Source: Crossaster papposus (Eukaryota; Echinodermata; Asteroidea; Velatida; Solasteridae). Taken from it: a stretch of DNA of 64,000 bases. The position numbers and the translations under genes were made by a program. The stretch spans positions 310,001 to 374,000 of the forward strand of contig JBAIAA010000398.1 in NCBI GenBank assembly GCA_037893245.1, written 5' to 3'. The notes under the pieces are model-generated. The model saw nothing but the letters and a program-made list of their open reading frames with translations, did no database searches and was not told the origin of the DNA. Of the stretch, positions 1-64,000 are shown piece after piece; the first letter of the stretch is position 1, and the number at the start of each line of letters is the position of its first letter.

Positions 1-600
1 TTTGACTAAACAGTCTTGTTCGATTGCAAAATAATTTTGGAACACAATTCAGTATTTCATTCGGTACTCAATCGACTGATAACGCAAAGCTAAAAATCAG
101 CTTGACGTCTTACAAATTGCGTCAACAGGAAACAAGGTTTCCTCTTGGGGCCAAATTCAGTATTTGCATGCACTAATAAAGTGATACTTGACTAAACAGA
201 CTCGTTTGATTGCCAAATACTTTTGGAACACAATTCAGGATGTCCATTCGGTACTCAATCGACCGATAATGCTAAGCTACAAATCAGCTTGACGTCTTAC
301 AAATTGCGTCTCAACAGGAAACAATGTTTCCTCTTGGGGCCAAGTTCAGTATTTGCATGCAACACTCAAGTAATACTCGACTAAACCATGAAGCAGTTGC
401 TCCATGACTAAACAGACTTGTTTGATTGCCAAATAATTTTGGAACACAATTCAATGTCACTCGGTACTCAATCGACCGATAATACAAAGCTAAAATCAGC
501 CTGACCGTCTTACAAATTGCGTCTCGATGGAAAACAAAGTTTTCTCTTTGGGGCCAAGTTCAGTATTTGCATGCACTAATCAAGTGATACTCGATTTTCA
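1..600. repeat. Tandem repeat, about 186-216 bp unit, three copies
   Basis: Three successive copies of one unit are visible, each starting near a GACTAAACAG motif (about positions 4, 190 and 406) and running through shared blocks such as ACTCAATCGAC and CAAGTTCAGTATTTGCATGC. The third unit is longer because the start of the unit is partly repeated around 378-410. No open reading frame is supported. It may be a satellite-like array cut by the window edge. Confidence 0.85.
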
Positions 601-709
601 ATAATCGAGATCAAAGGTTAAGGATTCTGTTTAAATTTACGGGGTGTGCTAATACAATTAAATATGGGAGTCAAATTGCTGTGTTGGGTGTGATTCATCT
701 GGTGATAAA

Positions 710-975
710 TTAGCCTATTGACTTACGAATTACATAATAACAAAACTGTTCTGTCTTGGCGGTGGTCGACTTTTCGGCTTTGCGAAGATGTTTCTCGTCT
801 TCAGAGTCTTCAGTCAGATTGTCGGCGACATTTTCCTTGAAGGTACAACAGCCGTGAGGGGATCTGTCGGGCAACTTGATGAGCTTTCGTTGTTTCTTTA
901 CCAGATCCAAAGCTTCAGTAAGGCTGTCCTTGGCAGAAGGGTCGTCGTCGTCCTTGATCGAGAGGCGTCGAATTC
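710..975 (-). CDS. Possible terminal exon of an unidentified minus-strand gene
   Basis: On the minus strand a frame reads a basic stretch, an acidic run (IKDDDDPSAKDSL), then EALDLVKKQRKLIKLPDRS and DSEDEKHLRKAEK, and stops at 710. The composition is hydrophilic and looks like a cytoplasmic tail. A possible splice acceptor (CAG) lies near 980-990 in the minus direction. I do not recognise the family. No upstream exon can be placed because the bases to the right are repeat-derived. It could equally be a chance open frame. Confidence 0.25.
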
Positions 976-1339
976 TCCGACGGTTTCTGTTTCATATTGG
1001 TTGGAGCTATCTTATTTTGGGGATAATTGATTGCCGACAATATATTGCTATTGCTGGTCTGTTAATCGTCGAACATCATGGACTTAATAGGAGTAGGCCC
1101 TAAAGTGTTATCGCAAAGGTACAGTAAATAGAAAGTACATATATCGTATATATCGTATAGTACATATATCGGCAAGACGTACGAATCCTATGGTGAGCGA
1201 GGTTCGAATGCTTAGACCGAGAAGAAAGGCATTGAATGCAATGCCTGCTTTTATAAGCTAAGAGCATTGGGGCGTAACGAAAACGTTATGTAACGGCTCT
1301 ATTGAGCCCACCTGTTGTTCGATACCGAAAAGAAATGGC
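976..1339. other. Spacer with no recognised gene
   Basis: This stretch lies left of the duplicated receptor block. It contains a short ATATATCG repeat near 1140-1172 and no coding signal I can support. Confidence 0.5.
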
Positions 1340-1639
1340 ATTTCATTTGAGATTTCTTTGAGGGATCGATTTTAGTTTCGTGTAGAGAAAGTTTACATTC
1401 GAAGTATGCAGATGTTTCCTTCTCTGTGTATTGTTTTTTATCTTTCTGTTGATAGATAGTTTTGTTCGTAACTAAAGTGCATGTAACACGCCTGTCCAGC
1501 CGTCATCAGTCCGCCTGTATTAAAATTAAAATTTAACAGGTTTAGCTTCTAGCTGATTATAGTCCAAATATGCAGTTCATCATTGCATTGCAGTAAAATT
1601 GTTTGTTTTTAATAAAAAAACTAGAGGTCTGTCTAATTA

Positions 1640-2063
1640 TCAATTTATAAACACAAGGCATGGTACGGTGGGATGGGGTGGAGGGAAAGAACAGCGTAGC
1701 TAGGATTTTTTTCAATTGGGGAAGGGGTGAGGGGAGGTGGGCATTGAGGCATCAGCATCTCATGGGGGGTTGGCATTGAGGCATTAGCATCTCATGGGGA
1801 TGGGGGATGCTTTTTATGGTCTGTTGAATCTCTGTTTGGTTTAGGAAGAAAACAGGGATATCTAGTGTTTTTTTGTCGGGGAGGGGGGGGGGACCTGGGG
1901 AGGAACCAGGTGCTTTACCACTGGCAGGGGAGTGGTTGTGGTAGGAGGATTGTAGGGAGAGGGTGGGTGGGGGGAGGGTGTGATCTGCGAATCAATTTTG
2001 TGTGTACTTAGTTATTGTAAGTTTCAAGTTATCGTGGACTAACTAGAACTCTGCTACAGCTGT
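1640..2063. other. G-rich 3' flank of receptor R1
   Basis: This block sits just downstream of the R1 stop codon in the sense of R1 transcription. Related blocks follow R3 (12545-12930), R4 (15715-16120) and R5 (20460-20880). It is G-rich on the plus strand, with a variable G run at about 1880-1893 and a partly duplicated motif TTGGCATTGAGGCA. No coding sequence is supported. It belongs to the duplicated receptor unit and was copied with the gene. Confidence 0.6.
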
Positions 2064-2065
2064 CA

Positions 2066-3808
2066 TTACACTGATGACTTGCACTCGTCAGTTACCAGAG
2101 AACATTGTTCCTCACAACTTTCCAATGATTGACTCCCTTGTGGTTCTGGATGTGTATACTGCTGTTCTTGTGATGATGGCTCAGTGCCAGTCAGCCCAGG
2201 ACATTGCTCCTGAGTACTTGCAAGTGACTGCTGGCTCTCTGCTGGTTCTGGATGTACACACTGTTCCACTTGCATGGATGGCTTGCAGTCAGTCAGACTA
2301 GAGCATTGTTTCTGGTGAGAACTTGCAAGCACTGAGGTACCCGCTGGTTCTGCATCTACCTCAACGTGCACTTCAATGTGCACTTGAACATGCTGCTGAT
2401 TGTGCATGAATGCCTTGCTGCTGCTTTGCCTGGTACATTGTTCTTGACAGCTGTCCAGTGACTGCTGACTCTCTGGGTGTTGTGCCTGCCCTTGGCTTGG
2501 TGGCTTGTTGCTGCTTTTCCTGGTACATTGTTCTTGGCAGCTGTCCGGTGACTGTTGACTCTCTGGGTGTTGTGCCTGCCCTTTGCTTGGTGGCTTGTTG
2601 CTGCTTTTCCTGGTACATTGTTCTTGGCAGCTGTCCGGTGACTGTTGACTCTCTGGGTGTCGTGCCTGCCCTTTGCTTGGTGGCTTGCTGCTGCTTTGCC
2701 TGGTACATTGTTCTTGACAGCTGTCCAGTGACTGCTGACTTGCTGGGTATCGTGCCTGCCCTTGGCTTGGTGGCTTGCTGCTGCTTTGCCTGGCATTACG
2801 CTGCTCTTGGTTATTTTCTTCCTGTGGAATCACACGAAGCTCAATCTGATCTCCTGGCTGCGATGGTTGGCTAGGATTCCGTCTTGGGCACCAAGGACAG
2901 CACAGATTTAGGAATAAGAATGCCTTGACAACAGCTTCACGGAAGTCAGCGTTTGTGGCACTGTAGATCAGGGAATCAATGGAGCTATTGATAAGTTCCA
3001 AGATTACTGTACACAATTTCACAATCAGCAATTTGTCCGCAAGTTTTAGAAATTCAACAGCTTGGGAAGGCGAAGTTGTAGAATAGTTTCTTGCCACAAT
3101 GTTCAGAATAGCATCTGCAGTTTTGAATGAGTTCAGAATGAAGAAAACAGCAGTATTGATGATAATCATACAGAGAACTTTGCCTGCTCTCTTGGGACGG
3201 TTTGGCAACAGAGCTGATTTCCGGCGCAAAGCAAGAGATGCTATTAAACAGACACTGCTTATGATGGATTGAATAAAATAAAAGATGTCTATGAAGACAC
3301 TGTCTGTTAACGGTGAGAATATCAGAATCACACCAACAACCACCGTTGGCACCCAAATTCCTGCTGATATCTTTGCTGCTCGAGATTTAGAGGCTTTCTC
3401 TTTGAATGTTAGAGGATTGCGCACTGCAGAGAATCTCTCAGCTGCTATGGTCGCCACAAAAAGACTAGAAGCAGCTAGGCACATGTGTGGGACACTTTGG
3501 AATACCTTTTCAAAGAAGCCGTACTTTAAAGTTATTGGTGTAAGCTTTGTTAATATAAAGGCAGTCAATAAGTAAAGTGAGTCAGCCACAGCCAGATTGG
3601 ATAGGTAAATGTTGATGATTGTACGCATGGACTTCACTCGAAGGACTGTGAAGAGAAACACAAAGTTCAAGATGAGGCCGATTGGTGCAATAATTTCAGC
3701 ACTTAACCACAGTATTTGATAACTTTTGTCTACAGTCTTGTAAAAGTTCTCGCGGTACTTTTCTACTTCAATTAATGTAGCAGAGCTGTTTTGGTAGCTG
3801 GCACCCAT
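2066..3808 (-). CDS. R1, intronless rhodopsin-like GPCR with repeat tail, TM5 shortened
   Basis: 580 residues in one exon. Class A features: a short N-terminus with an NSS glycosylation site, a TM1 with LILNFVFL, TM2 with NLAVAD, a TM3 end with ERF in place of DRY, W in TM4, a TM7 with DSLIY in place of NPxxY, then a CC pair that could be palmitoylated. TM6 lacks the CWxP motif. Compared with R2 an in-frame 24-bp loss removes eight residues at the TM5/third-loop boundary (CLIASLAL runs straight into RRKSALL), so this helix is short and coupling may be impaired. The tail has four units of a 30-residue Ser/Gln/Cys-rich repeat. The ATG is chosen because the same start is conserved in all copies. 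The ligand is unknown; an orphan peptide-type or chemosensory role is only inference. Confidence 0.85.
   Translation of the reverse strand: MGASYQNSSATLIEVEKYRENFYKTVDKSYQILWLSAEIIAPIGLILNFVFLFTVLRVKSMRTIINIYLSNLAVADSLYLLTAFILTKLTPITLKYGFFEKVFQSVPHMCLAASSLFVATIAAERFSAVRNPLTFKEKASKSRAAKISAGIWVPTVVVGVILIFSPLTDSVFIDIFYFIQSIISSVCLIASLALRRKSALLPNRPKRAGKVLCMIIINTAVFFILNSFKTADAILNIVARNYSTTSPSQAVEFLKLADKLLIVKLCTVILELINSSIDSLIYSATNADFREAVVKAFLFLNLCCPWCPRRNPSQPSQPGDQIELRVIPQEENNQEQRNARQSSSKPPSQGQARYPASQQSLDSCQEQCTRQSSSKPPSKGQARHPESQQSPDSCQEQCTRKSSNKPPSKGQAQHPESQQSPDSCQEQCTRKSSNKPPSQGQAQHPESQQSLDSCQEQCTRQSSSKAFMHNQQHVQVHIEVHVEVDAEPAGTSVLASSHQKQCSSLTDCKPSMQVEQCVHPEPAESQQSLASTQEQCPGLTGTEPSSQEQQYTHPEPQGSQSLESCEEQCSLVTDECKSSV
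2417..2790 (-). repeat. Coding 90-bp minisatellite in the R1 tail (4 units)
   Basis: Units of exactly 90 bp encode a 30-residue repeat of the type SSSKPPSQGQARHPES followed by QQSLDSCQEQCTR. Because the period is divisible by three, other frames on both strands also stay open here; those are shadows. Units differ by a few substitutions, so the array is not a collapsed exact repeat. Confidence 0.9.
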
Positions 3809-3893
3809 AGTTCATGTACAGTGTGTCATTGATGTGCATTGTTTTAATCAGAAGCAGCAAATAATGTTCTGTTGTATTTCAAGATAACTCAGA

Positions 3894-3899
3894 TTTATA
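3894..3899 (-). promoter_or_regulatory. TATA box of R1
   Basis: TATAAA on the minus strand, 86 bases upstream of the R1 ATG. The same hexamer at 86-90 bases is present in front of all six receptor copies inside a conserved flank, which suggests a shared core promoter with a short 5' UTR. Confidence 0.6.
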
Positions 3900-4134
3900 T
3901 CAACAGAAAAAGAAAGAATTTCAGCAATCTGTAGTTGAAACAGAAAGTTCCTTCATAATTTCTCCCATTTTTTGACATAATTGTCTTGGAAATATTTGTA
4001 ATGCACGTGACACATCTCATCAGCTGTAACCCAATTAAACTGGGTTTTGTTTATACGGTAAAGGACATGAAAAGTGACAATAAAACTTGTTTCAGTTTTA
4101 TTTTATTTTTGCTCCAGATTATTCAGATTTTCCG

Positions 4135-4515
4135 CATAGACTTTACTCAAATGACTGTGAAGACAAAGATGAAGTTTAAGAGGAGACTGATTGATGCAAT
4201 AACTTTAGCACTTAACCGTGCTATTTGAAGACCTCTTCCTGCACTCTTGTAATAGTTCACAGGATGCTTTAAAATTAAATTGCTCCTTCAATATCCAACC
4301 AAGTAAAATACTGTATACATAATCTAATACCATATACACTCTAGAGTTACCTTACACATCCCTCTAGATATCTTAAATTAAATTCCTGAGATTCCTGGGA
4401 ACACACAACAAAAAACAAGGGCGGGGGGGGGGGGGGGGGTTTCTTTGCCTTATGATTGCTTCTTATGTGAGGAGCTGTGTTGGTATAGCCATCTTGGTAG
4501 CCATCATCCATAGTT
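4135..4515 (-). pseudogene. Ghost receptor upstream of R1 (decayed first third of a GPCR gene)
   Basis: Positions 4135-4295 align to the TM1 region of R1: compare ACTGTGAAGACAAAGATGAA here with ACTGTGAAGAGAAACACAAA in R1, followed in both by GATTG(A/G)TGCAATAA and CACTTAACC. About 4470-4515 aligns to the R1 start region and its flank; minus-strand reading gives MDDGYQDGYTN against MGASYQNSSAT. The part between is a G-run MITE. Frames are broken and the rest of the gene is absent, so it is a relic. The relic is repeated in front of the other receptors. Confidence 0.7.
4330..4465. mobile_element. G-run MITE fragment inside the ghost receptor
   Basis: The segment CTGAGATTCCTGGGAACACA, a G run, then TTTCTTTGCC matches dispersed copies at 45719-45882 and 51198-51370, which have inverted ends. 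Copies are also present in the units of R2 (about 11230-11365), R4 (18120-18230) and R5 (23155-23290). No open reading frame is present. Confidence 0.55.
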
Positions 4516-6180
4516 CATCATGGTGTACCATCAATTTCCATGTACTAAATCAAATATACGTAATATCTGTCTAATTTCAAGATCACTTCATTTAATATAC
4601 GGTACTGTCTACAGGCACGCGGGAACGGGGGTGCAGGGGTTGCTGCCTCCCCATCGGGATTTTGGGGTGGGGGTGCTGCAATGTACTAAAGCACCCCCTA
4701 CCTTTTGAGACCTGTATACGCACATCTTATCATAAGTACTTGAATACTTGCGTGATAACAAATAAAGATCCTTAAAAATGGAAAACTATAATTATAAAAT
4801 AGGCCTACAAACAAATCAAACATGGTACTATAAAACTTCAAAGTTTTCTACCCCCGTGATGACGTTCTCGACAGCGCCATTCAAATCCACCATACATCGT
4901 GCACTGTGACCAAAATGCATGAACAACGTCGTCCGTAGCTAGCTAGCTAGCCCACATGCAGTACATGTACAATTATTTGGCCATGGCCATAATCACTGAT
5001 CTGTGGCCATAATACATGTCCTTTTGTGTATGTACCATACTATTCAAAGATTACCAGCGATTATGCTCGCTCGTGTGTTGGCCATGCGTATACATGTATT
5101 ATACAAGCCGGGAACAGCGTCTTGTACACATGTACGTTGTGTATTTTCACGGGCTAGATAACATTGGATGGAGTCAGACTATCGGAGTTTCAAAGATACC
5201 AGAACTAGTTGAACAAGTTAAGTTTTTTCTCGCATTCTCACCACGTTTATTAGATATAATCGTAACTTTTGTTTATGATGTGTTTTAGCATTTTCTTCCA
5301 GTGGCGGATCTAGGGAGAGGTGGGGGCGTTAAACTTAAAGGGTTTAAACTTCTGGACTTATTCCATGTCTCTTGAGTCAACTCGTACCGGTACAGTCGTT
5401 TTCCTAGTTCCGGATATTTCCTAGTTCTGGATACTTGTAGCTCCTAGTTCCGGATAGCTTAAGATAAAAACCTACCTCTTTTGTTTGAATTGGTCTCCAA
5501 AAGCATTTTTCTAATGAGGTGTGTTTTGAAAAGTAAAATTTAAACTTTTTGATGTGCAAATATCGTTCAGAAAAATTTATAGAAAAGGAATGTTAGCCAG
5601 ATTTCCGACTCGCACTGTGACCTTTTTTGGACGGCTTCTAAAAAAAATCACGGGAGCCGCGAATTTACGAGAAAGAAAATCGGGCGGTACGTCACTCACA
5701 ACGTGTAATTTTAAATAGTTTTCCATACTCTACAGTCATATAAACTCTTGTATCTAATGACTATCAAATCAAACTAACTTTGAGAGTCTCCAGTATTTGA
5801 AAATTCCCCAAAGACCGAACGTATATATTTTCGCCTATAGTTTAGGATAGCGCGTGTAAAGTACGCACCCTACTACACACGCATATAACAAAATCATTTG
5901 GAATCTCAAGGTCTCACTGGACCACACAATAAAGGTCACCAACACATGAAATACACTCATTACTCAACAGTTGTTCAAAATTGTTCGAAAGTGTTCAAAA
6001 AAACTAAATTTTGAAATATCTTTTTCAATTTACAAATGCAGTCAAAGTGTCAATTAAATGCTCAGATTGCACCACAGAGCATCTAGAAACTCAAAGCTCT
6101 CGGGGCCCTTAAGCGGGTCCCAAACCCACGCCGTAATGGCTTCGTGCTATGCGCTCGCACAAAATGTCTTCTTTTTTTTG
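4516..6180. other. Spacer of the receptor unit, no gene
   Basis: Non-coding spacer shared almost exactly with 23340-25010 and more loosely with 18286-19980. It holds a GCTAGCTAGCTAGC palindromic run near 4937 and repeated TCCTAGTTCCGGATA motifs near 5404-5460. The short open frames are not conserved as proteins between the copies, so I see no gene. Confidence 0.6.
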
Positions 6181-6290
6181 GGGGGGGGGGGGACGGACGA
6201 CGGGACCTGGGACCTGGGGGGGGGGGGGGGGGGGGGGGGGACCTGGGACCTGGGACCTGGGGGGACCTGGGGGGACCTGGGGAGGAACCA
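6176..6290. repeat. G-run and GGGACCTGG tandem repeat
   Basis: Long G homopolymers alternate with short repeats of GGGACCTGG. The block corresponds to the G-rich 3' flank of other receptors but has expanded. The homologous block at 25010-25135 differs in run lengths. G-quadruplex formation is possible. Confidence 0.85.
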
Positions 6291-6440
6291 GGTGCTTTAC
6301 CACTGGCAGGTGAGGAGGAGTTGTGGTAGGAGGTTTGTGTGGAGAGGGTGGGTGGGGGAAGGGTGTGATCTGCCAATCAATTTTGTGTGTACTTAGTTAA
6401 ACTACTGTAAGTTTCAAGTGATTGTTTTCTCTGTGGTCCT

Positions 6441-8366
6441 TTAGCATTTCTATTCAATCGGTCTGCCCTGGAGGGTTGCTTTCCCTCTTGTTGGAAAGCT
6501 GCTAATATTGTTGCCATCCACAAGTCTGGTAAACAAATTAATGTTGCTAATTACAGGCCCATTTCCTTGCTTCCTCAGGTATCGAAGGTTTTTGAAAAGA
6601 TCTTGTGTGGGCAAATCATGTGTCGCATCCAACCAGCCATCTTTGAGCAGCAGCATGGTTTCATCTCCGGTAGAGATTGCTCCACTAACCTTACATCATT
6701 GCTGCAAGAGGCGTACCATGCTGTTGAACAGAGGGGGCAATTGGATGTTATCTACACTGATTTCTCAAAGGCCTTTGATCGTGTCAATCATAATTTTCTC
6801 TTGCATAAGCTTTCATCCTACAATTTTCATCCCAATGTTCTTCTTTTGTTACGTAGTTATCTTACTGGTAGAAAACATAGAGTTATTGTTGATGGTCATT
6901 GTTCCAACTGGAGTACAGTGCCCTCTGGTGTTTCCCAAGGCTCAATTTTAGGACCTATCCTGTTCTCATTATTCGTTAATGATATCCCTCAGTGCTTAAC
7001 AAATAAATGTTCACTATTTGCCGATGACCTGAAAGTTTTTCGTAAGATTAGTGGTCCTGCTGATACATTTTCTTTACAGGAGGACTTGGACAGAATCATG
7101 TCTTGGTCTTCTACTTGGCAGCTTTCTCTCAATTTCAATAAATGTAGTGTTCTTTCCCTGTCACTTAAGAAGAAACCCATCAGCGTCACTTATACTCTAG
7201 GAGATAACATGCTTAAAAGAGTCAGTGTACAGAAGGATCTTGGAATTTTTATTGACAGCAAGCTGACCTTTGTTTCCCATGTAAATTCATTAATTAAAAA
7301 GGTTAATCGTATGTGTGGTTTAGTTTGGCGTAACTTTCGCTCACTGAAGAATGAACATGTATTGCGTACTATGTATTGTTCACTTATTAGGCCCCATCTA
7401 GAGTATTGTACAGTAGTGTTTAATTCAATCTCTGCACACCAGGCTCATAGGATTGAAAGAGTCCAACATCGTTTCCTGAATTTCATGTACAAGAATCTTA
7501 ACAATTTTACCGGTACGAATAATATGGATTACCTTGAGTTATGCGATCTCTACAGACTTCCTACTCTAAAGCACAGAAGAGATGTCAATGATTGTTTGTT
7601 TTTGTATAAACATTTCCATAATTGTTTTCACATTACAGATGCCAACCCTTACAGTTTACACACTCCATCACGACGTACACGGCATACACCGGAACACATC
7701 CTCCATGTCCCATGGAGTCGCATTGAGGTGACGAAGCGTGGTTTGGTCTCTAGGATTTCCTCCACCTATAATGGGCTCCATGGGAAATGTGATGTGTTTG
7801 GTGCACCTTCCCTTAAGTCATTCCATATACAAGTATCCCGTGCCCTTTCAAGCTTGTCTGTTTAGTATATGTTTAGCTTTTTTCTGTTGCATTTCACCTC
7901 TTGCCAATAACTTTCTCATAATTGATAATTTCATTCCAAGTTTGTAAGCCCCACACTCCCGATGGGTTTGTATAATTATCAATTGATTAAGTTACATGTA
8001 TTTAATTTGGCCCAGTATAATTATTTTTCTGTCGTATTCCTCTATCTCTATCTTTGTAGTTTTTGTCTGTTATTCCCCTGCCCAACCCACCACGTACATC
8101 CTCCTACCCCCTGACCCCAAACCCCTCCCCACCTTCAACCTATCAACCCCCAAACTATCCTCATTCCCTGTTTTGTTCTACTCTTTGTGTTGTTTTACAA
8201 AGTAATTTAATACAGTTTGTATATTTTATATCTATATACTTGTTTTTATTTATAAAGATATATTGTTTGTATGTTTATCCCATTCCTGTAATTGGCGGTT
8301 CCTCCGCTGTTGGTTAATTAATAAATAAATAAATTAAATAAATAAATAAATAAATAAACTCAGCTA
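6441..8366 (+). mobile_element. 5'-truncated non-LTR retrotransposon (LINE), copy 1
   Basis: The element begins within the reverse transcriptase domain and ends in a (TAAA)n-type tail at 8318-8358. It sits in the 3' flank of R2, only about 15 bp past the R2 stop, in antisense to the receptor. Comparison with R3 (gtgattgtggactat...) places the insertion after GTGATTGT, with some flank lost. The second copy at 25282-27258 shares the same insertion site, so insertion preceded the block duplication. Confidence 0.85.
6480..7865 (+). CDS. LINE reverse transcriptase, C-terminal part
   Basis: The open frame enters from the truncated 5' end; the conserved ANYRPISLLPQVSKVFEK block is read before the first candidate start. 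RT motifs follow in order: YTDFSKAFDRVNH, the SGVSQGSILGP block (usual proline changed to serine), and the catalytic FADD box in SLFADDLKVF. The region after it (HLEYC, IERVQHRFL) is typical of jockey/CR1-like LINEs. There is no endonuclease domain, so the copy cannot be autonomous. It stays open to its stop although truncated. Confidence 0.85.
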   Translation, partial: FPSCWKAANIVAIHKSGKQINVANYRPISLLPQVSKVFEKILCGQIMCRIQPAIFEQQHGFISGRDCSTNLTSLLQEAYHAVEQRGQLDVIYTDFSKAFDRVNHNFLLHKLSSYNFHPNVLLLLRSYLTGRKHRVIVDGHCSNWSTVPSGVSQGSILGPILFSLFVNDIPQCLTNKCSLFADDLKVFRKISGPADTFSLQEDLDRIMSWSSTWQLSLNFNKCSVLSLSLKKKPISVTYTLGDNMLKRVSVQKDLGIFIDSKLTFVSHVNSLIKKVNRMCGLVWRNFRSLKNEHVLRTMYCSLIRPHLEYCTVVFNSISAHQAHRIERVQHRFLNFMYKNLNNFTGTNNMDYLELCDLYRLPTLKHRRDVNDCLFLYKHFHNCFHITDANPYSLHTPSRRTRHTPEHILHVPWSRIEVTKRGLVSRISSTYNGLHGKCDVFGAPSLKSFHIQVSRALSSLSV

Positions 8367-8375
8367 CAGCTGTCA

Positions 8376-10229
8376 TTACACTGATGACTTGCATTCGTCA
8401 GTTACCAGAGAACATTGTTCCTCACAACTTTCCAATGATTGACTCCCTTGTGGTTCTGGATGTGTATACTGCTGTCCTTGTGCTGATGGCTCAGTGCCAG
8501 TCAGCCCAGGACATTGCTCCTGACTACTTGCAAGTGACTGCTGGCTCTCTGCTGGTTCTGGATGTACACACTGTTCCACTTGCATGGATGGCTTGCAGTC
8601 AGTCAGATTAAAGCATTGCTTCTGGTGAGAACTTGCGAGCGCTGGAGTACCCGCTGGTTCTGCGTGTACCTCAACGTGCACTTCAACGTGCACTTGAACA
8701 TGCTGCTGACTGTGCATGAATGCCTTGCTGCTGCTTTGCTTGGTATATTGTTCTTGACAGCTGTCCAGTGACTGCTGACTCTCTAGGTGTCGTGCCTGCC
8801 ATTGGCTTGGTGCCTTGCTGCTGCTTTGCTTGGTACATTGTTCTTGACAGCTGTCCAGTGACTGCTGACTTGTTGGGTGTCGTGCCTGCCCTTGGTTTGG
8901 TGCCTTGCTGCTGCTTTGCTTGGTACATTGTTCTTGACAGCTGTCCAGTGACTGCTGACTCTCTAGGTGTCGTGCCTGCCCTTGGCTTGGTGGCTTGCTG
9001 CTGCTTTGCCTAGTACATTGTTCTTGACAGCTGTCCAGTGACTGCTGACTCTCTGGGTGTCGTGTCTGCCCTTGGCTTGGTGGCTTGCTGCTGCTTTGCT
9101 TGGTACATTGTTCTTGACAGCTGTCCAGTGACTGCTGACTTGCTGGGTGTCGTGCCTGCCCTTGGCTTGGTGGCTTGCTGCTGCTTGGTCTGGCATTAGG
9201 CTGCTCTTGGTCCTTTTCTGCCTGTGGAATCACACGAAGCTCAATCTGATCTCCTGGCTGCGATGGTTGGCTAGGATTCCGTCTTGGGCACCAACTACAG
9301 CACAGATTTAGGAATGAGAATGCCTTGACTACAGCTGCACGGAAGTCGGCGTTTGTGGCACTGTAGATCAGGGAATTGATGGCGCTATTGATAAGTTCCA
9401 AGATTCCTGTACACAATCTCACAATCATCAATTTGTCCACAAGTTTTATAAATTCAACATCTTGGGAAGGTGAAGTTGTAGAATAATTTCCTACCACAAT
9501 GTTCAAAATGGCTCTTGTAGTGTTCAATGAGTTGAGAATGAAGAAAACAGCAGTATTGATGATAATCATACAGAGAACTTTGCCTGCTCTCTTGGGACGG
9601 TTTGGCAACAGAGCTGATTGCCGGCGCACTTTCACTACTACATAGAAGTACAAAGCAAGAGTTGCTATTAAACAGACACTGCTTATGATGGATTTAATAT
9701 AAAAAATGATGTTTGTGAAGACACTGTCTGTTAACGGTAAGAATATCAGAATCACACCAACAACAACCGTTGGCACCCAGATTCCTGCTGATATCTTTGC
9801 TGCTCGAGATTTAGAGGCTTTCACTTTGAATGTTAGAGGATTGCGCACTGCAGAGAATCTCTCAGCTGCTATGGTCACCACAAAAAGACTAGAAGCGGCT
9901 AGGCACATGAATCGGACACTTATTAATACTTTATCAAAGAAGTTGTACGTTAATGTTATATGTGTAAGCATTACTATAAAGCCAGTCAATAAGTAAAGTG
10001 AGTCAGCCACAGCCAGATTAGACAAGTAGATGTTGATGATTGTACGCATGGACTTTACTCGAAGGACTGTGAAGAGAAACACAAAGTTCAAGATGAGGCC
10101 GATTGGTGCAATAATTTCAGCACTTAACCACAGTATTTGATAACTTTTGTCTACAGTCTTGTAAAAGTTTTTGCGGTACTTTTCTACTTCAATCAATGTA
10201 GCAGAGCTGTTTTGGTAGCTGGCACCCAT
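8376..10229 (-). CDS. R2, intronless rhodopsin-like GPCR, full length
   Basis: 617 residues; the best reference copy. Approximate helices: TM1 34-57, TM2 65-88, TM3 101-123, TM4 146-166, TM5 174-201, TM6 216-238, TM7 265-290, then an amphipathic segment and a CCSWC cluster. Motifs: NLAVAD in TM2, ERF at 123-125, NSLIY in TM7, no CWxP in TM6. Sequons lie near N7 and N248. The tail (310-617) has five 30-residue repeats, then a conserved end rich in Gln, Ser and His (HVQVHVEVHVEVHAEP and SSQEQCPGLTG). TM5 is complete, unlike R1 and R5. The LINE tail lies directly past the stop and probably forms part of the 3' UTR. Ligand unknown. Confidence 0.88.
   Translation of the reverse strand: MGASYQNSSATLIEVEKYRKNFYKTVDKSYQILWLSAEIIAPIGLILNFVFLFTVLRVKSMRTIINIYLSNLAVADSLYLLTGFIVMLTHITLTYNFFDKVLISVRFMCLAASSLFVVTIAAERFSAVRNPLTFKVKASKSRAAKISAGIWVPTVVVGVILIFLPLTDSVFTNIIFYIKSIISSVCLIATLALYFYVVVKVRRQSALLPNRPKRAGKVLCMIIINTAVFFILNSLNTTRAILNIVVGNYSTTSPSQDVEFIKLVDKLMIVRLCTGILELINSAINSLIYSATNADFRAAVVKAFSFLNLCCSWCPRRNPSQPSQPGDQIELRVIPQAEKDQEQPNARPSSSKPPSQGQARHPASQQSLDSCQEQCTKQSSSKPPSQGQTRHPESQQSLDSCQEQCTRQSSSKPPSQGQARHLESQQSLDSCQEQCTKQSSSKAPNQGQARHPTSQQSLDSCQEQCTKQSSSKAPSQWQARHLESQQSLDSCQEQYTKQSSSKAFMHSQQHVQVHVEVHVEVHAEPAGTPALASSHQKQCFNLTDCKPSMQVEQCVHPEPAESQQSLASSQEQCPGLTGTEPSAQGQQYTHPEPQGSQSLESCEEQCSLVTDECKSSV
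8729..9196 (-). repeat. Coding 90-bp minisatellite in the R2 tail (5 units)
   Basis: Five 30-residue units in frame with R2. The last two units have SSSKAPNQGQ and SSSKAPSQWQ variants that also occur in R6, showing common descent of these end units. Confidence 0.85.
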
Positions 10230-10318
10230 GGTTCATACAGTACAGTGTGGCATTGATGTGCAATGTTTTAATCAGAAGCAGCAAATAATGTTCTGTTGTA
10301 TTTCAAGATCACTCCAGA

Positions 10319-10324
10319 TTTATA
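10319..10324 (-). promoter_or_regulatory. TATA box of R2
   Basis: TATAAA on the minus strand 90 bases upstream of the R2 ATG, in the same conserved flank as in the other copies. Confidence 0.6.
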
Positions 10325-10560
10325 TCAACAGAAAAAGAAAGACTTTCAGCAATCTGTAGTTGAAACAGAAAGTTCCTTCATATTTTCCCCCATTTTTGGA
10401 CATAATTATCTTGGAAATATTTGTAATGCACGTGACACATCTCGTGAGCTGTAACCAATTATTCTGGGTTTTGTTTATACGGTAAAGGACATGAAAAGTG
10501 ACAATAAAACTTGTTTCAGTTTTAATTTAATTTTTGCTCCGATTATTCAGATTTTCCGCA

Positions 10561-10720
10561 TTGACTTTACTCAAATGACTGTGAAGACAAAGATGAAGTT
10601 TAAGAGGAGACTGATTGATGCAATGACTTCAACACTTAACCATGCTATTTGAAGACCTCTTCCTGCACTCTTGTAACAGTTCACAGGATGCTTTATAATT
10701 AAATTGCTCCTTCAATATTC
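10561..10720 (-). pseudogene. Ghost receptor fragment upstream of R2 (TM1 part)
   Basis: Matches the relic upstream of R1 and the TM1 part of the intact genes, with broken frames. The matching start-codon part of the relic lies at about 11378-11430, separated by a retrotransposon fragment and a G-run MITE. Confidence 0.65.
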
Positions 10721-10770
10721 AACCAAGTAGATGAATTAAAGAGCAATACTCTATACATAATCTAATACCC

Positions 10771-11233
10771 TAATCTTATGGGTTTTTATATTTATTAACT
10801 ATTGCTTTTGAGTTTTAGTCTTTGTTTTAATTAAACTTATATTTTATCCTTTACTTCTCTTGTAATATACTAAATATTTTATTTCACACGTTGAGTTCAT
10901 TGCTAATTTTAAACATCTAGGCTGTTTACCTTGATTTTTGTTCAATAAATATTTAATATATTTTATTATTTCTTGGTTTTTGTTATACTTTCAAATTTAT
11001 TTTTTATCATTTGCATACCTTTTGTTTCAAACATCTTTTAAATATAATAATTTTTTTTCTATTTTTATTTGTTCTTTTGCCTAAATTTGGTTTATGTTTA
11101 TATCTCAGTATGTATCATTTTAGTATTACTCTGTTTATTTGTTTAATTGTGCAGGGCCCTCACTAAAAGCAGTTGCCAATAACTGATGAGGCATACCCTG
11201 TTGAAATAAAACAGCTAATAATAATAATAATAA
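10771..11233 (+). mobile_element. Retrotransposon 3' fragment with (AAT)n tail and target duplication
   Basis: This AT-rich insert is present only in the R2 unit. It is flanked by TAATACCC on both sides (10763-10770 and 11234-11241), and the uninterrupted site is seen near 4313 and 23143. It ends with GAAATAAAACAGC and (AAT)n, as expected for a 5'-truncated LINE or a SINE. No coding sequence is present. Confidence 0.7.
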
Positions 11234-11500
11234 TAATACCCTATACACACTCCAGAGTTTACACATCCCTCTAGATATCTGAAAAGAATCTCTGAGATTC
11301 CAGGGCACACACATGACCAACACAAAGTGGGGGGTGTCCTCTGCCTTATATATGTATATTGCTTCTTATGTGAGGAGCTGTGTTGGTATAGTCATCTTGG
11401 TAGCCATCATCCATAGTTCATCATGGGGTACCATCAATGTCCATGTACTAAATCAAATATACGTAATATCTGCCTAATTTCAAGATCACTTCCTTTAATA
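11234..11500 (-). pseudogene. G-run MITE fragment and start-codon part of the ghost receptor, R2 unit
   Basis: The MITE part (about 11234-11365) contains CTCTGAGATTCCAGGGC and a short G run. From about 11370 the sequence aligns to the start region and 5' flank of the receptor genes (GAGCTGTGTTGGTATAG; CATCCATAGTTCATCATGG). Confidence 0.55.
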
Positions 11501-11501
11501 A

Positions 11502-11666
11502 GGGAATAAATGTGTGTTCGAGAGGTTTTAATCACTCTGTTTAATACCGCTTGGAGTCTGGGTGCTGATAATTACCCTCGCCTTCGGCTCGGGTAATTAT
11601 CAGCACCCAGACTCCAAGCGGTATTAAACAGAGTGATTAATACCGACCGAACACACATTTATTCCC
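11502..11666. repeat. Near-perfect palindrome (foldback element), about 165 bp
   Basis: Left arm GGGAATAAATGTGTGTTCG and right arm CGAACACACATTTATTCCC are complementary. The arms continue inward through TCTGTTTAATACCGCTTGG to a small loop at CTCGCCTTCGGCTCGGG near 11578-11595. It is absent from the other receptor units. A hairpin of about 75 bp arms is possible. Confidence 0.9.
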
Positions 11667-12240
11667 ATTCATAAATACCTTTTTTGTAAAATTCAGTCCC
11701 AAAAGCCCCGAAAATCCCGGACAATTGTCGCAAGTAAATTTTGATGTTTCGCCATTCTGTCCGTGTCAAATGACATGTTTCCGCCTCTGTTGCTCTCTAC
11801 TCAATACATGCAATAAAGCGTATTTACTGTGACCAGACTATTACTGTCATTGGCAACCTCGTTCCCAAGGTGTCGAGCTGTACGCGCCCAACACTACCCG
11901 CTCTTATTTTCGTAGACGAGGTACGGTTCAAGGTTGGAAATAAAGTGAGCCCTGGGGACGGGATGCTGTTTCCAGCTATGTTTAAACTCTTTTAGCCATG
12001 TCTTTATCGTCCGTTTAATACCGGCCACGTGACAGGCTCTCGACCAATAGGAATGCCTAAACTGTCCCAGGTATTTATGAATATACGATACTAACGGAGA
12101 TTATCCCTGCATAAACTAAAACTTGTTCATTTCATTTTTCTTCTGTATTTTGATATCAATGAAATGAAACCTTTCTCTATTGTTTTGACAATGCTATAAA
12201 TAAAAGCATACTACAGAGTTTCACAATTGAAAGTTCATTT
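11667..12240. other. Spacer, R2-R3, with dispersed-repeat features
   Basis: No gene seen. A motif near 12012-12075 (TTTAATACCGGCCACGTGAC, then CTCGACCAATAGGAATG) is related to 33433-33490, which suggests a dispersed element whose end this is. The palindrome at 11502-11666 carries the same AATACCG core, so both may belong to one element. Confidence 0.4.
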
Positions 12241-12544
12241 GAGATTTCTTTGAGGGTTTGATTTTGGTTTTGTGTAGAAAGAGTTTACATTCAAAGTATG
12301 AAGATGTTTCCTTCTCTGTGTATTGTTTTTTATCTTTCTGTTCATAGATAGTTTTGTTCGTAACTAAAGTGCACGTGACACGCCTGTCCGGCCGTCATCA
12401 GTCTGCCTGTATTCAGATTAAAATTTAACAGGTTTTGCTTCTAGCTAATTATACTCCAAATATACAGTTCATCATTCCATTGCAGTAAAATTGTTTGTTT
12501 TTAATAAAAAAACTAGAGGTCTGTCTAATTATCAATTGATAAAC

Positions 12545-12932
12545 ACGACATGGTAGAGTGGGATGGGGGTGGAGAAAGAGAAACGTAGCTAGGATTTTTT
12601 TCAATTGGGGAAGGGGTGAGGGGAGGTGGGCATTGAGGCATCAGCATTTCACGGGGGTGGGGGACAGCTTTTTATGGTCTGTTGAATCTCTGTTTGGTTT
12701 AGGAAGAAAACAGAGATATCAAGGTTTTTTGTCGGGGGGGGGGGGGGGGGGGGGGGGGCCTAGGGAGGAACCAGGTGCTTTGCCACTGGCAGGGGTGGAG
12801 TTGTGGTAGGAGGATTGTAAGGAGAGGGTGGGTGGGGAAGGGTGTGATCTGCGAATCAATTTGTGGTGTGCTAGGTTAAGTTGTTGTAAGTTTCAAGTGA
12901 TTGTGGACTATCTTGAACTCTGCTACAGCTGT
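12545..12932. other. G-rich 3' flank of R3
   Basis: Homologue of the flank at 1640-2063, with a long G run at about 12728-12758. Non-coding. Confidence 0.6.
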
Positions 12933-12934
12933 CA

Positions 12935-13440
12935 TTACACTGATGACTTGCACTCGTCAGTTACCAGAGAACATTGTTCCTCACAACTTTCCAATGATTG
13001 ACTCCCTTGTGGTTCTGGATGTGTATACTGCTGTCCTTGTGATGATGGCTCAGTACCAGTCAGCCCAGGACATTGCTCCTGACTACTTACAAGTGACTGC
13101 TGGCTCTCATCAGCTAGTTCTGGATGTATACACTGTTCCACTTGCATGGATGGCTTCCAGTCATACTAGAGCATTGCTTCTGGTGAGAACTTGCGAGCGT
13201 TGAGGTACCCGCTGGTTCTGCGTGTACCTCAACGTGCACTTGAACATGCTGCTGTCTGTGCATGATCTTTGCCTTGCTGCTGCTTTGCCTGGTACATTGT
13301 TCTTGACAGCTGTCCAGTGACTGCCGACTCTCTGGGTGTCGTGCCTGCCCTTGGCTTGGTGCCTTGCTGCTGCTTTGCCTGGTACATTGTTCTTGACAGC
13401 TGTCTAGTGACTGCTGACTCTCTCGGTGTCGTGCCTGCCC
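12935..13440 (-). pseudogene. Untranslated tail remnant of R3
   Basis: This stretch aligns to the C-terminal tail of R1/R2 but lies beyond a premature TAA in R3. A further 4-bp loss near 13151-13165 (CCAGTCATACTAG against GCAGTCAGTCAGACTAG) puts the last 70 codons in another frame, so the tail would not be restored by reading through the stop alone. Confidence 0.8.
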
Positions 13441-14694
13441 TTAGCTTGGTGGCTTGCTGCTGCTTTGCCCGGTACATTGTTCTTGACAACTGTCGAGTGA
13501 CTGCTGACTCTCTGGGTGTCGTGCCTGCCCTTGGCTTAGTGGCTTGCTGCTGCTTTGCCTAGTACATTGTTCTTGACAGCTGTCCAGTGACTGCTGACTC
13601 TCTGAGTGTCGTGCCTGCCCTTGGCTTGGTGGCTTGCTGCTGCTTGGTCTGGCATTAGGCTGCTCTTGGTCCTTTCCTGCCTGTGGAATCACACGAAGCT
13701 CGATCTGATCCCCTGGCTGCGATGGTTTGCTAGGATTCCGTCTTGGGCACCAACGACAGCACAGATTTAGGAATGAGAATGCCTTGACTACAGCTGCACG
13801 GAAGTCGGCGTTTGTGGCACTGTAGATCAGGGAATTGATGGTGCTATTGATAAGTTCCAAGATTTCTGTACTCAATTTCACAATTATCAATTTGTCCACA
13901 AGTTTTAGAAATTCAACAGTTTGGGAAGGCGAAGTTGTAGAATAATTGTCGGTCACAATGAATAAAATGGCACTTGCAGTGTTCAATGAGTTCAGCATGA
14001 AGAAAACAGCAGTATTGATGATAATCATACAAAGAACTTTGCCTGCTCTCTTGGGACGGTTTGGCAACAGAGCTGATTGCCGGCGCACTTTCACTACTAC
14101 ATAGATGTACAAAGCAAGAGTTGCTATTAAACAGACACTTCTTATGATGCATTGAATAAAATAAAAGATGTTTATGAAGACTCTGTCTGTTAACGGTAAG
14201 AATATCAGAATCACACCAACAACAACCGTTGGCACCCAGATTCCTGCTGATATCTTTGCTGCTCGAGATTTAGAGGCTTTCTCTTTGAATGTTAGAGGAT
14301 TGCGCACTGCAGAGAATCTCTCAGCTGCTATGGTCACCACAAACAAACTAGAAGTGGCTAGGCACATGTATCGGACACTTACGAATACTTTTACGACAAA
14401 GAAGCCGTACGTTGAAGTTGTGGGTCTAAGCATTGTTACTATAAAGCTAGTCAATAAGTAAAGTGAGTCGGCCACAGCCAGATTGGATAAGTAGACGTTG
14501 ATGATTGTACGCATGGACTTCACTCGAAGGACTTTGAAGAGAAACACAAAGTTCAAGATGTGGCCGATTGGTGCAATAATTTCTCTACTCAACTCTATTA
14601 TTTGATACCTTCTGTCTACAGTCTTGACAAAGGTCTCGAAGTACTTTTCTACTTCAATCAATGTAGCAGAGCTGTTTTGGTAGCTGGCACCCAT
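13441..14694 (-). CDS. R3, rhodopsin-like GPCR with truncated tail
   Basis: 417 residues. The seven-helix core is intact, with NLAVAD, ERF and NSLIY, and TM5 complete (LYIYVVVKVRRQ). A CAA to TAA change at 13441-13443 stops translation inside the third tail repeat. The N-terminus and first extracellular loop differ from the other copies (YFETFVKTVDRRYQII; STYGFFVVKVFVSVRYMC), while the inner loops are nearly identical. It could still make a receptor with a short tail; whether it is expressed is unknown. Confidence 0.75.
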   Translation of the reverse strand: MGASYQNSSATLIEVEKYFETFVKTVDRRYQIIELSREIIAPIGHILNFVFLFKVLRVKSMRTIINVYLSNLAVADSLYLLTSFIVTMLRPTTSTYGFFVVKVFVSVRYMCLATSSLFVVTIAAERFSAVRNPLTFKEKASKSRAAKISAGIWVPTVVVGVILIFLPLTDRVFINIFYFIQCIIRSVCLIATLALYIYVVVKVRRQSALLPNRPKRAGKVLCMIIINTAVFFMLNSLNTASAILFIVTDNYSTTSPSQTVEFLKLVDKLIIVKLSTEILELINSTINSLIYSATNADFRAAVVKAFSFLNLCCRWCPRRNPSKPSQPGDQIELRVIPQAGKDQEQPNARPSSSKPPSQGQARHSESQQSLDSCQEQCTRQSSSKPLSQGQARHPESQQSLDSCQEQCTGQSSSKPPS

Positions 14695-14781
14695 AGTTCA
14701 TGTACAGTGTGTTATTGATGTGCAATGTTTTAATCAGAAGCAGCAAATAATGTTCTGTTGTATTTCAAGATAACTCCAGAT

Positions 14782-14787
14782 TTTATA
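14782..14787 (-). promoter_or_regulatory. TATA box of R3
   Basis: TATAAA on the minus strand 88 bases upstream of the ATG, in the conserved flank. Confidence 0.6.
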
Positions 14788-15022
14788 TCAACAGAAAAAG
14801 AAAGACTTTCAGCAATCTGTAGTTGAAACAGAAAGTTTCTTCATATTTTCTCCCATTTTTTCCTCACATTTATCTTGGACATATTTGTAATGCACGTGAC
14901 ACATCTCATGAGCTGCAACCAAATTAATCTGGGTTTTGTTTATACGGTAAAGGACATGAAATCTGACAATAAAACTCGTTTCAGTTTTAATTATTTTTGC
15001 TCCAGATTATTCTGATTTTACA

Positions 15023-15140
15023 CATAGACTTTACTCAAATGACTGTGAAGACAAAGATGAAGTTTAAGAGGAGACTGATGTACTAATTCAAATATACGTA
15101 ATATCTGCCTAATTTCAAGATCACTTCATTTAATGTGAGT
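15023..15140 (-). pseudogene. Ghost receptor fragment upstream of R3, internally deleted
   Basis: The TM1-like part starts as in the other units but breaks after AGGAGACTGATG at about 15079. It jumps directly to the sequence that lies upstream of the ghost start codon in the other units (ATATACGTAATATCTGCC). About 450 bp is therefore missing here. Confidence 0.6.
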
Positions 15141-15409
15141 TTCACAATTGACATTTCATTTGAGATTTTTTTGAGGGTTCGATTTTGGTTTCGTGTAGAA
15201 AGAGTTTACATTCTGTGTATTGTTTTTTATCTTTCTGTAATTCTGTTGATAGATAGTTTTGTTCGTAACTAAAGTGCACGTGACAGGCCTGTCCGGCCGT
15301 CATCAGTCCGCCTGTATTCAGATTAAAATTTAACAGGTTTTGCTTCCAGCTAATTATACTCCAAATATACAGTTCATCATTCCATTGCAGTAAAATTGTT
15401 TGTTTTTAA

Positions 15410-15643
15410 CCAGTTCGCGCCGGGATTATTTTAACATCGCCGAGCCGACGGGCGGGATTATTTTTAACGAAACTCGATCCGAAGCGTGTTCAGGCCGATA
15501 GTGCTGGGTAGCACACCCACGTATTTCCGGCCTTGCGCGCTGCTGACAGACATTTCCGAACTTGAACTTGGCGTGTTTATTCGTCATCCGTTTTGAATTT
15601 GGGGAAATTTTTGCGTTTATATACGTCATCCGGCGCGAACTGG
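15410..15643. mobile_element. TTAA-flanked piggyBac-like MITE, copy 1
   Basis: TTAA on both sides (15406-15409 and 15644-15647). Inverted ends CCAGTTCGCGCCGG and CCGGCGCGAACTGG. Length 234 bp with no open frame. TTAA targets and CC-starting termini are known for piggyBac transposons. Related copies lie at 61588-61821 and, truncated, at 43293-43445. Confidence 0.8.
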
Positions 15644-15714
15644 TTAACTGAGGAATTTTAATAAAACAACTAGAGGTCCATGTCTCATTATCAATTTATA
15701 AACACAAGGCATGG

Positions 15715-16123
15715 TACGGTGGGATGGGGTGGGGGAAAGAAGCTTAGCTAGGATTTTTTCAATTGGGGGAGGGGTGAGGGGAGGTGGGCATTGAGGCATC
15801 AGCATCTCATGGGGGGTTGGCATTGAGGCATCAGCATCCCATGGGGATGGGGGGCAGCATGTTATGGTCTGTTGAATCTCTGTTTGGTTTAGGAAGAAAA
15901 CAGGGATATCAAGGGTTTTTTTTGTCGGGGGGGGGGGGGGGGGGGGCCTAGGGAGAAACCAGATGCTTTACCACTGGCAGGGGAGGAGTTGTGGTGGGAG
16001 GATTGCAGGGAGAGGGTGGGTGGGGGAAGGGTGTGATCTGCGAATCAATTTCTGGTGTGCTCAGTTAAGTTATTGTAAGTTTCAAGTGATTGTGGACTAA
16101 CTAGAACTCTGCTACTGCTGTCA
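15715..16123. other. G-rich 3' flank of R4
   Basis: Homologue of 1640-2063, with a G run at about 15928-15946 and the duplicated TTGGCATTGAGGCA motif. Non-coding. Confidence 0.6.
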
Positions 16124-16264
16124 TTACACTGATGACTTGCACTCGTCAGTTACCACAGAACATTGTTCCTCACAAGTTTCCAATGATTGACTCCCTTGTG
16201 GTTCTGGATGTGTATACTGCTGTCCTTGTGATGATGGCTCAGTACCAGTCAGCCTTGGACATTG
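16124..16264 (-). pseudogene. Untranslated tail end of R4
   Basis: Aligns to the last 46 or so codons of R1/R2 in the same frame but follows a premature TAG in R4. Confidence 0.75.
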
Positions 16265-17608
16265 CTACTGACTACTTGCAAGTGACTGCTGGCTCTCATC
16301 AGCTGGTTCTGGATGTACATACTGTTCAACTTGCATGGATGGCTTGCAGTCAGTCAGACTAAAGCATTGCTTCTGGTGAGAACTTGGGAGCACTGAGGTA
16401 CCCGCTGGTTCTGCGTGTACCTCAACGTGCACTTGAACATGCTGCTGACTGTGCATGAACGCCTTGCTGCTGCTTTGCCTGGTACATTGTTCTCGACAGC
16501 TGTCCAGTGACTGCTGACTCTCTCGGTGTCGTGCCCGCCCTTGGCTTGGTGGCTTGCTGCTGCTTGGTCTGGCATTAGGCTGCTCTTGGTCATTTTCTGC
16601 CTGTGGAATCACACGAAGCTCAATCTGATCCACTGGCTGCGATGGTTGGCTAGGATTCCGTCTTGGGCACCAACGACAGCACAGATTTAGGAATGAGAAT
16701 GCCTTGACTACAGCTGCACGGGAGTCGGCGTTTGTGGCACTGTAGATCAGGGAATCGATGGCGCTATTGATAAGTTCAAAAATTTCTATACACAATTTCA
16801 CAATTATCGATTTGTCCACAAATTTTATAAATTCAACAACTTGGGAAGGCGAAGTTGTAGAATAATTTGTTGCCACAATTTTCAAAATGGCACCTGCAGT
16901 GTTCAATGAGTTCAGAATGAAGAAAACAGCAGTATTGATGATAATCATACAAAGAACTTTGCCTGCTCTCTTGGGACGGTTTGGCAACAGAGCTGATTGC
17001 CGGCGCACTTTCACTACGACATAGATGTACAAAGCAAGAGTTGCTATTAAACAGACACTGCTTATGATGGATTGAATAAAATAAAAGATGTCTGTAAAGA
17101 CAGTACTGTCTGTTAACGGTAAGAATATCGGAATCATACCAACAACCACCGTTGGCACCCAGAGTCCTGCTGATATCTTTGCTGCTCGAGATTTAGAGGC
17201 CTTCTCTTTGAATGTTAGAGGATTGCGCACTGCAGAGAATCTCTCAGCTGCTATGGTCGCCACAAAAAGACTAGAAGCGGCTAGGCACATGAATCGGACA
17301 CTTAGGAAAACTTTTCTGACAGAGGGGCTGTACTTTAATTCAAGCATTGTTACTATAAAGGCAGTCAATAAGTAAAGTGAGTCAGCCACAGCCAGATTGG
17401 ATAAGTAGACGTTGATGATTGTACGCATGGACTTCACTCGAAGGACTGTGAAGAGAAACACGAAGTTCAAGATGAGGCCGATTGGTGCAATAATTTCAGT
17501 ACTCGACCACATTATTTGACGACTTCTGTCTAGAGTCTTGTCATAGTTCTTGAGGTACTTTTCTACTTCAATTGATGTAGCAGAGCTGTTTTGGTATCTG
17601 GCACCCAT
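16265..17608 (-). CDS. R4, rhodopsin-like GPCR with one tail repeat and early stop
   Basis: 447 residues. The core is intact (NLAVAD, ERF, DSLIY, complete TM5). The tail has a single 30-residue repeat and ends at a TAG (16265-16267) where other copies have GAG. The N-terminus (YLKNYDKTLDRSRQIM) and first outer loop (ELKYSPSVRKVFLSVRFMC) define a type also seen in R6. A serine replaces the phenylalanine after TM7 (TNADSRAA). Confidence 0.78.
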   Translation of the reverse strand: MGARYQNSSATSIEVEKYLKNYDKTLDRSRQIMWSSTEIIAPIGLILNFVFLFTVLRVKSMRTIINVYLSNLAVADSLYLLTAFIVTMLELKYSPSVRKVFLSVRFMCLAASSLFVATIAAERFSAVRNPLTFKEKASKSRAAKISAGLWVPTVVVGMIPIFLPLTDSTVFTDIFYFIQSIISSVCLIATLALYIYVVVKVRRQSALLPNRPKRAGKVLCMIIINTAVFFILNSLNTAGAILKIVATNYSTTSPSQVVEFIKFVDKSIIVKLCIEIFELINSAIDSLIYSATNADSRAAVVKAFSFLNLCCRWCPRRNPSQPSQPVDQIELRVIPQAENDQEQPNARPSSSKPPSQGRARHRESQQSLDSCREQCTRQSSSKAFMHSQQHVQVHVEVHAEPAGTSVLPSSHQKQCFSLTDCKPSMQVEQYVHPEPADESQQSLASSQ

Positions 17609-17697
17609 AGTTCATACAGTACAGTGTAGCATATTGATGTGCAATGTTTTAATTAGAAGCAATATGATGTCTCGTTGTATTTCAAGATAACTCCAGA

Positions 17698-17703
17698 TTT
17701 ATA
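17698..17703 (-). promoter_or_regulatory. TATA box of R4
   Basis: TATAAA on the minus strand 90 bases upstream of the ATG; the following bases (GC) differ from other copies but the hexamer is kept. Confidence 0.55.
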
Positions 17704-17938
17704 GCAACAGAAAAAGAAAGACTTCCAGCAATCTGTAGTTGAAACAGAAAGTTTATTCATATTTTCTTCATTTTTTTCCACATTTATTTTGGACATATTT
17801 GTAATGCACGTGACACATCACATGAGCTGTAACCAAACTAATCTGGGTTTTGTTTATGAGGTAAAGGACATAAAAACTGACAATAAAACTTCTTTCAGTT
17901 TTAAATCTATTTTTGCTCCAGATTATTCTGATTTTACC

Positions 17939-18340
17939 CATAGACTTTACTCAAATGACTGTGAAGACAAAGATGAAGTTTAAGAGGAGACTGATTGATG
18001 CAATGACTTCAACACTTAGCCGTGCTATTTGAAGACCTCTTCCTGCACTCTTGTAACAGTTGGCAAGATGCTTTATAATTAAATTGCTCCTTCAATATTT
18101 AACCAAGTAGAATACTCTACTAGAGCAATACTCTATATACACTCTAGAGTTACCTTACACAAGAGCGGTGGGGTGGGGGGGGGGGGGGGGGGGGGGTGTT
18201 TCCTCTGCCTTATATATGTATATTGCTTCTTATGTGAGGAGCTGTGTTGGTATAGCCATCTTGGTAGCCATCTTCGTAGCTCATCATGGTGTACCATCAA
18301 TTTCCATGTACTAAATCAAATATACGTAATATCTGCCTAA
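17939..18340 (-). pseudogene. Ghost receptor upstream of R4
   Basis: TM1-like part at about 17939-18095, G-run MITE fragment at about 18120-18230, then start-codon-like part at about 18236-18300. Same order as upstream of R1 and R5. Confidence 0.65.
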
Positions 18341-20140
18341 TTTCAAGATCACTTCATTTAATATATGGTACTGTCTACAGGCATGCGGGAATGGGGAGGT
18401 GCAGTGGGTGCTGCCACCCCTCCGGGATTTTGGGGTGGGGGTGCTGCAATGTACCAAAGCACCCCCTACTTTTGAGACCTACTATACGCACATCTTATCA
18501 TAAGTACTTGAATACTTACGTGATAACAAATAAAGATTCTTAAAAATGGAAAACTATAATTATAAAATAGGCCTACAAACAAGTCAAACATGGTACTATA
18601 AAACTTCAAAGTTTTCTACCCCCGTGATGACGTTCTCGACAGCGCCATTCAAATCCACCCCCACACCATACAAATCCACCCCACACCATACATCGTGCAC
18701 TGTGGCCAAAATGCATGAACAACGTTGTCCGTAGCTAGCTAGCTAGCCCACATGCAGTACATGTACAATTATTTGGCCATGGCCATAATCACTGATCTGT
18801 GGCCATAATACGTACATGTCCTTTTGTGTATGTACATTATACTATTCAAAGATTACCAGCGATTATGCTCGCTCGTGTGTTGGCCATGCGTATATTATAC
18901 AAGCCGGGAAGCCGTGAACAGCGTCTTGTACACATGTACGTCGTGTATCGTGTATCTTCACGAGCTAGATAACATTGGATGGAGTCAGACTATCGGAGTT
19001 TGAGAGATACCAGAACTAGTTGAACGAGTTAAATTTTCCCTCGCATTCTCACCACGTTTATTAGATAGTCGTAACTTTTGTTTATGAAGTGTTTTAGCAT
19101 TTTCTTCCAGTGGCGGATCTAGGGAGAGGTGGGGGCGTTAAATTTAAAGGGTTTAAACTTCTGGACTTATTCCATGTCTCTCGAGTCAACTCGTACAGTC
19201 GTTTTCCTAGTTCCGGATATTTCCTAGTTCTGGATACTTGTAGCTCCTAGTTCCGGATAGCTTAAAATAAATACCTACCTCTTTTGTTTGAATTGGTCTC
19301 CAAAAGCATTTTTCTAACGAGGTGTGTTTTGAAAAGTAAAATTTAAACTTTTTGATGTGCAAATATCGTTCAGAGAAAATTTATAGAAAAGGAATGTTAG
19401 CCAGATTTCCGACTTGCACTGTGACCTTTATGGACGGCTTGTAAAAAAATCACGGGAGCCGCGAATTTACGAGAAAGAAAATCGGGGCTGTACGTCACTC
19501 ACAACGTGTGATTTTAAATAATTGTCCATACTCTACAGTCATATAAAAAAAATGACTATCAAATCAAACTAACTTTAAGAGTCTCCAGTATTTAAATATT
19601 CCAAAAAGACAGAACGTATATTTTTGCCTAGTTTCGAATAGCGTGTGTAAAGTACGCACCCTACACACGCATATATAACAAAATCATTTGGAATCTCTAG
19701 GTCTCACTGTACCACATAAAGGTCACCAACACATGAAATACACTCATTACTCAACAGTTGTTCAAAATTGTTCGAAAGTGTTCAAAAAAACAAAATTTTG
19801 AAATATCTTTTACAATTTACAAATGCAGTAAAAGTGTCAATTAAACATCCAGATTGCACCACAGAGCATCTAGAAACTCAAAGCTCCCGGGGCCCTTAAG
19901 CGGGTCCCGAACCCATGCCGTAATGGCTTCGTGCTACGCGCTCGCACAAAATGTCTTTAAAAGAACTCTGCACCCCCTGGAAAAAATGTGTTCCAGCGGG
20001 CCTGCTAATAACAGAGATTTTCCCCTGCATATACTAAAACTTGTTCATTTCATTTGTCTTCTGTATTTTGATATCAATGAAATGAAACTTTTCTCTATTG
20101 TTTTTACAATGCTATAAATAAAAGCATACTACAGAGTTTT
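18341..20140. other. Spacer of the R4 unit, no gene
   Basis: More diverged homologue of 4516-6180. It contains a duplicated CAAATCCACCCCACACCATA motif near 18650-18690, the GCTAGCTAGCTAGC run and the TCCTAGTTCCGGATA motifs. No conserved open frame. Confidence 0.55.
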
Positions 20141-20883
20141 ACAATTGACATTTCATTTGAGATTTCTTTGAGGGTTCGATTTTGGTTTCGTGTAGAAAGA
20201 GTTTGCATTCGAAGTATGAAGATGTTTCCTTCTCTGTGTATTGTTTTTTATCTTTCTGTTGATAGATAGTTTTGTTCGTAACTAAAGTGCATGTAACACG
20301 CCTGTCCAGCCGTCATCAGTCCGCCTGTATTAAAATTAAAATTTAACAGGTTTAGCTTCTAGCTGATTATAGTCCAAATATGCAGTTCATCATTGCATTG
20401 CAGTAAAATTGTTTGTTTTTAATAAAAAAAACTAGAGGTCTGTCTAATTATCAATTTATAAACACAAGGCATGGTACGGTGGGATGGGGTGGAGGGAAAG
20501 AACAGCGTAGCTAGGATTTTTTTCAATTGGGGAAGGGGTGAGGGGAGGTGGGCATTGAGGCATCAGCATCTCATGGGGGGTTGGCATTGAGGCATTAGCA
20601 TCTCATGGGGATGGGGGGATGCTTTTTATGGTCTGTTGAATCTCTGTTTGGTTTAGGAAGAAAACAGGGATATCTAGTGTTTTTTTGTCGGGGAGGGGGG
20701 GGGGGGGGGGACCTGGGGAGGAACCAGGTGCTTTACCACTGGCAGGGGAGTGGTTGTGGTAGGAGGATTGTAGGGAGAGGGTGGGTGGGGGGAGGGTGTG
20801 ATCTGCGAATCAATTTTGTGTGTACTTAGTTATTGTAAGTTTCAAGTTATCGTGGACTAACTAGAACTCTGCTACAGCTGTCA

Positions 20884-22626
20884 TTACACTGATGACTTGC
20901 ACTCGTCAGTTACCAGAGAACATTGTTCCTCACAACTTTCCAATGATTGACTCCCTTGTGGTTCTGGATGTGTATACTGCTGTTCTTGTGATGATGGCTC
21001 AGTGCCAGTCAGCCCAGGACATTGCTCCTGAGTACTTGCAAGTGACTGCTGGCTCTCTGCTGGTTCTGGATGTACACACTGTTCCACTTGCATGGATGGC
21101 TTGCAGTCAGTCAGACTAGAGCATTGTTTCTGGTGAGAACTTGCAAGCACTGAGGTACCCGCTGGTTCTGCATCTACCTCAACGTGCACTTCAATGTGCA
21201 CTTGAACATGCTGCTGATTGTGCATGAATGCCTTGCTGCTGCTTTGCCTGGTACATTGTTCTTGACAGCTGTCCAGTGACTGCTGACTCTCTGGGTGTTG
21301 TGCCTGCCCTTGGCTTGGTGGCTTGTTGCTGCTTTTCCTGGTACATTGTTCTTGGCAGCTGTCCGGTGACTGTTGACTCTCTGGGTGTTGTGCCTGCCCT
21401 TTGCTTGGTGGCTTGTTGCTGCTTTTCCTGGTACATTGTTCTTGGCAGCTGTCCGGTGACTGTTGACTCTCTGGGTGTCGTGCCTGCCCTTGGCTTGGTG
21501 GCTTGCTGCTGCTTTGCCTGGTACATTGTTCTTGACAGCTGTCCAGTGACTGCTGACTTGCTGGGTATCGTGCCTGCCCTTGGCTTGGTGGCTTGCTGCT
21601 GCTTTGCCTGGCATTACGCTGCTCTTGGTTATTTTCTTCCTGTGGAATCACACGAAGCTCAATCTGATCTCCTGGCTGCGATGGTTGGCTAGGATTCCGT
21701 CTTGGGCACCAAGGACAGCACAGATTTAGGAATAAGAATGCCTTGACAACAGCTTCACGGAAGTCAGCGTTTGTGGCACTGTAGATCAGGGAATCAATGG
21801 AGCTATTGATAAGTTCCAAGATTACTGTACACAATTTCACAATCAGCAATTTGTCCGCAAGTTTTAGAAATTCAACAGCTTGGGAAGGCGAAGTTGTAGA
21901 ATAGTTTCTTGCCACAATGTTCAGAATAGCATCTGCAGTTTTGAATGAGTTCAGAATGAAGAAAACAGCAGTATTGATGATAATCATACAGAGAACTTTG
22001 CCTGCTCTCTTGGGACGGTTTGGCAACAGAGCTGATTTCCGGCGCAAAGCAAGAGATGCTATTAAACAGACACTGCTTATGATGGATTGAATAAAATAAA
22101 AGATGTCTATGAAGACACTGTCTGTTAACGGTGAGAATATCAGAATCACACCAACAACCACCGTTGGCACCCAAATTCCTGCTGATATCTTTGCTGCTCG
22201 AGATTTAGAGGCTTTCTCTTTGAATGTTAGAGGATTGCGCACTGCAGAGAATCTCTCAGCTGCTATGGTCGCCACAAAAAGACTAGAAGCAGCCAGGCAC
22301 ATGTGTGGGACACTTTGGAATACCTTTTCAAAGAAGCCGTACTTTAAAGTTATTGGTGTAAGCTTTGTTAATATAAAGGCAGTCAATAAGTAAAGTGAGT
22401 CAGCCACAGCCAGATTGGATAGGTAAATGTTGATGATTGTACGCATGGACTTCACTCGAAGGACTGTGAAGAGAAACACAAAGTTCAAGATGAGGCCGAT
22501 TGGTGCAATAATTTCAGCACTTAACCACAGTATTTGATAACTTTTGTCTACAGTCTTGTAAAAGTTCTCGCGGTACTTTTCTACTTCAATTAATGTAGCA
22601 GAGCTGTTTTGGTAGCTGGCACCCAT
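20884..22626 (-). CDS. R5, rhodopsin-like GPCR, near-identical duplicate of R1
   Basis: 580 residues, differing from R1 at one residue in the second tail repeat (SQGQ in place of SKGQ). It shares the 24-bp TM5 deletion, ERF, DSLIY and four tail repeats, so the deletion predates the duplication. The open frame has been kept in both copies. Very recent origin or an allelic copy placed in tandem are both possible. Confidence 0.85.
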   Translation of the reverse strand: MGASYQNSSATLIEVEKYRENFYKTVDKSYQILWLSAEIIAPIGLILNFVFLFTVLRVKSMRTIINIYLSNLAVADSLYLLTAFILTKLTPITLKYGFFEKVFQSVPHMCLAASSLFVATIAAERFSAVRNPLTFKEKASKSRAAKISAGIWVPTVVVGVILIFSPLTDSVFIDIFYFIQSIISSVCLIASLALRRKSALLPNRPKRAGKVLCMIIINTAVFFILNSFKTADAILNIVARNYSTTSPSQAVEFLKLADKLLIVKLCTVILELINSSIDSLIYSATNADFREAVVKAFLFLNLCCPWCPRRNPSQPSQPGDQIELRVIPQEENNQEQRNARQSSSKPPSQGQARYPASQQSLDSCQEQCTRQSSSKPPSQGQARHPESQQSPDSCQEQCTRKSSNKPPSKGQAQHPESQQSPDSCQEQCTRKSSNKPPSQGQAQHPESQQSLDSCQEQCTRQSSSKAFMHNQQHVQVHIEVHVEVDAEPAGTSVLASSHQKQCSSLTDCKPSMQVEQCVHPEPAESQQSLASTQEQCPGLTGTEPSSQEQQYTHPEPQGSQSLESCEEQCSLVTDECKSSV

Positions 22627-22711
22627 AGTTCATGTACAGTGTGTCATTGATGTGCATTGTTTTAATCAGAAGCAGCAAATAATGTTCTGTTGTATTTCAA
22701 GATAACTCAGA

Positions 22712-22717
22712 TTTATA
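22712..22717 (-). promoter_or_regulatory. TATA box of R5
   Basis: TATAAA on the minus strand 86 bases upstream of the ATG, as in R1. Confidence 0.6.
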
Positions 22718-22953
22718 TCAACAGAAAAAGAAAGACTTTCAGCAATCTGTAGTTGAAACAGAAAGTTCCTTCATAATTTCTCCCATTTTTTGACATAATT
22801 GTCTTGGAAATATTTGTAATGCACGTGACACATCTCATCAGCTGTAACCCAATTAAACTGGGTTTTGTTTATACGGTAAAGGACATGAAAAGTGACAATA
22901 AAACTTGTTTCAGTTTTAATTTTATTTTTGCTCCAGATTATTCAGATTTTCCG

Positions 22954-23340
22954 CATAGACTTTACTCAAATGACTGTGAAGACAAAGATGAAGTTTAAGA
23001 GGAGACTGATTGATGCAATAACTTTAGCACTTAACCGTGCTATTTGAAGACCTCTTCCTGCACTCTTGTAATAGTTCACAGGATGCTTTAAAATTAAATT
23101 GCTCCTTCAATATCCAACCAAGTAAAATACTGTATACATAATCTAATACCATATACACTCTAGAGTTACCTTACACATCCCTCTAGATATCTTAAATTAA
23201 ATTCCTGAGATTCCTGGGAACACACAACAAAAAACAAGGGCGGTGGGGGGGGGGGGGGGGGGTTTCTTTGCCTTATGATTGCTTCTTATGTGAGGAGCTG
23301 TGTTGGTATAGCCATCTTGGTAGCCATCATCCATAGTTCA
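22954..23340 (-). pseudogene. Ghost receptor upstream of R5
   Basis: Near-exact copy of the relic at 4135-4515, including the G-run MITE segment with a different G-run length. Confidence 0.68.
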
Positions 23341-25000
23341 TCATGGTGTACCATCAATTTCCATGTACTAAATCAAATATACGTAATATCTGTCTAATTT
23401 CAAGATCACTTCATTTAATATACGGTACTGTCGATCTACAGGCACGCGGGAACGGGGGTGCAGGGGTTGCTGCCACCCCATCGGGATTTTGGGGTGGGGG
23501 TGCTGCAATGTACTAAAGCACCCCCTACCTTTTGAGACCTGTATACGCACATCTTATCATAAGTACTTGAATACTTACGTGATAACAAATAAAGATCCTT
23601 AAAAATGGAAAACTATAATTATAAAATAGGCCTACAAACAAATCAAACATGGTACTATAAAACTTCAAAGTTTTCTACCCCCGTGATGACGTTCTCGACA
23701 GCGCCATTCAAATCCACCATACATCGTGCACTGTGACCAAAATGCATGAACAACGTCGTCCGTAGCTAGCTAGCTAGCCCACATGCAGTACATGTACAAT
23801 TATTTGGCCATGGCCATAATCACTGATCTGTGGTCATAATACATGTCCTTTTGTGTATGTACCATACTATTCAAAGATTACCAGCGATTATGCTCGCTCG
23901 TGTGTTGGCCATGCGTATACATGTATTATACAAGCCGGGAACAGCGTCTTGTACACATGTACGTTGTGTATTTTCACGGGCTAGATAACATTGGATGGAG
24001 TCAGACTATCGGAGTTTCAAAGATACCAGAACTAGTTGAACAAGTTAAGTTTTTTCTCGCATTCTCACCACGTTTATTAGATATAATCGTAACTTTTGTT
24101 TATGATGTGTTTTAGCATTTTCTTCCAGTGGCGGATCTAGGGAGAGGTGGGGGCGTTAAACTTAAAGGGTTTAAACTTCTGGACTTATTCCATGTCTCTT
24201 GAGTCAACTCGTACCGGTACAGTCGTTTTCCTAGTTCCGGATATTTCCTAGTTCTGGATACTTGTAGCTCCTAGTTCCGGATAGCTTAAGATAAAAACCT
24301 ACCTCTTTTGTTTGAATTGGTCTCCAAAAGCATTTTTCTAATGAGGTGTGTTTTGAAAAGTAAAATTTAAACTTTTTGATGTGCAAATATCGTTCAGAAA
24401 AATTTATAGAAAAGGAATGTTAGCCAGATTTCCGACTCGCACTGTGACCTTTTTTGGACGGCTTCTAAAAAAAATCACGGGAGCCGCGAATTTACGAGAA
24501 AGAAAATCGGGCGGTACGTCACTCACAACGTGTAATTTTAAATAGTTTTCCATACTCTACAGTCATATAAACTCTTGTATCTAATGACTATCAAATCAAA
24601 CTAACTTTGAGAGTCTCCAGTATTTGAAAATTCCCCAAAGACCGAACGTATATATTTTCGCCTATAGTTTAGGATAGCGCGTGTAAAGTACGCACCCTAC
24701 TACACGCGCATATAACAAAATCATTTGGAATCTCAAGGTCTCACTGGACCACACAATAAAGGTCACCAACACATGAAATACACTCATTACTCAACAGTTG
24801 TTCAAAATTGTTCGAAAGTGTTCAAAAAAACTAAATTTTGAAATATCTTTTTCAATTTACAAATGCAGTCAAAGTGTCAATTAAATGCTCAGATTGCACC
24901 ACAGAGCATCTAGAAACTCAAAGCTCCCGGGGCCCTTAAGCGGGTCCCGAACCCACGCCGTAATGGCTTCGTGCTATGCGCTCGCACAAAATGTCTTCTT

Positions 25001-25009
<9 letters not shown>
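23341..25009. other. Spacer of the R5 unit, no gene
   Basis: Near-identical to 4516-6180. Non-coding. Confidence 0.6.
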
Positions 25010-25031
<22 letters not shown>

Positions 25032-25135
25032 GGGGGACGGACGACGGGACCTGGGACCTGGGACCTGGGGGGGGGGGGGGGGGGGGGGACCTGGGACCTG
25101 GGACCTGGGGGGACCTGGGGGGACCTGGGGAGGAA
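25010..25135. repeat. G-run and GGGACCTGG tandem repeat, second copy
   Basis: Homologue of 6176-6290 with longer G runs and an extra GGGACCTGG. A short insertion (ATGTATACCGCTATA) lies just after it at about 25145-25159. Confidence 0.85.
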
Positions 25136-25281
25136 CCAGGTGCTATGTATACCGCTATACCACTGGCAGGTGAGGAGGAGTTGTGGTAGGAGGTTTGTGT
25201 GGAGAGGGTGGGTGGGGGAAGGGTGTGATCTGCCAATCAATTTTGTGTGTACTTAGTTAAACTACTGTAAGTTTCAAGTGA

Positions 25282-27192
25282 TTGTTTTCTCTGTGGTCCT
25301 TTAGCATTTCTATTCAATCGGTCTGCCCTGGAGGGTTGCTTTCCCTCTTGTTGGAAAGCTGCTAATATTGTTGCCATCCACAAGTCTGGTAAACAAATTA
25401 ATGTTGCTAATTACAGGCCCATTTCCTTGCTTCCTCAGGTATCAAAGGTTTTTGAAAAGATCTTGTGTGAGCAAATCATGTGTCACGTCCAACCAGCCAT
25501 CTCTGAGCAGCAGCATGGTTTCATCTCCGGTAGAGATTGCTCCACTAACCTTACATCATTGCTGCAAGAGGCGTACCATGCTGTTGAACAGAGGGGGCAA
25601 TTGGATGTTATCTACACTGATTTCTCAAAGGCCTTTGATCGTGTCAATCATAATTTTCTCTTGCATAAGCTTTCATCCTACAATTTTCATCCCAATGTTC
25701 TTCTTTTGTTACGTAGTTATCTTACTGGTAGAAAACATAGAGTTATTGTTGATGGTCATTGTTCCAACTGGAGTACAGTGCCCTCTGGTGTTCCCCAAGG
25801 CTCAATTTTAGGACCTATCCTGTTCTCATTATTCGTTAATGATATCCCTCAGTGCTTAACAAATAAATGTTCACTATTTGCCGATGACCTGAAAGTTTTT
25901 CGTAAGATTAGTGGACCTGCTGATACATTTTCTTTACAGGAGGACTTGGACAGAATCATGTCTTGGTCTTCTACTTGGCAGCTATCTCTCAATTTCAATA
26001 AATGTAGTGTTCTTTCCCTGTCACTTAAGAAGAAACCCATCAGCGTCACTATACTCTAGGAGATAACGTGCTTAAAAGAGTCAGTGTACAGAAGGATCTT
26101 GGAATTTTTATTGACAGCAAGCTGACCTTTGTTCCCCATGTTAATTCATTAATTAAAAAGGTTAATCGTATGTGTGGTTTAGTTTGGCGTAACTTCCGCT
26201 CACTGAAGAATGAACATGTATTGCGTACTATGTATTGTTCACTTATTAAGCCCCATCTAGAGTATTGTACAGTAGTTTTTAATTATATCTCTGCACACTA
26301 GGCTCATAGGATTGAAAGAGTCCAACATCGTTTCCTGAATTTCATGTACAAGAATCTTAACAATTTTACCGGTACGAATAATATAGATTACCTTGAGTTA
26401 TGTGATCTCTACAGACTTCCTACTCTAAAGCACAGAAGAGATGTCAATGATTGTTTGTTTTTGTATAAACATTTTCATAATTGTTTTCACATTACAGATG
26501 CCAACCCTTACAGTTTACTCACTCCATCATGACGTACACAGCATACACCGGAACACATCCTCCATGTCCCATGGAGTCGCATTGAGGTGACGAAGCGTGG
26601 TTTGGTCTCAAGGATTTCCTCCACCTATAATGGGCTCCATGGGAAATGTGATGTGTTTGGTGCACCTTCCCTTAAGTCATTCCATATACAAGTATCCTGT
26701 GCCCTTTCAAGCATGTCTGTTTAGTATATGTTTAGCTTTTTTCTGTTGCATTTCACCTCTTGCCAATAACTTTCTCATAATTGATAATTTCATTCCAAGT
26801 TTGTCAGCCCCACACCCCCGACGGGTTTGTATAATTATCAATTGATTAAGTTACATGTATTTAATTTGGCCCAGTATAATTATTTTTCTGTCGTATTCCT
26901 CTATCTCTATCTTTGTATATTTTGCCTACCACTACCCAAGTTTTTGTCTGTTATTCCCCTGCCCAACCCACCACGTACATCCCCTGACCCCAAACCCCTC
27001 CCCACCTTCAACCTATCAACCCCCAAACTATCCTCATCCCCCGTTTTGTCCTACTCTTTGTGTTGTTTTACAAAGTAATTTACTACAGTTTGTATATTTT
27101 ATATCTATGTACTTGTTTTTATATATAAAGATATATTGTTTGTATGTTTATCCCATTCCTGTAATTGGCGGTTCCTCCGCTGTTGGAAGTGG

Positions 27193-27255
<63 letters not shown>

Positions 27256-27258
27256 ACT
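25282..27258 (+). mobile_element. 5'-truncated LINE, copy 2, decayed
   Basis: Same insertion as 6441-8366, but the reverse transcriptase frame is broken three times: a 1-base loss near 26049 (GTCACTATACTC), a CAG to TAG change at 26299-26301, and a CGA to TGA near 26530. It keeps the original SGVPQGS motif that copy 1 lost. The (TAAA)n tail is longer (about 27192-27256). Confidence 0.85.
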
Positions 27259-27273
27259 CAGCTACAGCTGTCA

Positions 27274-29220
27274 TTACACTGATGACTTGCACTTGTCAGT
27301 TACCAGAGAACATTGTTCCTCACAACTTTCCAATGATTGACTCCCTTGTGGTTCTGGATGTGTATACTGCTGTCCTTGTGCTGATGGCTCAGTGCCAGTC
27401 AGCCCAGGACATTGCTCCTGACTACTTGCAAGTGACTGCTGGCTCTCTGCTGGTTCTGGATGTACACACTGTTCCACTTGCATGGATGGCTTGCAGTCAG
27501 TCAGACTAAAGCATTGCTTCTGGTGAGAACTTGCGAGCGCTGGAGTACCCGCTGGTTCTGCGTGTACCTCAACGTGCACTTCAACGTGCACTTGAACATG
27601 CTGCTGACTGTGCATGAATGCCTTGCTGCTTTGCTTGGTATATTGTTCTTGACAGCTGTCCAGTGACTGCTGACTCTCTAGGTGTCGTGCCTGCCATTGG
27701 CTTGGTGCCTTGCTGCTGCTTTGCTTGGTACATTGTTCTTGACAGCTGTCCAGTGACTGCTGACTTGTTGGGTGTCGTGCCTGCCCTTGGTTTGGTGGCT
27801 TGCTGCTGCTTTGCCTAGTACATTGTTCTTGACAGCTGTCCAGTGACTGCTGACTCTCTGGGTGTCGTGTCTGCCCTTGGCTTGGTGGCTTGCTGCTGCT
27901 TTGCCTAGTACATTGTTCTTGACAGCTGTCCAGTGACTGCTGACTCTCTGGGTGTCGTGTCTGCCCTTGGCTTGGTGGCTTGCTGCTGCTTTGCCTGGTA
28001 CATTGTTCTTGACAGCTGTCCAGTGACTGCTGACTCTCTGGGTGTCGTGTCTGCCCTTGGCTTGGTGGCTTGCTGCTGCTTTGCTTGGTACATTGTTCTT
28101 GACAGCTGTCCAGTGACTGCTGACTTGCTGGGTGTCGTGCCTGCCCTTGGCTTGGTGGCTTGCTGCTGCTTGGTCTGGCATTAGGCTGCTCTTGGTCCTT
28201 TCCTGCCTGTGGAATCACACGAAGCTCAATCTGATCTCCTGGCTGCGATGGTTGGCTAGGATTCCGTCTTGGGCACCAACTACAGCACAGATTTAGGAAT
28301 GAGAATGCCTTGACTACAGCTGCACGGAAGTCGGCGTTTGTGGCACTGTAGATCAGGGAATTGATGGCGCTATTGATAAGTTCCAAGATTCCTGTACACA
28401 ATCTCACAATCATCAATTTGTCCACAAGTTTTATAAATTCAACATCTTGGGAAGGTGAAGTTGTAGAATAATTTCCTACCACAATGTTCAAAATGGCTCT
28501 TGTAGTGTTCAATGAGTTGAGAATGAAGAAAACAGCAGTATTGATGATAATCATACAGAGAACTTTGCCTGCTCTCTTGGGACGGTTTGGCAACAGAGCT
28601 GATTGCCGGCGCACTTTCACTACTACATAGAAGTACAAAGCAAGAGTTGCTATTAAACAGACACTGCTTATGATGGATTTAATATAAAAAATGATGTTTG
28701 TGAAGACACTGTCTGTTAACGGTAAGAATATCAGAATCACACCAACAACAACCGTTGGCACCCAGATTCCTGCTGATATTTTTGCTGCTCGAGATTTAGA
28801 GGCTTTCTCTTTGAATGTTAGAGGATTGCGCACTGCAGAGAATCTCTCAGCTGCTATGGTCGCCACAAACAAACTAGAAGCGGCTAGGCACATGAATCGG
28901 ACACTTAGGAATACTTTTCTGACAGAGGGGCTGTACTTTAACGTTATGGATTCAGGCATTGCTGCTATAAAGACAGTCAATAAGTAAAGTGAGTCAGCCA
29001 CAGCCAGATTGGATAAGTAGACGTTGATGATTGTACGCATGGACTTCACTCGAAGGACTGTGAAGAGAAACACAAAGTTCAAGATGAGGCCGATTGGTGC
29101 AATAATTTCAGCACTTAAAGACAGTATTTGATAACTTCTGTCTCGAGTCTTGACATAGTTCTTGATGTACTTTTCTACTTCAATCAATGTAGCAGAGCTG
29201 TTTTGGTAGCCGACACCCAT
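27274..29220 (-). CDS. R6, rhodopsin-like GPCR, mosaic and longest tail
   Basis: 648 residues with NLAVAD, ERF, NSLIY and a full TM5. From TM5 to the stop it matches R2 almost exactly. The N-terminus (MGVGYQNSSATLIEVEKYIK) and first outer loop (KYSPSVRKVFLSVRFMC) match the R4 type instead. The tail has six 30-residue repeats, three of them identical in protein sequence (SSSKPPSQGQTRHPES type), the sign of recent unit expansion. LINE tail directly past the stop, as for R2. Confidence 0.88.
   Translation of the reverse strand: MGVGYQNSSATLIEVEKYIKNYVKTRDRSYQILSLSAEIIAPIGLILNFVFLFTVLRVKSMRTIINVYLSNLAVADSLYLLTVFIAAMPESITLKYSPSVRKVFLSVRFMCLAASSLFVATIAAERFSAVRNPLTFKEKASKSRAAKISAGIWVPTVVVGVILIFLPLTDSVFTNIIFYIKSIISSVCLIATLALYFYVVVKVRRQSALLPNRPKRAGKVLCMIIINTAVFFILNSLNTTRAILNIVVGNYSTTSPSQDVEFIKLVDKLMIVRLCTGILELINSAINSLIYSATNADFRAAVVKAFSFLNLCCSWCPRRNPSQPSQPGDQIELRVIPQAGKDQEQPNARPSSSKPPSQGQARHPASQQSLDSCQEQCTKQSSSKPPSQGQTRHPESQQSLDSCQEQCTRQSSSKPPSQGQTRHPESQQSLDSCQEQCTRQSSSKPPSQGQTRHPESQQSLDSCQEQCTRQSSSKPPNQGQARHPTSQQSLDSCQEQCTKQSSSKAPSQWQARHLESQQSLDSCQEQYTKQSSKAFMHSQQHVQVHVEVHVEVHAEPAGTPALASSHQKQCFSLTDCKPSMQVEQCVHPEPAESQQSLASSQEQCPGLTGTEPSAQGQQYTHPEPQGSQSLESCEEQCSLVTDKCKSSV
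27625..28181 (-). repeat. Coding 90-bp minisatellite in the R6 tail (6 units)
   Basis: Six in-frame units, the largest number in the cluster. Near-identical neighbours suggest the extra unit relative to R2 arose after the block duplication. One serine codon is lost just past the array (QSSKAF against QSSSKAF). Confidence 0.88.
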
Positions 29221-29302
29221 AGTTCATACAGTGTAGCATTGATGTGCAATGTTAATCAGAAGCAGCAAATAATGTTCTGTTGTATTTCAAGATAACTCCA
29301 GA

Positions 29303-29308
29303 TTTATA
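29303..29308 (-). promoter_or_regulatory. TATA box of R6
   Basis: TATAAA on the minus strand 83-88 bases upstream of the ATG, in the conserved flank. Confidence 0.6.
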
Positions 29309-29542
29309 TCAACAGAAAAAGAAAGACTTCCAGCAATCTGTAGTTGAAACAGAAAGTTCCTTCATATTTTCTCCCATTTTTGGACATAATTATCTTGGAA
29401 ATATTTGTAATGCACGTGACACATCTCTTGAGCTGTAACCAAATTATTCTGGGTTTTGTTTATACGGTAAAGGACATGAAAAGTGACAATAAAACTTGTT
29501 TCAGTTTTAATTCTATTTGCTCCAGATTATTCTGATTTTCCG

Positions 29543-29700
29543 CATAGACTTTACTCAAATGACTGTGAAGACAAAGATGAAGTTTAAGAGGAGACTGATT
29601 GATGCAATGACTTCAACACTTAACCGTGCTATTTGATGCTCTTCCTGCACTCTTGTAATAGTTCACAGGATGCTTTATAATTAAATTGCTCCTTCAATAT
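29543..29700 (-). pseudogene. Ghost receptor fragment upstream of R6
   Basis: TM1-like relic as in the other units. The following MITE/start part is interrupted by the TGTGACC element and mostly lost; only short matches remain at about 30060-30140. Confidence 0.6.
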
Positions 29701-29755
29701 TCAACCAAGTAGATGATTGGAAAGCAATACTCTATACATAATCTAATACCCTATA

Positions 29756-30006
29756 TGTGACCTGCTCCCCAAAAACCAGACATAAGTGTTTTTGTTGAAA
29801 AGTGAGATATTGTTATTTCCATTTTTTTATTCCCATAGAATCGGGTGTAAAGGGCAGTCTTAAAATCATCATAAAATTTGAAGTATGTATGGTATTAAGG
29901 TGGTTTGGTACCAAATGAAAGCTGAAGATGTGTACTAAATGGAAATAACAATATCTCACTTTAACAAAAAACACACTTATGTCTGGTTTCGTAGGAGTGG
30001 GTCACA
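29756..30006. mobile_element. TGTGACC-type MITE, copy A, with visible empty site
   Basis: Starts TGTGACCTGCTCC and ends GAGTGGGTCACA, with long complementary arms (CCAGACATAAGTG / CACTTATGTCTGG; GAGATATTGTTATTTCC and its complement). TATA flanks both ends. The other receptor units have the uninterrupted sequence with a single TATA followed by CACTC, so TATA is best read as a target duplication. Confidence 0.88.
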
Positions 30007-30713
30007 TATACACTCTAGAGATTTCCTCAAACACCTCCCTAGATATCTATAAAAAATTCCTGAGAATCCGGGAACACAGGACCAACACAATCAAATATCC
30101 AGGTAATATCTATCTAATTTCAAGATCATTTCATTTATTATACAAACAGAGATTTTCCCTGCATAAACTAAAACTTGTTCATTACATTTTTCTTCTGTAT
30201 TTTAATATCAATGAAATGAAACTTTTCTCTCTTGTTTTGACAATGCTATAAATAAAAGCATACTACACAGTTTCACATTTGACGTGCTGTAGGTATTTGA
30301 GATTTGTATGAGGGTTTGATTTTTGTTTTGTGTACAAAGTTTACATTCGAAATATTATAAAGATGTTTCCTTCTCTATGTATTGTTTTTCTTTCTTTCTG
30401 TCGACAGATAGTTTTGTTCGTAACTAAAATGCATTAAATTACACTGAATATACATGGGTGGGGTCTGGGTAGGGCATGGGTGAGGGTAGGGCAGGGGTGA
30501 GCGTAGGGTGGGGTTGGACATGCAGTGGGGTAGGAGGTACGGTGGGGGTGGGATTTAAGTATGAGGTTGGGCTAGCTAGGGTAGGGTGTGGAAGTGTGAT
30601 AGGATTGGGTGGCAGGAGTGTGATCCCTAACCCTACCTTTAGCCTCACCTCTCCTGCCTTTGGCAGCTAGTCATGACGGCTTTCTAGTTTCTGTAAGTAT
30701 CAACAAAAACTAC
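30007..30713. other. Spacer with G-rich tract, no gene
   Basis: The first part (about 30150-30430) matches unit sequence found at 12110-12370 and 20020-20290. From 30445 to 30640 a G-rich tract of GGGT-type motifs could form G-quadruplexes. No coding signal. Confidence 0.5.
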
Positions 30714-31015
30714 TGGGGGAGTCGGGTTGGTGAAGCGGTTCTTTCTTGCCTTCCATCGCTGTGACTCGGGTTGGAATCCCGTCTGGGCCAATATGCAGAT
30801 TAGGTTTTTAGTCCCTGCCTGACTCCATGCCGGTTTAATCAAAATAGGCTATTCCTCTTGGGTTTTTCTCCGACCTCTGAAACTGTACCTTCTCATTGTC
30901 TTATTTCTACAGGTTTCTTCAGGCTTACGAGTCGCAGTGCAGGGTGCTTTTAAGGGATCATAATGGTTTAATTACCAGAAATAATAATAATTAATAATAA
31001 TTAAAAAAAAACACC
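30714..31015 (+). mobile_element. tRNA-derived SINE
   Basis: A tRNA-like head with an A-box-like GTTGGTGAAGCGG and a B-box-like GGGTTGGAATCCC in correct spacing, an unrelated body, and an A/T-rich tail with AATAATAATAATT at about 30980-31012. Confidence 0.7.
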
Positions 31016-32744
31016 AACACTTAAGGAGACAATCCCATAGGGATGTACACAAACTTAGAACAGTCTTAACTTGTTTACCCTAATCCTTTTCTCTAAGATC
31101 TTCAAGATTCATGCTATTTAGACCCCAATCTGTCGTTCTAGAGCAAAAATAACTCCCAAATATTGTTTTTTAAGGTAGCTATACACTTAGGGAGACACTG
31201 AAATGTCTCCCTAAGTGTCACTGTCTCCTTATTACCTAAAATCATATGCTAATTTGTCTCCCTTAAGTGCTCATTTAGGGAAATAATACTAATACTAATA
31301 CTAATAATAATACTCCTGAAAGCCCACCAAAAGTCCTACCTTTATCTTGAATTTGTCCTTGAAAACCCGGCCCCAACCCATCCAAATCTAACTGTGTTTT
31401 GTTAGAATCTGTTGGAGTAGGAACTGCATTGGTAAATTAGTTATGCCTTACACAGGGTCAGGCATACCACTATAATTGTCCAATAGTTTACCATGGTTCT
31501 TAATAAATCTAAGTTACTCCTGTTTTTTGTTTTGTTTTTGTTTTGTTTTTTATTCTGCTGTTTACCTTATTTTCCCTCTTATGCCTGTCGCTGGCATTTT
31601 TGCCTTTTTTTGCATGCAAATTAATTGCACCACCACCATCATGTTGCAATACTTACCAAAGATGATTATTAGGGTGATCTAGCACTTCAGAATGGTTGTA
31701 GTTGTACGATACACTTACAAATGCTGGTAGATTTGAGATTCAGCACAGTACATTACTAACAAACTTCAGTTGAAGCAATTAGTGTATGCATTGTGAACGT
31801 TTCAATTTCAGCAGAATCTGCATTAAAGAGTATGCTTTGGTGGTCATTTAAAAAACAAATGGGTGTATTTAGGGATTAGTACTTTGATGCAAATGTGGTG
31901 TTTCTGATCTGTTTAAAGTTTTAAGTTCATAGATGCAAAAAAGAAAACATGTTAATAACTGTTCTTGTAGTCTAGTTCCCTGATTCTACCTCAAATGGAA
32001 CAAATAAATGAGTAGATGTGGAATTAACAGGTTAGAGAACCAGACCAGTTGGGTGGTACCCATTGTGTAACAAAATTGCAAACAAAATGTGGACTAACTG
32101 AATTTGATAAAGTGGGAGTATTTAAAAAAGGTTGTTTTTTTCAATGATGGTCGGCCAACCAGCGTTGAAAATTGAGACAAAAACTCAATTTTCGTGGAAT
32201 TGACAGCACACCAGGTGCCAGGATTTCCCTGGATACTCGAGACAGTTATTCACTGATTTTGGTTTTTGATTAAATGTTGTATATTACCTTTAAATGCAAT
32301 TAGAATAAATCTTGACTCTGAGGAAAGCCGCGGGTTAAACTCAATTGCTTATTGTTGACAGCAATTGCTTAGATAATCTGCCACTTGACAGTTGCTTTAC
32401 TCGATTGCAGGCATTTTTTACCTAACAAAAGTACCTTAAATACAATTTCGCTGATAGTGCTCTGTCATTTCTTGTTTGTTTGTTCGTTTGTTTGCTGACC
32501 CTCTTAATTGCATTTTTGTTAACAATTTTACAGCAGGAATCGGACACTAAAATTGAAGTAAGGTGGCGTTGATATTAAATCCAAAACTCTCCTTTTCTTT
32601 CTACGGAGGGGGCTGTGTGCATGCCTGCATCCCACAACGCGGAAGTTTTAAAACATCAAGTTCTTTACTTTTGTTTACAATTTAATAAATGTTTTAAGAC
32701 TCGTTACACGTTACATGCTTAACTTGTCTTCTTCTTTTTTTAAG
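31016..32744. other. Region upstream of the LDLa-LRR receptor, no exon found
   Basis: The signal-peptide exon and promoter of the receptor gene would be expected here or farther left, but no open frame with a signal sequence and a phase-1 donor stands out. A short inverted repeat on AGGGAGACA/TGTCTCCCT lies at 31188-31214. Confidence 0.4.
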
Positions 32745-32882
32745 ATACAACCGATGCCGTAAGCTTGTCCAACAATTGCAAGAGCGGAATGTTCTATTGT
32801 GCCAAAGGGGGTTGCATATCTCTCTCCTTTCTTTGCGACTTTATTCACCAGTGTTCAGATGGTTCAGATGAGGAGCATTGTG
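32745..32882 (+). CDS. Exon: LDLa module 1
   Basis: Acceptor TTTAAG, donor GTG|GTCAGT. Encodes CKSGMFYCAKGGC, then CDF and CSDGSDEEHC: six cysteines and the acidic calcium-binding pattern are present. Starts in phase 1, so an upstream coding exon exists. Confidence 0.88.
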
Positions 32883-35800
32883 GTCAGTATTCAACTAAGT
32901 GTAGACCAAAGTTAATAAAGCATTCCACATTTTTAAAAAGGAAAAATAGGCCTAGAACGTTTATGCGTACAAACATTTCACACGTACTGTGGACAATTGA
33001 CGTCCACATGATGCAGGAAGATGTTGATGATTGTGAACTTAAACACTTACACAGTCCGTTTCGCCCCTCTCTGAAAAAATTATTGAGGTTATCTGTAGCA
33101 ACATGAAGGGGAACACCTGTGTTGGCCCATATTATCAAATTTGGGGTTCAACTAATTTTCTGGAAGCAAAGAAAATGAGTATTTAGCTGTTTTTGTAACT
33201 ACATGAAGCCAAGGGAATGTTAACAGTACTAATGAAAGGTAAGATTGCCTGTACAGACAGTTTCTACAAAGTACCTAAAAATTTGAGATCGTGAAGCATT
33301 AATTTGGTGAAAGTTTTCAGAGTAGAAACGTATTTGTCTTTTGTAAATTCGCAAGGCACCGGATTTTATAGGTGTCCAAATTTCATGTGACACTGAGAAA
33401 GTGTTTAAGACCAGCCAGCCATATATTTATTAGCCGTTTAAAACCGGCCATTTGACGGGCTTCGACCAATGGGAATGGGTCAATTGTCTTGGGTATTTAC
33501 ATATTTTTCCTTGTTATGTCCTATTTAATCCATTTCACAGAATATCCACCCTGCCAGCCATCCGAGTTCATGTGCAGTAACGGTCAGTGTATTGAGAGAG
33601 AGAAGCAGTGTAACCTACATGTGGACTGTCTGGATAGATCAGATGAGATCAACTGTGGTAAGATACAACTCAATTTACAGTCTTACATTGGAGTCACAGT
33701 CAGTGTTTTGAGAGAGAGAAGCAGTGTAACCTACACGTGGACTGTCTGGATAGATCTGATGAGATCAACTGTGGTAAGATACAACTCAATTTACAGTCTT
33801 ACATTGGAGTCACAGTCGGTGTATTGAGAGAGAGAGAGAGAAGCAGTGTAACCTACACGTGGACTGTCTGGATAGATCTGATGAGATCAACTGTGGTAAG
33901 ATACAACTCAATTTACAGTCTTACATTGGAGTCACAGTCAGTGTTTTGAGAGAGAGGAGCAGTGTAACCTACACGTGGACTGTCTGGATAGATCAGATGA
34001 GATCAACTGTGGTAAGATACAACTCAATGTACAGTCTTACATTGGAGTCACAGTCAGTGTATTGAGAGAGAGAAGCAGTGTAACCTACATGTGGACTGTC
34101 TGGATAGATCAGATGAGATCAACTGTGGTAAGATACAACTCAATTTACAGTCTTACATTGGAGTCACAGTCAGTGTATTGAGAGAGAGAAGCAGTGTAAC
34201 CTACACGTGGACTGTCTGGATAGATCTGATGAGATCAACTGTGGTAAGATACAACTCAATTTACAGTCTTACATGGAGTCACAGTCGGTGTATTGAGAGA
34301 GAGAAGCAGTGTAACCTACACGTGGACTGTCTGGATAGATCTGATGAGATCAACTGTGGTAAGATACAACTCAATTTACAGTCTTACATTGGAGTCACAG
34401 TCAGTGTATTGAGAGAGAGAAGCAGTGTAACCTACATGTGAACTGTCTGGATAGATCAGATGAGATCAACTGTGGTAAGATACAACTCAATGTACAGTCT
34501 TACATTGGAGTCACAGTCAGTGTATTGAGAGAGAGAGAAGCAGTGTAACCTACACGTGGACTGTCTGGATAGATCTGATGAGATCAACTGTGGTAAGATA
34601 CAACTCAATTTACAGTCTTACATTGGAGTCACAGTCGGTGTATTGAGAGAGAGAGAGAGAGAAGCAGTGTAACCTACACGTGGACTGTCTGGATAGATCT
34701 GATGAGATCAACTGTGGTAAGATACAACTCAATTTACAGTCTTACATTGGAGTCACAGTCAGTGTATTGAGAGAGAGAAGCAGTGTAACCTACACGTGGA
34801 CTGTCTGGATAGATCAGATGAGATCCTCTTGAGCTAAACTAGGATGTTGGTTGGTGCAGAAATGGCTTCTCCAGCCGCGAGGTGCAAGTAAAATAGAACA
34901 GTAACACAAACAACGAAGACTGGCAACAGCCAGACAAACAGAGGGAGAAAAAAACCTACACGTGGACTGTCTGGGTAGACCAGATGAGAATTTACAGCCC
35001 ATTTTATTGGTTTTAGCATTTGCATACATATATATAAAAGTGTTTTTTAATACAAAGTTTGTGCTTGGCTGGGCTAAAATAGTCATGATACTCAAATTGA
35101 TAATTTTGTTCAAAGCAGATTGAGCTGTAATAGCCCTTTATTGGGGCCGTCACTTTAGGTTTTTATGGAGTTTTCTTTAGTTTCACAAACAGCTTGTTTA
35201 ACTAAACTTTATAGCTGTATCAGGCTTTCAAGTATTCCTTTGTTTTCCTACTTTTCCCTACTTTGCTCTTTCTTTTTCTTCAAATTCCTACTATGTACTA
35301 TATTTCTGACCCACAACTCTGATAAATAAAATGTCATAATATATTTACACTCCCAAGAGCTTATCAGACATAGTACAAGAGTTGTAAATACAGAACATGC
35401 CAAATGAGGCTTATGATGCTGTGGAAGTGGGTGAGTATAAATGAAAACTTCCCCTGGAAGCCTGCAAAAGTCTTACTTTTATCTTTTATGTTGGTGTTTA
35501 TTGTATGGTGATCCAAATTGTGTTAGTTTGAAGTGGTTTTTATTTGACATCCACAGACATTTGTCGTATGGCATTCCAGTGCTATGATAGTTCCTGCATA
35601 CCCCATCATGCAGTGTGTGACGCCACACAGGATTGCCCAGGGTTCATACGGGAGGATGAAGCGGGCTGTGGTAAGATCATTCACTCCTTAGATTTGTCTT
35701 CCTAGTATATAGGTCAATATTGACACAAGATAAACAATGAAAACATCTAAAACCCCATTTATACTGTCTTCCCAGGAAATTGGTCAATATTGACACAAGA

Positions 35801-38800
35801 TAAGCAATGAAAACATCTAAAACCCCAAAAGGCAGGGCTGTTTTATAATTTAAGTTGGAGCCTCCTAACTCAGGAAACCTCTAGTGGGATGTGGACAGCA
35901 TGAACATTCTGTAGGAATTACCGTTTTTTTATGGTCAAGTGCATCGCAAGTCAGTCACAAATTATCCAGATCTAAATTATGTCAACAACATTTTGTATTG
36001 AACTCTAACAATTTCTTTTCAAATAAACCACAAAATAAAACTTACCAGGGATGATGAATTAGGGTTTTAAAGACATTTAACAAAACAAAACAAAATAGTA
36101 AATAGTAAAAGTAATAAACTATTTACAGATTAAGGTAAAAATTACCAACCCTTCAAATTGTGGCTTATTTTTAGTTACAGGTCGTTTATACAATGTATGT
36201 AGCAAATTGACCATGAAGTGTTAAAGTTGAAATATAAGTGAATTTCTCCTAATCCTCTTATTGACCACAATGGTCGATTCCTTTTCTCAGCCTATTCTGC
36301 AGACTCTGACTTTCAGTGTGGTGCCCATCAGCTGCAATGCAACAACGGTGCCTGCGCCGACATGAGACACTGGTGCATTTACGACTTTGACGAGTTTGGG
36401 TACCAGACAGGCTGTCGCGATGTGACTCACCTTCGGTTTTGTGGTATGGTTCTACAAATATCTTGTTTGTTCATTTTTGTAGCGCCATAAGCACCTATTT
36501 TTCTGTTGTGGGTTCAAGTCCAGCGTAGGGTTTTGGTGCGTGTGCCCTTGGGCAAGACACTTTGTCACGCATTGCTTCTCTCCACCCAGTAGTGAAATGG
36601 GTATCTGTGAAGGCAGAGATGGTTATTGTGATTGATTTAGCTGCTTTGTGCCGAAAAGGCAGCATTGAGCTGTATACTCCCCAGAGAGCTGAGATGGTAT
36701 TTGGAATGTTTCATTGGCCCAATGAGCAGGGGTAATAATGATATCGCACCTTGATTAGCAATAGGCTATTGGTGCATACATGTGTGTGCATTTTTATAAA
36801 TACACATATTGTTGTTGCGAAAATTAACTTGATTACCATATTGTGTTTTGTGAACATTCCTAATAAAGTAAGGGTGTCCGTGATTTTTCAAAATTTAGAT
36901 TTTTTTTCGTAACAAATTTGGAAGGAATATAATGTACTCTAACAAATAAATTTGCTAATTGTTTGCATTGGCATGCCTTTACTACAGTTTTGATTTTTTT
37001 TTTTTTTATCATCGCTGAAATCGCGCACTGTAGTTCAGAAAGTTTTAAGCGAAAGGTTATAAACATTCATGGATGCTAATTTAGGTAATTGACAGGTACG
37101 GATTACGAGTCTGCGCTGCGGTGTATACCGTACAATTCAATATCACATACAAATCTCTGAACACGCGGTACATACGAAAGTACATCCTAGATCAATACAC
37201 ACGCCTCTGGGCTGAACTCACAGCATTGTAAATACCTCCCATCGGGCCCCTCTATTGTCCTCTTTTGTTTGTATTTTAAAGTTTTTGGAAGACCTGTATG
37301 TTTTGTTCATGAATCTCAATAGTTAGCGTTTTACATGCAGTGCCTTCACCTACAAGTGCCCTGGTCCTACTGTATTCCCCTCTTTCTGTTCATTTACAGA
37401 GCGTTTTACATGCAGTGCCTTCACCTACAAGTGCCCTGGTCTTTCTGTTCAGTTACAGAGCGTTTTACATGCAGTGCCTTCACCTACAAGTGCCCTGGTC
37501 CTACTGTATTCCCTCTCTCTGTTCATTTACAGAGTGTTTTACATGCAGTGCCTTCACCTACAAGTGCCCTGGTCCTACTGTATTCCCCTCTCTCTGTTCA
37601 TTTACAGAGCGTTTTACATGCAGTGCCTTCACCTACAAGTGCCCTGGTCCTACTGTATTCTCCTCTCTCTGTTCATTTACAGAGTGTTTTACATGCAGTG
37701 CCTTCACCTACAAGTGCCCTAGTCCTACTGTATTCCCCTCTTTCTGATCATTTACAGAGTGTTTTACATGCAGTGCCTTCACCTACAAGTGCCCTGTTCC
37801 TACTGTATTCCCCTCTTTCTGTTCATTTACAGAGCGTTTTACATGCAGTGCCTTCACCTTAAGTGCCCTAGTCCTACTGTATTCTCCTCTCTCTGTTCAT
37901 TTACAGAGCGTTTTACATGCAGTGCCTTCACCTACAAGTGCCCTGGTCCTACTGTATTCCCCTCTCTCTGTTCATTTACAGAGCGTTTTACATGCAGTGC
38001 CTTCACCTACAAGTGCCCTGGTCCTACTGTATTCTCCTCTCTCTGTTCATTTACAGAGTGTTTTACATGCAGTGCCTTCACCTACAAGTGCCCTAGTCCT
38101 ACTGTATTCCCCTCTTTCTGATCATTTACAGAGTGTTTTACATGCAGTGCCTTCACCTACAAGTGCCCTGTTCCTACTGTATTCCCCTCTTTCTGTTCAT
38201 TTACAGAGCGTTTTACATGCAGTGCCTTCACCTTAAGTGCCCTAGTCCTACTGTATTCTCCTCTCTCTGTTCATTTACAGAGCGTTTTACATGCAGTGCC
38301 TTCACCTACAAGTGCCCTGGTCCAACTGTATTCCCCTCTCTCTGTTCATTTACAGAGCGTTTTACATGCAGTGCCTTCACCTACAAGTGCCCTAGTCCTA
38401 CTGTATTCTCCTCTCTCTGTTCATTTACAGAGCGTTTTACATGCAGTGCCTTCACCTACAAGTGCCCTAGTCCTACTGTATTCCCCTTTCTCTGTTCATT
38501 TACAGAGCGTTTTACATGCAGTGCCTTCACCTACAAGTGCCCTAGTCCTACTGTATTCCCCTCTCTCTGTTCATTTACAGAGCGTTTTACATGCAGTGCC
38601 TTTATGCACCTACAAGTGCCCTGGTCCTACTGTATTCCCCTCTCTCTGTTCATTTACAGAGCGTTTTACATGCAGTGCCTTTATGCACCTACAAGTGCCC
38701 TGGTCCTACTGTATTCCCCTCTCTCTGTTCATTTACAGAGCGTTTTACATGCAGTGCCTTCATGCACCTACAAGTGCCCTGGTCCTACTGTATTCCCCTC

Positions 38801-41800
38801 TCTCTGTTCATTTACAGAGCGTTTTACATGCAGTGCCTTCACCTACAAGTGCCCCCGATCCTACTGTATTTTCCTCTCTCTGTTCATTTACAGAGCGTTT
38901 TACATGCAGTGCCTTCACCTACAAGTGCCCTGGTCCTATTGTATTCCCCTTTCTCTGTTCATTTACAGAGCGTTTTACATGCAGTGCCTTCACCTATAAG
39001 TGCCCCCAGTCCTACTGTATTCCACTCTCTCGACGCTGTGACAACGTGTCGGACTGTCCAAACGGAGAAGATGAAATCTCATGTGGTGAGTTCAATTGAT
39101 GCTGACCAAAATTTGTTGGCAAATAATTTGCAATTTGGTGGAAAAGACTTAAAAATTGGTTGTCATTTTCTTAAATGTCCATCCATTGTTCATAATTATT
39201 ATGTACACAAATTATCTATTAAAAATTTAGGATTGTATCAGAAACTTATTATTAGACGGAAATTTGACTTGTGAATATAATTTGCCTCTAAGTGTATTTG
39301 TAATAATGTCAGTGACAAAGCTAATTGACCATGATATCTAATGAATTATTCACAGCAATGTTCTAAATCTTTGTGACTTCATGATAAATGTACATGTACA
39401 AAGTTTAAAGAATACACATTTAGGTTTAATCACTGAAATCGTGCCAGCTTCGCACATTACGTAGTGTTGGAGTTGCGCAAGAATTGTTTCACTGCAGTGT
39501 TTGTGTTAAAATTTACTTAAAGTACGACAACATGGATAGCCAACCACTGACAGTAAAACAAATGACTAATTTTGCTTGGTTTCAGAGGTCTCATTCTGCC
39601 CGTCAGGCAGCTATAAGTGTCGTAGTAGCCAGGTGTGTGTGAGTGAGAACCAGGTGTGCAATGGAGCCAAGGAATGTCCACGAGGGGATGATGAGCTCTT
39701 CTGTGGTGAGTACCGGTAGTTCCTTCAATCTGCCCTTCAGGCAGCTATAAGTGTCAAAGTAGCCAGGTGTGTGTGAGTGAGAACCAGGTGTGCAATGGAG
39801 CCAAGGAATGCCCACGAGGGGATGATGAGCTGTTCTGTGGTGAGTACCGGTAGTTCCTTCAATCTGCCCGTCAGGCAGCTATAAGTGTCGTAACTAGTAG
39901 CCAGGTGTGTGTGAGTGAGAACCAGGTGTGCAAAGGAGCCAAGGAATGCCCACGAGGGGATGATGAGCTCTTCTGTGGTGAGTACCGGTAGTTCCTTCAA
40001 TCTGCCTGTCAGGCAGCTATAAGTGTCGTAGCTAGTAGCCAGGTGTGTGTGAGTGAGAACCAGGTGTGCAAAGGAGCCAAGGAATGCCCACGAGGGGATG
40101 ATGAGCTGTTCTGTGGTGAGTACCGGTAGTTCCTTCAATCTGCCCTTCAGGCAGCTATAAGTGACGTAGTAGCCAGGTGTGTGTGAGTGAGAACCAGGTG
40201 TGCAATGGAGCCAAGGAATGTCCACGAGGGGATGATGAGCTGTTCTGTGGTGAGTACCGGTAGTTCCTTCAATCTGCCCGTCAGGCAGTTATAAGTGTTG
40301 TAGTAGCCAGGTGTGTGTTAGTGAGAACCAGGTGTGCAATGGAGCCAAGGAATGCCCACGAGGGGATGATGAGCTCTTCTGTGGTGAGTACCGGTAGTTC
40401 CTTCAATCTGCCTGTCAGGCAGCTATAAGTGTCGTAGCTAGTAGCCAGGTGTGTGTTAGTGAGAACCAGGTGTGCAACGGAGCCAAGGAATGCCCTCGAG
40501 GGGATGATGAGCTCTTCTGTGGTGAGTACCGGTAGTTCCTTCAATCTGCCTGTCAGGCAGCTATAAGTGTCGTAGCTAGTAGCCAGGTGTGTGTGAGTGA
40601 GAACCAGGTGTGCAATGGAGCCAAGGAATGCCCACGAGGGGATGATGAGCTCTTCTGTGGTGAGTACCGGTAGTTCCTTCAATCTGCCCGTCAGGCAGCT
40701 ATAAGTGTCTTAGTAGCCAGGTGTGTGTGAGTGAGAACCAGGTGTGCAATGGAGCCAAGGAATGCCCACGAGGGGATGATGAGCTCTTCTGTGGTGAGTA
40801 CCGGTAGTTCCTTCAATCTGCCCGTCAGGCAGCTATAAGTGTCGTAGTAGCCAGGTGTGTGTGAGTGAGAACCAGGTATGCAATGGAGCCAAGGAATGCC
40901 CACGAGGGGATGATGAGCTCTTCTGTGGTGAGTACCGGTAGTTCCTTCAATCTGCTCGTCAGGCAGCTATAAGTGTCGTAGTAGCCAGGTGTGTTAGTGA
41001 GAACCAGGTGTGCAATGGAGCCAAGGAATGTCTAAGAAGGGATGATGAACTCTTCTGTGGTGAGTACCGGTAGTTCCTTCAATCTGCTCGTCAGGCAGCT
41101 ATAAGTGTCGTAGTAGCCAGGTGTGTTAGTGAGAACCAGGTGTGCAATGGAGCCAAGGAATGCCCACGAGGGGATGATGAGCTCTTCTGTGGTGAGTACC
41201 GGTAGTTCCTTCAATCTGCCCGTCAGGCAGCTATAAGTGTCAAAGTAGCCAGGTGTGTGTTAGTGAGAACCAGGTGTGCAACGGAGCCAAGGAATGCCCA
41301 CGAGGGGATGATGAGCTCTTCTGTGGTGAGTACCGGTAGTTCCTTCAATCTGCCTGTCAGGCAGCTATAAGTGTCGTAGCTAGTAGCCAGGTGTGTGTGA
41401 GTGAGAACCAGGTGTGCAATGGAGCCAAGGAATGCCCACGAGGGGATGATGAGCTCTTCTGTGGTGAGTACCGGTAGTTCCTTCAATCTGCCCGTCAGGC
41501 AGCTATAAGTGTCTTAGTAGCCAGGTGTGTGTGAGTGAGAACCAGGTGTGCAATGGAGCCAAGGAATGCCCACGAGGGGATGATGAGCTCTTCTGTGGTG
41601 AGTACCGGTAGTTCCTTCAATCTGCCCGTCGGGCAGCTATAAGTGTCGTAGTAGCCAGGTGTGTGTGAGTGAGAACCAGGTATGCAATGGAGCCAAGGAA
41701 TGCCCACGAGGGGATGATGAGCTCTTCTGTGGTGAGTACCGGTAGTTCCTTCAATCTGCTCGTCAGGCAGCTATAAGTGTCGTAGTAGCCAGGTGTGTTA

Positions 41801-44800
41801 GTGAGAACCAGGTGTGCAATGGAGCCAAGGAATGTCTAAGAAGGGATGATGAACTCTTCTGTGGTGAGTACCGGTAGTTCCTTCAATCTGCTCGTCAGGC
41901 AGCTATAAGTGTCGTAGTAGCCAGGTGTGTTAGTGAGAACCAGGTGTGCAATGGAGCCAAGGAATGCCCACGAGGGGATGATGAGCTCTTCTGTGGTGAG
42001 TACCGGTAGTTCCTTCAATCTGCCCGTCAGGCAGCTATAAGTGTCAAAGTAGCCAGGTGTGTGTTAGTGAGAACCAGGTGTGCAACGGAGCCAAGGAATG
42101 CCCACGAGGGGATGATGAGCTCTTCTGTGGTGAGTACCGGTAGTTCCTTCAATCTGCCTGTCAGGCAGCTATAAGTGTCGTAGCTAGTAGCCAGGTGTGT
42201 GTGAGTGAGAACCAGGTGTGCAATGGAGCCAAGGAATGCCCTCGAGGGGATGATGAGCTCTTCTGTGGTGAGTACCGGTAGTTCCTTCAATCTGCCCGTC
42301 AGGCAGCTATAAGTGTCAAAGTAGCCAGGTGTGTGTTAGTGAGAACCAGGTGTGCAACGGAGCCAAGGAATGCCCACGAGGGGATGATGAGCTCTTCTGT
42401 GGTGAGTACCGGTAGTTCCTTAAATCTGCCTGTCAGGCAGCTATAAGTGTCGTAGCTAGTAGCCAGGTGTGTGTGAGTGAGAACCAGGTGTGCAACGGAG
42501 CCAAGGAATGCCCACGAGGGGATGATGAGCTCTTCTGTGGTGAGTACCGGTAGTTCCTTCAATCTGCCTGTCAGGCAGCTATAAGTGTCGTAGCTAGTAG
42601 CCAGGTGTGTGTGAGTGAGAACCAGGTGTGCAAAGGAGCCAAGGAATGCCCAGGAGGGGATGATGAGCTCTTCTGTGGTGAGTACCGGTAGTTCCTTCAA
42701 TCTGCCTGTCAGGCAGCTATAAGTGTCGTAGCTAGTAGCCAGGTGTGTGTGAGTGAGAACCAGGTGTGCAAAGGAGCCAAGGAATGCCCTCGGGGGAATG
42801 ATGAGCTTTTCTGTGGTGAGTACCGGTAGTTCCTTCAATCTGCCCGTCAGGCAGCTATAAGTGTCGTAGTAGCCAGGTGTGAGTGAAAGCCAGGTGTGCG
42901 AGCCAGACAGAATAATTTCATGGGGTGTTATACCAATACAATATTCCGAAGTGATCAGATTATCTTGTCTTGTCTTGTTTCAGTGTGAGGGGTTGGTTGT
43001 TCCCCCACCTTTCTCTGTAGCCCACATCGCGAGTGGCCTTCGGCCTTGTGATCGGCAATTTTCATTAATTTTGTAGTAATAATTTGGTGGATAAAATGCA
43101 GCTTCTCTTTGGGAATAATATTATAGTATAAAATATTAGAGTACTTTGTACTATATTTACAGGTGTAGACTGTCCTGATGGGTGTCAATGCATTGGCCTA
43201 TCCTTCACATGTGTAGGAGTAGACTGGAACCAGACCAAAGCAGAAAACTTACCAGATACTCTAAGGAAATTGTAAGTCGGACCCTTTTGTTACCAGGTTG
43301 CGCCGGGATTATTTTAACATCACCGAACCGAGGCGCGCGATTATTTTTAACAAAACTCGATCCGAGGCGTGTTCAAGCCGATGGTACCGGGAAACACACC
43401 CACGCATTTTCGGCCTTGCTCGCTGCTGACAGACATTTCCAGCCTTGCTCGGGACACAACTGCAGTTTTTCCTTTTAACTTTGTCGGGTGAATTCTTGTA
43501 TACAAATGTGTCGAGCCTTGTGGGTAAAAAAAGTGCCCTAATCGTTCCTTTTCAAAATGTTGTTTTTGTGCGGTTTTTTTTGGTTTTTTTGGGGAGGGCC
43601 TTATAAATCAATCTAGACGTTGTTTTTTGCTTTTCAGAATTGTGAGTAACCTCTTAGTGACCGGAACTATGCAGAGACTAAGACGGGATGTGTCTAACCA
43701 CAACGCAACCATGGCAGATGTTTTATTCATTCAATTTGACAGGTTCCACTTCTTATTTGAGCTGTAAGCATACATCACATTCTATCTAATACCACACCTG
43801 AGTAGATCCTTGTCAGCTGATTGGTGGATCGTTGACACATGTCACTGAATTATATTGTTGTCTCAATAAGCCAGCTTGGTATTCAATTGGACAGGTTCCA
43901 CTTCTTATTTGAGCTGTAAGCATATACATCACATTCTATCTAATACCACACCTGAGTAGATCCTTGTCAGCTGATTGGTGGATCGTTGACACATGTCACT
44001 GAATTATATTGTTGTCCCAATAAGCCAGCTTGGTATTCAATTGGACAGGTTCTACTACTTATTTGAGCTGTAAGCATACATCACATTCTATCTAATACCA
44101 CACCTGAGTAGATCCTTGTCAGCTGATTGGTGGATTGTTGACACATGTCACTGACTTATATTGTTGTCCCAATAAGCCAGCTTGGTATTCAATTGGACAG
44201 GTTCCACTTCTTATTTGAGCTGTAAGCATACATCACATTCTATCTAATACCACACCTGAGTAGATCCTTGTCAGCTGATTGGTGGATTGTTGACACATGT
44301 CACTGAATTATATTGTTGTCACATTAAGCCAGCTTGGTATTCAATTGGACAGGTTCCACTTCTTATTTGAGCTGTAAGCATACATCACATTATATCTAAT
44401 ACCACACCTGAGTAGATCCCTGTCAGCTGATTGGTGGATTGTTGACACATGTCACTGAATTATATTATTGTCCCAATAAGCCAGCTTGGTATTCAATTGG
44501 ACAGGTTCAACTTCTTGGTATTCCAACTGCGCATGAGTACAACAAGATTTGCCGGCTATGGGGGACGTGGTAACCTAATCTGCATTTTGGGCATTTTTTT
44601 TTTTTACAAAAAATGCAAATAAAGAATGTTTGTGAGTGTGATGGTAAAAAAATTAATTATGAGGTGACAGATGGTATGTTCTATTCCATGAGGCGAAGCC
44701 GAGTGGAATAGAACATTCCATCTGTTACAGAATGAAATTATTCTTTCCATTGCACAAACGTGAAACGATCATTATTTGTTTTATACAACATCTGAACAAA

Positions 44801-47800
44801 TCCTTGCAAGCTGATTGGTCAGAGCGCGACCATGCAATAAAGTTCTTTTCACTGTTGAATAGATCTGTTTTGCGGTGAGGTATCTGGGCCGGGTGAGGAA
44901 ACAAATAATTCAATGCACATGATCAACGATATACCAATCAGATGATGGGAACTACTAAGATGTTGAATAAAAGAGGATGGAAACATTTGTTTAAACAAAA
45001 GTTTGAACACACAAAACTCCTGAAAACACTTTACTGTCCAAACGTATTGATACAAATGTTACTTTAGAACGCGAGGATCTCTGTTGTGCTTTTGCAAGCA
45101 TAGAACGAATGTTTATCTCGAAAGAAAAATTGTCCAATTGTATGTGTACATGCGCAGTTGCAGAATACCGAGCTAGCTTGTTGCACAGCGCAGCCGCACT
45201 GCAAAAATATCAGTTCTATTAAATGAAAAAACTTACATTGCTTGGTTACACTCTGACCAATCAGATGACAAGGATTTATGAAAGCATTGTATTTTTTGTA
45301 TGAATGATTTTTATTGGTGCAACGCAAAGAACAATTTTGTCACCACTAAACTCAGATTTTATCAATTTTCTAGTTTATAGCTTATGATTACTATATGTAG
45401 TGAGCATGGTTCAAATAAATTACTACAAGCACAAACAAGAATGAAGTGAAACAATGACACAATACCTAGCAAGAATGCCAGCTATTACGATCTAGTACCT
45501 GTTCATAGAAAAACAAAATATCTTTCAAATCTTTTAAAATTTGTTCTTTTTGATGCAGAGATATCTCTGCCAATCAGATTGAGATTTTAGACCCAGGGAT
45601 GTTCCGTCATCAGACAAACCTCTTCTCACTGTAAGTATGTACTACCCTGCTGTCATGACTTGACTGCGAACAATTATTTGTATACTAAATCGTTTCCTAT
45701 GTAAGTTTTAAGTATAAAGCAATATATGGGACGGAGAGAACCCCCTCCTTTGTGGTGGTCATTGTGCTTGCGGAATGCTGTGGTTTCTTTTGAGATTTTT
45801 AGGGGGGGGGTGCGTTCAATAGTCTAGGGAGTGTATATATATGAGGGACTAAGGGGGGAGTCGCTCGGTCCCATATGTTGCTGGGTATACAAATGTGGTA
45901 TGAAGGAAAATTACGTACAAGGGGTGATTGATACTGGTGAGTTTGTGGCCTAAGTTTTAGAAAATCAAACACATTTATTTTACAACATAATTATTTTCCC
46001 TCCTACATTAACACACTTAATAATAATAATGATATTAGGCAGTTGTTATATAGTGCATGTATCTACGAAGACTTTCACGTTATTACCCCGGTCATTGGAC
46101 CCATAAAATATTCCTAATACCATCTCAGCTCCCTGGCGAGTATACAGGTCGCTGCTGCCATTTCGGTAAAAACAGCTGAATCAACCACAATAACCATCTC
46201 TGCCCTCACAGGTACCCAGTTACCAATGAGTGATAAATTGCCTTGCTCAAGGGCACACGCACCATAGTCCCAGGCCAGACTTGAACCCACAACCTGTAGC
46301 TTTACCTACAGATTACAAATTAAATGCTCCAGACCACGAGACCACGGCCCTCCACTTATAAGTCCAGTGGTCATGGAGCATTAGATTCCTTCTGTGTAGA
46401 ATGCTTCAGACCACGAGACCACGGCCCTCCACTTAGAAGTCCAATGGTCATGGAGCATTAGATTCCTTCTGTGTAGAATGCTTCAGACCACGAGACCACG
46501 GCCCTCCACTTATAAGTTCAGTGGTCATGGAGCATTAGATTCCTTCTGTGTAGAAGCCATTGTCTTGAGCCCCAGGAAGTGAAGCATCAATGACGTCATT
46601 ATCGGAGGCAAATTGGCAACCACCGAGCTCCTTCAACTTCGATACTTATATAATTTTGTATCTATGTCAAGAAGAGGAAATAAATGTGTTTGAAATGAAA
46701 ATTGGAAAGAGATCAGAGGATGCCAAATCAGGCGAAGAGCTAGGGTGAGTGTTTGAATGGTTTGAATCCACATTTCTGGATGACCATGGCCACTGTTGAC
46801 GTGTGGGCCAGAGCATTGTCCTGGTGGTAGAGCACCCATCTAGTCAGCTTCTCACATCCAATCTTTTAGATTTCCTCCTGTAGCTGTTTCAGGAGATCAG
46901 CGTAGTAGGCCCTGGTGATAGTGTGACCCTTTTATAAACTGTAAAGCTCTGCCGTAAACCACAAACGTATCAATCACCTCTCGTAGGAAAGATTAAATAT
47001 AAAAAGAAATAATGTACATCTATTTTTGTGGTTGCAGGTCAGTTGCAAATAACAAACTGTACAATCTGGAACCAGGAACATTTGAAGGCTTGCGATGGCT
47101 TCACAAACTGTAAGTTGATTTCAAAGTAACTGAAAAACACACAAAATACCAGTGGTCGCATGGTGTTCCGAAATACAGTACCCTCTGGAGACATGAACAC
47201 AATGTGTACAATGGAGACAAAACGTCTCCGGAGGGTAAATTTCTATAGATGAATAGGTCTCCATTGGGAATTTCACGAATTAGATTTTTGGATTTTACTT
47301 AAATTACTCAAAAACTAGGATTAGGATGTGGGTTAGGGTTAGTGTTTGGGTTAGGGTATAATATAGGGTATATTGGGTAGAAATTTGAACCCAGGAAAAA
47401 AATTATGGTTAAAATGGGAGCATTTTGAAAAACGTGCTCGACTTTCTAACCATTTTGTACACGAGAACAAAGCCATGTCTCCACAGTGATACAAAAATGC
47501 GAATGCGTGTGCATGCATTATTTACAATGAGAATGTACACCTAACATCGCATGACATGACGTCACACAGCACTCGGTATTAGCTCTGTGTTTGTTCTCAG
47601 TTGTTGCCATCTATCACAGCTTTGAAGGTTTGCCAACTATGTGCTGTGCATGGCACTGTAAACGAGGTTTACTTTAGTGACGTGGTTGACTTTCCAGAAC
47701 CCCACTTTCATGGCTCCTATAACCACAGCATTTCGTGCTTACGATCAACATTTTGCGCTAACAATTCTGCTCTTATCCTAAAAACACAGAATCCTTTCAT

Positions 47801-50602
47801 GTTTATTGGATGTGCGCATGCGCAGAAGCCACAATTCCTCGCTAACCCATGAAATATGCTTTGTGTAAATTTTAAATTTTCTGCTACGGTAATTAAGCAG
47901 AGGTTTTTTCGCAACAGTAATTGCCATGCAATTGCATGGGCCTGGGTCACACGGACCAGTGAGAGAGTCCTAGCTACAAAACAAACTGTATGTATTTTGT
48001 TTATACAAGTTCTCAAGCTGTTTCCTATAATTTTTTAAAGTCGCATTAGTTTTTTGTCATCAATAATGTTCAATGTTTTTTCATGTTTGTTCATCAGAGA
48101 TCTATCTGGCAATCCTCTGGTTCAGATCCAACCCGGGGCATTCCATCATCTGCAAAGCCTTCCTTACCTGTGAGTCAACCATCATTTAAGTACCTGTCCA
48201 ACATAAACCTTTAATGTTACGTAATTATCATTATAACACCTCACTCACAGATTCTGTGTCTCGATTGGCCGAGAGCGCGGCACGTGTCACTTGCTATTTT
48301 TACTATTTTTTACTTGCGCTATCCAAAAAGACTATACCACGCAAAAAAGACTATGCACATAGCAACACACGAACTATGCGCATAGCAACGAAAGCGTGAC
48401 TGAAACCCAGACGTGTGTTTTGGTGCATTGCGTAAACATTGCTCTATCACCTTCGCACCCGTTCATCAAGGCAACAAAGTACACGTATGATCGAGAGACG
48501 TATAATTCGGAGATTTTTTGTCATTACTATACTTTCAGGAAGCTTAAATTGTGCAGAATCTGTGAGTGAGGTGTTATAAAACAAATATTGACTGCTTTAT
48601 TTCGCGGTATAGTAAAACTAGCCTCCCGAGGTGATCCATGGAGCATTCTATTTTCCCTCGGCTTCGCCTTGGGAAAATAGAATGCTCCATGGATCACCTC
48701 GGGAGGCTAGTTTTACTAAAGCAGTCAATATTTGTATACTGTAATTTGTTTGGTAGCGTGGGTGGTGCAGTGCACAAAGCACTGGCCTCTTACCTCTTAC
48801 TACTGGTCTAGGTTTGATTCCCGGCTCAGGTCATGTGTGAGTATCGTTGATTGTTGATTCTTGTCTGCTCTTTGGATTTCAAAGACGTAAATGAGAGTAA
48901 ATTGTTTGGCTAAAACCTGTCATGTCGGGGCACACTACTATAATATGGCTGAATAACGGCTGTTGCTTATAATATTAATTCAACGTTTTGGACCAATAGT
49001 TTCAACAATAATCACTTTGAGCCAGGGCTTCTATTCCATCCTCTAACAGTGACTTTATCTTCATAACTTGCAACAAGATCTGCGAATCAAGAATTGGCTT
49101 AACGTCACACATGAGGATGGCATCAATTTAGGCAGTGATCATCATCACACATCTTGTTTGCTGAACACTCATCCATCGAAGCGACGGGAGAATCCATATG
49201 AATTAACTTTCATCTTAGGGATTTACTTTTCTGCCGTTTATTTATTTACAGGGATCTTCACGGTCTTTCCATCAGCCACATATATTCAGGGACATTTGGT
49301 GGGCTGACGTCACTTCACAGGCTGTAAGTAAGACACTGCAAGACAGTGTTTTTCTTCAATTTTTGACATGTTCCAAATAATCTACCTTTACAGTATTCTA
49401 CTTAAAATATGCCAATTTAAATTTAAAAAATGATTGTGTTTAATGATTGATATACTGACTGTTTGTCCTTTTTAACATCATTTTGTATTGATTTATTTGT
49501 ATTGATTTATATTTATATTTATATTTATATTGTAATGTTTCCAGTGATCTAAGCAACAACAATATCTTGGAGCTGGAGTCGGGAACCTTTGATGATCTTC
49601 CGCTAGTCACACTCCTGTAAGTCAGAGGCTGAAGGGGGGAAGAGGGGGATTGGTGTCTTAAGAATTGGTTAAAATGTTCACATAATTGTAACATTCTTGT
49701 GACAGTAGCACAAGAGACAGTGTTGTGGCTTTACATACATATAATACTTGATAGGCAGAGTTTAAATATTGGGTTTTTCCTTCACTGACCTATTTTATAA
49801 ACATTCCATACTCGGTGTTGTCCCAAGAGATTAGGAGAGAACCCCCCCCCCCCCCCCCCCCCCCCTCGCTTCTGACTGGTTTTGGACGTTTGCTACCGTT
49901 TGGTAGCAAAAATCAAGATCATAACGAAACACATTCCAGTCGCTTGGTATGGTGGCTCTACGAAGCTGTCCAAGCCACGAAGGCCTTGACAGTGGTGCGA
50001 TCTAAGGCAATTTCTGATCACTTCATCCAATTTATTTTTTGCAATTTCTTTCGCAAAATCTGTTCTTGGTTATTCTGAGCATGGAGAAAGGTGTTCTGAG
50101 GTATAGAATCAAATGTACGGCTATATGTGACCTGTTCCAACGAAACCCGGACAAAGTCGCACAATGTGTTTTGTCACAATGTACTCCTGAAGTCATTTCG
50201 GGATGGATTTTACCATTTTGAGGTTTTAGGTTTTCCTAAGTCACTCACTATTAATCTACAATCTCCTCAAATTTGAACAAAATCCGTCTACCAGAAGTGT
50301 GTTTTTTTGTCAATTTTGTGAAACATTTGTGTACAGAAATAATACGCTTTTCTGAACTTCAAAGCTGTTTATCTCATAATTAGGTTGTCGGGGTTTTATC
50401 AATAAATCCAGACCCCAGGGAAGATAGGGTGGGGGTACATATGTAAATGATACATCATTTTAAAGCTGAGAACCTAGAGAATTTGAAAATAGCAAAATCT
50501 GAAAAACTAAAAAGTCGACTTTGTCCGGGTTTCGTTGGAACAGGTCACATATATGGGGGGGAGACACGAACAGTATGATATCCTTCCCCCCCCCCCCCCG
50601 TC

Positions 50603-50636
<34 letters not shown>

Positions 50637-53260
50637 TCTCCCCGTCCCCCGTCCCCCACCGATTGACGCCCATGCATACTATCCTAGCAAGGTTTGTTAT
50701 TGTGTTGAATATTGTAGGGATATCAGCAACAACAGTGTCAGTGTGTTTCCGCAAGATTTGTTCCTGAGCGTTACCTCGCTTCAAACATTGTGAGTATCTA
50801 TAACCGTATCTATTAAGAATAGTAGTAACTACATGCTATATTTTGGGAGAATTTTACTGGAATTTATGGAGATTATTTTAGTATTAACACAAATAAAGCT
50901 GTGAATAACTGAAGAATCGTACATGTAAATTGTCCAATAATTAAGTTACAATTGTTTTGTTCTTAGTCATGCAGACCTTGTGGGATTTTTGTATGTATAG
51001 CAGGCAGCTTATTAGACAAAGTGGCTAATCAAAAACATGGACAAGCATACTTCCACTACCCTAAGGCCAAAACTACCTATAACAATGGAGGCAGAATTTT
51101 TGGAGAAGAAATATGATACCAAGATATCTTCATTTTGACCAGTAGTTTTAGCTCTAGAAATATTGAAAGCAAAGTCGGAGGTCTTTTTACTATACCCAGC
51201 ACGATATGTGGCAGAGGGGTACCCCCCTCTTATCCCTATACTTTATACGCACTCAACACTATTGTAACCTAACCCATCCCCCCCTTGAAACCTAAAAAGA
51301 ATTCCTGAGATTCCGGGAACACAATGGTCAACACAAAAGAGGGGGGGTTTTCTCTGCCACATATCGTGCTTCATATGCTTTTTACATCAAGAAATAACTA
51401 AACCTGTCATGTTAAATGTGCAGGTGTAGTTTAATTACTTCTTGTTGTGTACAGCCCTCCTACTTCGCTTCACAAGGTAGGGTTTGGAGCTAAAACTACT
51501 ACCAGCCCAAATCCAGATATCTTGGTGTAATTTTTCTTCTAGAAAGATTTTTTCGTCCATTGGTATAGATAGTTTTGGCCTCGGAGAAAGATATGATTGT
51601 CCATTGAGATATTCTTGTCTGCTGTAAAAATACATTGAACGGTAACATTTGTCAAACATATTAATAACATAATTAATTTGATCTAAAAAATAAGAATACA
51701 ATTTTTTTTTACAAAAACCTCTGGATCAATTCTATGTAGTAGTAAGAAAAAAATGGCTTAGTTTTCTGATTGGGAAAACTTGTTGAATTCTTGTTTAATT
51801 CTCTCCAGACATTCTGACAAGTACCTATTTTGCTGCATGGTGGGTGATATCCAGGAATGCACACCGCAAGCTGATCAATTCTCATCCTGCGAAGACCTGA
51901 TGCGTAACCACATCTTACGTGCCTTCATCTGGATCCTGGGTCTGAGTGCATTCTTAGGCAACGCTTTTGTGGTGGTCTGGCGGCTACGCACTAAGCAACG
52001 CTTCAAAGTCCAAGGCCTTCTGATTCTCAACCTTGCTCTGTCCGATTGCTTCATGGGGGTATACATGCTGATCATTGCTGTCGCTGACGTCTACTACCGC
52101 GATGTTTATATTTACTTTGCCGATGCGTGGAAGAGCAGCACGTTGTGCACGGTGGCAGGATTCCTGTCAGCATTCTCTAGCGAGGCATCTGTCTTTACAC
52201 TGACCGTCATCACCTTGGATCGATTCTTCTGCATCATGTTTCCTTTCGGCCGGTTGAAGCTCGGCAAGAAGTCCGTCCGTTGGGTCATCGCTAGCAGCTG
52301 GGGTTTGGCATTTCTGCTAGGCATCATTCCAGCGCTGGGTATGCCATACTTTGGTGAGCAGTACTATGGCCGGTCCAGCGTCTGCCTAGCACTACCCCTG
52401 ACCGGTGAGCGAACACCAGGGTGGGAGTACTCCATCGTTTTATTTCTAGGAGTCAACCTAATCAGTATTCTCACCATCCTAGTGTGCTACACAGCTATCT
52501 ACATCTATGCCAAACGCTCAGCCAAGCAAATCCGCTCAACGAAGGGTGCCACTAACGAACTTAAACTTGCCACAAAGACGTTTCTAATCATTGCCACGGA
52601 TATGTGCTGCTGGTTTCCCATCGTGATCATGGGCTACCTATCCCTCTCAGGGTCTGTGATTATACCCCCCACCATCTATGCCTGGACGGCAGTCTTTGTC
52701 CTACCCATCAACTCATCCATCAACCCGTATCTTTACACCATTTCATCTATCGGAATTCCCAAGCTCTTGGAAGTCTCTAATAACTATCGATCACATCGCT
52801 GTCATTGTCAGGACGGAGCACCAAATAGTGAGATTGCACTGCCTACTATCAGAAGCAATGGACATTCTCACACAGGAAGAAGCAATGGCCATTCTCACAC
52901 AGGTAATTAATGCTTAATTATGTATTGACTGGAGAGGGTTCAAACCTAAGACCTCCGGATTACCTTTCTGGTGCTCTACCAACTGAGTTATCCAGCTCAA
53001 TTTATAGATGCACCATCTTTGCTGAATGTTTTCCCTATAGTGACACTTTGGGGTTTTTTTTCGTTTGGGTGCATCTTGTCCTTTCAAGATTCTATCTTGG
53101 GATGCTTCTACCCTGAAAGTGGTCTGGTTCCCTGTCTCTACATAATCAATTATTACAAAGGCAAGAACAAGTGTACCATGCTTTTGTGTTGGGCTGCAAA
53201 CAATTTAAAATTTGCAAACAACTTGAAATTTGCAAACTAATTATTTTGGTTTTGGAAGGA

Positions 53261-53293
<33 letters not shown>

Positions 53294-56200
53294 TAATAGC
53301 CTATAGAATATGCACTCGGTGGATATATGTGACCTGTCACCACAAAATGAGATTAAAGTCGCACAATATGATTTGGAGATATTGCCATCCAAAGTCAAAA
53401 TATGAAGGGGTGGTCAATTTCGAGATTTTGCGTAATTTGGAAAGCCTAAGTCCTCCTCTACATATTCCTATTTTTTGGGTGCAATCAGATAATCAAAAAC
53501 CTCTTAAATTACGTGATTTTGAGTAGTGTTTGCATAGTTAGTGTTTGGATTAAAGTCCATCAGTGGTCTAATTAACACGGTAATTAAAAATGCAAATTAG
53601 GTCTTTGTAACTGTCCCACGTTTTCGAAATTGTTATATTATGTTGATTATACAATAGTTCGTATGCGTGGGAAGTTTCAAGAAGAAATAATGATTAGAAC
53701 ATAGCCGTTGCTATGCTCAACCGAACCTTACTTGTCCTGTTTGGCAATCGTTTGTGTGTTTTGTTTAGGATGTTTATAAGTACGTTTTCTCACAAACACG
53801 TTTTGTGAAATCTGTGACTTTCTAGAGCGCTGTAAAATGTATTTATCGCAAAACCCCCAAGTGTTATATACCATTGGAAAGCTCTCTTTCTTAAGAAATT
53901 AAAAATACCAATATCTCAATTTTCAATTTTTCCGACTTTACTCTCATATTGTAGTGACAGGTCACATATACGAGCAGATTGAGTGATTTGTTTTAAATAC
54001 AAAACAAGACTGCAAATTGACCTCAAGATTCTGTCCATTCAGCAAGTGTCTTGCATCGTGATATTGTGACTTTCGTTTACCAGTTGCTATGGAACAAAAA
54101 CACGGCAACCAAATTGGCCAATCAGCAGCTTTGTCCACATTTTTGCTCCAAATGATGTCAGTCGACTCTGATTGGCTCACACACAGGGTCACATAAAATT
54201 AACATGTCTAGATATATCAGACGTTATCCCGTAAGGTATAGAGGTTTAATACATCATTCACAAAAGTGAATCATTTGTTATTGCTAAAAGAACAGCCAGC
54301 CCTTTCTTTTTTCGTACTGTACATTTTTTCTGCTTCTGCTAACCTCAAAATAAAGATTTACTGATTAAGGTGATTAAATGGGTAAAAAATCAATCTCTGG
54401 CAAAACATTTCTACCTTTATTTCACCTGGCCAGGCCATAAAGCAGTTTTAGGGTTTCTTAGGGCGTTATATATTTCACAAATCCGACAGTGGAAACTGGC
54501 TTTAAAAATTATAGAACAGACAAAAAAAGATATGACCAGAAGATACACCTTAAAAGTCCAATATGTCTCTTTGACTTTAGGTTAGTCAGTGTGGATGTCA
54601 TGTTTTGTGAACATTTCACCCGATTTTTGACAGCTCCAATTCGCCGCCTTTAATGCAGGCTTTTAGAGGCAAATAGCACAATGAATAATAATAGCAGTTG
54701 TCATGTTTTTCTAACCGTATTGCTGATAGCTGTGTATCAAAGGAGGGTGGGAAACGTGATCTGTCAAAATGAACCCATAAATTCAGATAAAAACAATCAC
54801 AGCTAATTCACTTTGTCTGTTTCACTCACATACAATAATATTTAAGTGACAGTGTGGCAGGTGTAGCATTTCATTGGAGTCTTCCAAATGAGCAGAGATT
54901 TAAGACAGATTGAGCAAGAAATGACTAACTGTGGTCTCGGTCAGGGAAAAGGTTCTTCTTAAGATGGTTGGATAAAATTGCAAGCTTGCATTGTGGTAAG
55001 CATTATACTTTATAAATTGACAATAATCAATTGTGAAATGATGAGTTAAAGGGTTGATCTTTTCATTGAAATAATGAAATACCTTGTGAATTACGAGCAG
55101 TTACTAAATGTCATCCGATGCAGCCATTTCAAGGCAGTTCTTGCGGAACAATTTATTCTGTAGCATTTCATCGAATGTCTGCTCCCAAAATAGGGCCTCT
55201 CGCCCACAATAGGGTCGATGTCACAAATAACCTCTCCTTGTTTTTCATAATTAATAAGTTTGACATTTTGGGGGTTTCTATTGAGGGTGGGGAAGTGGAC
55301 TGGCATTACGTTGTGAAGGTTGAATGATTTGTGTGCCATTTGGGTTTTTGTTTGTACATGTACTTAAAGGTAGGATACACCATTTGCAGATATCGTAAAT
55401 TTTAACTACAAAAAATTAAGAAATATTTTACTTATTTAAAAGTAAATAATGATTGTAGGCATTCTGCAAAATGATTGCGCTAAATATTCTGTAATTGTTC
55501 TGAAATTATAGATTTTCTTTAAAAAAAATTGCGATCCTTAGACAGCGATTTTGAAAAAGAAAAGAAAATAAGTATCACTGCCCAACGTCAGTTGAAAACA
55601 AAACTCTGTTTTTCTTGCTTTACTCAGCATCGATGATTGTAAAACTTCGGGCAGGTCAGTTAACGATATTCACTATAAAATACAACCCCCCAAATCCACC
55701 CATTCATGATAATTCAAACAATTACCAATGGTGTATCCTACATGAAATTACAGTAGACTTTTTAATTGTTTTCATAAAAATACAAACTGAAAACAAATTT
55801 ACAAACGATAAACAGTGTATTTCTATCCTATTTATTCCTTTGTATTTTATTTTAAAACGACAAAGGAAAAATAATAATTTCACTCAACTTGTTCATAAAC
55901 ATTGCTGGCTAAAAGAATAAAATTCTGAACCACTAAGCATAAACACAACTTGTCATTCCACAGTCATGACGCCCATACACACGCCCCCCACGCGGAGGAA
56001 AGAACCTTCATGTGGTCGCTTTCTCCTCTCTGTGCTTCTCTCTGAGGATGACAGCCCAGTTATGAAGCTATCCATGGATGACATCGGGTCAATTGAGGGT
56101 GACCTGAAGGAAGCTATGAGAATCTTACATGGGAGGGGTCTGTGTCTTGTAGGCAAGGCAGAGGATGCAGTGATCTTGGAAAAAGAGGTTTGGCATGAAA

Positions 56201-57283
56201 ACTCCGTCATCAGTTTCCACATGGAAAAAACTTGGATTATTTGTTTTTTTGTAACGTCTGAGATCCCATGATGCAGTAGTGGTGAATCTATCCGACTCGT
56301 ATAATGTGGTGGTACATGTATGTGATTTTGTGGTCAAATGGTACTTGTGTCCATAGGCAAGATGTACTTAAACTGCAATTTCCTTCAGACCATAGAATGA
56401 TCCCTAAAATGTTTACCAATGCATCATGAAATTTTGCATATAGAAGGTTTTAAGGATGTAGATTCCAACCACAAAAATATTGTTACTAAACTGAACATTT
56501 TATGATTATACATTATTATACAGGGTGCCGAGCAGAATTGTGACAAATTTGCATGCGCGTGTGACATTACGTAAATAATCGCATGACGTAACATGCATAA
56601 TCGCTGACTCATTGGTCAAGTTTCTGTTAAGTCACGTAGTTATACACGCAACGTCACATGCGCATGCAAATGCGACACAATTCTGATCAGATTCGTTCAA
56701 GCGATATGTGAGTTAGCCAAGATGGCCTATTCGGAGGTCATGGCGTACGTTAGAGGGCGCCCGCATCTGCGGGCTAGGCGATTAGGACGTCTTGCAACCA
56801 AGACTAGTTGACTAGCTGCGGGCTGGTGCTGGGGGCTGACGTAATCAGCGTTTAGGTTATCATGCTTGAAAGAGGCTGACCACGGCCTGATTTCATTGGT
56901 GGATTCCAGGCCGAATGATGATGGTTTTAATGTTCCCCCTAACTTTCTGATTGCAAAACACCCGTAAAGTTTTTGAATAAAAACAAATGCTTGACCATTA
57001 GGTATTTGGTATTTTTCTTGCACTGCTGCCTGTGCTTAATTCCAGAGCATTTTGCCAGAACGCCTCACAAATATGAACTTAGAATGTCTTTTAAAATTCT
57101 CTTTTAATCTCTTGACAGCCAACAGATAGTGAATGGCACGCCAATCTAGTCTTGCCTCGAGCGTCCCCAGACCAGAGCTTCTCCATGCTAGTTGATGAGG
57201 ATGCTCTAAGCCAAGATGAACAGAGACTGGGAGACGTTATGCGATACATCAGGGACAAGTTGGCTTCATCTAGTGTCTGCTAA
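32745..57283 (+). CDS. Relaxin-receptor / GRL101-like LDLa-LRR GPCR gene (LGR type C), 5' end missing
   Basis: Spliced gene with exons I place at 32745-32882, 33541-33657, 35557-35670, 36291-36443, 38969-39085, 39586-39705, 43163-43271, 43638-43763, 45559-45630, 47038-47109, 48098-48169, 49252-49323, 49545-49616, 50718-50789, 51809-52902, 55964-56187 and 57119-57283. All junctions have AG acceptors and GT donors. Phases are consistent: phase 1 between LDLa exons, phase 2 between LRR exons, phase 1 then 0 in the tail. Domain order is six LDLa, LRR cap, divergent leucine-rich segment, six LRRs, hinge, seven helices, cytoplasmic tail. The family contains RXFP1/2 and molluscan GRL101; it acts at the plasma membrane and binds relaxin/insulin-like peptides in characterised members. 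The ligand here is inference. The first exon is not found and further exons inside introns cannot be excluded. Confidence 0.88.
33541..33657 (+). CDS. Exon: LDLa module 2
   Basis: Acceptor TTTCACAG, donor TGTG|GTAAGA, phase 1 at both ends. Encodes CQPSEFMCSNGQCIEREKQC and CLDRSDEINC, a canonical module. Its 3' half and donor are the template of the tandem array that follows. Confidence 0.92.
33580..34830 (+). repeat. 116-bp array built from LDLa exon 2 edge plus donor site
   Basis: About ten extra copies of a unit of about 116 bp: the 3' half of LDLa exon 2 from GTCAGTGTATTGAGAGAG, its donor TGTG|GTAAGA and about 45 bp of intron. Units vary in GA dinucleotide number and in CACGTGG/CATGTGG. 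The first half of the LDLa module is missing in each copy, and the AG that precedes each unit does not give the LDLa frame in phase 1, so they are unlikely to be usable exons. A degenerate last piece lies at 34953-34990. Confidence 0.92.
35557..35670 (+). CDS. Exon: LDLa module 3
   Basis: Acceptor CATCCACAG, donor TGTG|GTAAGA, 114 bp, phase 1. Encodes CRMAFQCYDSSCIPHHAVC and CPGFIREDEAGC; the calcium site is less regular than in modules 1 and 2. Confidence 0.85.
36291..36443 (+). CDS. Exon: LDLa module 4 (long, irregular)
   Basis: Acceptor CTTTTCTCAG, donor TGTG|GTATGG, 153 bp, phase 1. Encodes CGAHQLQCNNGACADMRHWC and a long last loop to LRFC that lacks the SDE motif, so calcium binding is doubtful. 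Confidence 0.82.
36480..36830 (+). mobile_element. tRNA-derived SINE in an intron
   Basis: Shares with the reverse copy at 46015-46330 the B-box-like GGGTTCAAGTC, then GTGTGCCCTTG, GCAGAGATGGTTATTGTG, AGCTGAGATGGTATT and CCAATGA. It lies just past the donor of LDLa exon 4, and the head is shortened. Confidence 0.7.
37335..38968 (+). repeat. 75-bp array built from LDLa exon 5 acceptor edge
   Basis: About 21 copies of a 75-bp unit: pyrimidine tract, acceptor TTTACAG, then the first half of LDLa exon 5 (AGCGTTTTACATGCAGTGCC and ACCTACAAGTGCCC). Each unit thus carries an acceptor. A 374-bp stretch with the TCTGATCATTTACAG variant is repeated (around 37745 and 38119), so groups of units have duplicated too. 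The period is divisible by three and the last units are in frame with the true exon. Confidence 0.92.
38969..39085 (+). CDS. Exon: LDLa module 5
   Basis: Acceptor CATTTACAG, donor TGTG|GTGAGT, 117 bp, phase 1. Encodes CSAFTYKCPQSYCIPLSRRC and CPNGEDEISC. It differs from the array units by one extra base (TGCCCCCAGTCC against TGCCCTGGTCC), which sets the correct LDLa frame. A GAG-preceding acceptor is repeated about 75 bases upstream many times, so alternative 5' ends are possible. Confidence 0.9.
39586..39705 (+). CDS. Exon: LDLa module 6
   Basis: Acceptor GGTTTCAG, donor TGTG|GTGAGT, 120 bp, phase 1. Encodes CPSGSYKCRSSQVCVSENQVC and CPRGDDELFC, canonical. Template of the following array. 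Confidence 0.92.
39706..42890 (+). repeat. 134-bp array built from LDLa exon 6 plus donor site
   Basis: About 23 extra copies of a unit of about 134 bp (variants of 130 and 138). Each unit holds almost the whole LDLa exon 6, its donor TGTG|GTGAGT and about 20 bp of intron (ACCGGTAGTTCCTTCAATC). The original acceptor TTTCAG is not copied; the position is occupied by TTCAATCTGCC. Some units have 4-bp changes (CGTAGCTAGTAGCC) that would break the frame. An 804-bp block of six units is repeated in tandem (about 40691-41494 and 41495-42298). Confidence 0.93.
43163..43271 (+). CDS. Exon: LRR N-terminal cap
   Basis: Acceptor ATTTACAG, donor AAATT|GTAAGT; begins in phase 1 and ends in phase 2. Encodes CPDGCQCIGLSFTC and NLPDTLRKL, the cysteine cap and first strand of an LRR domain. 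The change of phase here marks the switch from LDLa to LRR modules. Confidence 0.88.
43293..43445. mobile_element. TTAA-type piggyBac-like MITE, truncated copy in intron
   Basis: Starts CCAGGTTGCGCCGGGATT and follows the other two copies through CTCGATCCGAGGCGTG and CTGCTGACAGACATTTCC, then diverges. The far inverted end is missing. It lies about 20 bp past a splice donor. Confidence 0.75.
43638..43763 (+). CDS. Exon: divergent leucine-rich segment
   Basis: Acceptor CTTTTCAG, donor GAGCT|GTAAGC, 126 bp, phase 2 at both ends. Encodes IVSNLLVTGTMQRLRRDV, an NAT sequon, and ADVLFIQFDRFHFLFEL. It does not fit the 24-residue LRR consensus well. The phase match and the hydrophobic spacing support it as a coding exon. 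Confidence 0.7.
43733..44516 (+). repeat. 152-bp array built from the 43763 donor edge
   Basis: The exon end (GACAGGTTCCACTTCTTATT, GAGCT|GTAAGC) plus about 120 bp of intron is present five times with ends at about 43763, 43915, 44069, 44221 and 44373, then a partial copy at 44500. Donors are conserved in all complete copies. Confidence 0.9.
44663..44727. repeat. Short palindrome in intron
   Basis: GTGACAGATGG, then TGTTCTATTCCA, pairs with TGGAATAGAACA and CCATCTGTTAC around a small GGCGAAGCC loop. A second pair of complementary segments around GATTGGTCAGAG (44814) and CTCTGACCAATC (45250) may delimit a larger element. Confidence 0.8.
45559..45630 (+). CDS. Exon: LRR 1
   Basis: 72 bp, phase 2 to phase 2. 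Encodes LDISANQIEILDPGMFRH and TNLFSL, one 24-residue LRR of the LxLSxNxIxxLxxGxF type. Confidence 0.9.
45719..45882. mobile_element. G-run MITE in intron
   Basis: Ends GCAATATATGGGACGGAG and CTCGGTCCCATATGTTGC are imperfect inverted repeats. The inside, read on the minus strand, matches the G-run MITE found in the receptor units and at 51198-51370. Confidence 0.65.
46015..46330 (-). mobile_element. tRNA-derived SINE, reverse orientation, in intron
   Basis: Minus-strand reading gives a B box (GGGTTCAAGTC), the shared body of the 36480 copy and a terminal (ATT)n/(AAT)n tail at about 46018-46032. Confidence 0.75.
46331..46556. repeat. Tandem repeat of about 93 bp next to the SINE head
   Basis: Three copies of a unit containing AGACCACGAGACCACGGCCC and GGTCATGGAGCATTAGATTC. 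The first part is the complement of the SINE head, so the array was seeded at the SINE 5' end. Confidence 0.8.
47038..47109 (+). CDS. Exon: LRR 2
   Basis: 72 bp, phase 2. Encodes LSVANNKLYNLEPGTFEG and LRWLHKL. Confidence 0.9.
48098..48169 (+). CDS. Exon: LRR 3
   Basis: 72 bp, phase 2. Encodes LDLSGNPLVQIQPGAFHH and LQSLPYL, a close match to the LRR consensus. Confidence 0.92.
48231..48579. mobile_element. Inverted-repeat element in intron
   Basis: Left end TTATAACACCTCACTCACAG and right end CTGTGAGTGAGGTGTTATAA are complementary. The inside has no gene and includes GATTGGCCGAGAGCGCG and CACGTG. Confidence 0.75.
48581..48735. repeat. Near-perfect palindrome, about 155 bp
   Basis: Directly next to the element above. 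Arms ACAAATATTGACTGCTTTA and TAAAGCAGTCAATATTTGT, continuing through CTAGCCTCCCGAGGTGATCC to a loop at CTCGGCTTCGCCTTGGG. The loop sequence resembles that of the palindrome at 11502-11666. Confidence 0.9.
48752..48960 (+). mobile_element. tRNA-derived SINE in intron
   Basis: A-box-like GTGGTGCAGTGC and B-box-like GGTTTGATTCCC about 50 bp apart, followed by an unrelated body. It differs from the SINE families at 30714 and 36480. Confidence 0.6.
49252..49323 (+). CDS. Exon: LRR 4
   Basis: 72 bp, phase 2. Encodes LDLHGLSISHIYSGTFGG and LTSLHRL; the usual asparagine is replaced (HGLS in place of SxN). Confidence 0.88.
49545..49616 (+). CDS. Exon: LRR 5
   Basis: 72 bp, phase 2. Encodes LDLSNNNILELESGTFDD and LPLVTLL. 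Confidence 0.92.
50126..50549. mobile_element. TGTGACC-type MITE, copy B, in intron
   Basis: Starts TGTGACCTGTTCCAACG and ends CGTTGGAACAGGTCACA, with arms continuing through AAACCCGGACAAAGTCG. TATA lies on both sides. No open frame. Confidence 0.88.
50570..50660. repeat. Poly-C and CCGTCTCC low-complexity tract
   Basis: Long C runs broken by CGTCTCC, about 60 bp upstream of the LRR 6 exon. A similar C run is at 49843-49865. Length may be unreliable. Confidence 0.85.
50718..50789 (+). CDS. Exon: LRR 6
   Basis: 72 bp, phase 2. Encodes LDISNNSVSVFPQDLFLS and VTSLQTL, the last LRR before the hinge. Confidence 0.92.
51198..51370. mobile_element. G-run MITE in intron, with inverted ends
   Basis: GCACGATATGTGGCAGAG at the left and CTCTGCCACATATCGTGC at the right are exact complements. 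The inside has GAATTCCTGAGATTCCGGG, CAACACAAA and a G run, as in the receptor-unit copies. This copy shows the ends of the family most clearly. Confidence 0.85.
51809..52902 (+). CDS. Exon: hinge and seven-helix domain
   Basis: Acceptor CTCTCCAG, phase 2 start; donor ACAG|GTAATT, phase 1 end. The hinge KYLFCCMV, C, FSSCEDLMRNHILRAFIWIL is the RXFP-type junction. Helix motifs: GN in TM1, NLALSD in TM2, LDRFF at the end of TM3, W in TM4, CCWFP in TM6, NSSINPYLYT in TM7. The end has a 27-bp direct duplication encoding RSNGHSHTG twice. If the donor is not used, translation stops two codons later (GN, stop), giving a short-tail form. Confidence 0.95.
52921..53000 (-). mobile_element. tRNA-like SINE head, reverse orientation
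   Basis: On the minus strand: GGATAACTCAGTTGGTAGAG (A box), then GGAGGTCTTAGGTTTGAACC (B box), in tRNA order. The acceptor stem pairs only in part (CTGGA/TCCAG), so this looks like a SINE head and not a working tRNA gene. The extent of its body is unclear. Confidence 0.55.
53328..53966. mobile_element. TGTGACC-type MITE, copy C, in intron
   Basis: Starts TGTGACCTGTCACCAC and ends GTAGTGACAGGTCACA; TATA at 53324-53327 and 53967-53970. Inner arms AGATTAAAGTCGCACAATAT resemble those of copy B. Longest of the three at about 640 bp; no coding capacity. Confidence 0.85.
53971..55963. other. Long intron remainder, no feature
   Basis: Part of the 3.1-kb intron between the seven-helix exon and the tail exons. 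I see no exon, repeat array or RNA gene here. Confidence 0.5.
55964..56187 (+). CDS. Exon: cytoplasmic tail, part 1
   Basis: Acceptor ATTCCACAG, donor AAAGAG|GTTTGG, phase 1 to phase 0. Encodes MTPIHTPPTRRKEPSCGRF, LLSVLLSEDDSPVMKLSMDD, and EAMRILHGRGLCLVGKAED. The tail is longer than that of vertebrate relaxin receptors. No known domain is recognised. The donor is weaker than the others in the gene. Confidence 0.75.
57119..57283 (+). CDS. Exon: cytoplasmic tail, part 2, with stop
   Basis: Acceptor TCTTGACAG, phase 0. Encodes PTDSEWHANLVLPRASPDQS, LVDEDALSQDEQRLGDVM, RYIRDKLASSSVC and stops at 57281-57283. The phase fits exon 55964-56187. The last 147 bp is the template of three further copies. 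Confidence 0.8.
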   Translation, partial: PTDSEWHANLVLPRASPDQSFSMLVDEDALSQDEQRLGDVMRYIRDKLASSSVC

Positions 57284-57724
57284 TACACCAATCTAGTCTT
57301 ACCTCGAGCGTCCCCAGACCAGAGCTCCACCATGCTAGTTGATAAGGATGCTCTTAGCCAAGATGAACAGAGACTTAGAGACGTTATGCGATACATCAGG
57401 GACAAGTTGGCTTCATCTAGTGTCTGCTAATACACCAATCTAGTCTTGCCTCGAGCGTCCCCAGACCAGAGCTCCACCATGCTAGTTGATAAGGATGCTC
57501 TTAGCCAAGATGAACAGAGACTTAGAGACGTTATGCGATACATCAGGGACAAGTTGGCTTCATCTAGTGTCTGCTAATTCACCAATCTAGTCTTGCCTCA
57601 AGCGTCCCCAGACCAGAGCCTCTCCATGCTAGTTGATGAGGATGCTCTGAGCCAAGATGAACAGAGACTGGGAGACGTTATGCGATACATCAGGGACAAG
57701 TTGGCTTCATCCAGTGTCTGCTAA
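57137..57724 (+). repeat. 147-bp array of the terminal exon, four copies
   Basis: TAA codons at 57281, 57428, 57575 and 57722 are spaced exactly 147 bp. Each copy holds AATCTAGTCTT, the DEDALSQDEQ-type coding segment and the same stop. Copies two and three share AAGGATGCTCTTAG and ACTTAGAGACG variants. Only the first copy can be translated in the main frame; the rest are 3' UTR unless alternative acceptors are used. Confidence 0.92.
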
Positions 57725-57982
57725 TACATTAGTTCAAGTCAGAGTTTAATTCAAAACGAATGGCGGATAAACATGTCACGAGTAAGGCCTGAAATGCGAA
57801 CAAAAATTTCATCTTATAAATCCCCCCTCCCCCCCAACAAAAACACACCCTACTTTAAGTTGGAGGAACTTGTATTGTATAAATATCTTGTATATGAAAT
57901 AATCAATATTCTTATTATAATGTTGTTTAAAATAATATGTATACTGTTTTAAGTGTTATTCGAACAACAAGTTTTTAGTGTT

Positions 57983-57988
57983 AATAAA
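57983..57988 (+). promoter_or_regulatory. Candidate polyadenylation signal
   Basis: AATAAA about 700 bases past the first stop and 260 past the last repeated stop, on the strand of the LDLa-LRR receptor. Confidence 0.45.
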
Positions 57989-58354
57989 TGCAGTTACTTT
58001 TACCTCGTATTTCTAAACTGCCAATGAATATATTTCAAAACTGGGCCCAGTGTTTGTTTGAATGTTGTTGAGAATGAGGAATACGTGGAGTGGAGTGGAT
58101 TGGTGATGAGGTGATGAAGCATATTAGTTGTGTCCGTAGGAACCTTGCATACTTTGTTGTGGATCTTCGAACCAAAGATGTCTTTAGTATGCAGGGCAAC
58201 GGCGCACCCAGGATTGTGTGTTGGGGGGCTCAAAGAAAACTTTACTCTCACAAATCAACTAGGCCTACTATGTATGTATGTAAGTTTGGGTTATATTGTA
58301 TGTATAATATGTATGGGTGGATCTTCCCATTAGGAACTCGGTAACCTCCCATAA

Positions 58355-58500
58355 GAAGGGGCATATCTCTCCCCCCCCCCCCCCCCTTTTTGTTTATCCC
58401 TTTTAGCCACCCGTTGCCTCCCCCCCCCCCCCTTTTTTAATTTTTTTTTTTTTACTTAAGCCACCCGTTGCCCCCCCCCCCCCCCCTTTTTTTTGGGTGC
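58355..58500. repeat. Poly-C tandem tract
   Basis: AGCCACCCGTTGCC followed by C and T runs is repeated with variation. A GGGA/AGG microsatellite follows at 58968-59008. Confidence 0.85.
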
Positions 58501-59169
58501 GCCGTTGATGCAGGAATAGGGAATAGTCATGGGGTGTTTACGATATTTGGGTTAAGATTGTTCCAAAAGCACCAAATTTAGACAAGATGGTACCTATAAC
58601 ATACTTGTTTTATTTGATGTGCGCCCAGACGGGCACCTTCTGGGGCCACCATAATTTGTATAAATCCGTAATACCTGCCGATAATATATTTATTCGCATA
58701 TTTTTTGAAAAAGTTCATTTTGGTGATTTTACTTAAAGCATATACGCGACTGAATAATGATGAAAACATAGAAATTTTCCAAAATGGCTAGGATTATTAT
58801 TTCTTAAAGTTGCGCGCATTTACCCTTTTCTACTCAAATATCATCAAGTAGTCTTAAACTTAAAATTAAGAAAGTTATTTACTGGGACAGTTACCCCAAC
58901 AAAAATAAATAGTTAATTATACAAAAAATGAAAATATCTTAATATTTAGCCTTAAAAAACTAAACGGGAGGGAGGGAGGGAGGGAGGGGGGGAGGAGGAG
59001 GAGGAGGGAAGTGTCCGTAAAAAAACAACAACGCAACATTATTGTATGGGCAGCATATTGGCCAAATGTGATGCTTTGGAAAAAATTTGAACCAAACGAC
59101 CCCTATAAAGCCCACATTAACGTCTCAAGGCTGGAACGGATTGTGGACTTGCACACGTCCACAGTCGTC

Positions 59170-59370
59170 CCAACACCCCCCCCCCCCCCCACCCCAACAC
59201 CCCCCCCCCCTAACACCCCACCCCCCCCTAACACCCCCCCCCCCCCTAACACCCCCCCCCTAACACCCCCCCCCCTAACACCCCCCCCTAACACCCCCCC
59301 CCCTAACACCCCCCCTAACACCCCCCCCCCCTAACACCCCCCCCCCTAAAACCCCCCCCCCCCCCTAAAA
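59170..59370. repeat. C-run/TAACAC array
   Basis: About fourteen repeats of CTAACACC with a C run of variable length. The pattern is CnTAACA, not a standard telomere repeat. G-quadruplex potential on the minus strand. Confidence 0.9.
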
Positions 59371-61583
59371 CAAATATCATATTAATCTGGAGTAGAAACA
59401 AATGCGAGTGCCCGTGTATGTGTGGAGAGTTGTGTCGATGTTTGAAATGTGTTTGTGATACATTGTGGGGTCCCCATTGAAGAAATTCGATCTAGTTATG
59501 CATTATGTATTAAATAAGTCTCTTATTTTGTCTTTAAAAATACTTGCTGCCTGAAGACGATATTTACATGTTTGCTTTTAAAATGTACATCGCTGTATAA
59601 ATTGGCAGTATAGTTTCCGTAGGTATATTTTTTTGACGCATTGAACATTTTCTGTATATTTTTGTAACTTGAAACCACAGTGTCTTGAGACATTGTGTCA
59701 TGTTCTGTAAACGTCTAGCTGAAATAAAATTATCAATTAGTTGTCATAAATAATAAAGGTCAATACAAAGCTATACAAATATTGTTGATATCAATAGGTG
59801 CGATGTGATATCATGTTATACACGTACACATTATCAATACATTCTGTGTCTATATTTCAGGTTTTTTAATTGATTATTTAAAGAGAAAATATCTGTCTTA
59901 ACATTATTGTAATACGTTTTTATTTTTGTTTTCTGGATTCTGTGCGCGTTGGAGATGACGTCTTAAGGCGCACTTAGTTATTATTATTTACCGTTTAGTT
60001 AATAATATGCGGCAATGGGGCTCTGCAATATGAAGCAGCATGCAGTAATGTGTAACCCTATGAAAAGTCGTATGAAAATCATAAAATTCTGAGAATGCAT
60101 TTCAAAATGCATTTAAAAATTCCGCAAGATTTTACCAAAATAAATGTATGCAAATTTACTTAGTCAGTTTTCCTTGTAGTTTATTTGTGTAATGTAAAAA
60201 TGAATTGCCTTATATAAGTATACTGATGACGTCACGTTTTGTTGACATGTGCGCGTGTAATTGCAGATAATGTATTCCTATAAATATGCCTTTATTATAT
60301 CTCGAATTTTGGAAGAATTCTTAAAGGCTATTTGTGCTGTCGATTAACAGCTCTACATGAGAATATACGAGAAACTGTGGATTCGTAATTTATCGCCTCG
60401 TAAAATTAATTCGTAAATCCAGAATCCACACTTGGAGTATATTCTCTGACTTAAAAAGAAGTATTGTCAATAACTATCCAGTTGAGTAGAGATGAAAAGG
60501 TTTGCAAATCTCGTATCGTGGGCGTAATTTACATAAAGGGAGTTTCTGTGGATCTTACGTAATCAAGCGGTGGAGTAGTGTTGAAGAAAAGAATAACCGC
60601 GGATTCGTAATTGTTTACAAATAGCTAAGATAAAAACCGTGAATTCCTGGCTTTACTTGTGTCAGTATTACTAGCATTCTACGTGTCATTCTACGCCATA
60701 CCCGTACAACCAAGTAGAATGTTTGTGAGGAGACACCTTATAGTGTCAACGTGGATAGTTCAGATGTTTTGACTCCAATTTGTTTTCGCAGTAAGAACGA
60801 AGATTCTGTAGCGAAGCCCCTTCAATTATTTGCTGAAAGACATTTGCTGTTCAATTTGTTTCTACTGGAGTGTGTTTGTATCACCGCGGCCCTTGGACCC
60901 TGGATGTTATAGACATGGATAGTTCAGAGGATGAGTTGTTTTAATTGCAGAGTTTTCACTGTGAGGGTCTCGTAGGCCTAATGGCCGAGAGATTCTTATA
61001 AAAAAAACACTACTTAAATTTGACCAGAAAACCGTGAATCCTGCACTCAGCTGACTACAGCTAGGACCAGTTAAAAACGCCAAATAACTCGTCTCGGTAT
61101 GGAACGTCAGAGAATATATTTACCGAAGGCAGAAAGACAAAGATAAGTGTCGCCCAATGTCGGTATTTTGACGGTTCTTATATAGCACATAATCCGCGTA
61201 TTATGTTGCATTGTGTAGACTAACCAGCAAGCCTGCTAGGTGCAACAAAACACATACTACCAGGAGAATTGCGTTTCCTGCTAAATGCAACATTTTTCAT
61301 TTAAATTGTTTGTTGTTTTAAAAGTGTTGAATATCAGATGTGCACAATGAAACCTTTTTTTTCTTCCAAACCTTGGCTTCGGTTCGCCTCCAACATGAAT
61401 CACATGCTAAGAAGCAAACCAAATGTTAATATTCTAACTTGTAGCTTGATATCAACCGATTCAATGTTTCTGAAGCATTATGAGGCACCGGCATCCAGCC
61501 GGAGTTTTTCTGTAGATAGGGGCCTAACATCGACTTGAGCCTAAGACGAAGACAGGGATTTGAAAAGGCCAATAGGCAGGATT
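59371..61583. other. Intergenic, no gene
   Basis: AT-rich DNA. An imperfect inverted repeat joins GAGAATATAC(GAG) near 60359 with GGAGTATATTCTC near 60436, around GTGGATTCGTAA and its relatives. No coding signal is supported. Confidence 0.5.
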
Positions 61584-61587
61584 TTAA

Positions 61588-61821
61588 CCAGTTCGCGCCG
61601 GGATTATTTTAACATCACCGAGCTATGGCGCGGGATTATTTTTAACGAAACTCGATCCGAGGCTGGTTCAGGCCGATGGTACCGGAAAGCACACCCCCGA
61701 ATTTTCGGCCTTGCTCTCTGCTGACAGACATTTGCGGCCTTGCTGGTGACGTGTATATGCGTCAGCTGTTTTGAATCTGGGGACAACTTTGCGTGTATAT
61801 ACGTCCTCCGGCGCCAACTTG
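61588..61821. mobile_element. TTAA-flanked piggyBac-like MITE, copy 3
   Basis: TTAA at 61584-61587 and 61822-61825. Ends CCAGTTCGCGCCGG and CCGGCGCCAACTTG. Similar length and body to 15410-15643. Confidence 0.8.
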
Positions 61822-61937
61822 TTAAGCAACGTGATTGCATTTGACATCATTATGAACACGTGCTGCACATTTTGTTCACGTCACCTTTCTTTTAGTCATA
61901 CTCAGGTAACCCTCGGTGAAGTAACTTAGGGGCGGCA

Positions 61938-62265
61938 CCACTGACCTCTACACATGGACAGATCATCATTGTTTCACACTTGAAGTCGGCGCGAACTGGA
62001 AGTGCAACATGGCGGACCCACGACGTCACTCTGTGAGCCAATGAAATGTCCAGGTGTAAGGTTCAGTGGGTACGGTACGTATGACGTAATGTTTATAAAT
62101 ACAAAATGTATAGAGTAAATCCACTGACCTCTACACCTAGACATTTCATTGGCTCACAGAAGTGACGTCTTGGGTCCGCCATGTTGCACTTCCAGTTCGC
62201 GCCGACTTCAAGCGCTAGCACAGCAGAATATGGACAATGGTCTGTCCAGGTGTTGAGGTCAGTGG
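61938..62265. repeat. Large foldback element, about 330 bp
   Basis: Outer arms CCACTGACCTCTACAC and TGTTGAGGTCAGTGG. Inner arms CTTGAAGTCGGCGCGAACTGG with its complement, then GTGCAACATGGCGGACC / GGTCCGCCATGTTGCAC, and TGGCTCACAGA-type segments. Each arm is about 120-150 bp. No open frame of note. Confidence 0.88.
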
Positions 62266-62599
62266 GCGGCACTCCCCTCACCTCGAAGGTTCTCCCCCTT
62301 CTGGACTAGGACTAGTCTTGCAAACCAGACTAATCTATAACCTGAGCTACGTGCGTCGTTAGACCATAGAGCAACTCTATGGTTAGACCCACTTCTTATT
62401 CCTCCATGGTCATTGTGACTATCTTGGTATCACGTGACGTCTCCGTCATACTTTATCCTTGCACCGCGCCACAAGTCTTTGTAAACTCGTCTCTTTTGTA
62501 TTCTCTCGTATATTGTATTATACAAGTACTATGTCTTTACTAATTAAGTAAGTATCCACGTGAGGTTGGCATTGTGTTGGAATAGGAAAAGGTGCACAC

Positions 62600-62930
62600 C
62601 TCCCTCCCTCCCTCCCACATTATTTACTCCCACTTTCTCTTTGTTTTTCTTCGTAAACCCCCAACCACTCGCCACTCACCCCCACCCAATAACCCCCCTC
62701 CTCCACCCTACAACCCCCATCCTCCACTCTACAACCCCCCCTCCCCCACCCTACACCCCCCCCCCCCCCTCTTCCACCCTACAACCCCCCTCCTCTACCC
62801 CCTACAACCCCCCTCCTATACCCTACAACCCCCCCTCCATCCCACCCCACCCACTCCCCCGTCCCAATCACTCCCCTCCTCAACCACTCCCTCCCCCCCC
62901 CCGTATGTCTGTCTGTCTGTCTGTTTAAAG
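62600..62930. repeat. C-rich CCCTACAACCC tract with (CTGT)n
   Basis: Many repeats of CCCTACAACCCC and CCTCCA, then (TGTC)n at about 62904-62922. The proline-rich open frames here are low-complexity artefacts. Confidence 0.85.
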
Positions 62931-64000
62931 AGATTTTAACGAAACTTGGTAGATGATCGTTCAAGGATGATTCCATTGTTCAAATTGATCTTGATATGAT
63001 CCAGATCAGGAATCCGAATCACTTTGAATGATTTGTTTAACACTGGCAAAGTAGGGCGTTGTGGTAGACCGTTTTCTTAAATAGCGCCCTCTGTTGGCCA
63101 TGTTATGCAGGCCGTGTTGTTTGTTTCTGGTTGTGTCGTTGGTCTGAGCTCCATTGAGTGCCTCTATGCTAGTTGTCAAGTGTAATAATTAATTCACCCC
63201 AGAGATTGTTAGTGTTATGCATTTAGATAGTATGTCAATTATGTCATGGAGTAGGCAGCTAGTATACAGGGATTATATCAAGTGTCGATGTTGTCATTTT
63301 GCACGGTCTAGTTATGACAGCCCAGGAATATTAATAGAACGACCTTTTAAATGCCAGACGGTTATATTGGTAAAACATGAAGAGATTGTCACCTTACCGT
63401 GATGACGTTCGATTAATGTGTGTGTTTATTAGAGTTTCTGCGTCGAATGACTGATCCCGCGGATCATTGCTCGGTTGATAACAATAGCGTGACGTCACTC
63501 ATGCGGTGCTCGTCTTTCCGAACCGCCTTGTGAAGAACACGCGAAGCATTGTGGGGAGCGCACCTGTCTAATCGTTATTCACAAATTCCACGCGCACATG
63601 TCATGTACGCGGAAGTATTGACTTTGGGTTATAGGTTAAACAAAGCACACCCCTTGAAAGTTAGCGTGTAAAAGTCGGTTTTATAATTATTTTGTTGTAC
63701 ATTATTTGATTTCTTAAGAAAATCACCTCCAGAAAAAGCCTTTGTAAAATTGTTGCTAGCATACAAACTGAAAAAAACTGAATGACGTAAAGGATAAATA
63801 TCGTGCCAAAACTTTCAAAACTTTCCCTTTCAAAAATCTAAAATACCGTGAACTCGTAGAATCGAAGCACTCGTACACAGATGGACATTTATGATATTAT
63901 TTTGAGGCGGTCATTGGGTAAAAACTTTAACTTAAATAGGAGACTAAAATGTTTTTTGAAAATAAACTTGAAGAACTGATTTTCATTTACAGACAAATTG
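62931..64000. other. Right end of the window, no gene
   Basis: No exon recognised. A CRE-like GTGACGTCAC lies at about 63489-63498, which could belong to a promoter beyond the window but is not evidence by itself. Confidence 0.45.

Follow-up and report, generated by a model that had tools for sequence, protein, structure and literature searches.

The closest described counterparts of the structures reported here are the mirages of amphioxus, tandem copies of intron-exon boundaries that have been described in Adh3, in the globin genes BflGb6 and BflGb9, in PGBD5 and in troponin C (PMC3087553; PMC3902484), the founding paper being Canestro 2002 as cited in both of these reports. Their units measure 10-72, 150-160, 157, 60 and 108 bp (PMC3087553; PMC3902484). 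RT-PCR and the Adh3 data are described as suggesting that regular splicing persists (PMC3087553), the number of repeats is unequal between two globin haplotypes and Adh3 is reported to be somatically unstable (PMC3087553; PMC3902484), and the copy numbers of PGBD5 are unequal between two assemblies (PMC3902484). In human genes of segmental duplications, minisatellite expansion at exon-intron boundaries has been described with 27 intron modifications and a bias to long units, and the repeats reportedly give rise to novel introns and to alternative transcripts among recent paralogs (PMC2812944). PMC3087553 cites work by Rogers, by Zhuo and by Gao and Lynch on the creation of introns by tandem duplication of AG/GT segments.

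Here we describe five tandem arrays in a receptor gene of the sea star Crossaster papposus, within a window of 64,000 nucleotides. As far as the two amphioxus reports describe them, mirages are copies of a donor or acceptor boundary with one authentic copy, with AG/GT in many copies and with concerted evolution within clusters, and it is in these features that the likeness lies. The present case differs in its sea star host, in having four such arrays in one gene together with an array at the stop codon, and in its copy numbers, array 3 having 24 donors and an array at an EGF exon end elsewhere in the genome some 41 units. The host lies outside the cephalochordates, the known range of mirages, that range being no defining feature of them, and no report of mirages in echinoderms was found in the literature searched, which included few subscription papers. 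The kind of structure is already known, though little studied; to us the novelty lies in the group of the host, in how many arrays one gene holds and in the copy numbers. With the human internal tandem repeats, as far as they are described in PMC2812944, the locus shares minisatellite expansion at exon-intron boundaries, whereas the sea star gene is single and has no demonstrated new intron.

Results

The gene that carries the arrays (Table 1) consists of six LDLa-type exons, LRR exons, a 7TM exon and a C-tail. Exon edges were set by eye on the sequence and then tested by frame and GT/AG. With one copy per array used, the spliced frame is open across 17 exons for 969 codons plus a stop, one base being assumed ahead of the first exon for phase; the 5' start exon was sought and not found. 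Pfam recognized Ldl_recept_a, LRR_8 and 7tm_1 in that order, with 5 of the 6 LDLa-type exons reaching E 0.001, and the top PDB match of a shortened query was relaxin receptor 1 (E 2.6e-79). The combination of LDLa, LRR and rhodopsin-type 7TM within one protein is that of the type C LGRs, and the order of these parts is identical to that in relaxin receptor 1, from which the sea star gene differs in its six LDLa-type exons. GRL101-like receptors are of the same type. When the genome was searched with a 1001-base piece of the 7TM exon, the search returned the gene itself and 7 further matches at 70-81%, and no second haplotype was found in that search.

Other elements of the window were noticed by eye. 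Six long GPCR-like frames, near copies of one another, occupy 2066-29223 on the minus strand, and several of them carry 90 bp repeats in the tail; LINE reverse-transcriptase-like frames lie between the GPCR-like copies at 6411-7865 and 25271-26059. The intron after LRR exon 4 contains an inverted repeat at 48610-48725.

Table 1. Features of the receptor gene, in window positions
Feature	Position	Strand	Description
Receptor gene, LDLa-LRR-7TM, relaxin-receptor-like	32745..57284	+	17 exons found; frame and GT/AG check
LDLa exon 2, real copy	33541..33657	+	donor at 33658
Array 1	33576..34828	+	116 bp unit x10.6; LDLa exon 2 end, donor and 42 intron bases
Intron-only duplication, counter-example	35695..35827	+	70 bp x1.9; begins 24 bases within the intron that follows LDLa exon 3
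Array 2	37324..39031	+	75 bp unit x21.1; polypyrimidine tract, acceptor and LDLa exon 5 start
LDLa exon 5, real copy	38969..39085	+	frame and GT/AG
LDLa exon 6, real copy	39586..39705	+	donor at 39706
Array 3	39591..42906	+	134 bp unit x24.4; nearly whole LDLa exon 6, donor and ~20 intron bases
Divergent LRR exon, real copy	43638..43763	+	donor at 43764
Array 4	43729..44519	+	152 bp unit x5.2; last 35 exon bases, donor and intron
Intron-only array, counter-example	46323..46555	+	77 bp x3.0
Last coding exon with the stop, real copy	57119..57284	+	frame check
Array 5	57145..57727	+	147 bp unit x4.0; end of coding sequence with stop

The initial annotation had claimed five tandem arrays in this gene, each with a given unit and signal, and Tandem Repeats Finder followed by splitting into copies confirmed them all. 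Tandem Repeats Finder placed arrays 1-5 at 33576-34825, 37440-39031, 39591-42886, 43729-44516 and 57141-57728, and copy splitting shifted the start of array 2 to 37324. Every array has a single copy that continues into the remainder of its exon, and its other copies lie in the intron or beyond the stop. Counting the real site, there are 10 donors in array 1, 22 acceptors in array 2, 24 donors in array 3 and 5 donors in array 4; the final partial copies of arrays 1 and 4 end within the exon part. By eye, the 7-base motif CTCTCTC of array 2 occurs in both the exon and the polypyrimidine tract, as shared sequence at the joint. About 130 bases past the end of array 1, at 34955-34990, a short diverged copy of its exon part was also seen by eye.

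That every unit spans an exon boundary proved right for arrays 1, 3 and 4 (donor) and array 2 (acceptor) and wrong for array 5, which spans the stop instead and crosses no splice junction because it is wholly inside the last exon; its copies 2-4 sit beyond the stop codon. Of the features of a mirage, boundary-spanning units are present in arrays 1-4 and absent from array 5, and we found an authentic boundary copy in the 969-codon frame (whose start exon was not found) as well as AG/GT in the copies. The units are unrelated, the sole cross-match up to E 1 being 26 bases at 81% (E 0.33), which bears out the view that the arrays arose as separate events. Intron-only arrays with long units number two in the gene.

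Besides the real sites, arrays 1-4 contain 9, 21, 23 and 4 decoys, respectively, 57 in all, each carrying AG or GT. Use of a decoy would lead to a premature stop at 36 of 36 donors (arrays 1, 3 and 4) and at 17 of 21 acceptors (array 2), that is, at 53 of 57 sites, whereas the remaining 4 of 21 acceptors preserve the frame. Since 53 of the 57 would truncate the protein, routine use of the decoys is unlikely, and the arrays most likely leave the receptor protein unchanged, as judged from the frames.

The intact signals raise a different reading, put forward in the initial annotation, in which decoy splice sites are under selection or the arrays serve to diversify the ectodomain of the receptor. 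Speaking for it are the signals themselves, the 4 in-frame acceptors, the nine copies of array 3 beyond the real one that encode an unbroken LDLa motif, and the finding that boundary repeats in human can change splicing (PMC2812944). It nevertheless has to contend with the 53 truncating decoys, because of which selection for them is unlikely, with an array 5 that has no splice site, with like duplications in a myosin gene (see below) and with a column variability that is not consistently lower at the signals: variable columns were fewer in the intron part than in the exon part of array 3 (0/19 vs 21/109, P 0.04), more frequent in the intron part of array 2 (8/22 vs 7/53, P 0.03) and without difference between the two parts in arrays 1, 4 and 5. 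We consider this reading very improbable. The related claim that each array conserves its signal is true as far as presence goes and weak as a sign of constraint, the copies differing from one another by a mean of only 2-7% (averages 93-98% alike). The signals are intact, therefore, through youth: the copies are alike, the blocks within them are recent, and no dip in variability singles out the signals.

Array 3 contains an 804 bp block present twice (802/804 identical) and array 2 a 374 bp higher-order block, a shift of 374 bp being identical over 300 bases. Read from the sequence, these blocks mark recent block exchange, and such block duplications suggest that the arrays are unstable in length. 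Tandem arrays are error-prone in assembly, and a false expansion of the arrays would be an artefact of that kind; yet the differences among copies are patterned, private variants and higher-order blocks included, an old decayed case exists elsewhere in the genome (contig C195, below), and the amphioxus PGBD5 repeats survived re-examination of the data (PMC3902484). We give hardly any credence to an artefact.

Similar duplications were found in other genes. The acceptor and exon start of an LDLa exon on C195 are present three times, the outermost AG now being GG. An EGF_CA exon (Pfam) on C465 has an 87 bp unit carrying the donor; the EGF matches span 1200739 to 1204400 (~3.6 kb), corresponding to an array of ~41 units. 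This array could be coding because its frame is open for 1245 codons; otherwise it is a mirage of great length. The myosin gene on C907 has an acceptor duplication of 129 bp x2, a donor duplication of 83 bp and an acceptor duplication of 90 bp, the latter two flanking one intron, and its exons spliced at the real sites match Myosin_head (Pfam) without net gap. The donor case has its present GTAAGT at the joint of the duplication, inside sequence common to the exon, and by eye TAAGTTGACC occurs in both exon and donor. A rule that the distal copy is always without splice signal was considered and rejected; it fits arrays 1-4 and fails in both C907 acceptor cases.

Repetition at other scales was also seen. 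Near-identical LDLa exons recur every ~1.4-2.5 kb at C56:570001-610000, a larger-scale exon or gene duplication, and an identical LDLa donor-end word recurs in ~110-135 kb steps on C15 and C157 (4 and 3 places), resembling large segmental tandem duplication. Of the 150 fn3 matches listed, 44 fall at C220:819235-841777 in a steady ~519-base spacing with near-equal scores; this is a tandem array whose unit is an entire exon with an intron, perhaps in a titin-like gene. As to the assembly, C1841 is the mitochondrial genome (16,330 bases), in which AAA and ATA fit the echinoderm code (table 9) and, by eye, COX1, ND4L, COX2, ATP6, COX3, ND3, ND4, ND5 and CYTB share a strand, with ND1, ND2 and ND6 encoded opposite to them (minus for ND1 and ND2). 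The opposite orientation of ND1 and ND2 marks sea stars, and this gene order suggests one here. Two places on C8, a contig that extends beyond 5.2 Mb, gave COX1-type matches with no stops in standard frames, and C8 is perhaps a bacterial contig within the animal assembly.

The initial annotation had further suggested a mutational process that favours exon ends. The rival account holds that these are ordinary minisatellites placed at random, their overlap with exons arising from a gene dense in small exons and from a pattern-seeking reader. In the gene itself, the junction-crossing arrays number 4 of 6, vs 1.08 expected under random placement (P 0.011), counting copies of at least 3 and units of at least 60, each array being reduced to a single copy (17.7 kb of gene) and the gene having been picked post hoc; inclusion of the 70 bp duplication gives 4 of 7 (P 0.018). 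These counts stand against random placement, and so does the like pattern that amphioxus independently shows (PMC3087553); the intron-only arrays stand in its favour.

Outside the gene, automatic self-comparison points the other way. Among 21 loci chosen for LDLa or myosin exons (178 kb, 156 junctions), 22 local duplications were detected, of which 2 cross a known junction, vs 2.05 expected with one unit placed at random (P 0.62) or 5.93 with the whole array placed at random (P of 2 or more 0.997), the junctions of the EGF exon and of two C907 exons being absent from the script. LDLa junction windows outside the gene (60 bases; a copy on the same strand at most 2 kb away, with a score of at least 30) showed no excess, with a nearby copy at 18 of 106 vs 81 of 800 random positions, and 17 of the 18 positives belong to the one duplicated exon family on C56. 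By eye, 0 of 58 LDLa matches in 18 loci lie inside an array, a count that missed the C195 acceptor case seen on closer look. Each of these three results agrees with random placement.

Hand inspection gave a higher figure. For units of 60-250 bp outside the gene, 5 of 10 duplications cross an exon end vs ~1.8 expected (P 0.020), and when those of the window are pooled with them, an exon edge is spanned in 9 of 16 long-unit cases vs 2.9 expected (P ~0.0006), a count that is partly post hoc, on a subset picked after viewing. Two ~400 bp duplications and ten short-unit arrays were left out of it, and the junction densities of the other loci were set by hand after viewing the data, so that the 9/16 result is a lead and not a test.

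The LDLa donor-end pattern matched 310 times in the whole genome vs 118 times for a reversed control; among the first 100 of the 310 matches listed, which stop before the contig of the window, no same-word pairs within 500 bases were seen by eye. The 150 listed of 2210 EGF_CA candidates, likewise inspected by eye, contained no whole domains repeated closely at regular intervals. The claim of a bias to exon ends draws support from the in-gene (4/6) and pooled (9/16) counts and is opposed by the automatic count (2/22) and the junction windows (18/106). Exon-edge preference is possible, and the evidence from these loci is mixed; random placement has, in our estimate, somewhat less than an even chance of being the whole explanation.

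Discussion

Arrays 1-4 are probably mirages, with array 5 a counterpart at the stop: duplications that took in an exon end and the splice signal next to it, or the stop in the case of array 5, and that multiplied later, the extra copies being nearly neutral. The process would start with a short tandem duplication whose unit takes in the exon end and the splice signal, or in array 5 the stop, perhaps aided at exon edges by short homology between exon and splice signal. Multiplication would follow by slippage and unequal exchange. Splicing would use the site of the joined copy, and the extra copies would be spliced out, nearly neutral and decaying with age. With lower confidence, we infer that long-unit duplications may begin at exon edges above chance. 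Two observations run against neutrality, the 4 in-frame acceptors among the 21 decoys of array 2 and the C465 EGF array with its 1245 open codons, and a neutral reading must allow for the human boundary repeats that give alternative splicing (PMC2812944).

The same duplications bear a likeness to the model of intron creation, as outlined in PMC3087553, in that internal duplications carry splice signals. Here, in contrast, the extra copies remain outside the coding sequence, and in the C907 myosin gene the present donor lies at the duplication joint.

A bolder proposal, which we think rather unlikely, is that echinoderms and cephalochordates share a mutational process with a preference for exon edges, where it produces tandem duplications roughly as long as an exon, seeded by short sequence common to exon and splice signal or by transcription- and splicing-linked breaks; the receptor gene and the C907 myosin gene would then be hot spots.

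The presence of mirages in several unrelated sea star genes suggests a wider habit of duplication. Such a habit would feed decoy splice sites, errors in gene models and perhaps new introns, and the preference for exon edges becomes testable in any annotated long-read echinoderm genome.
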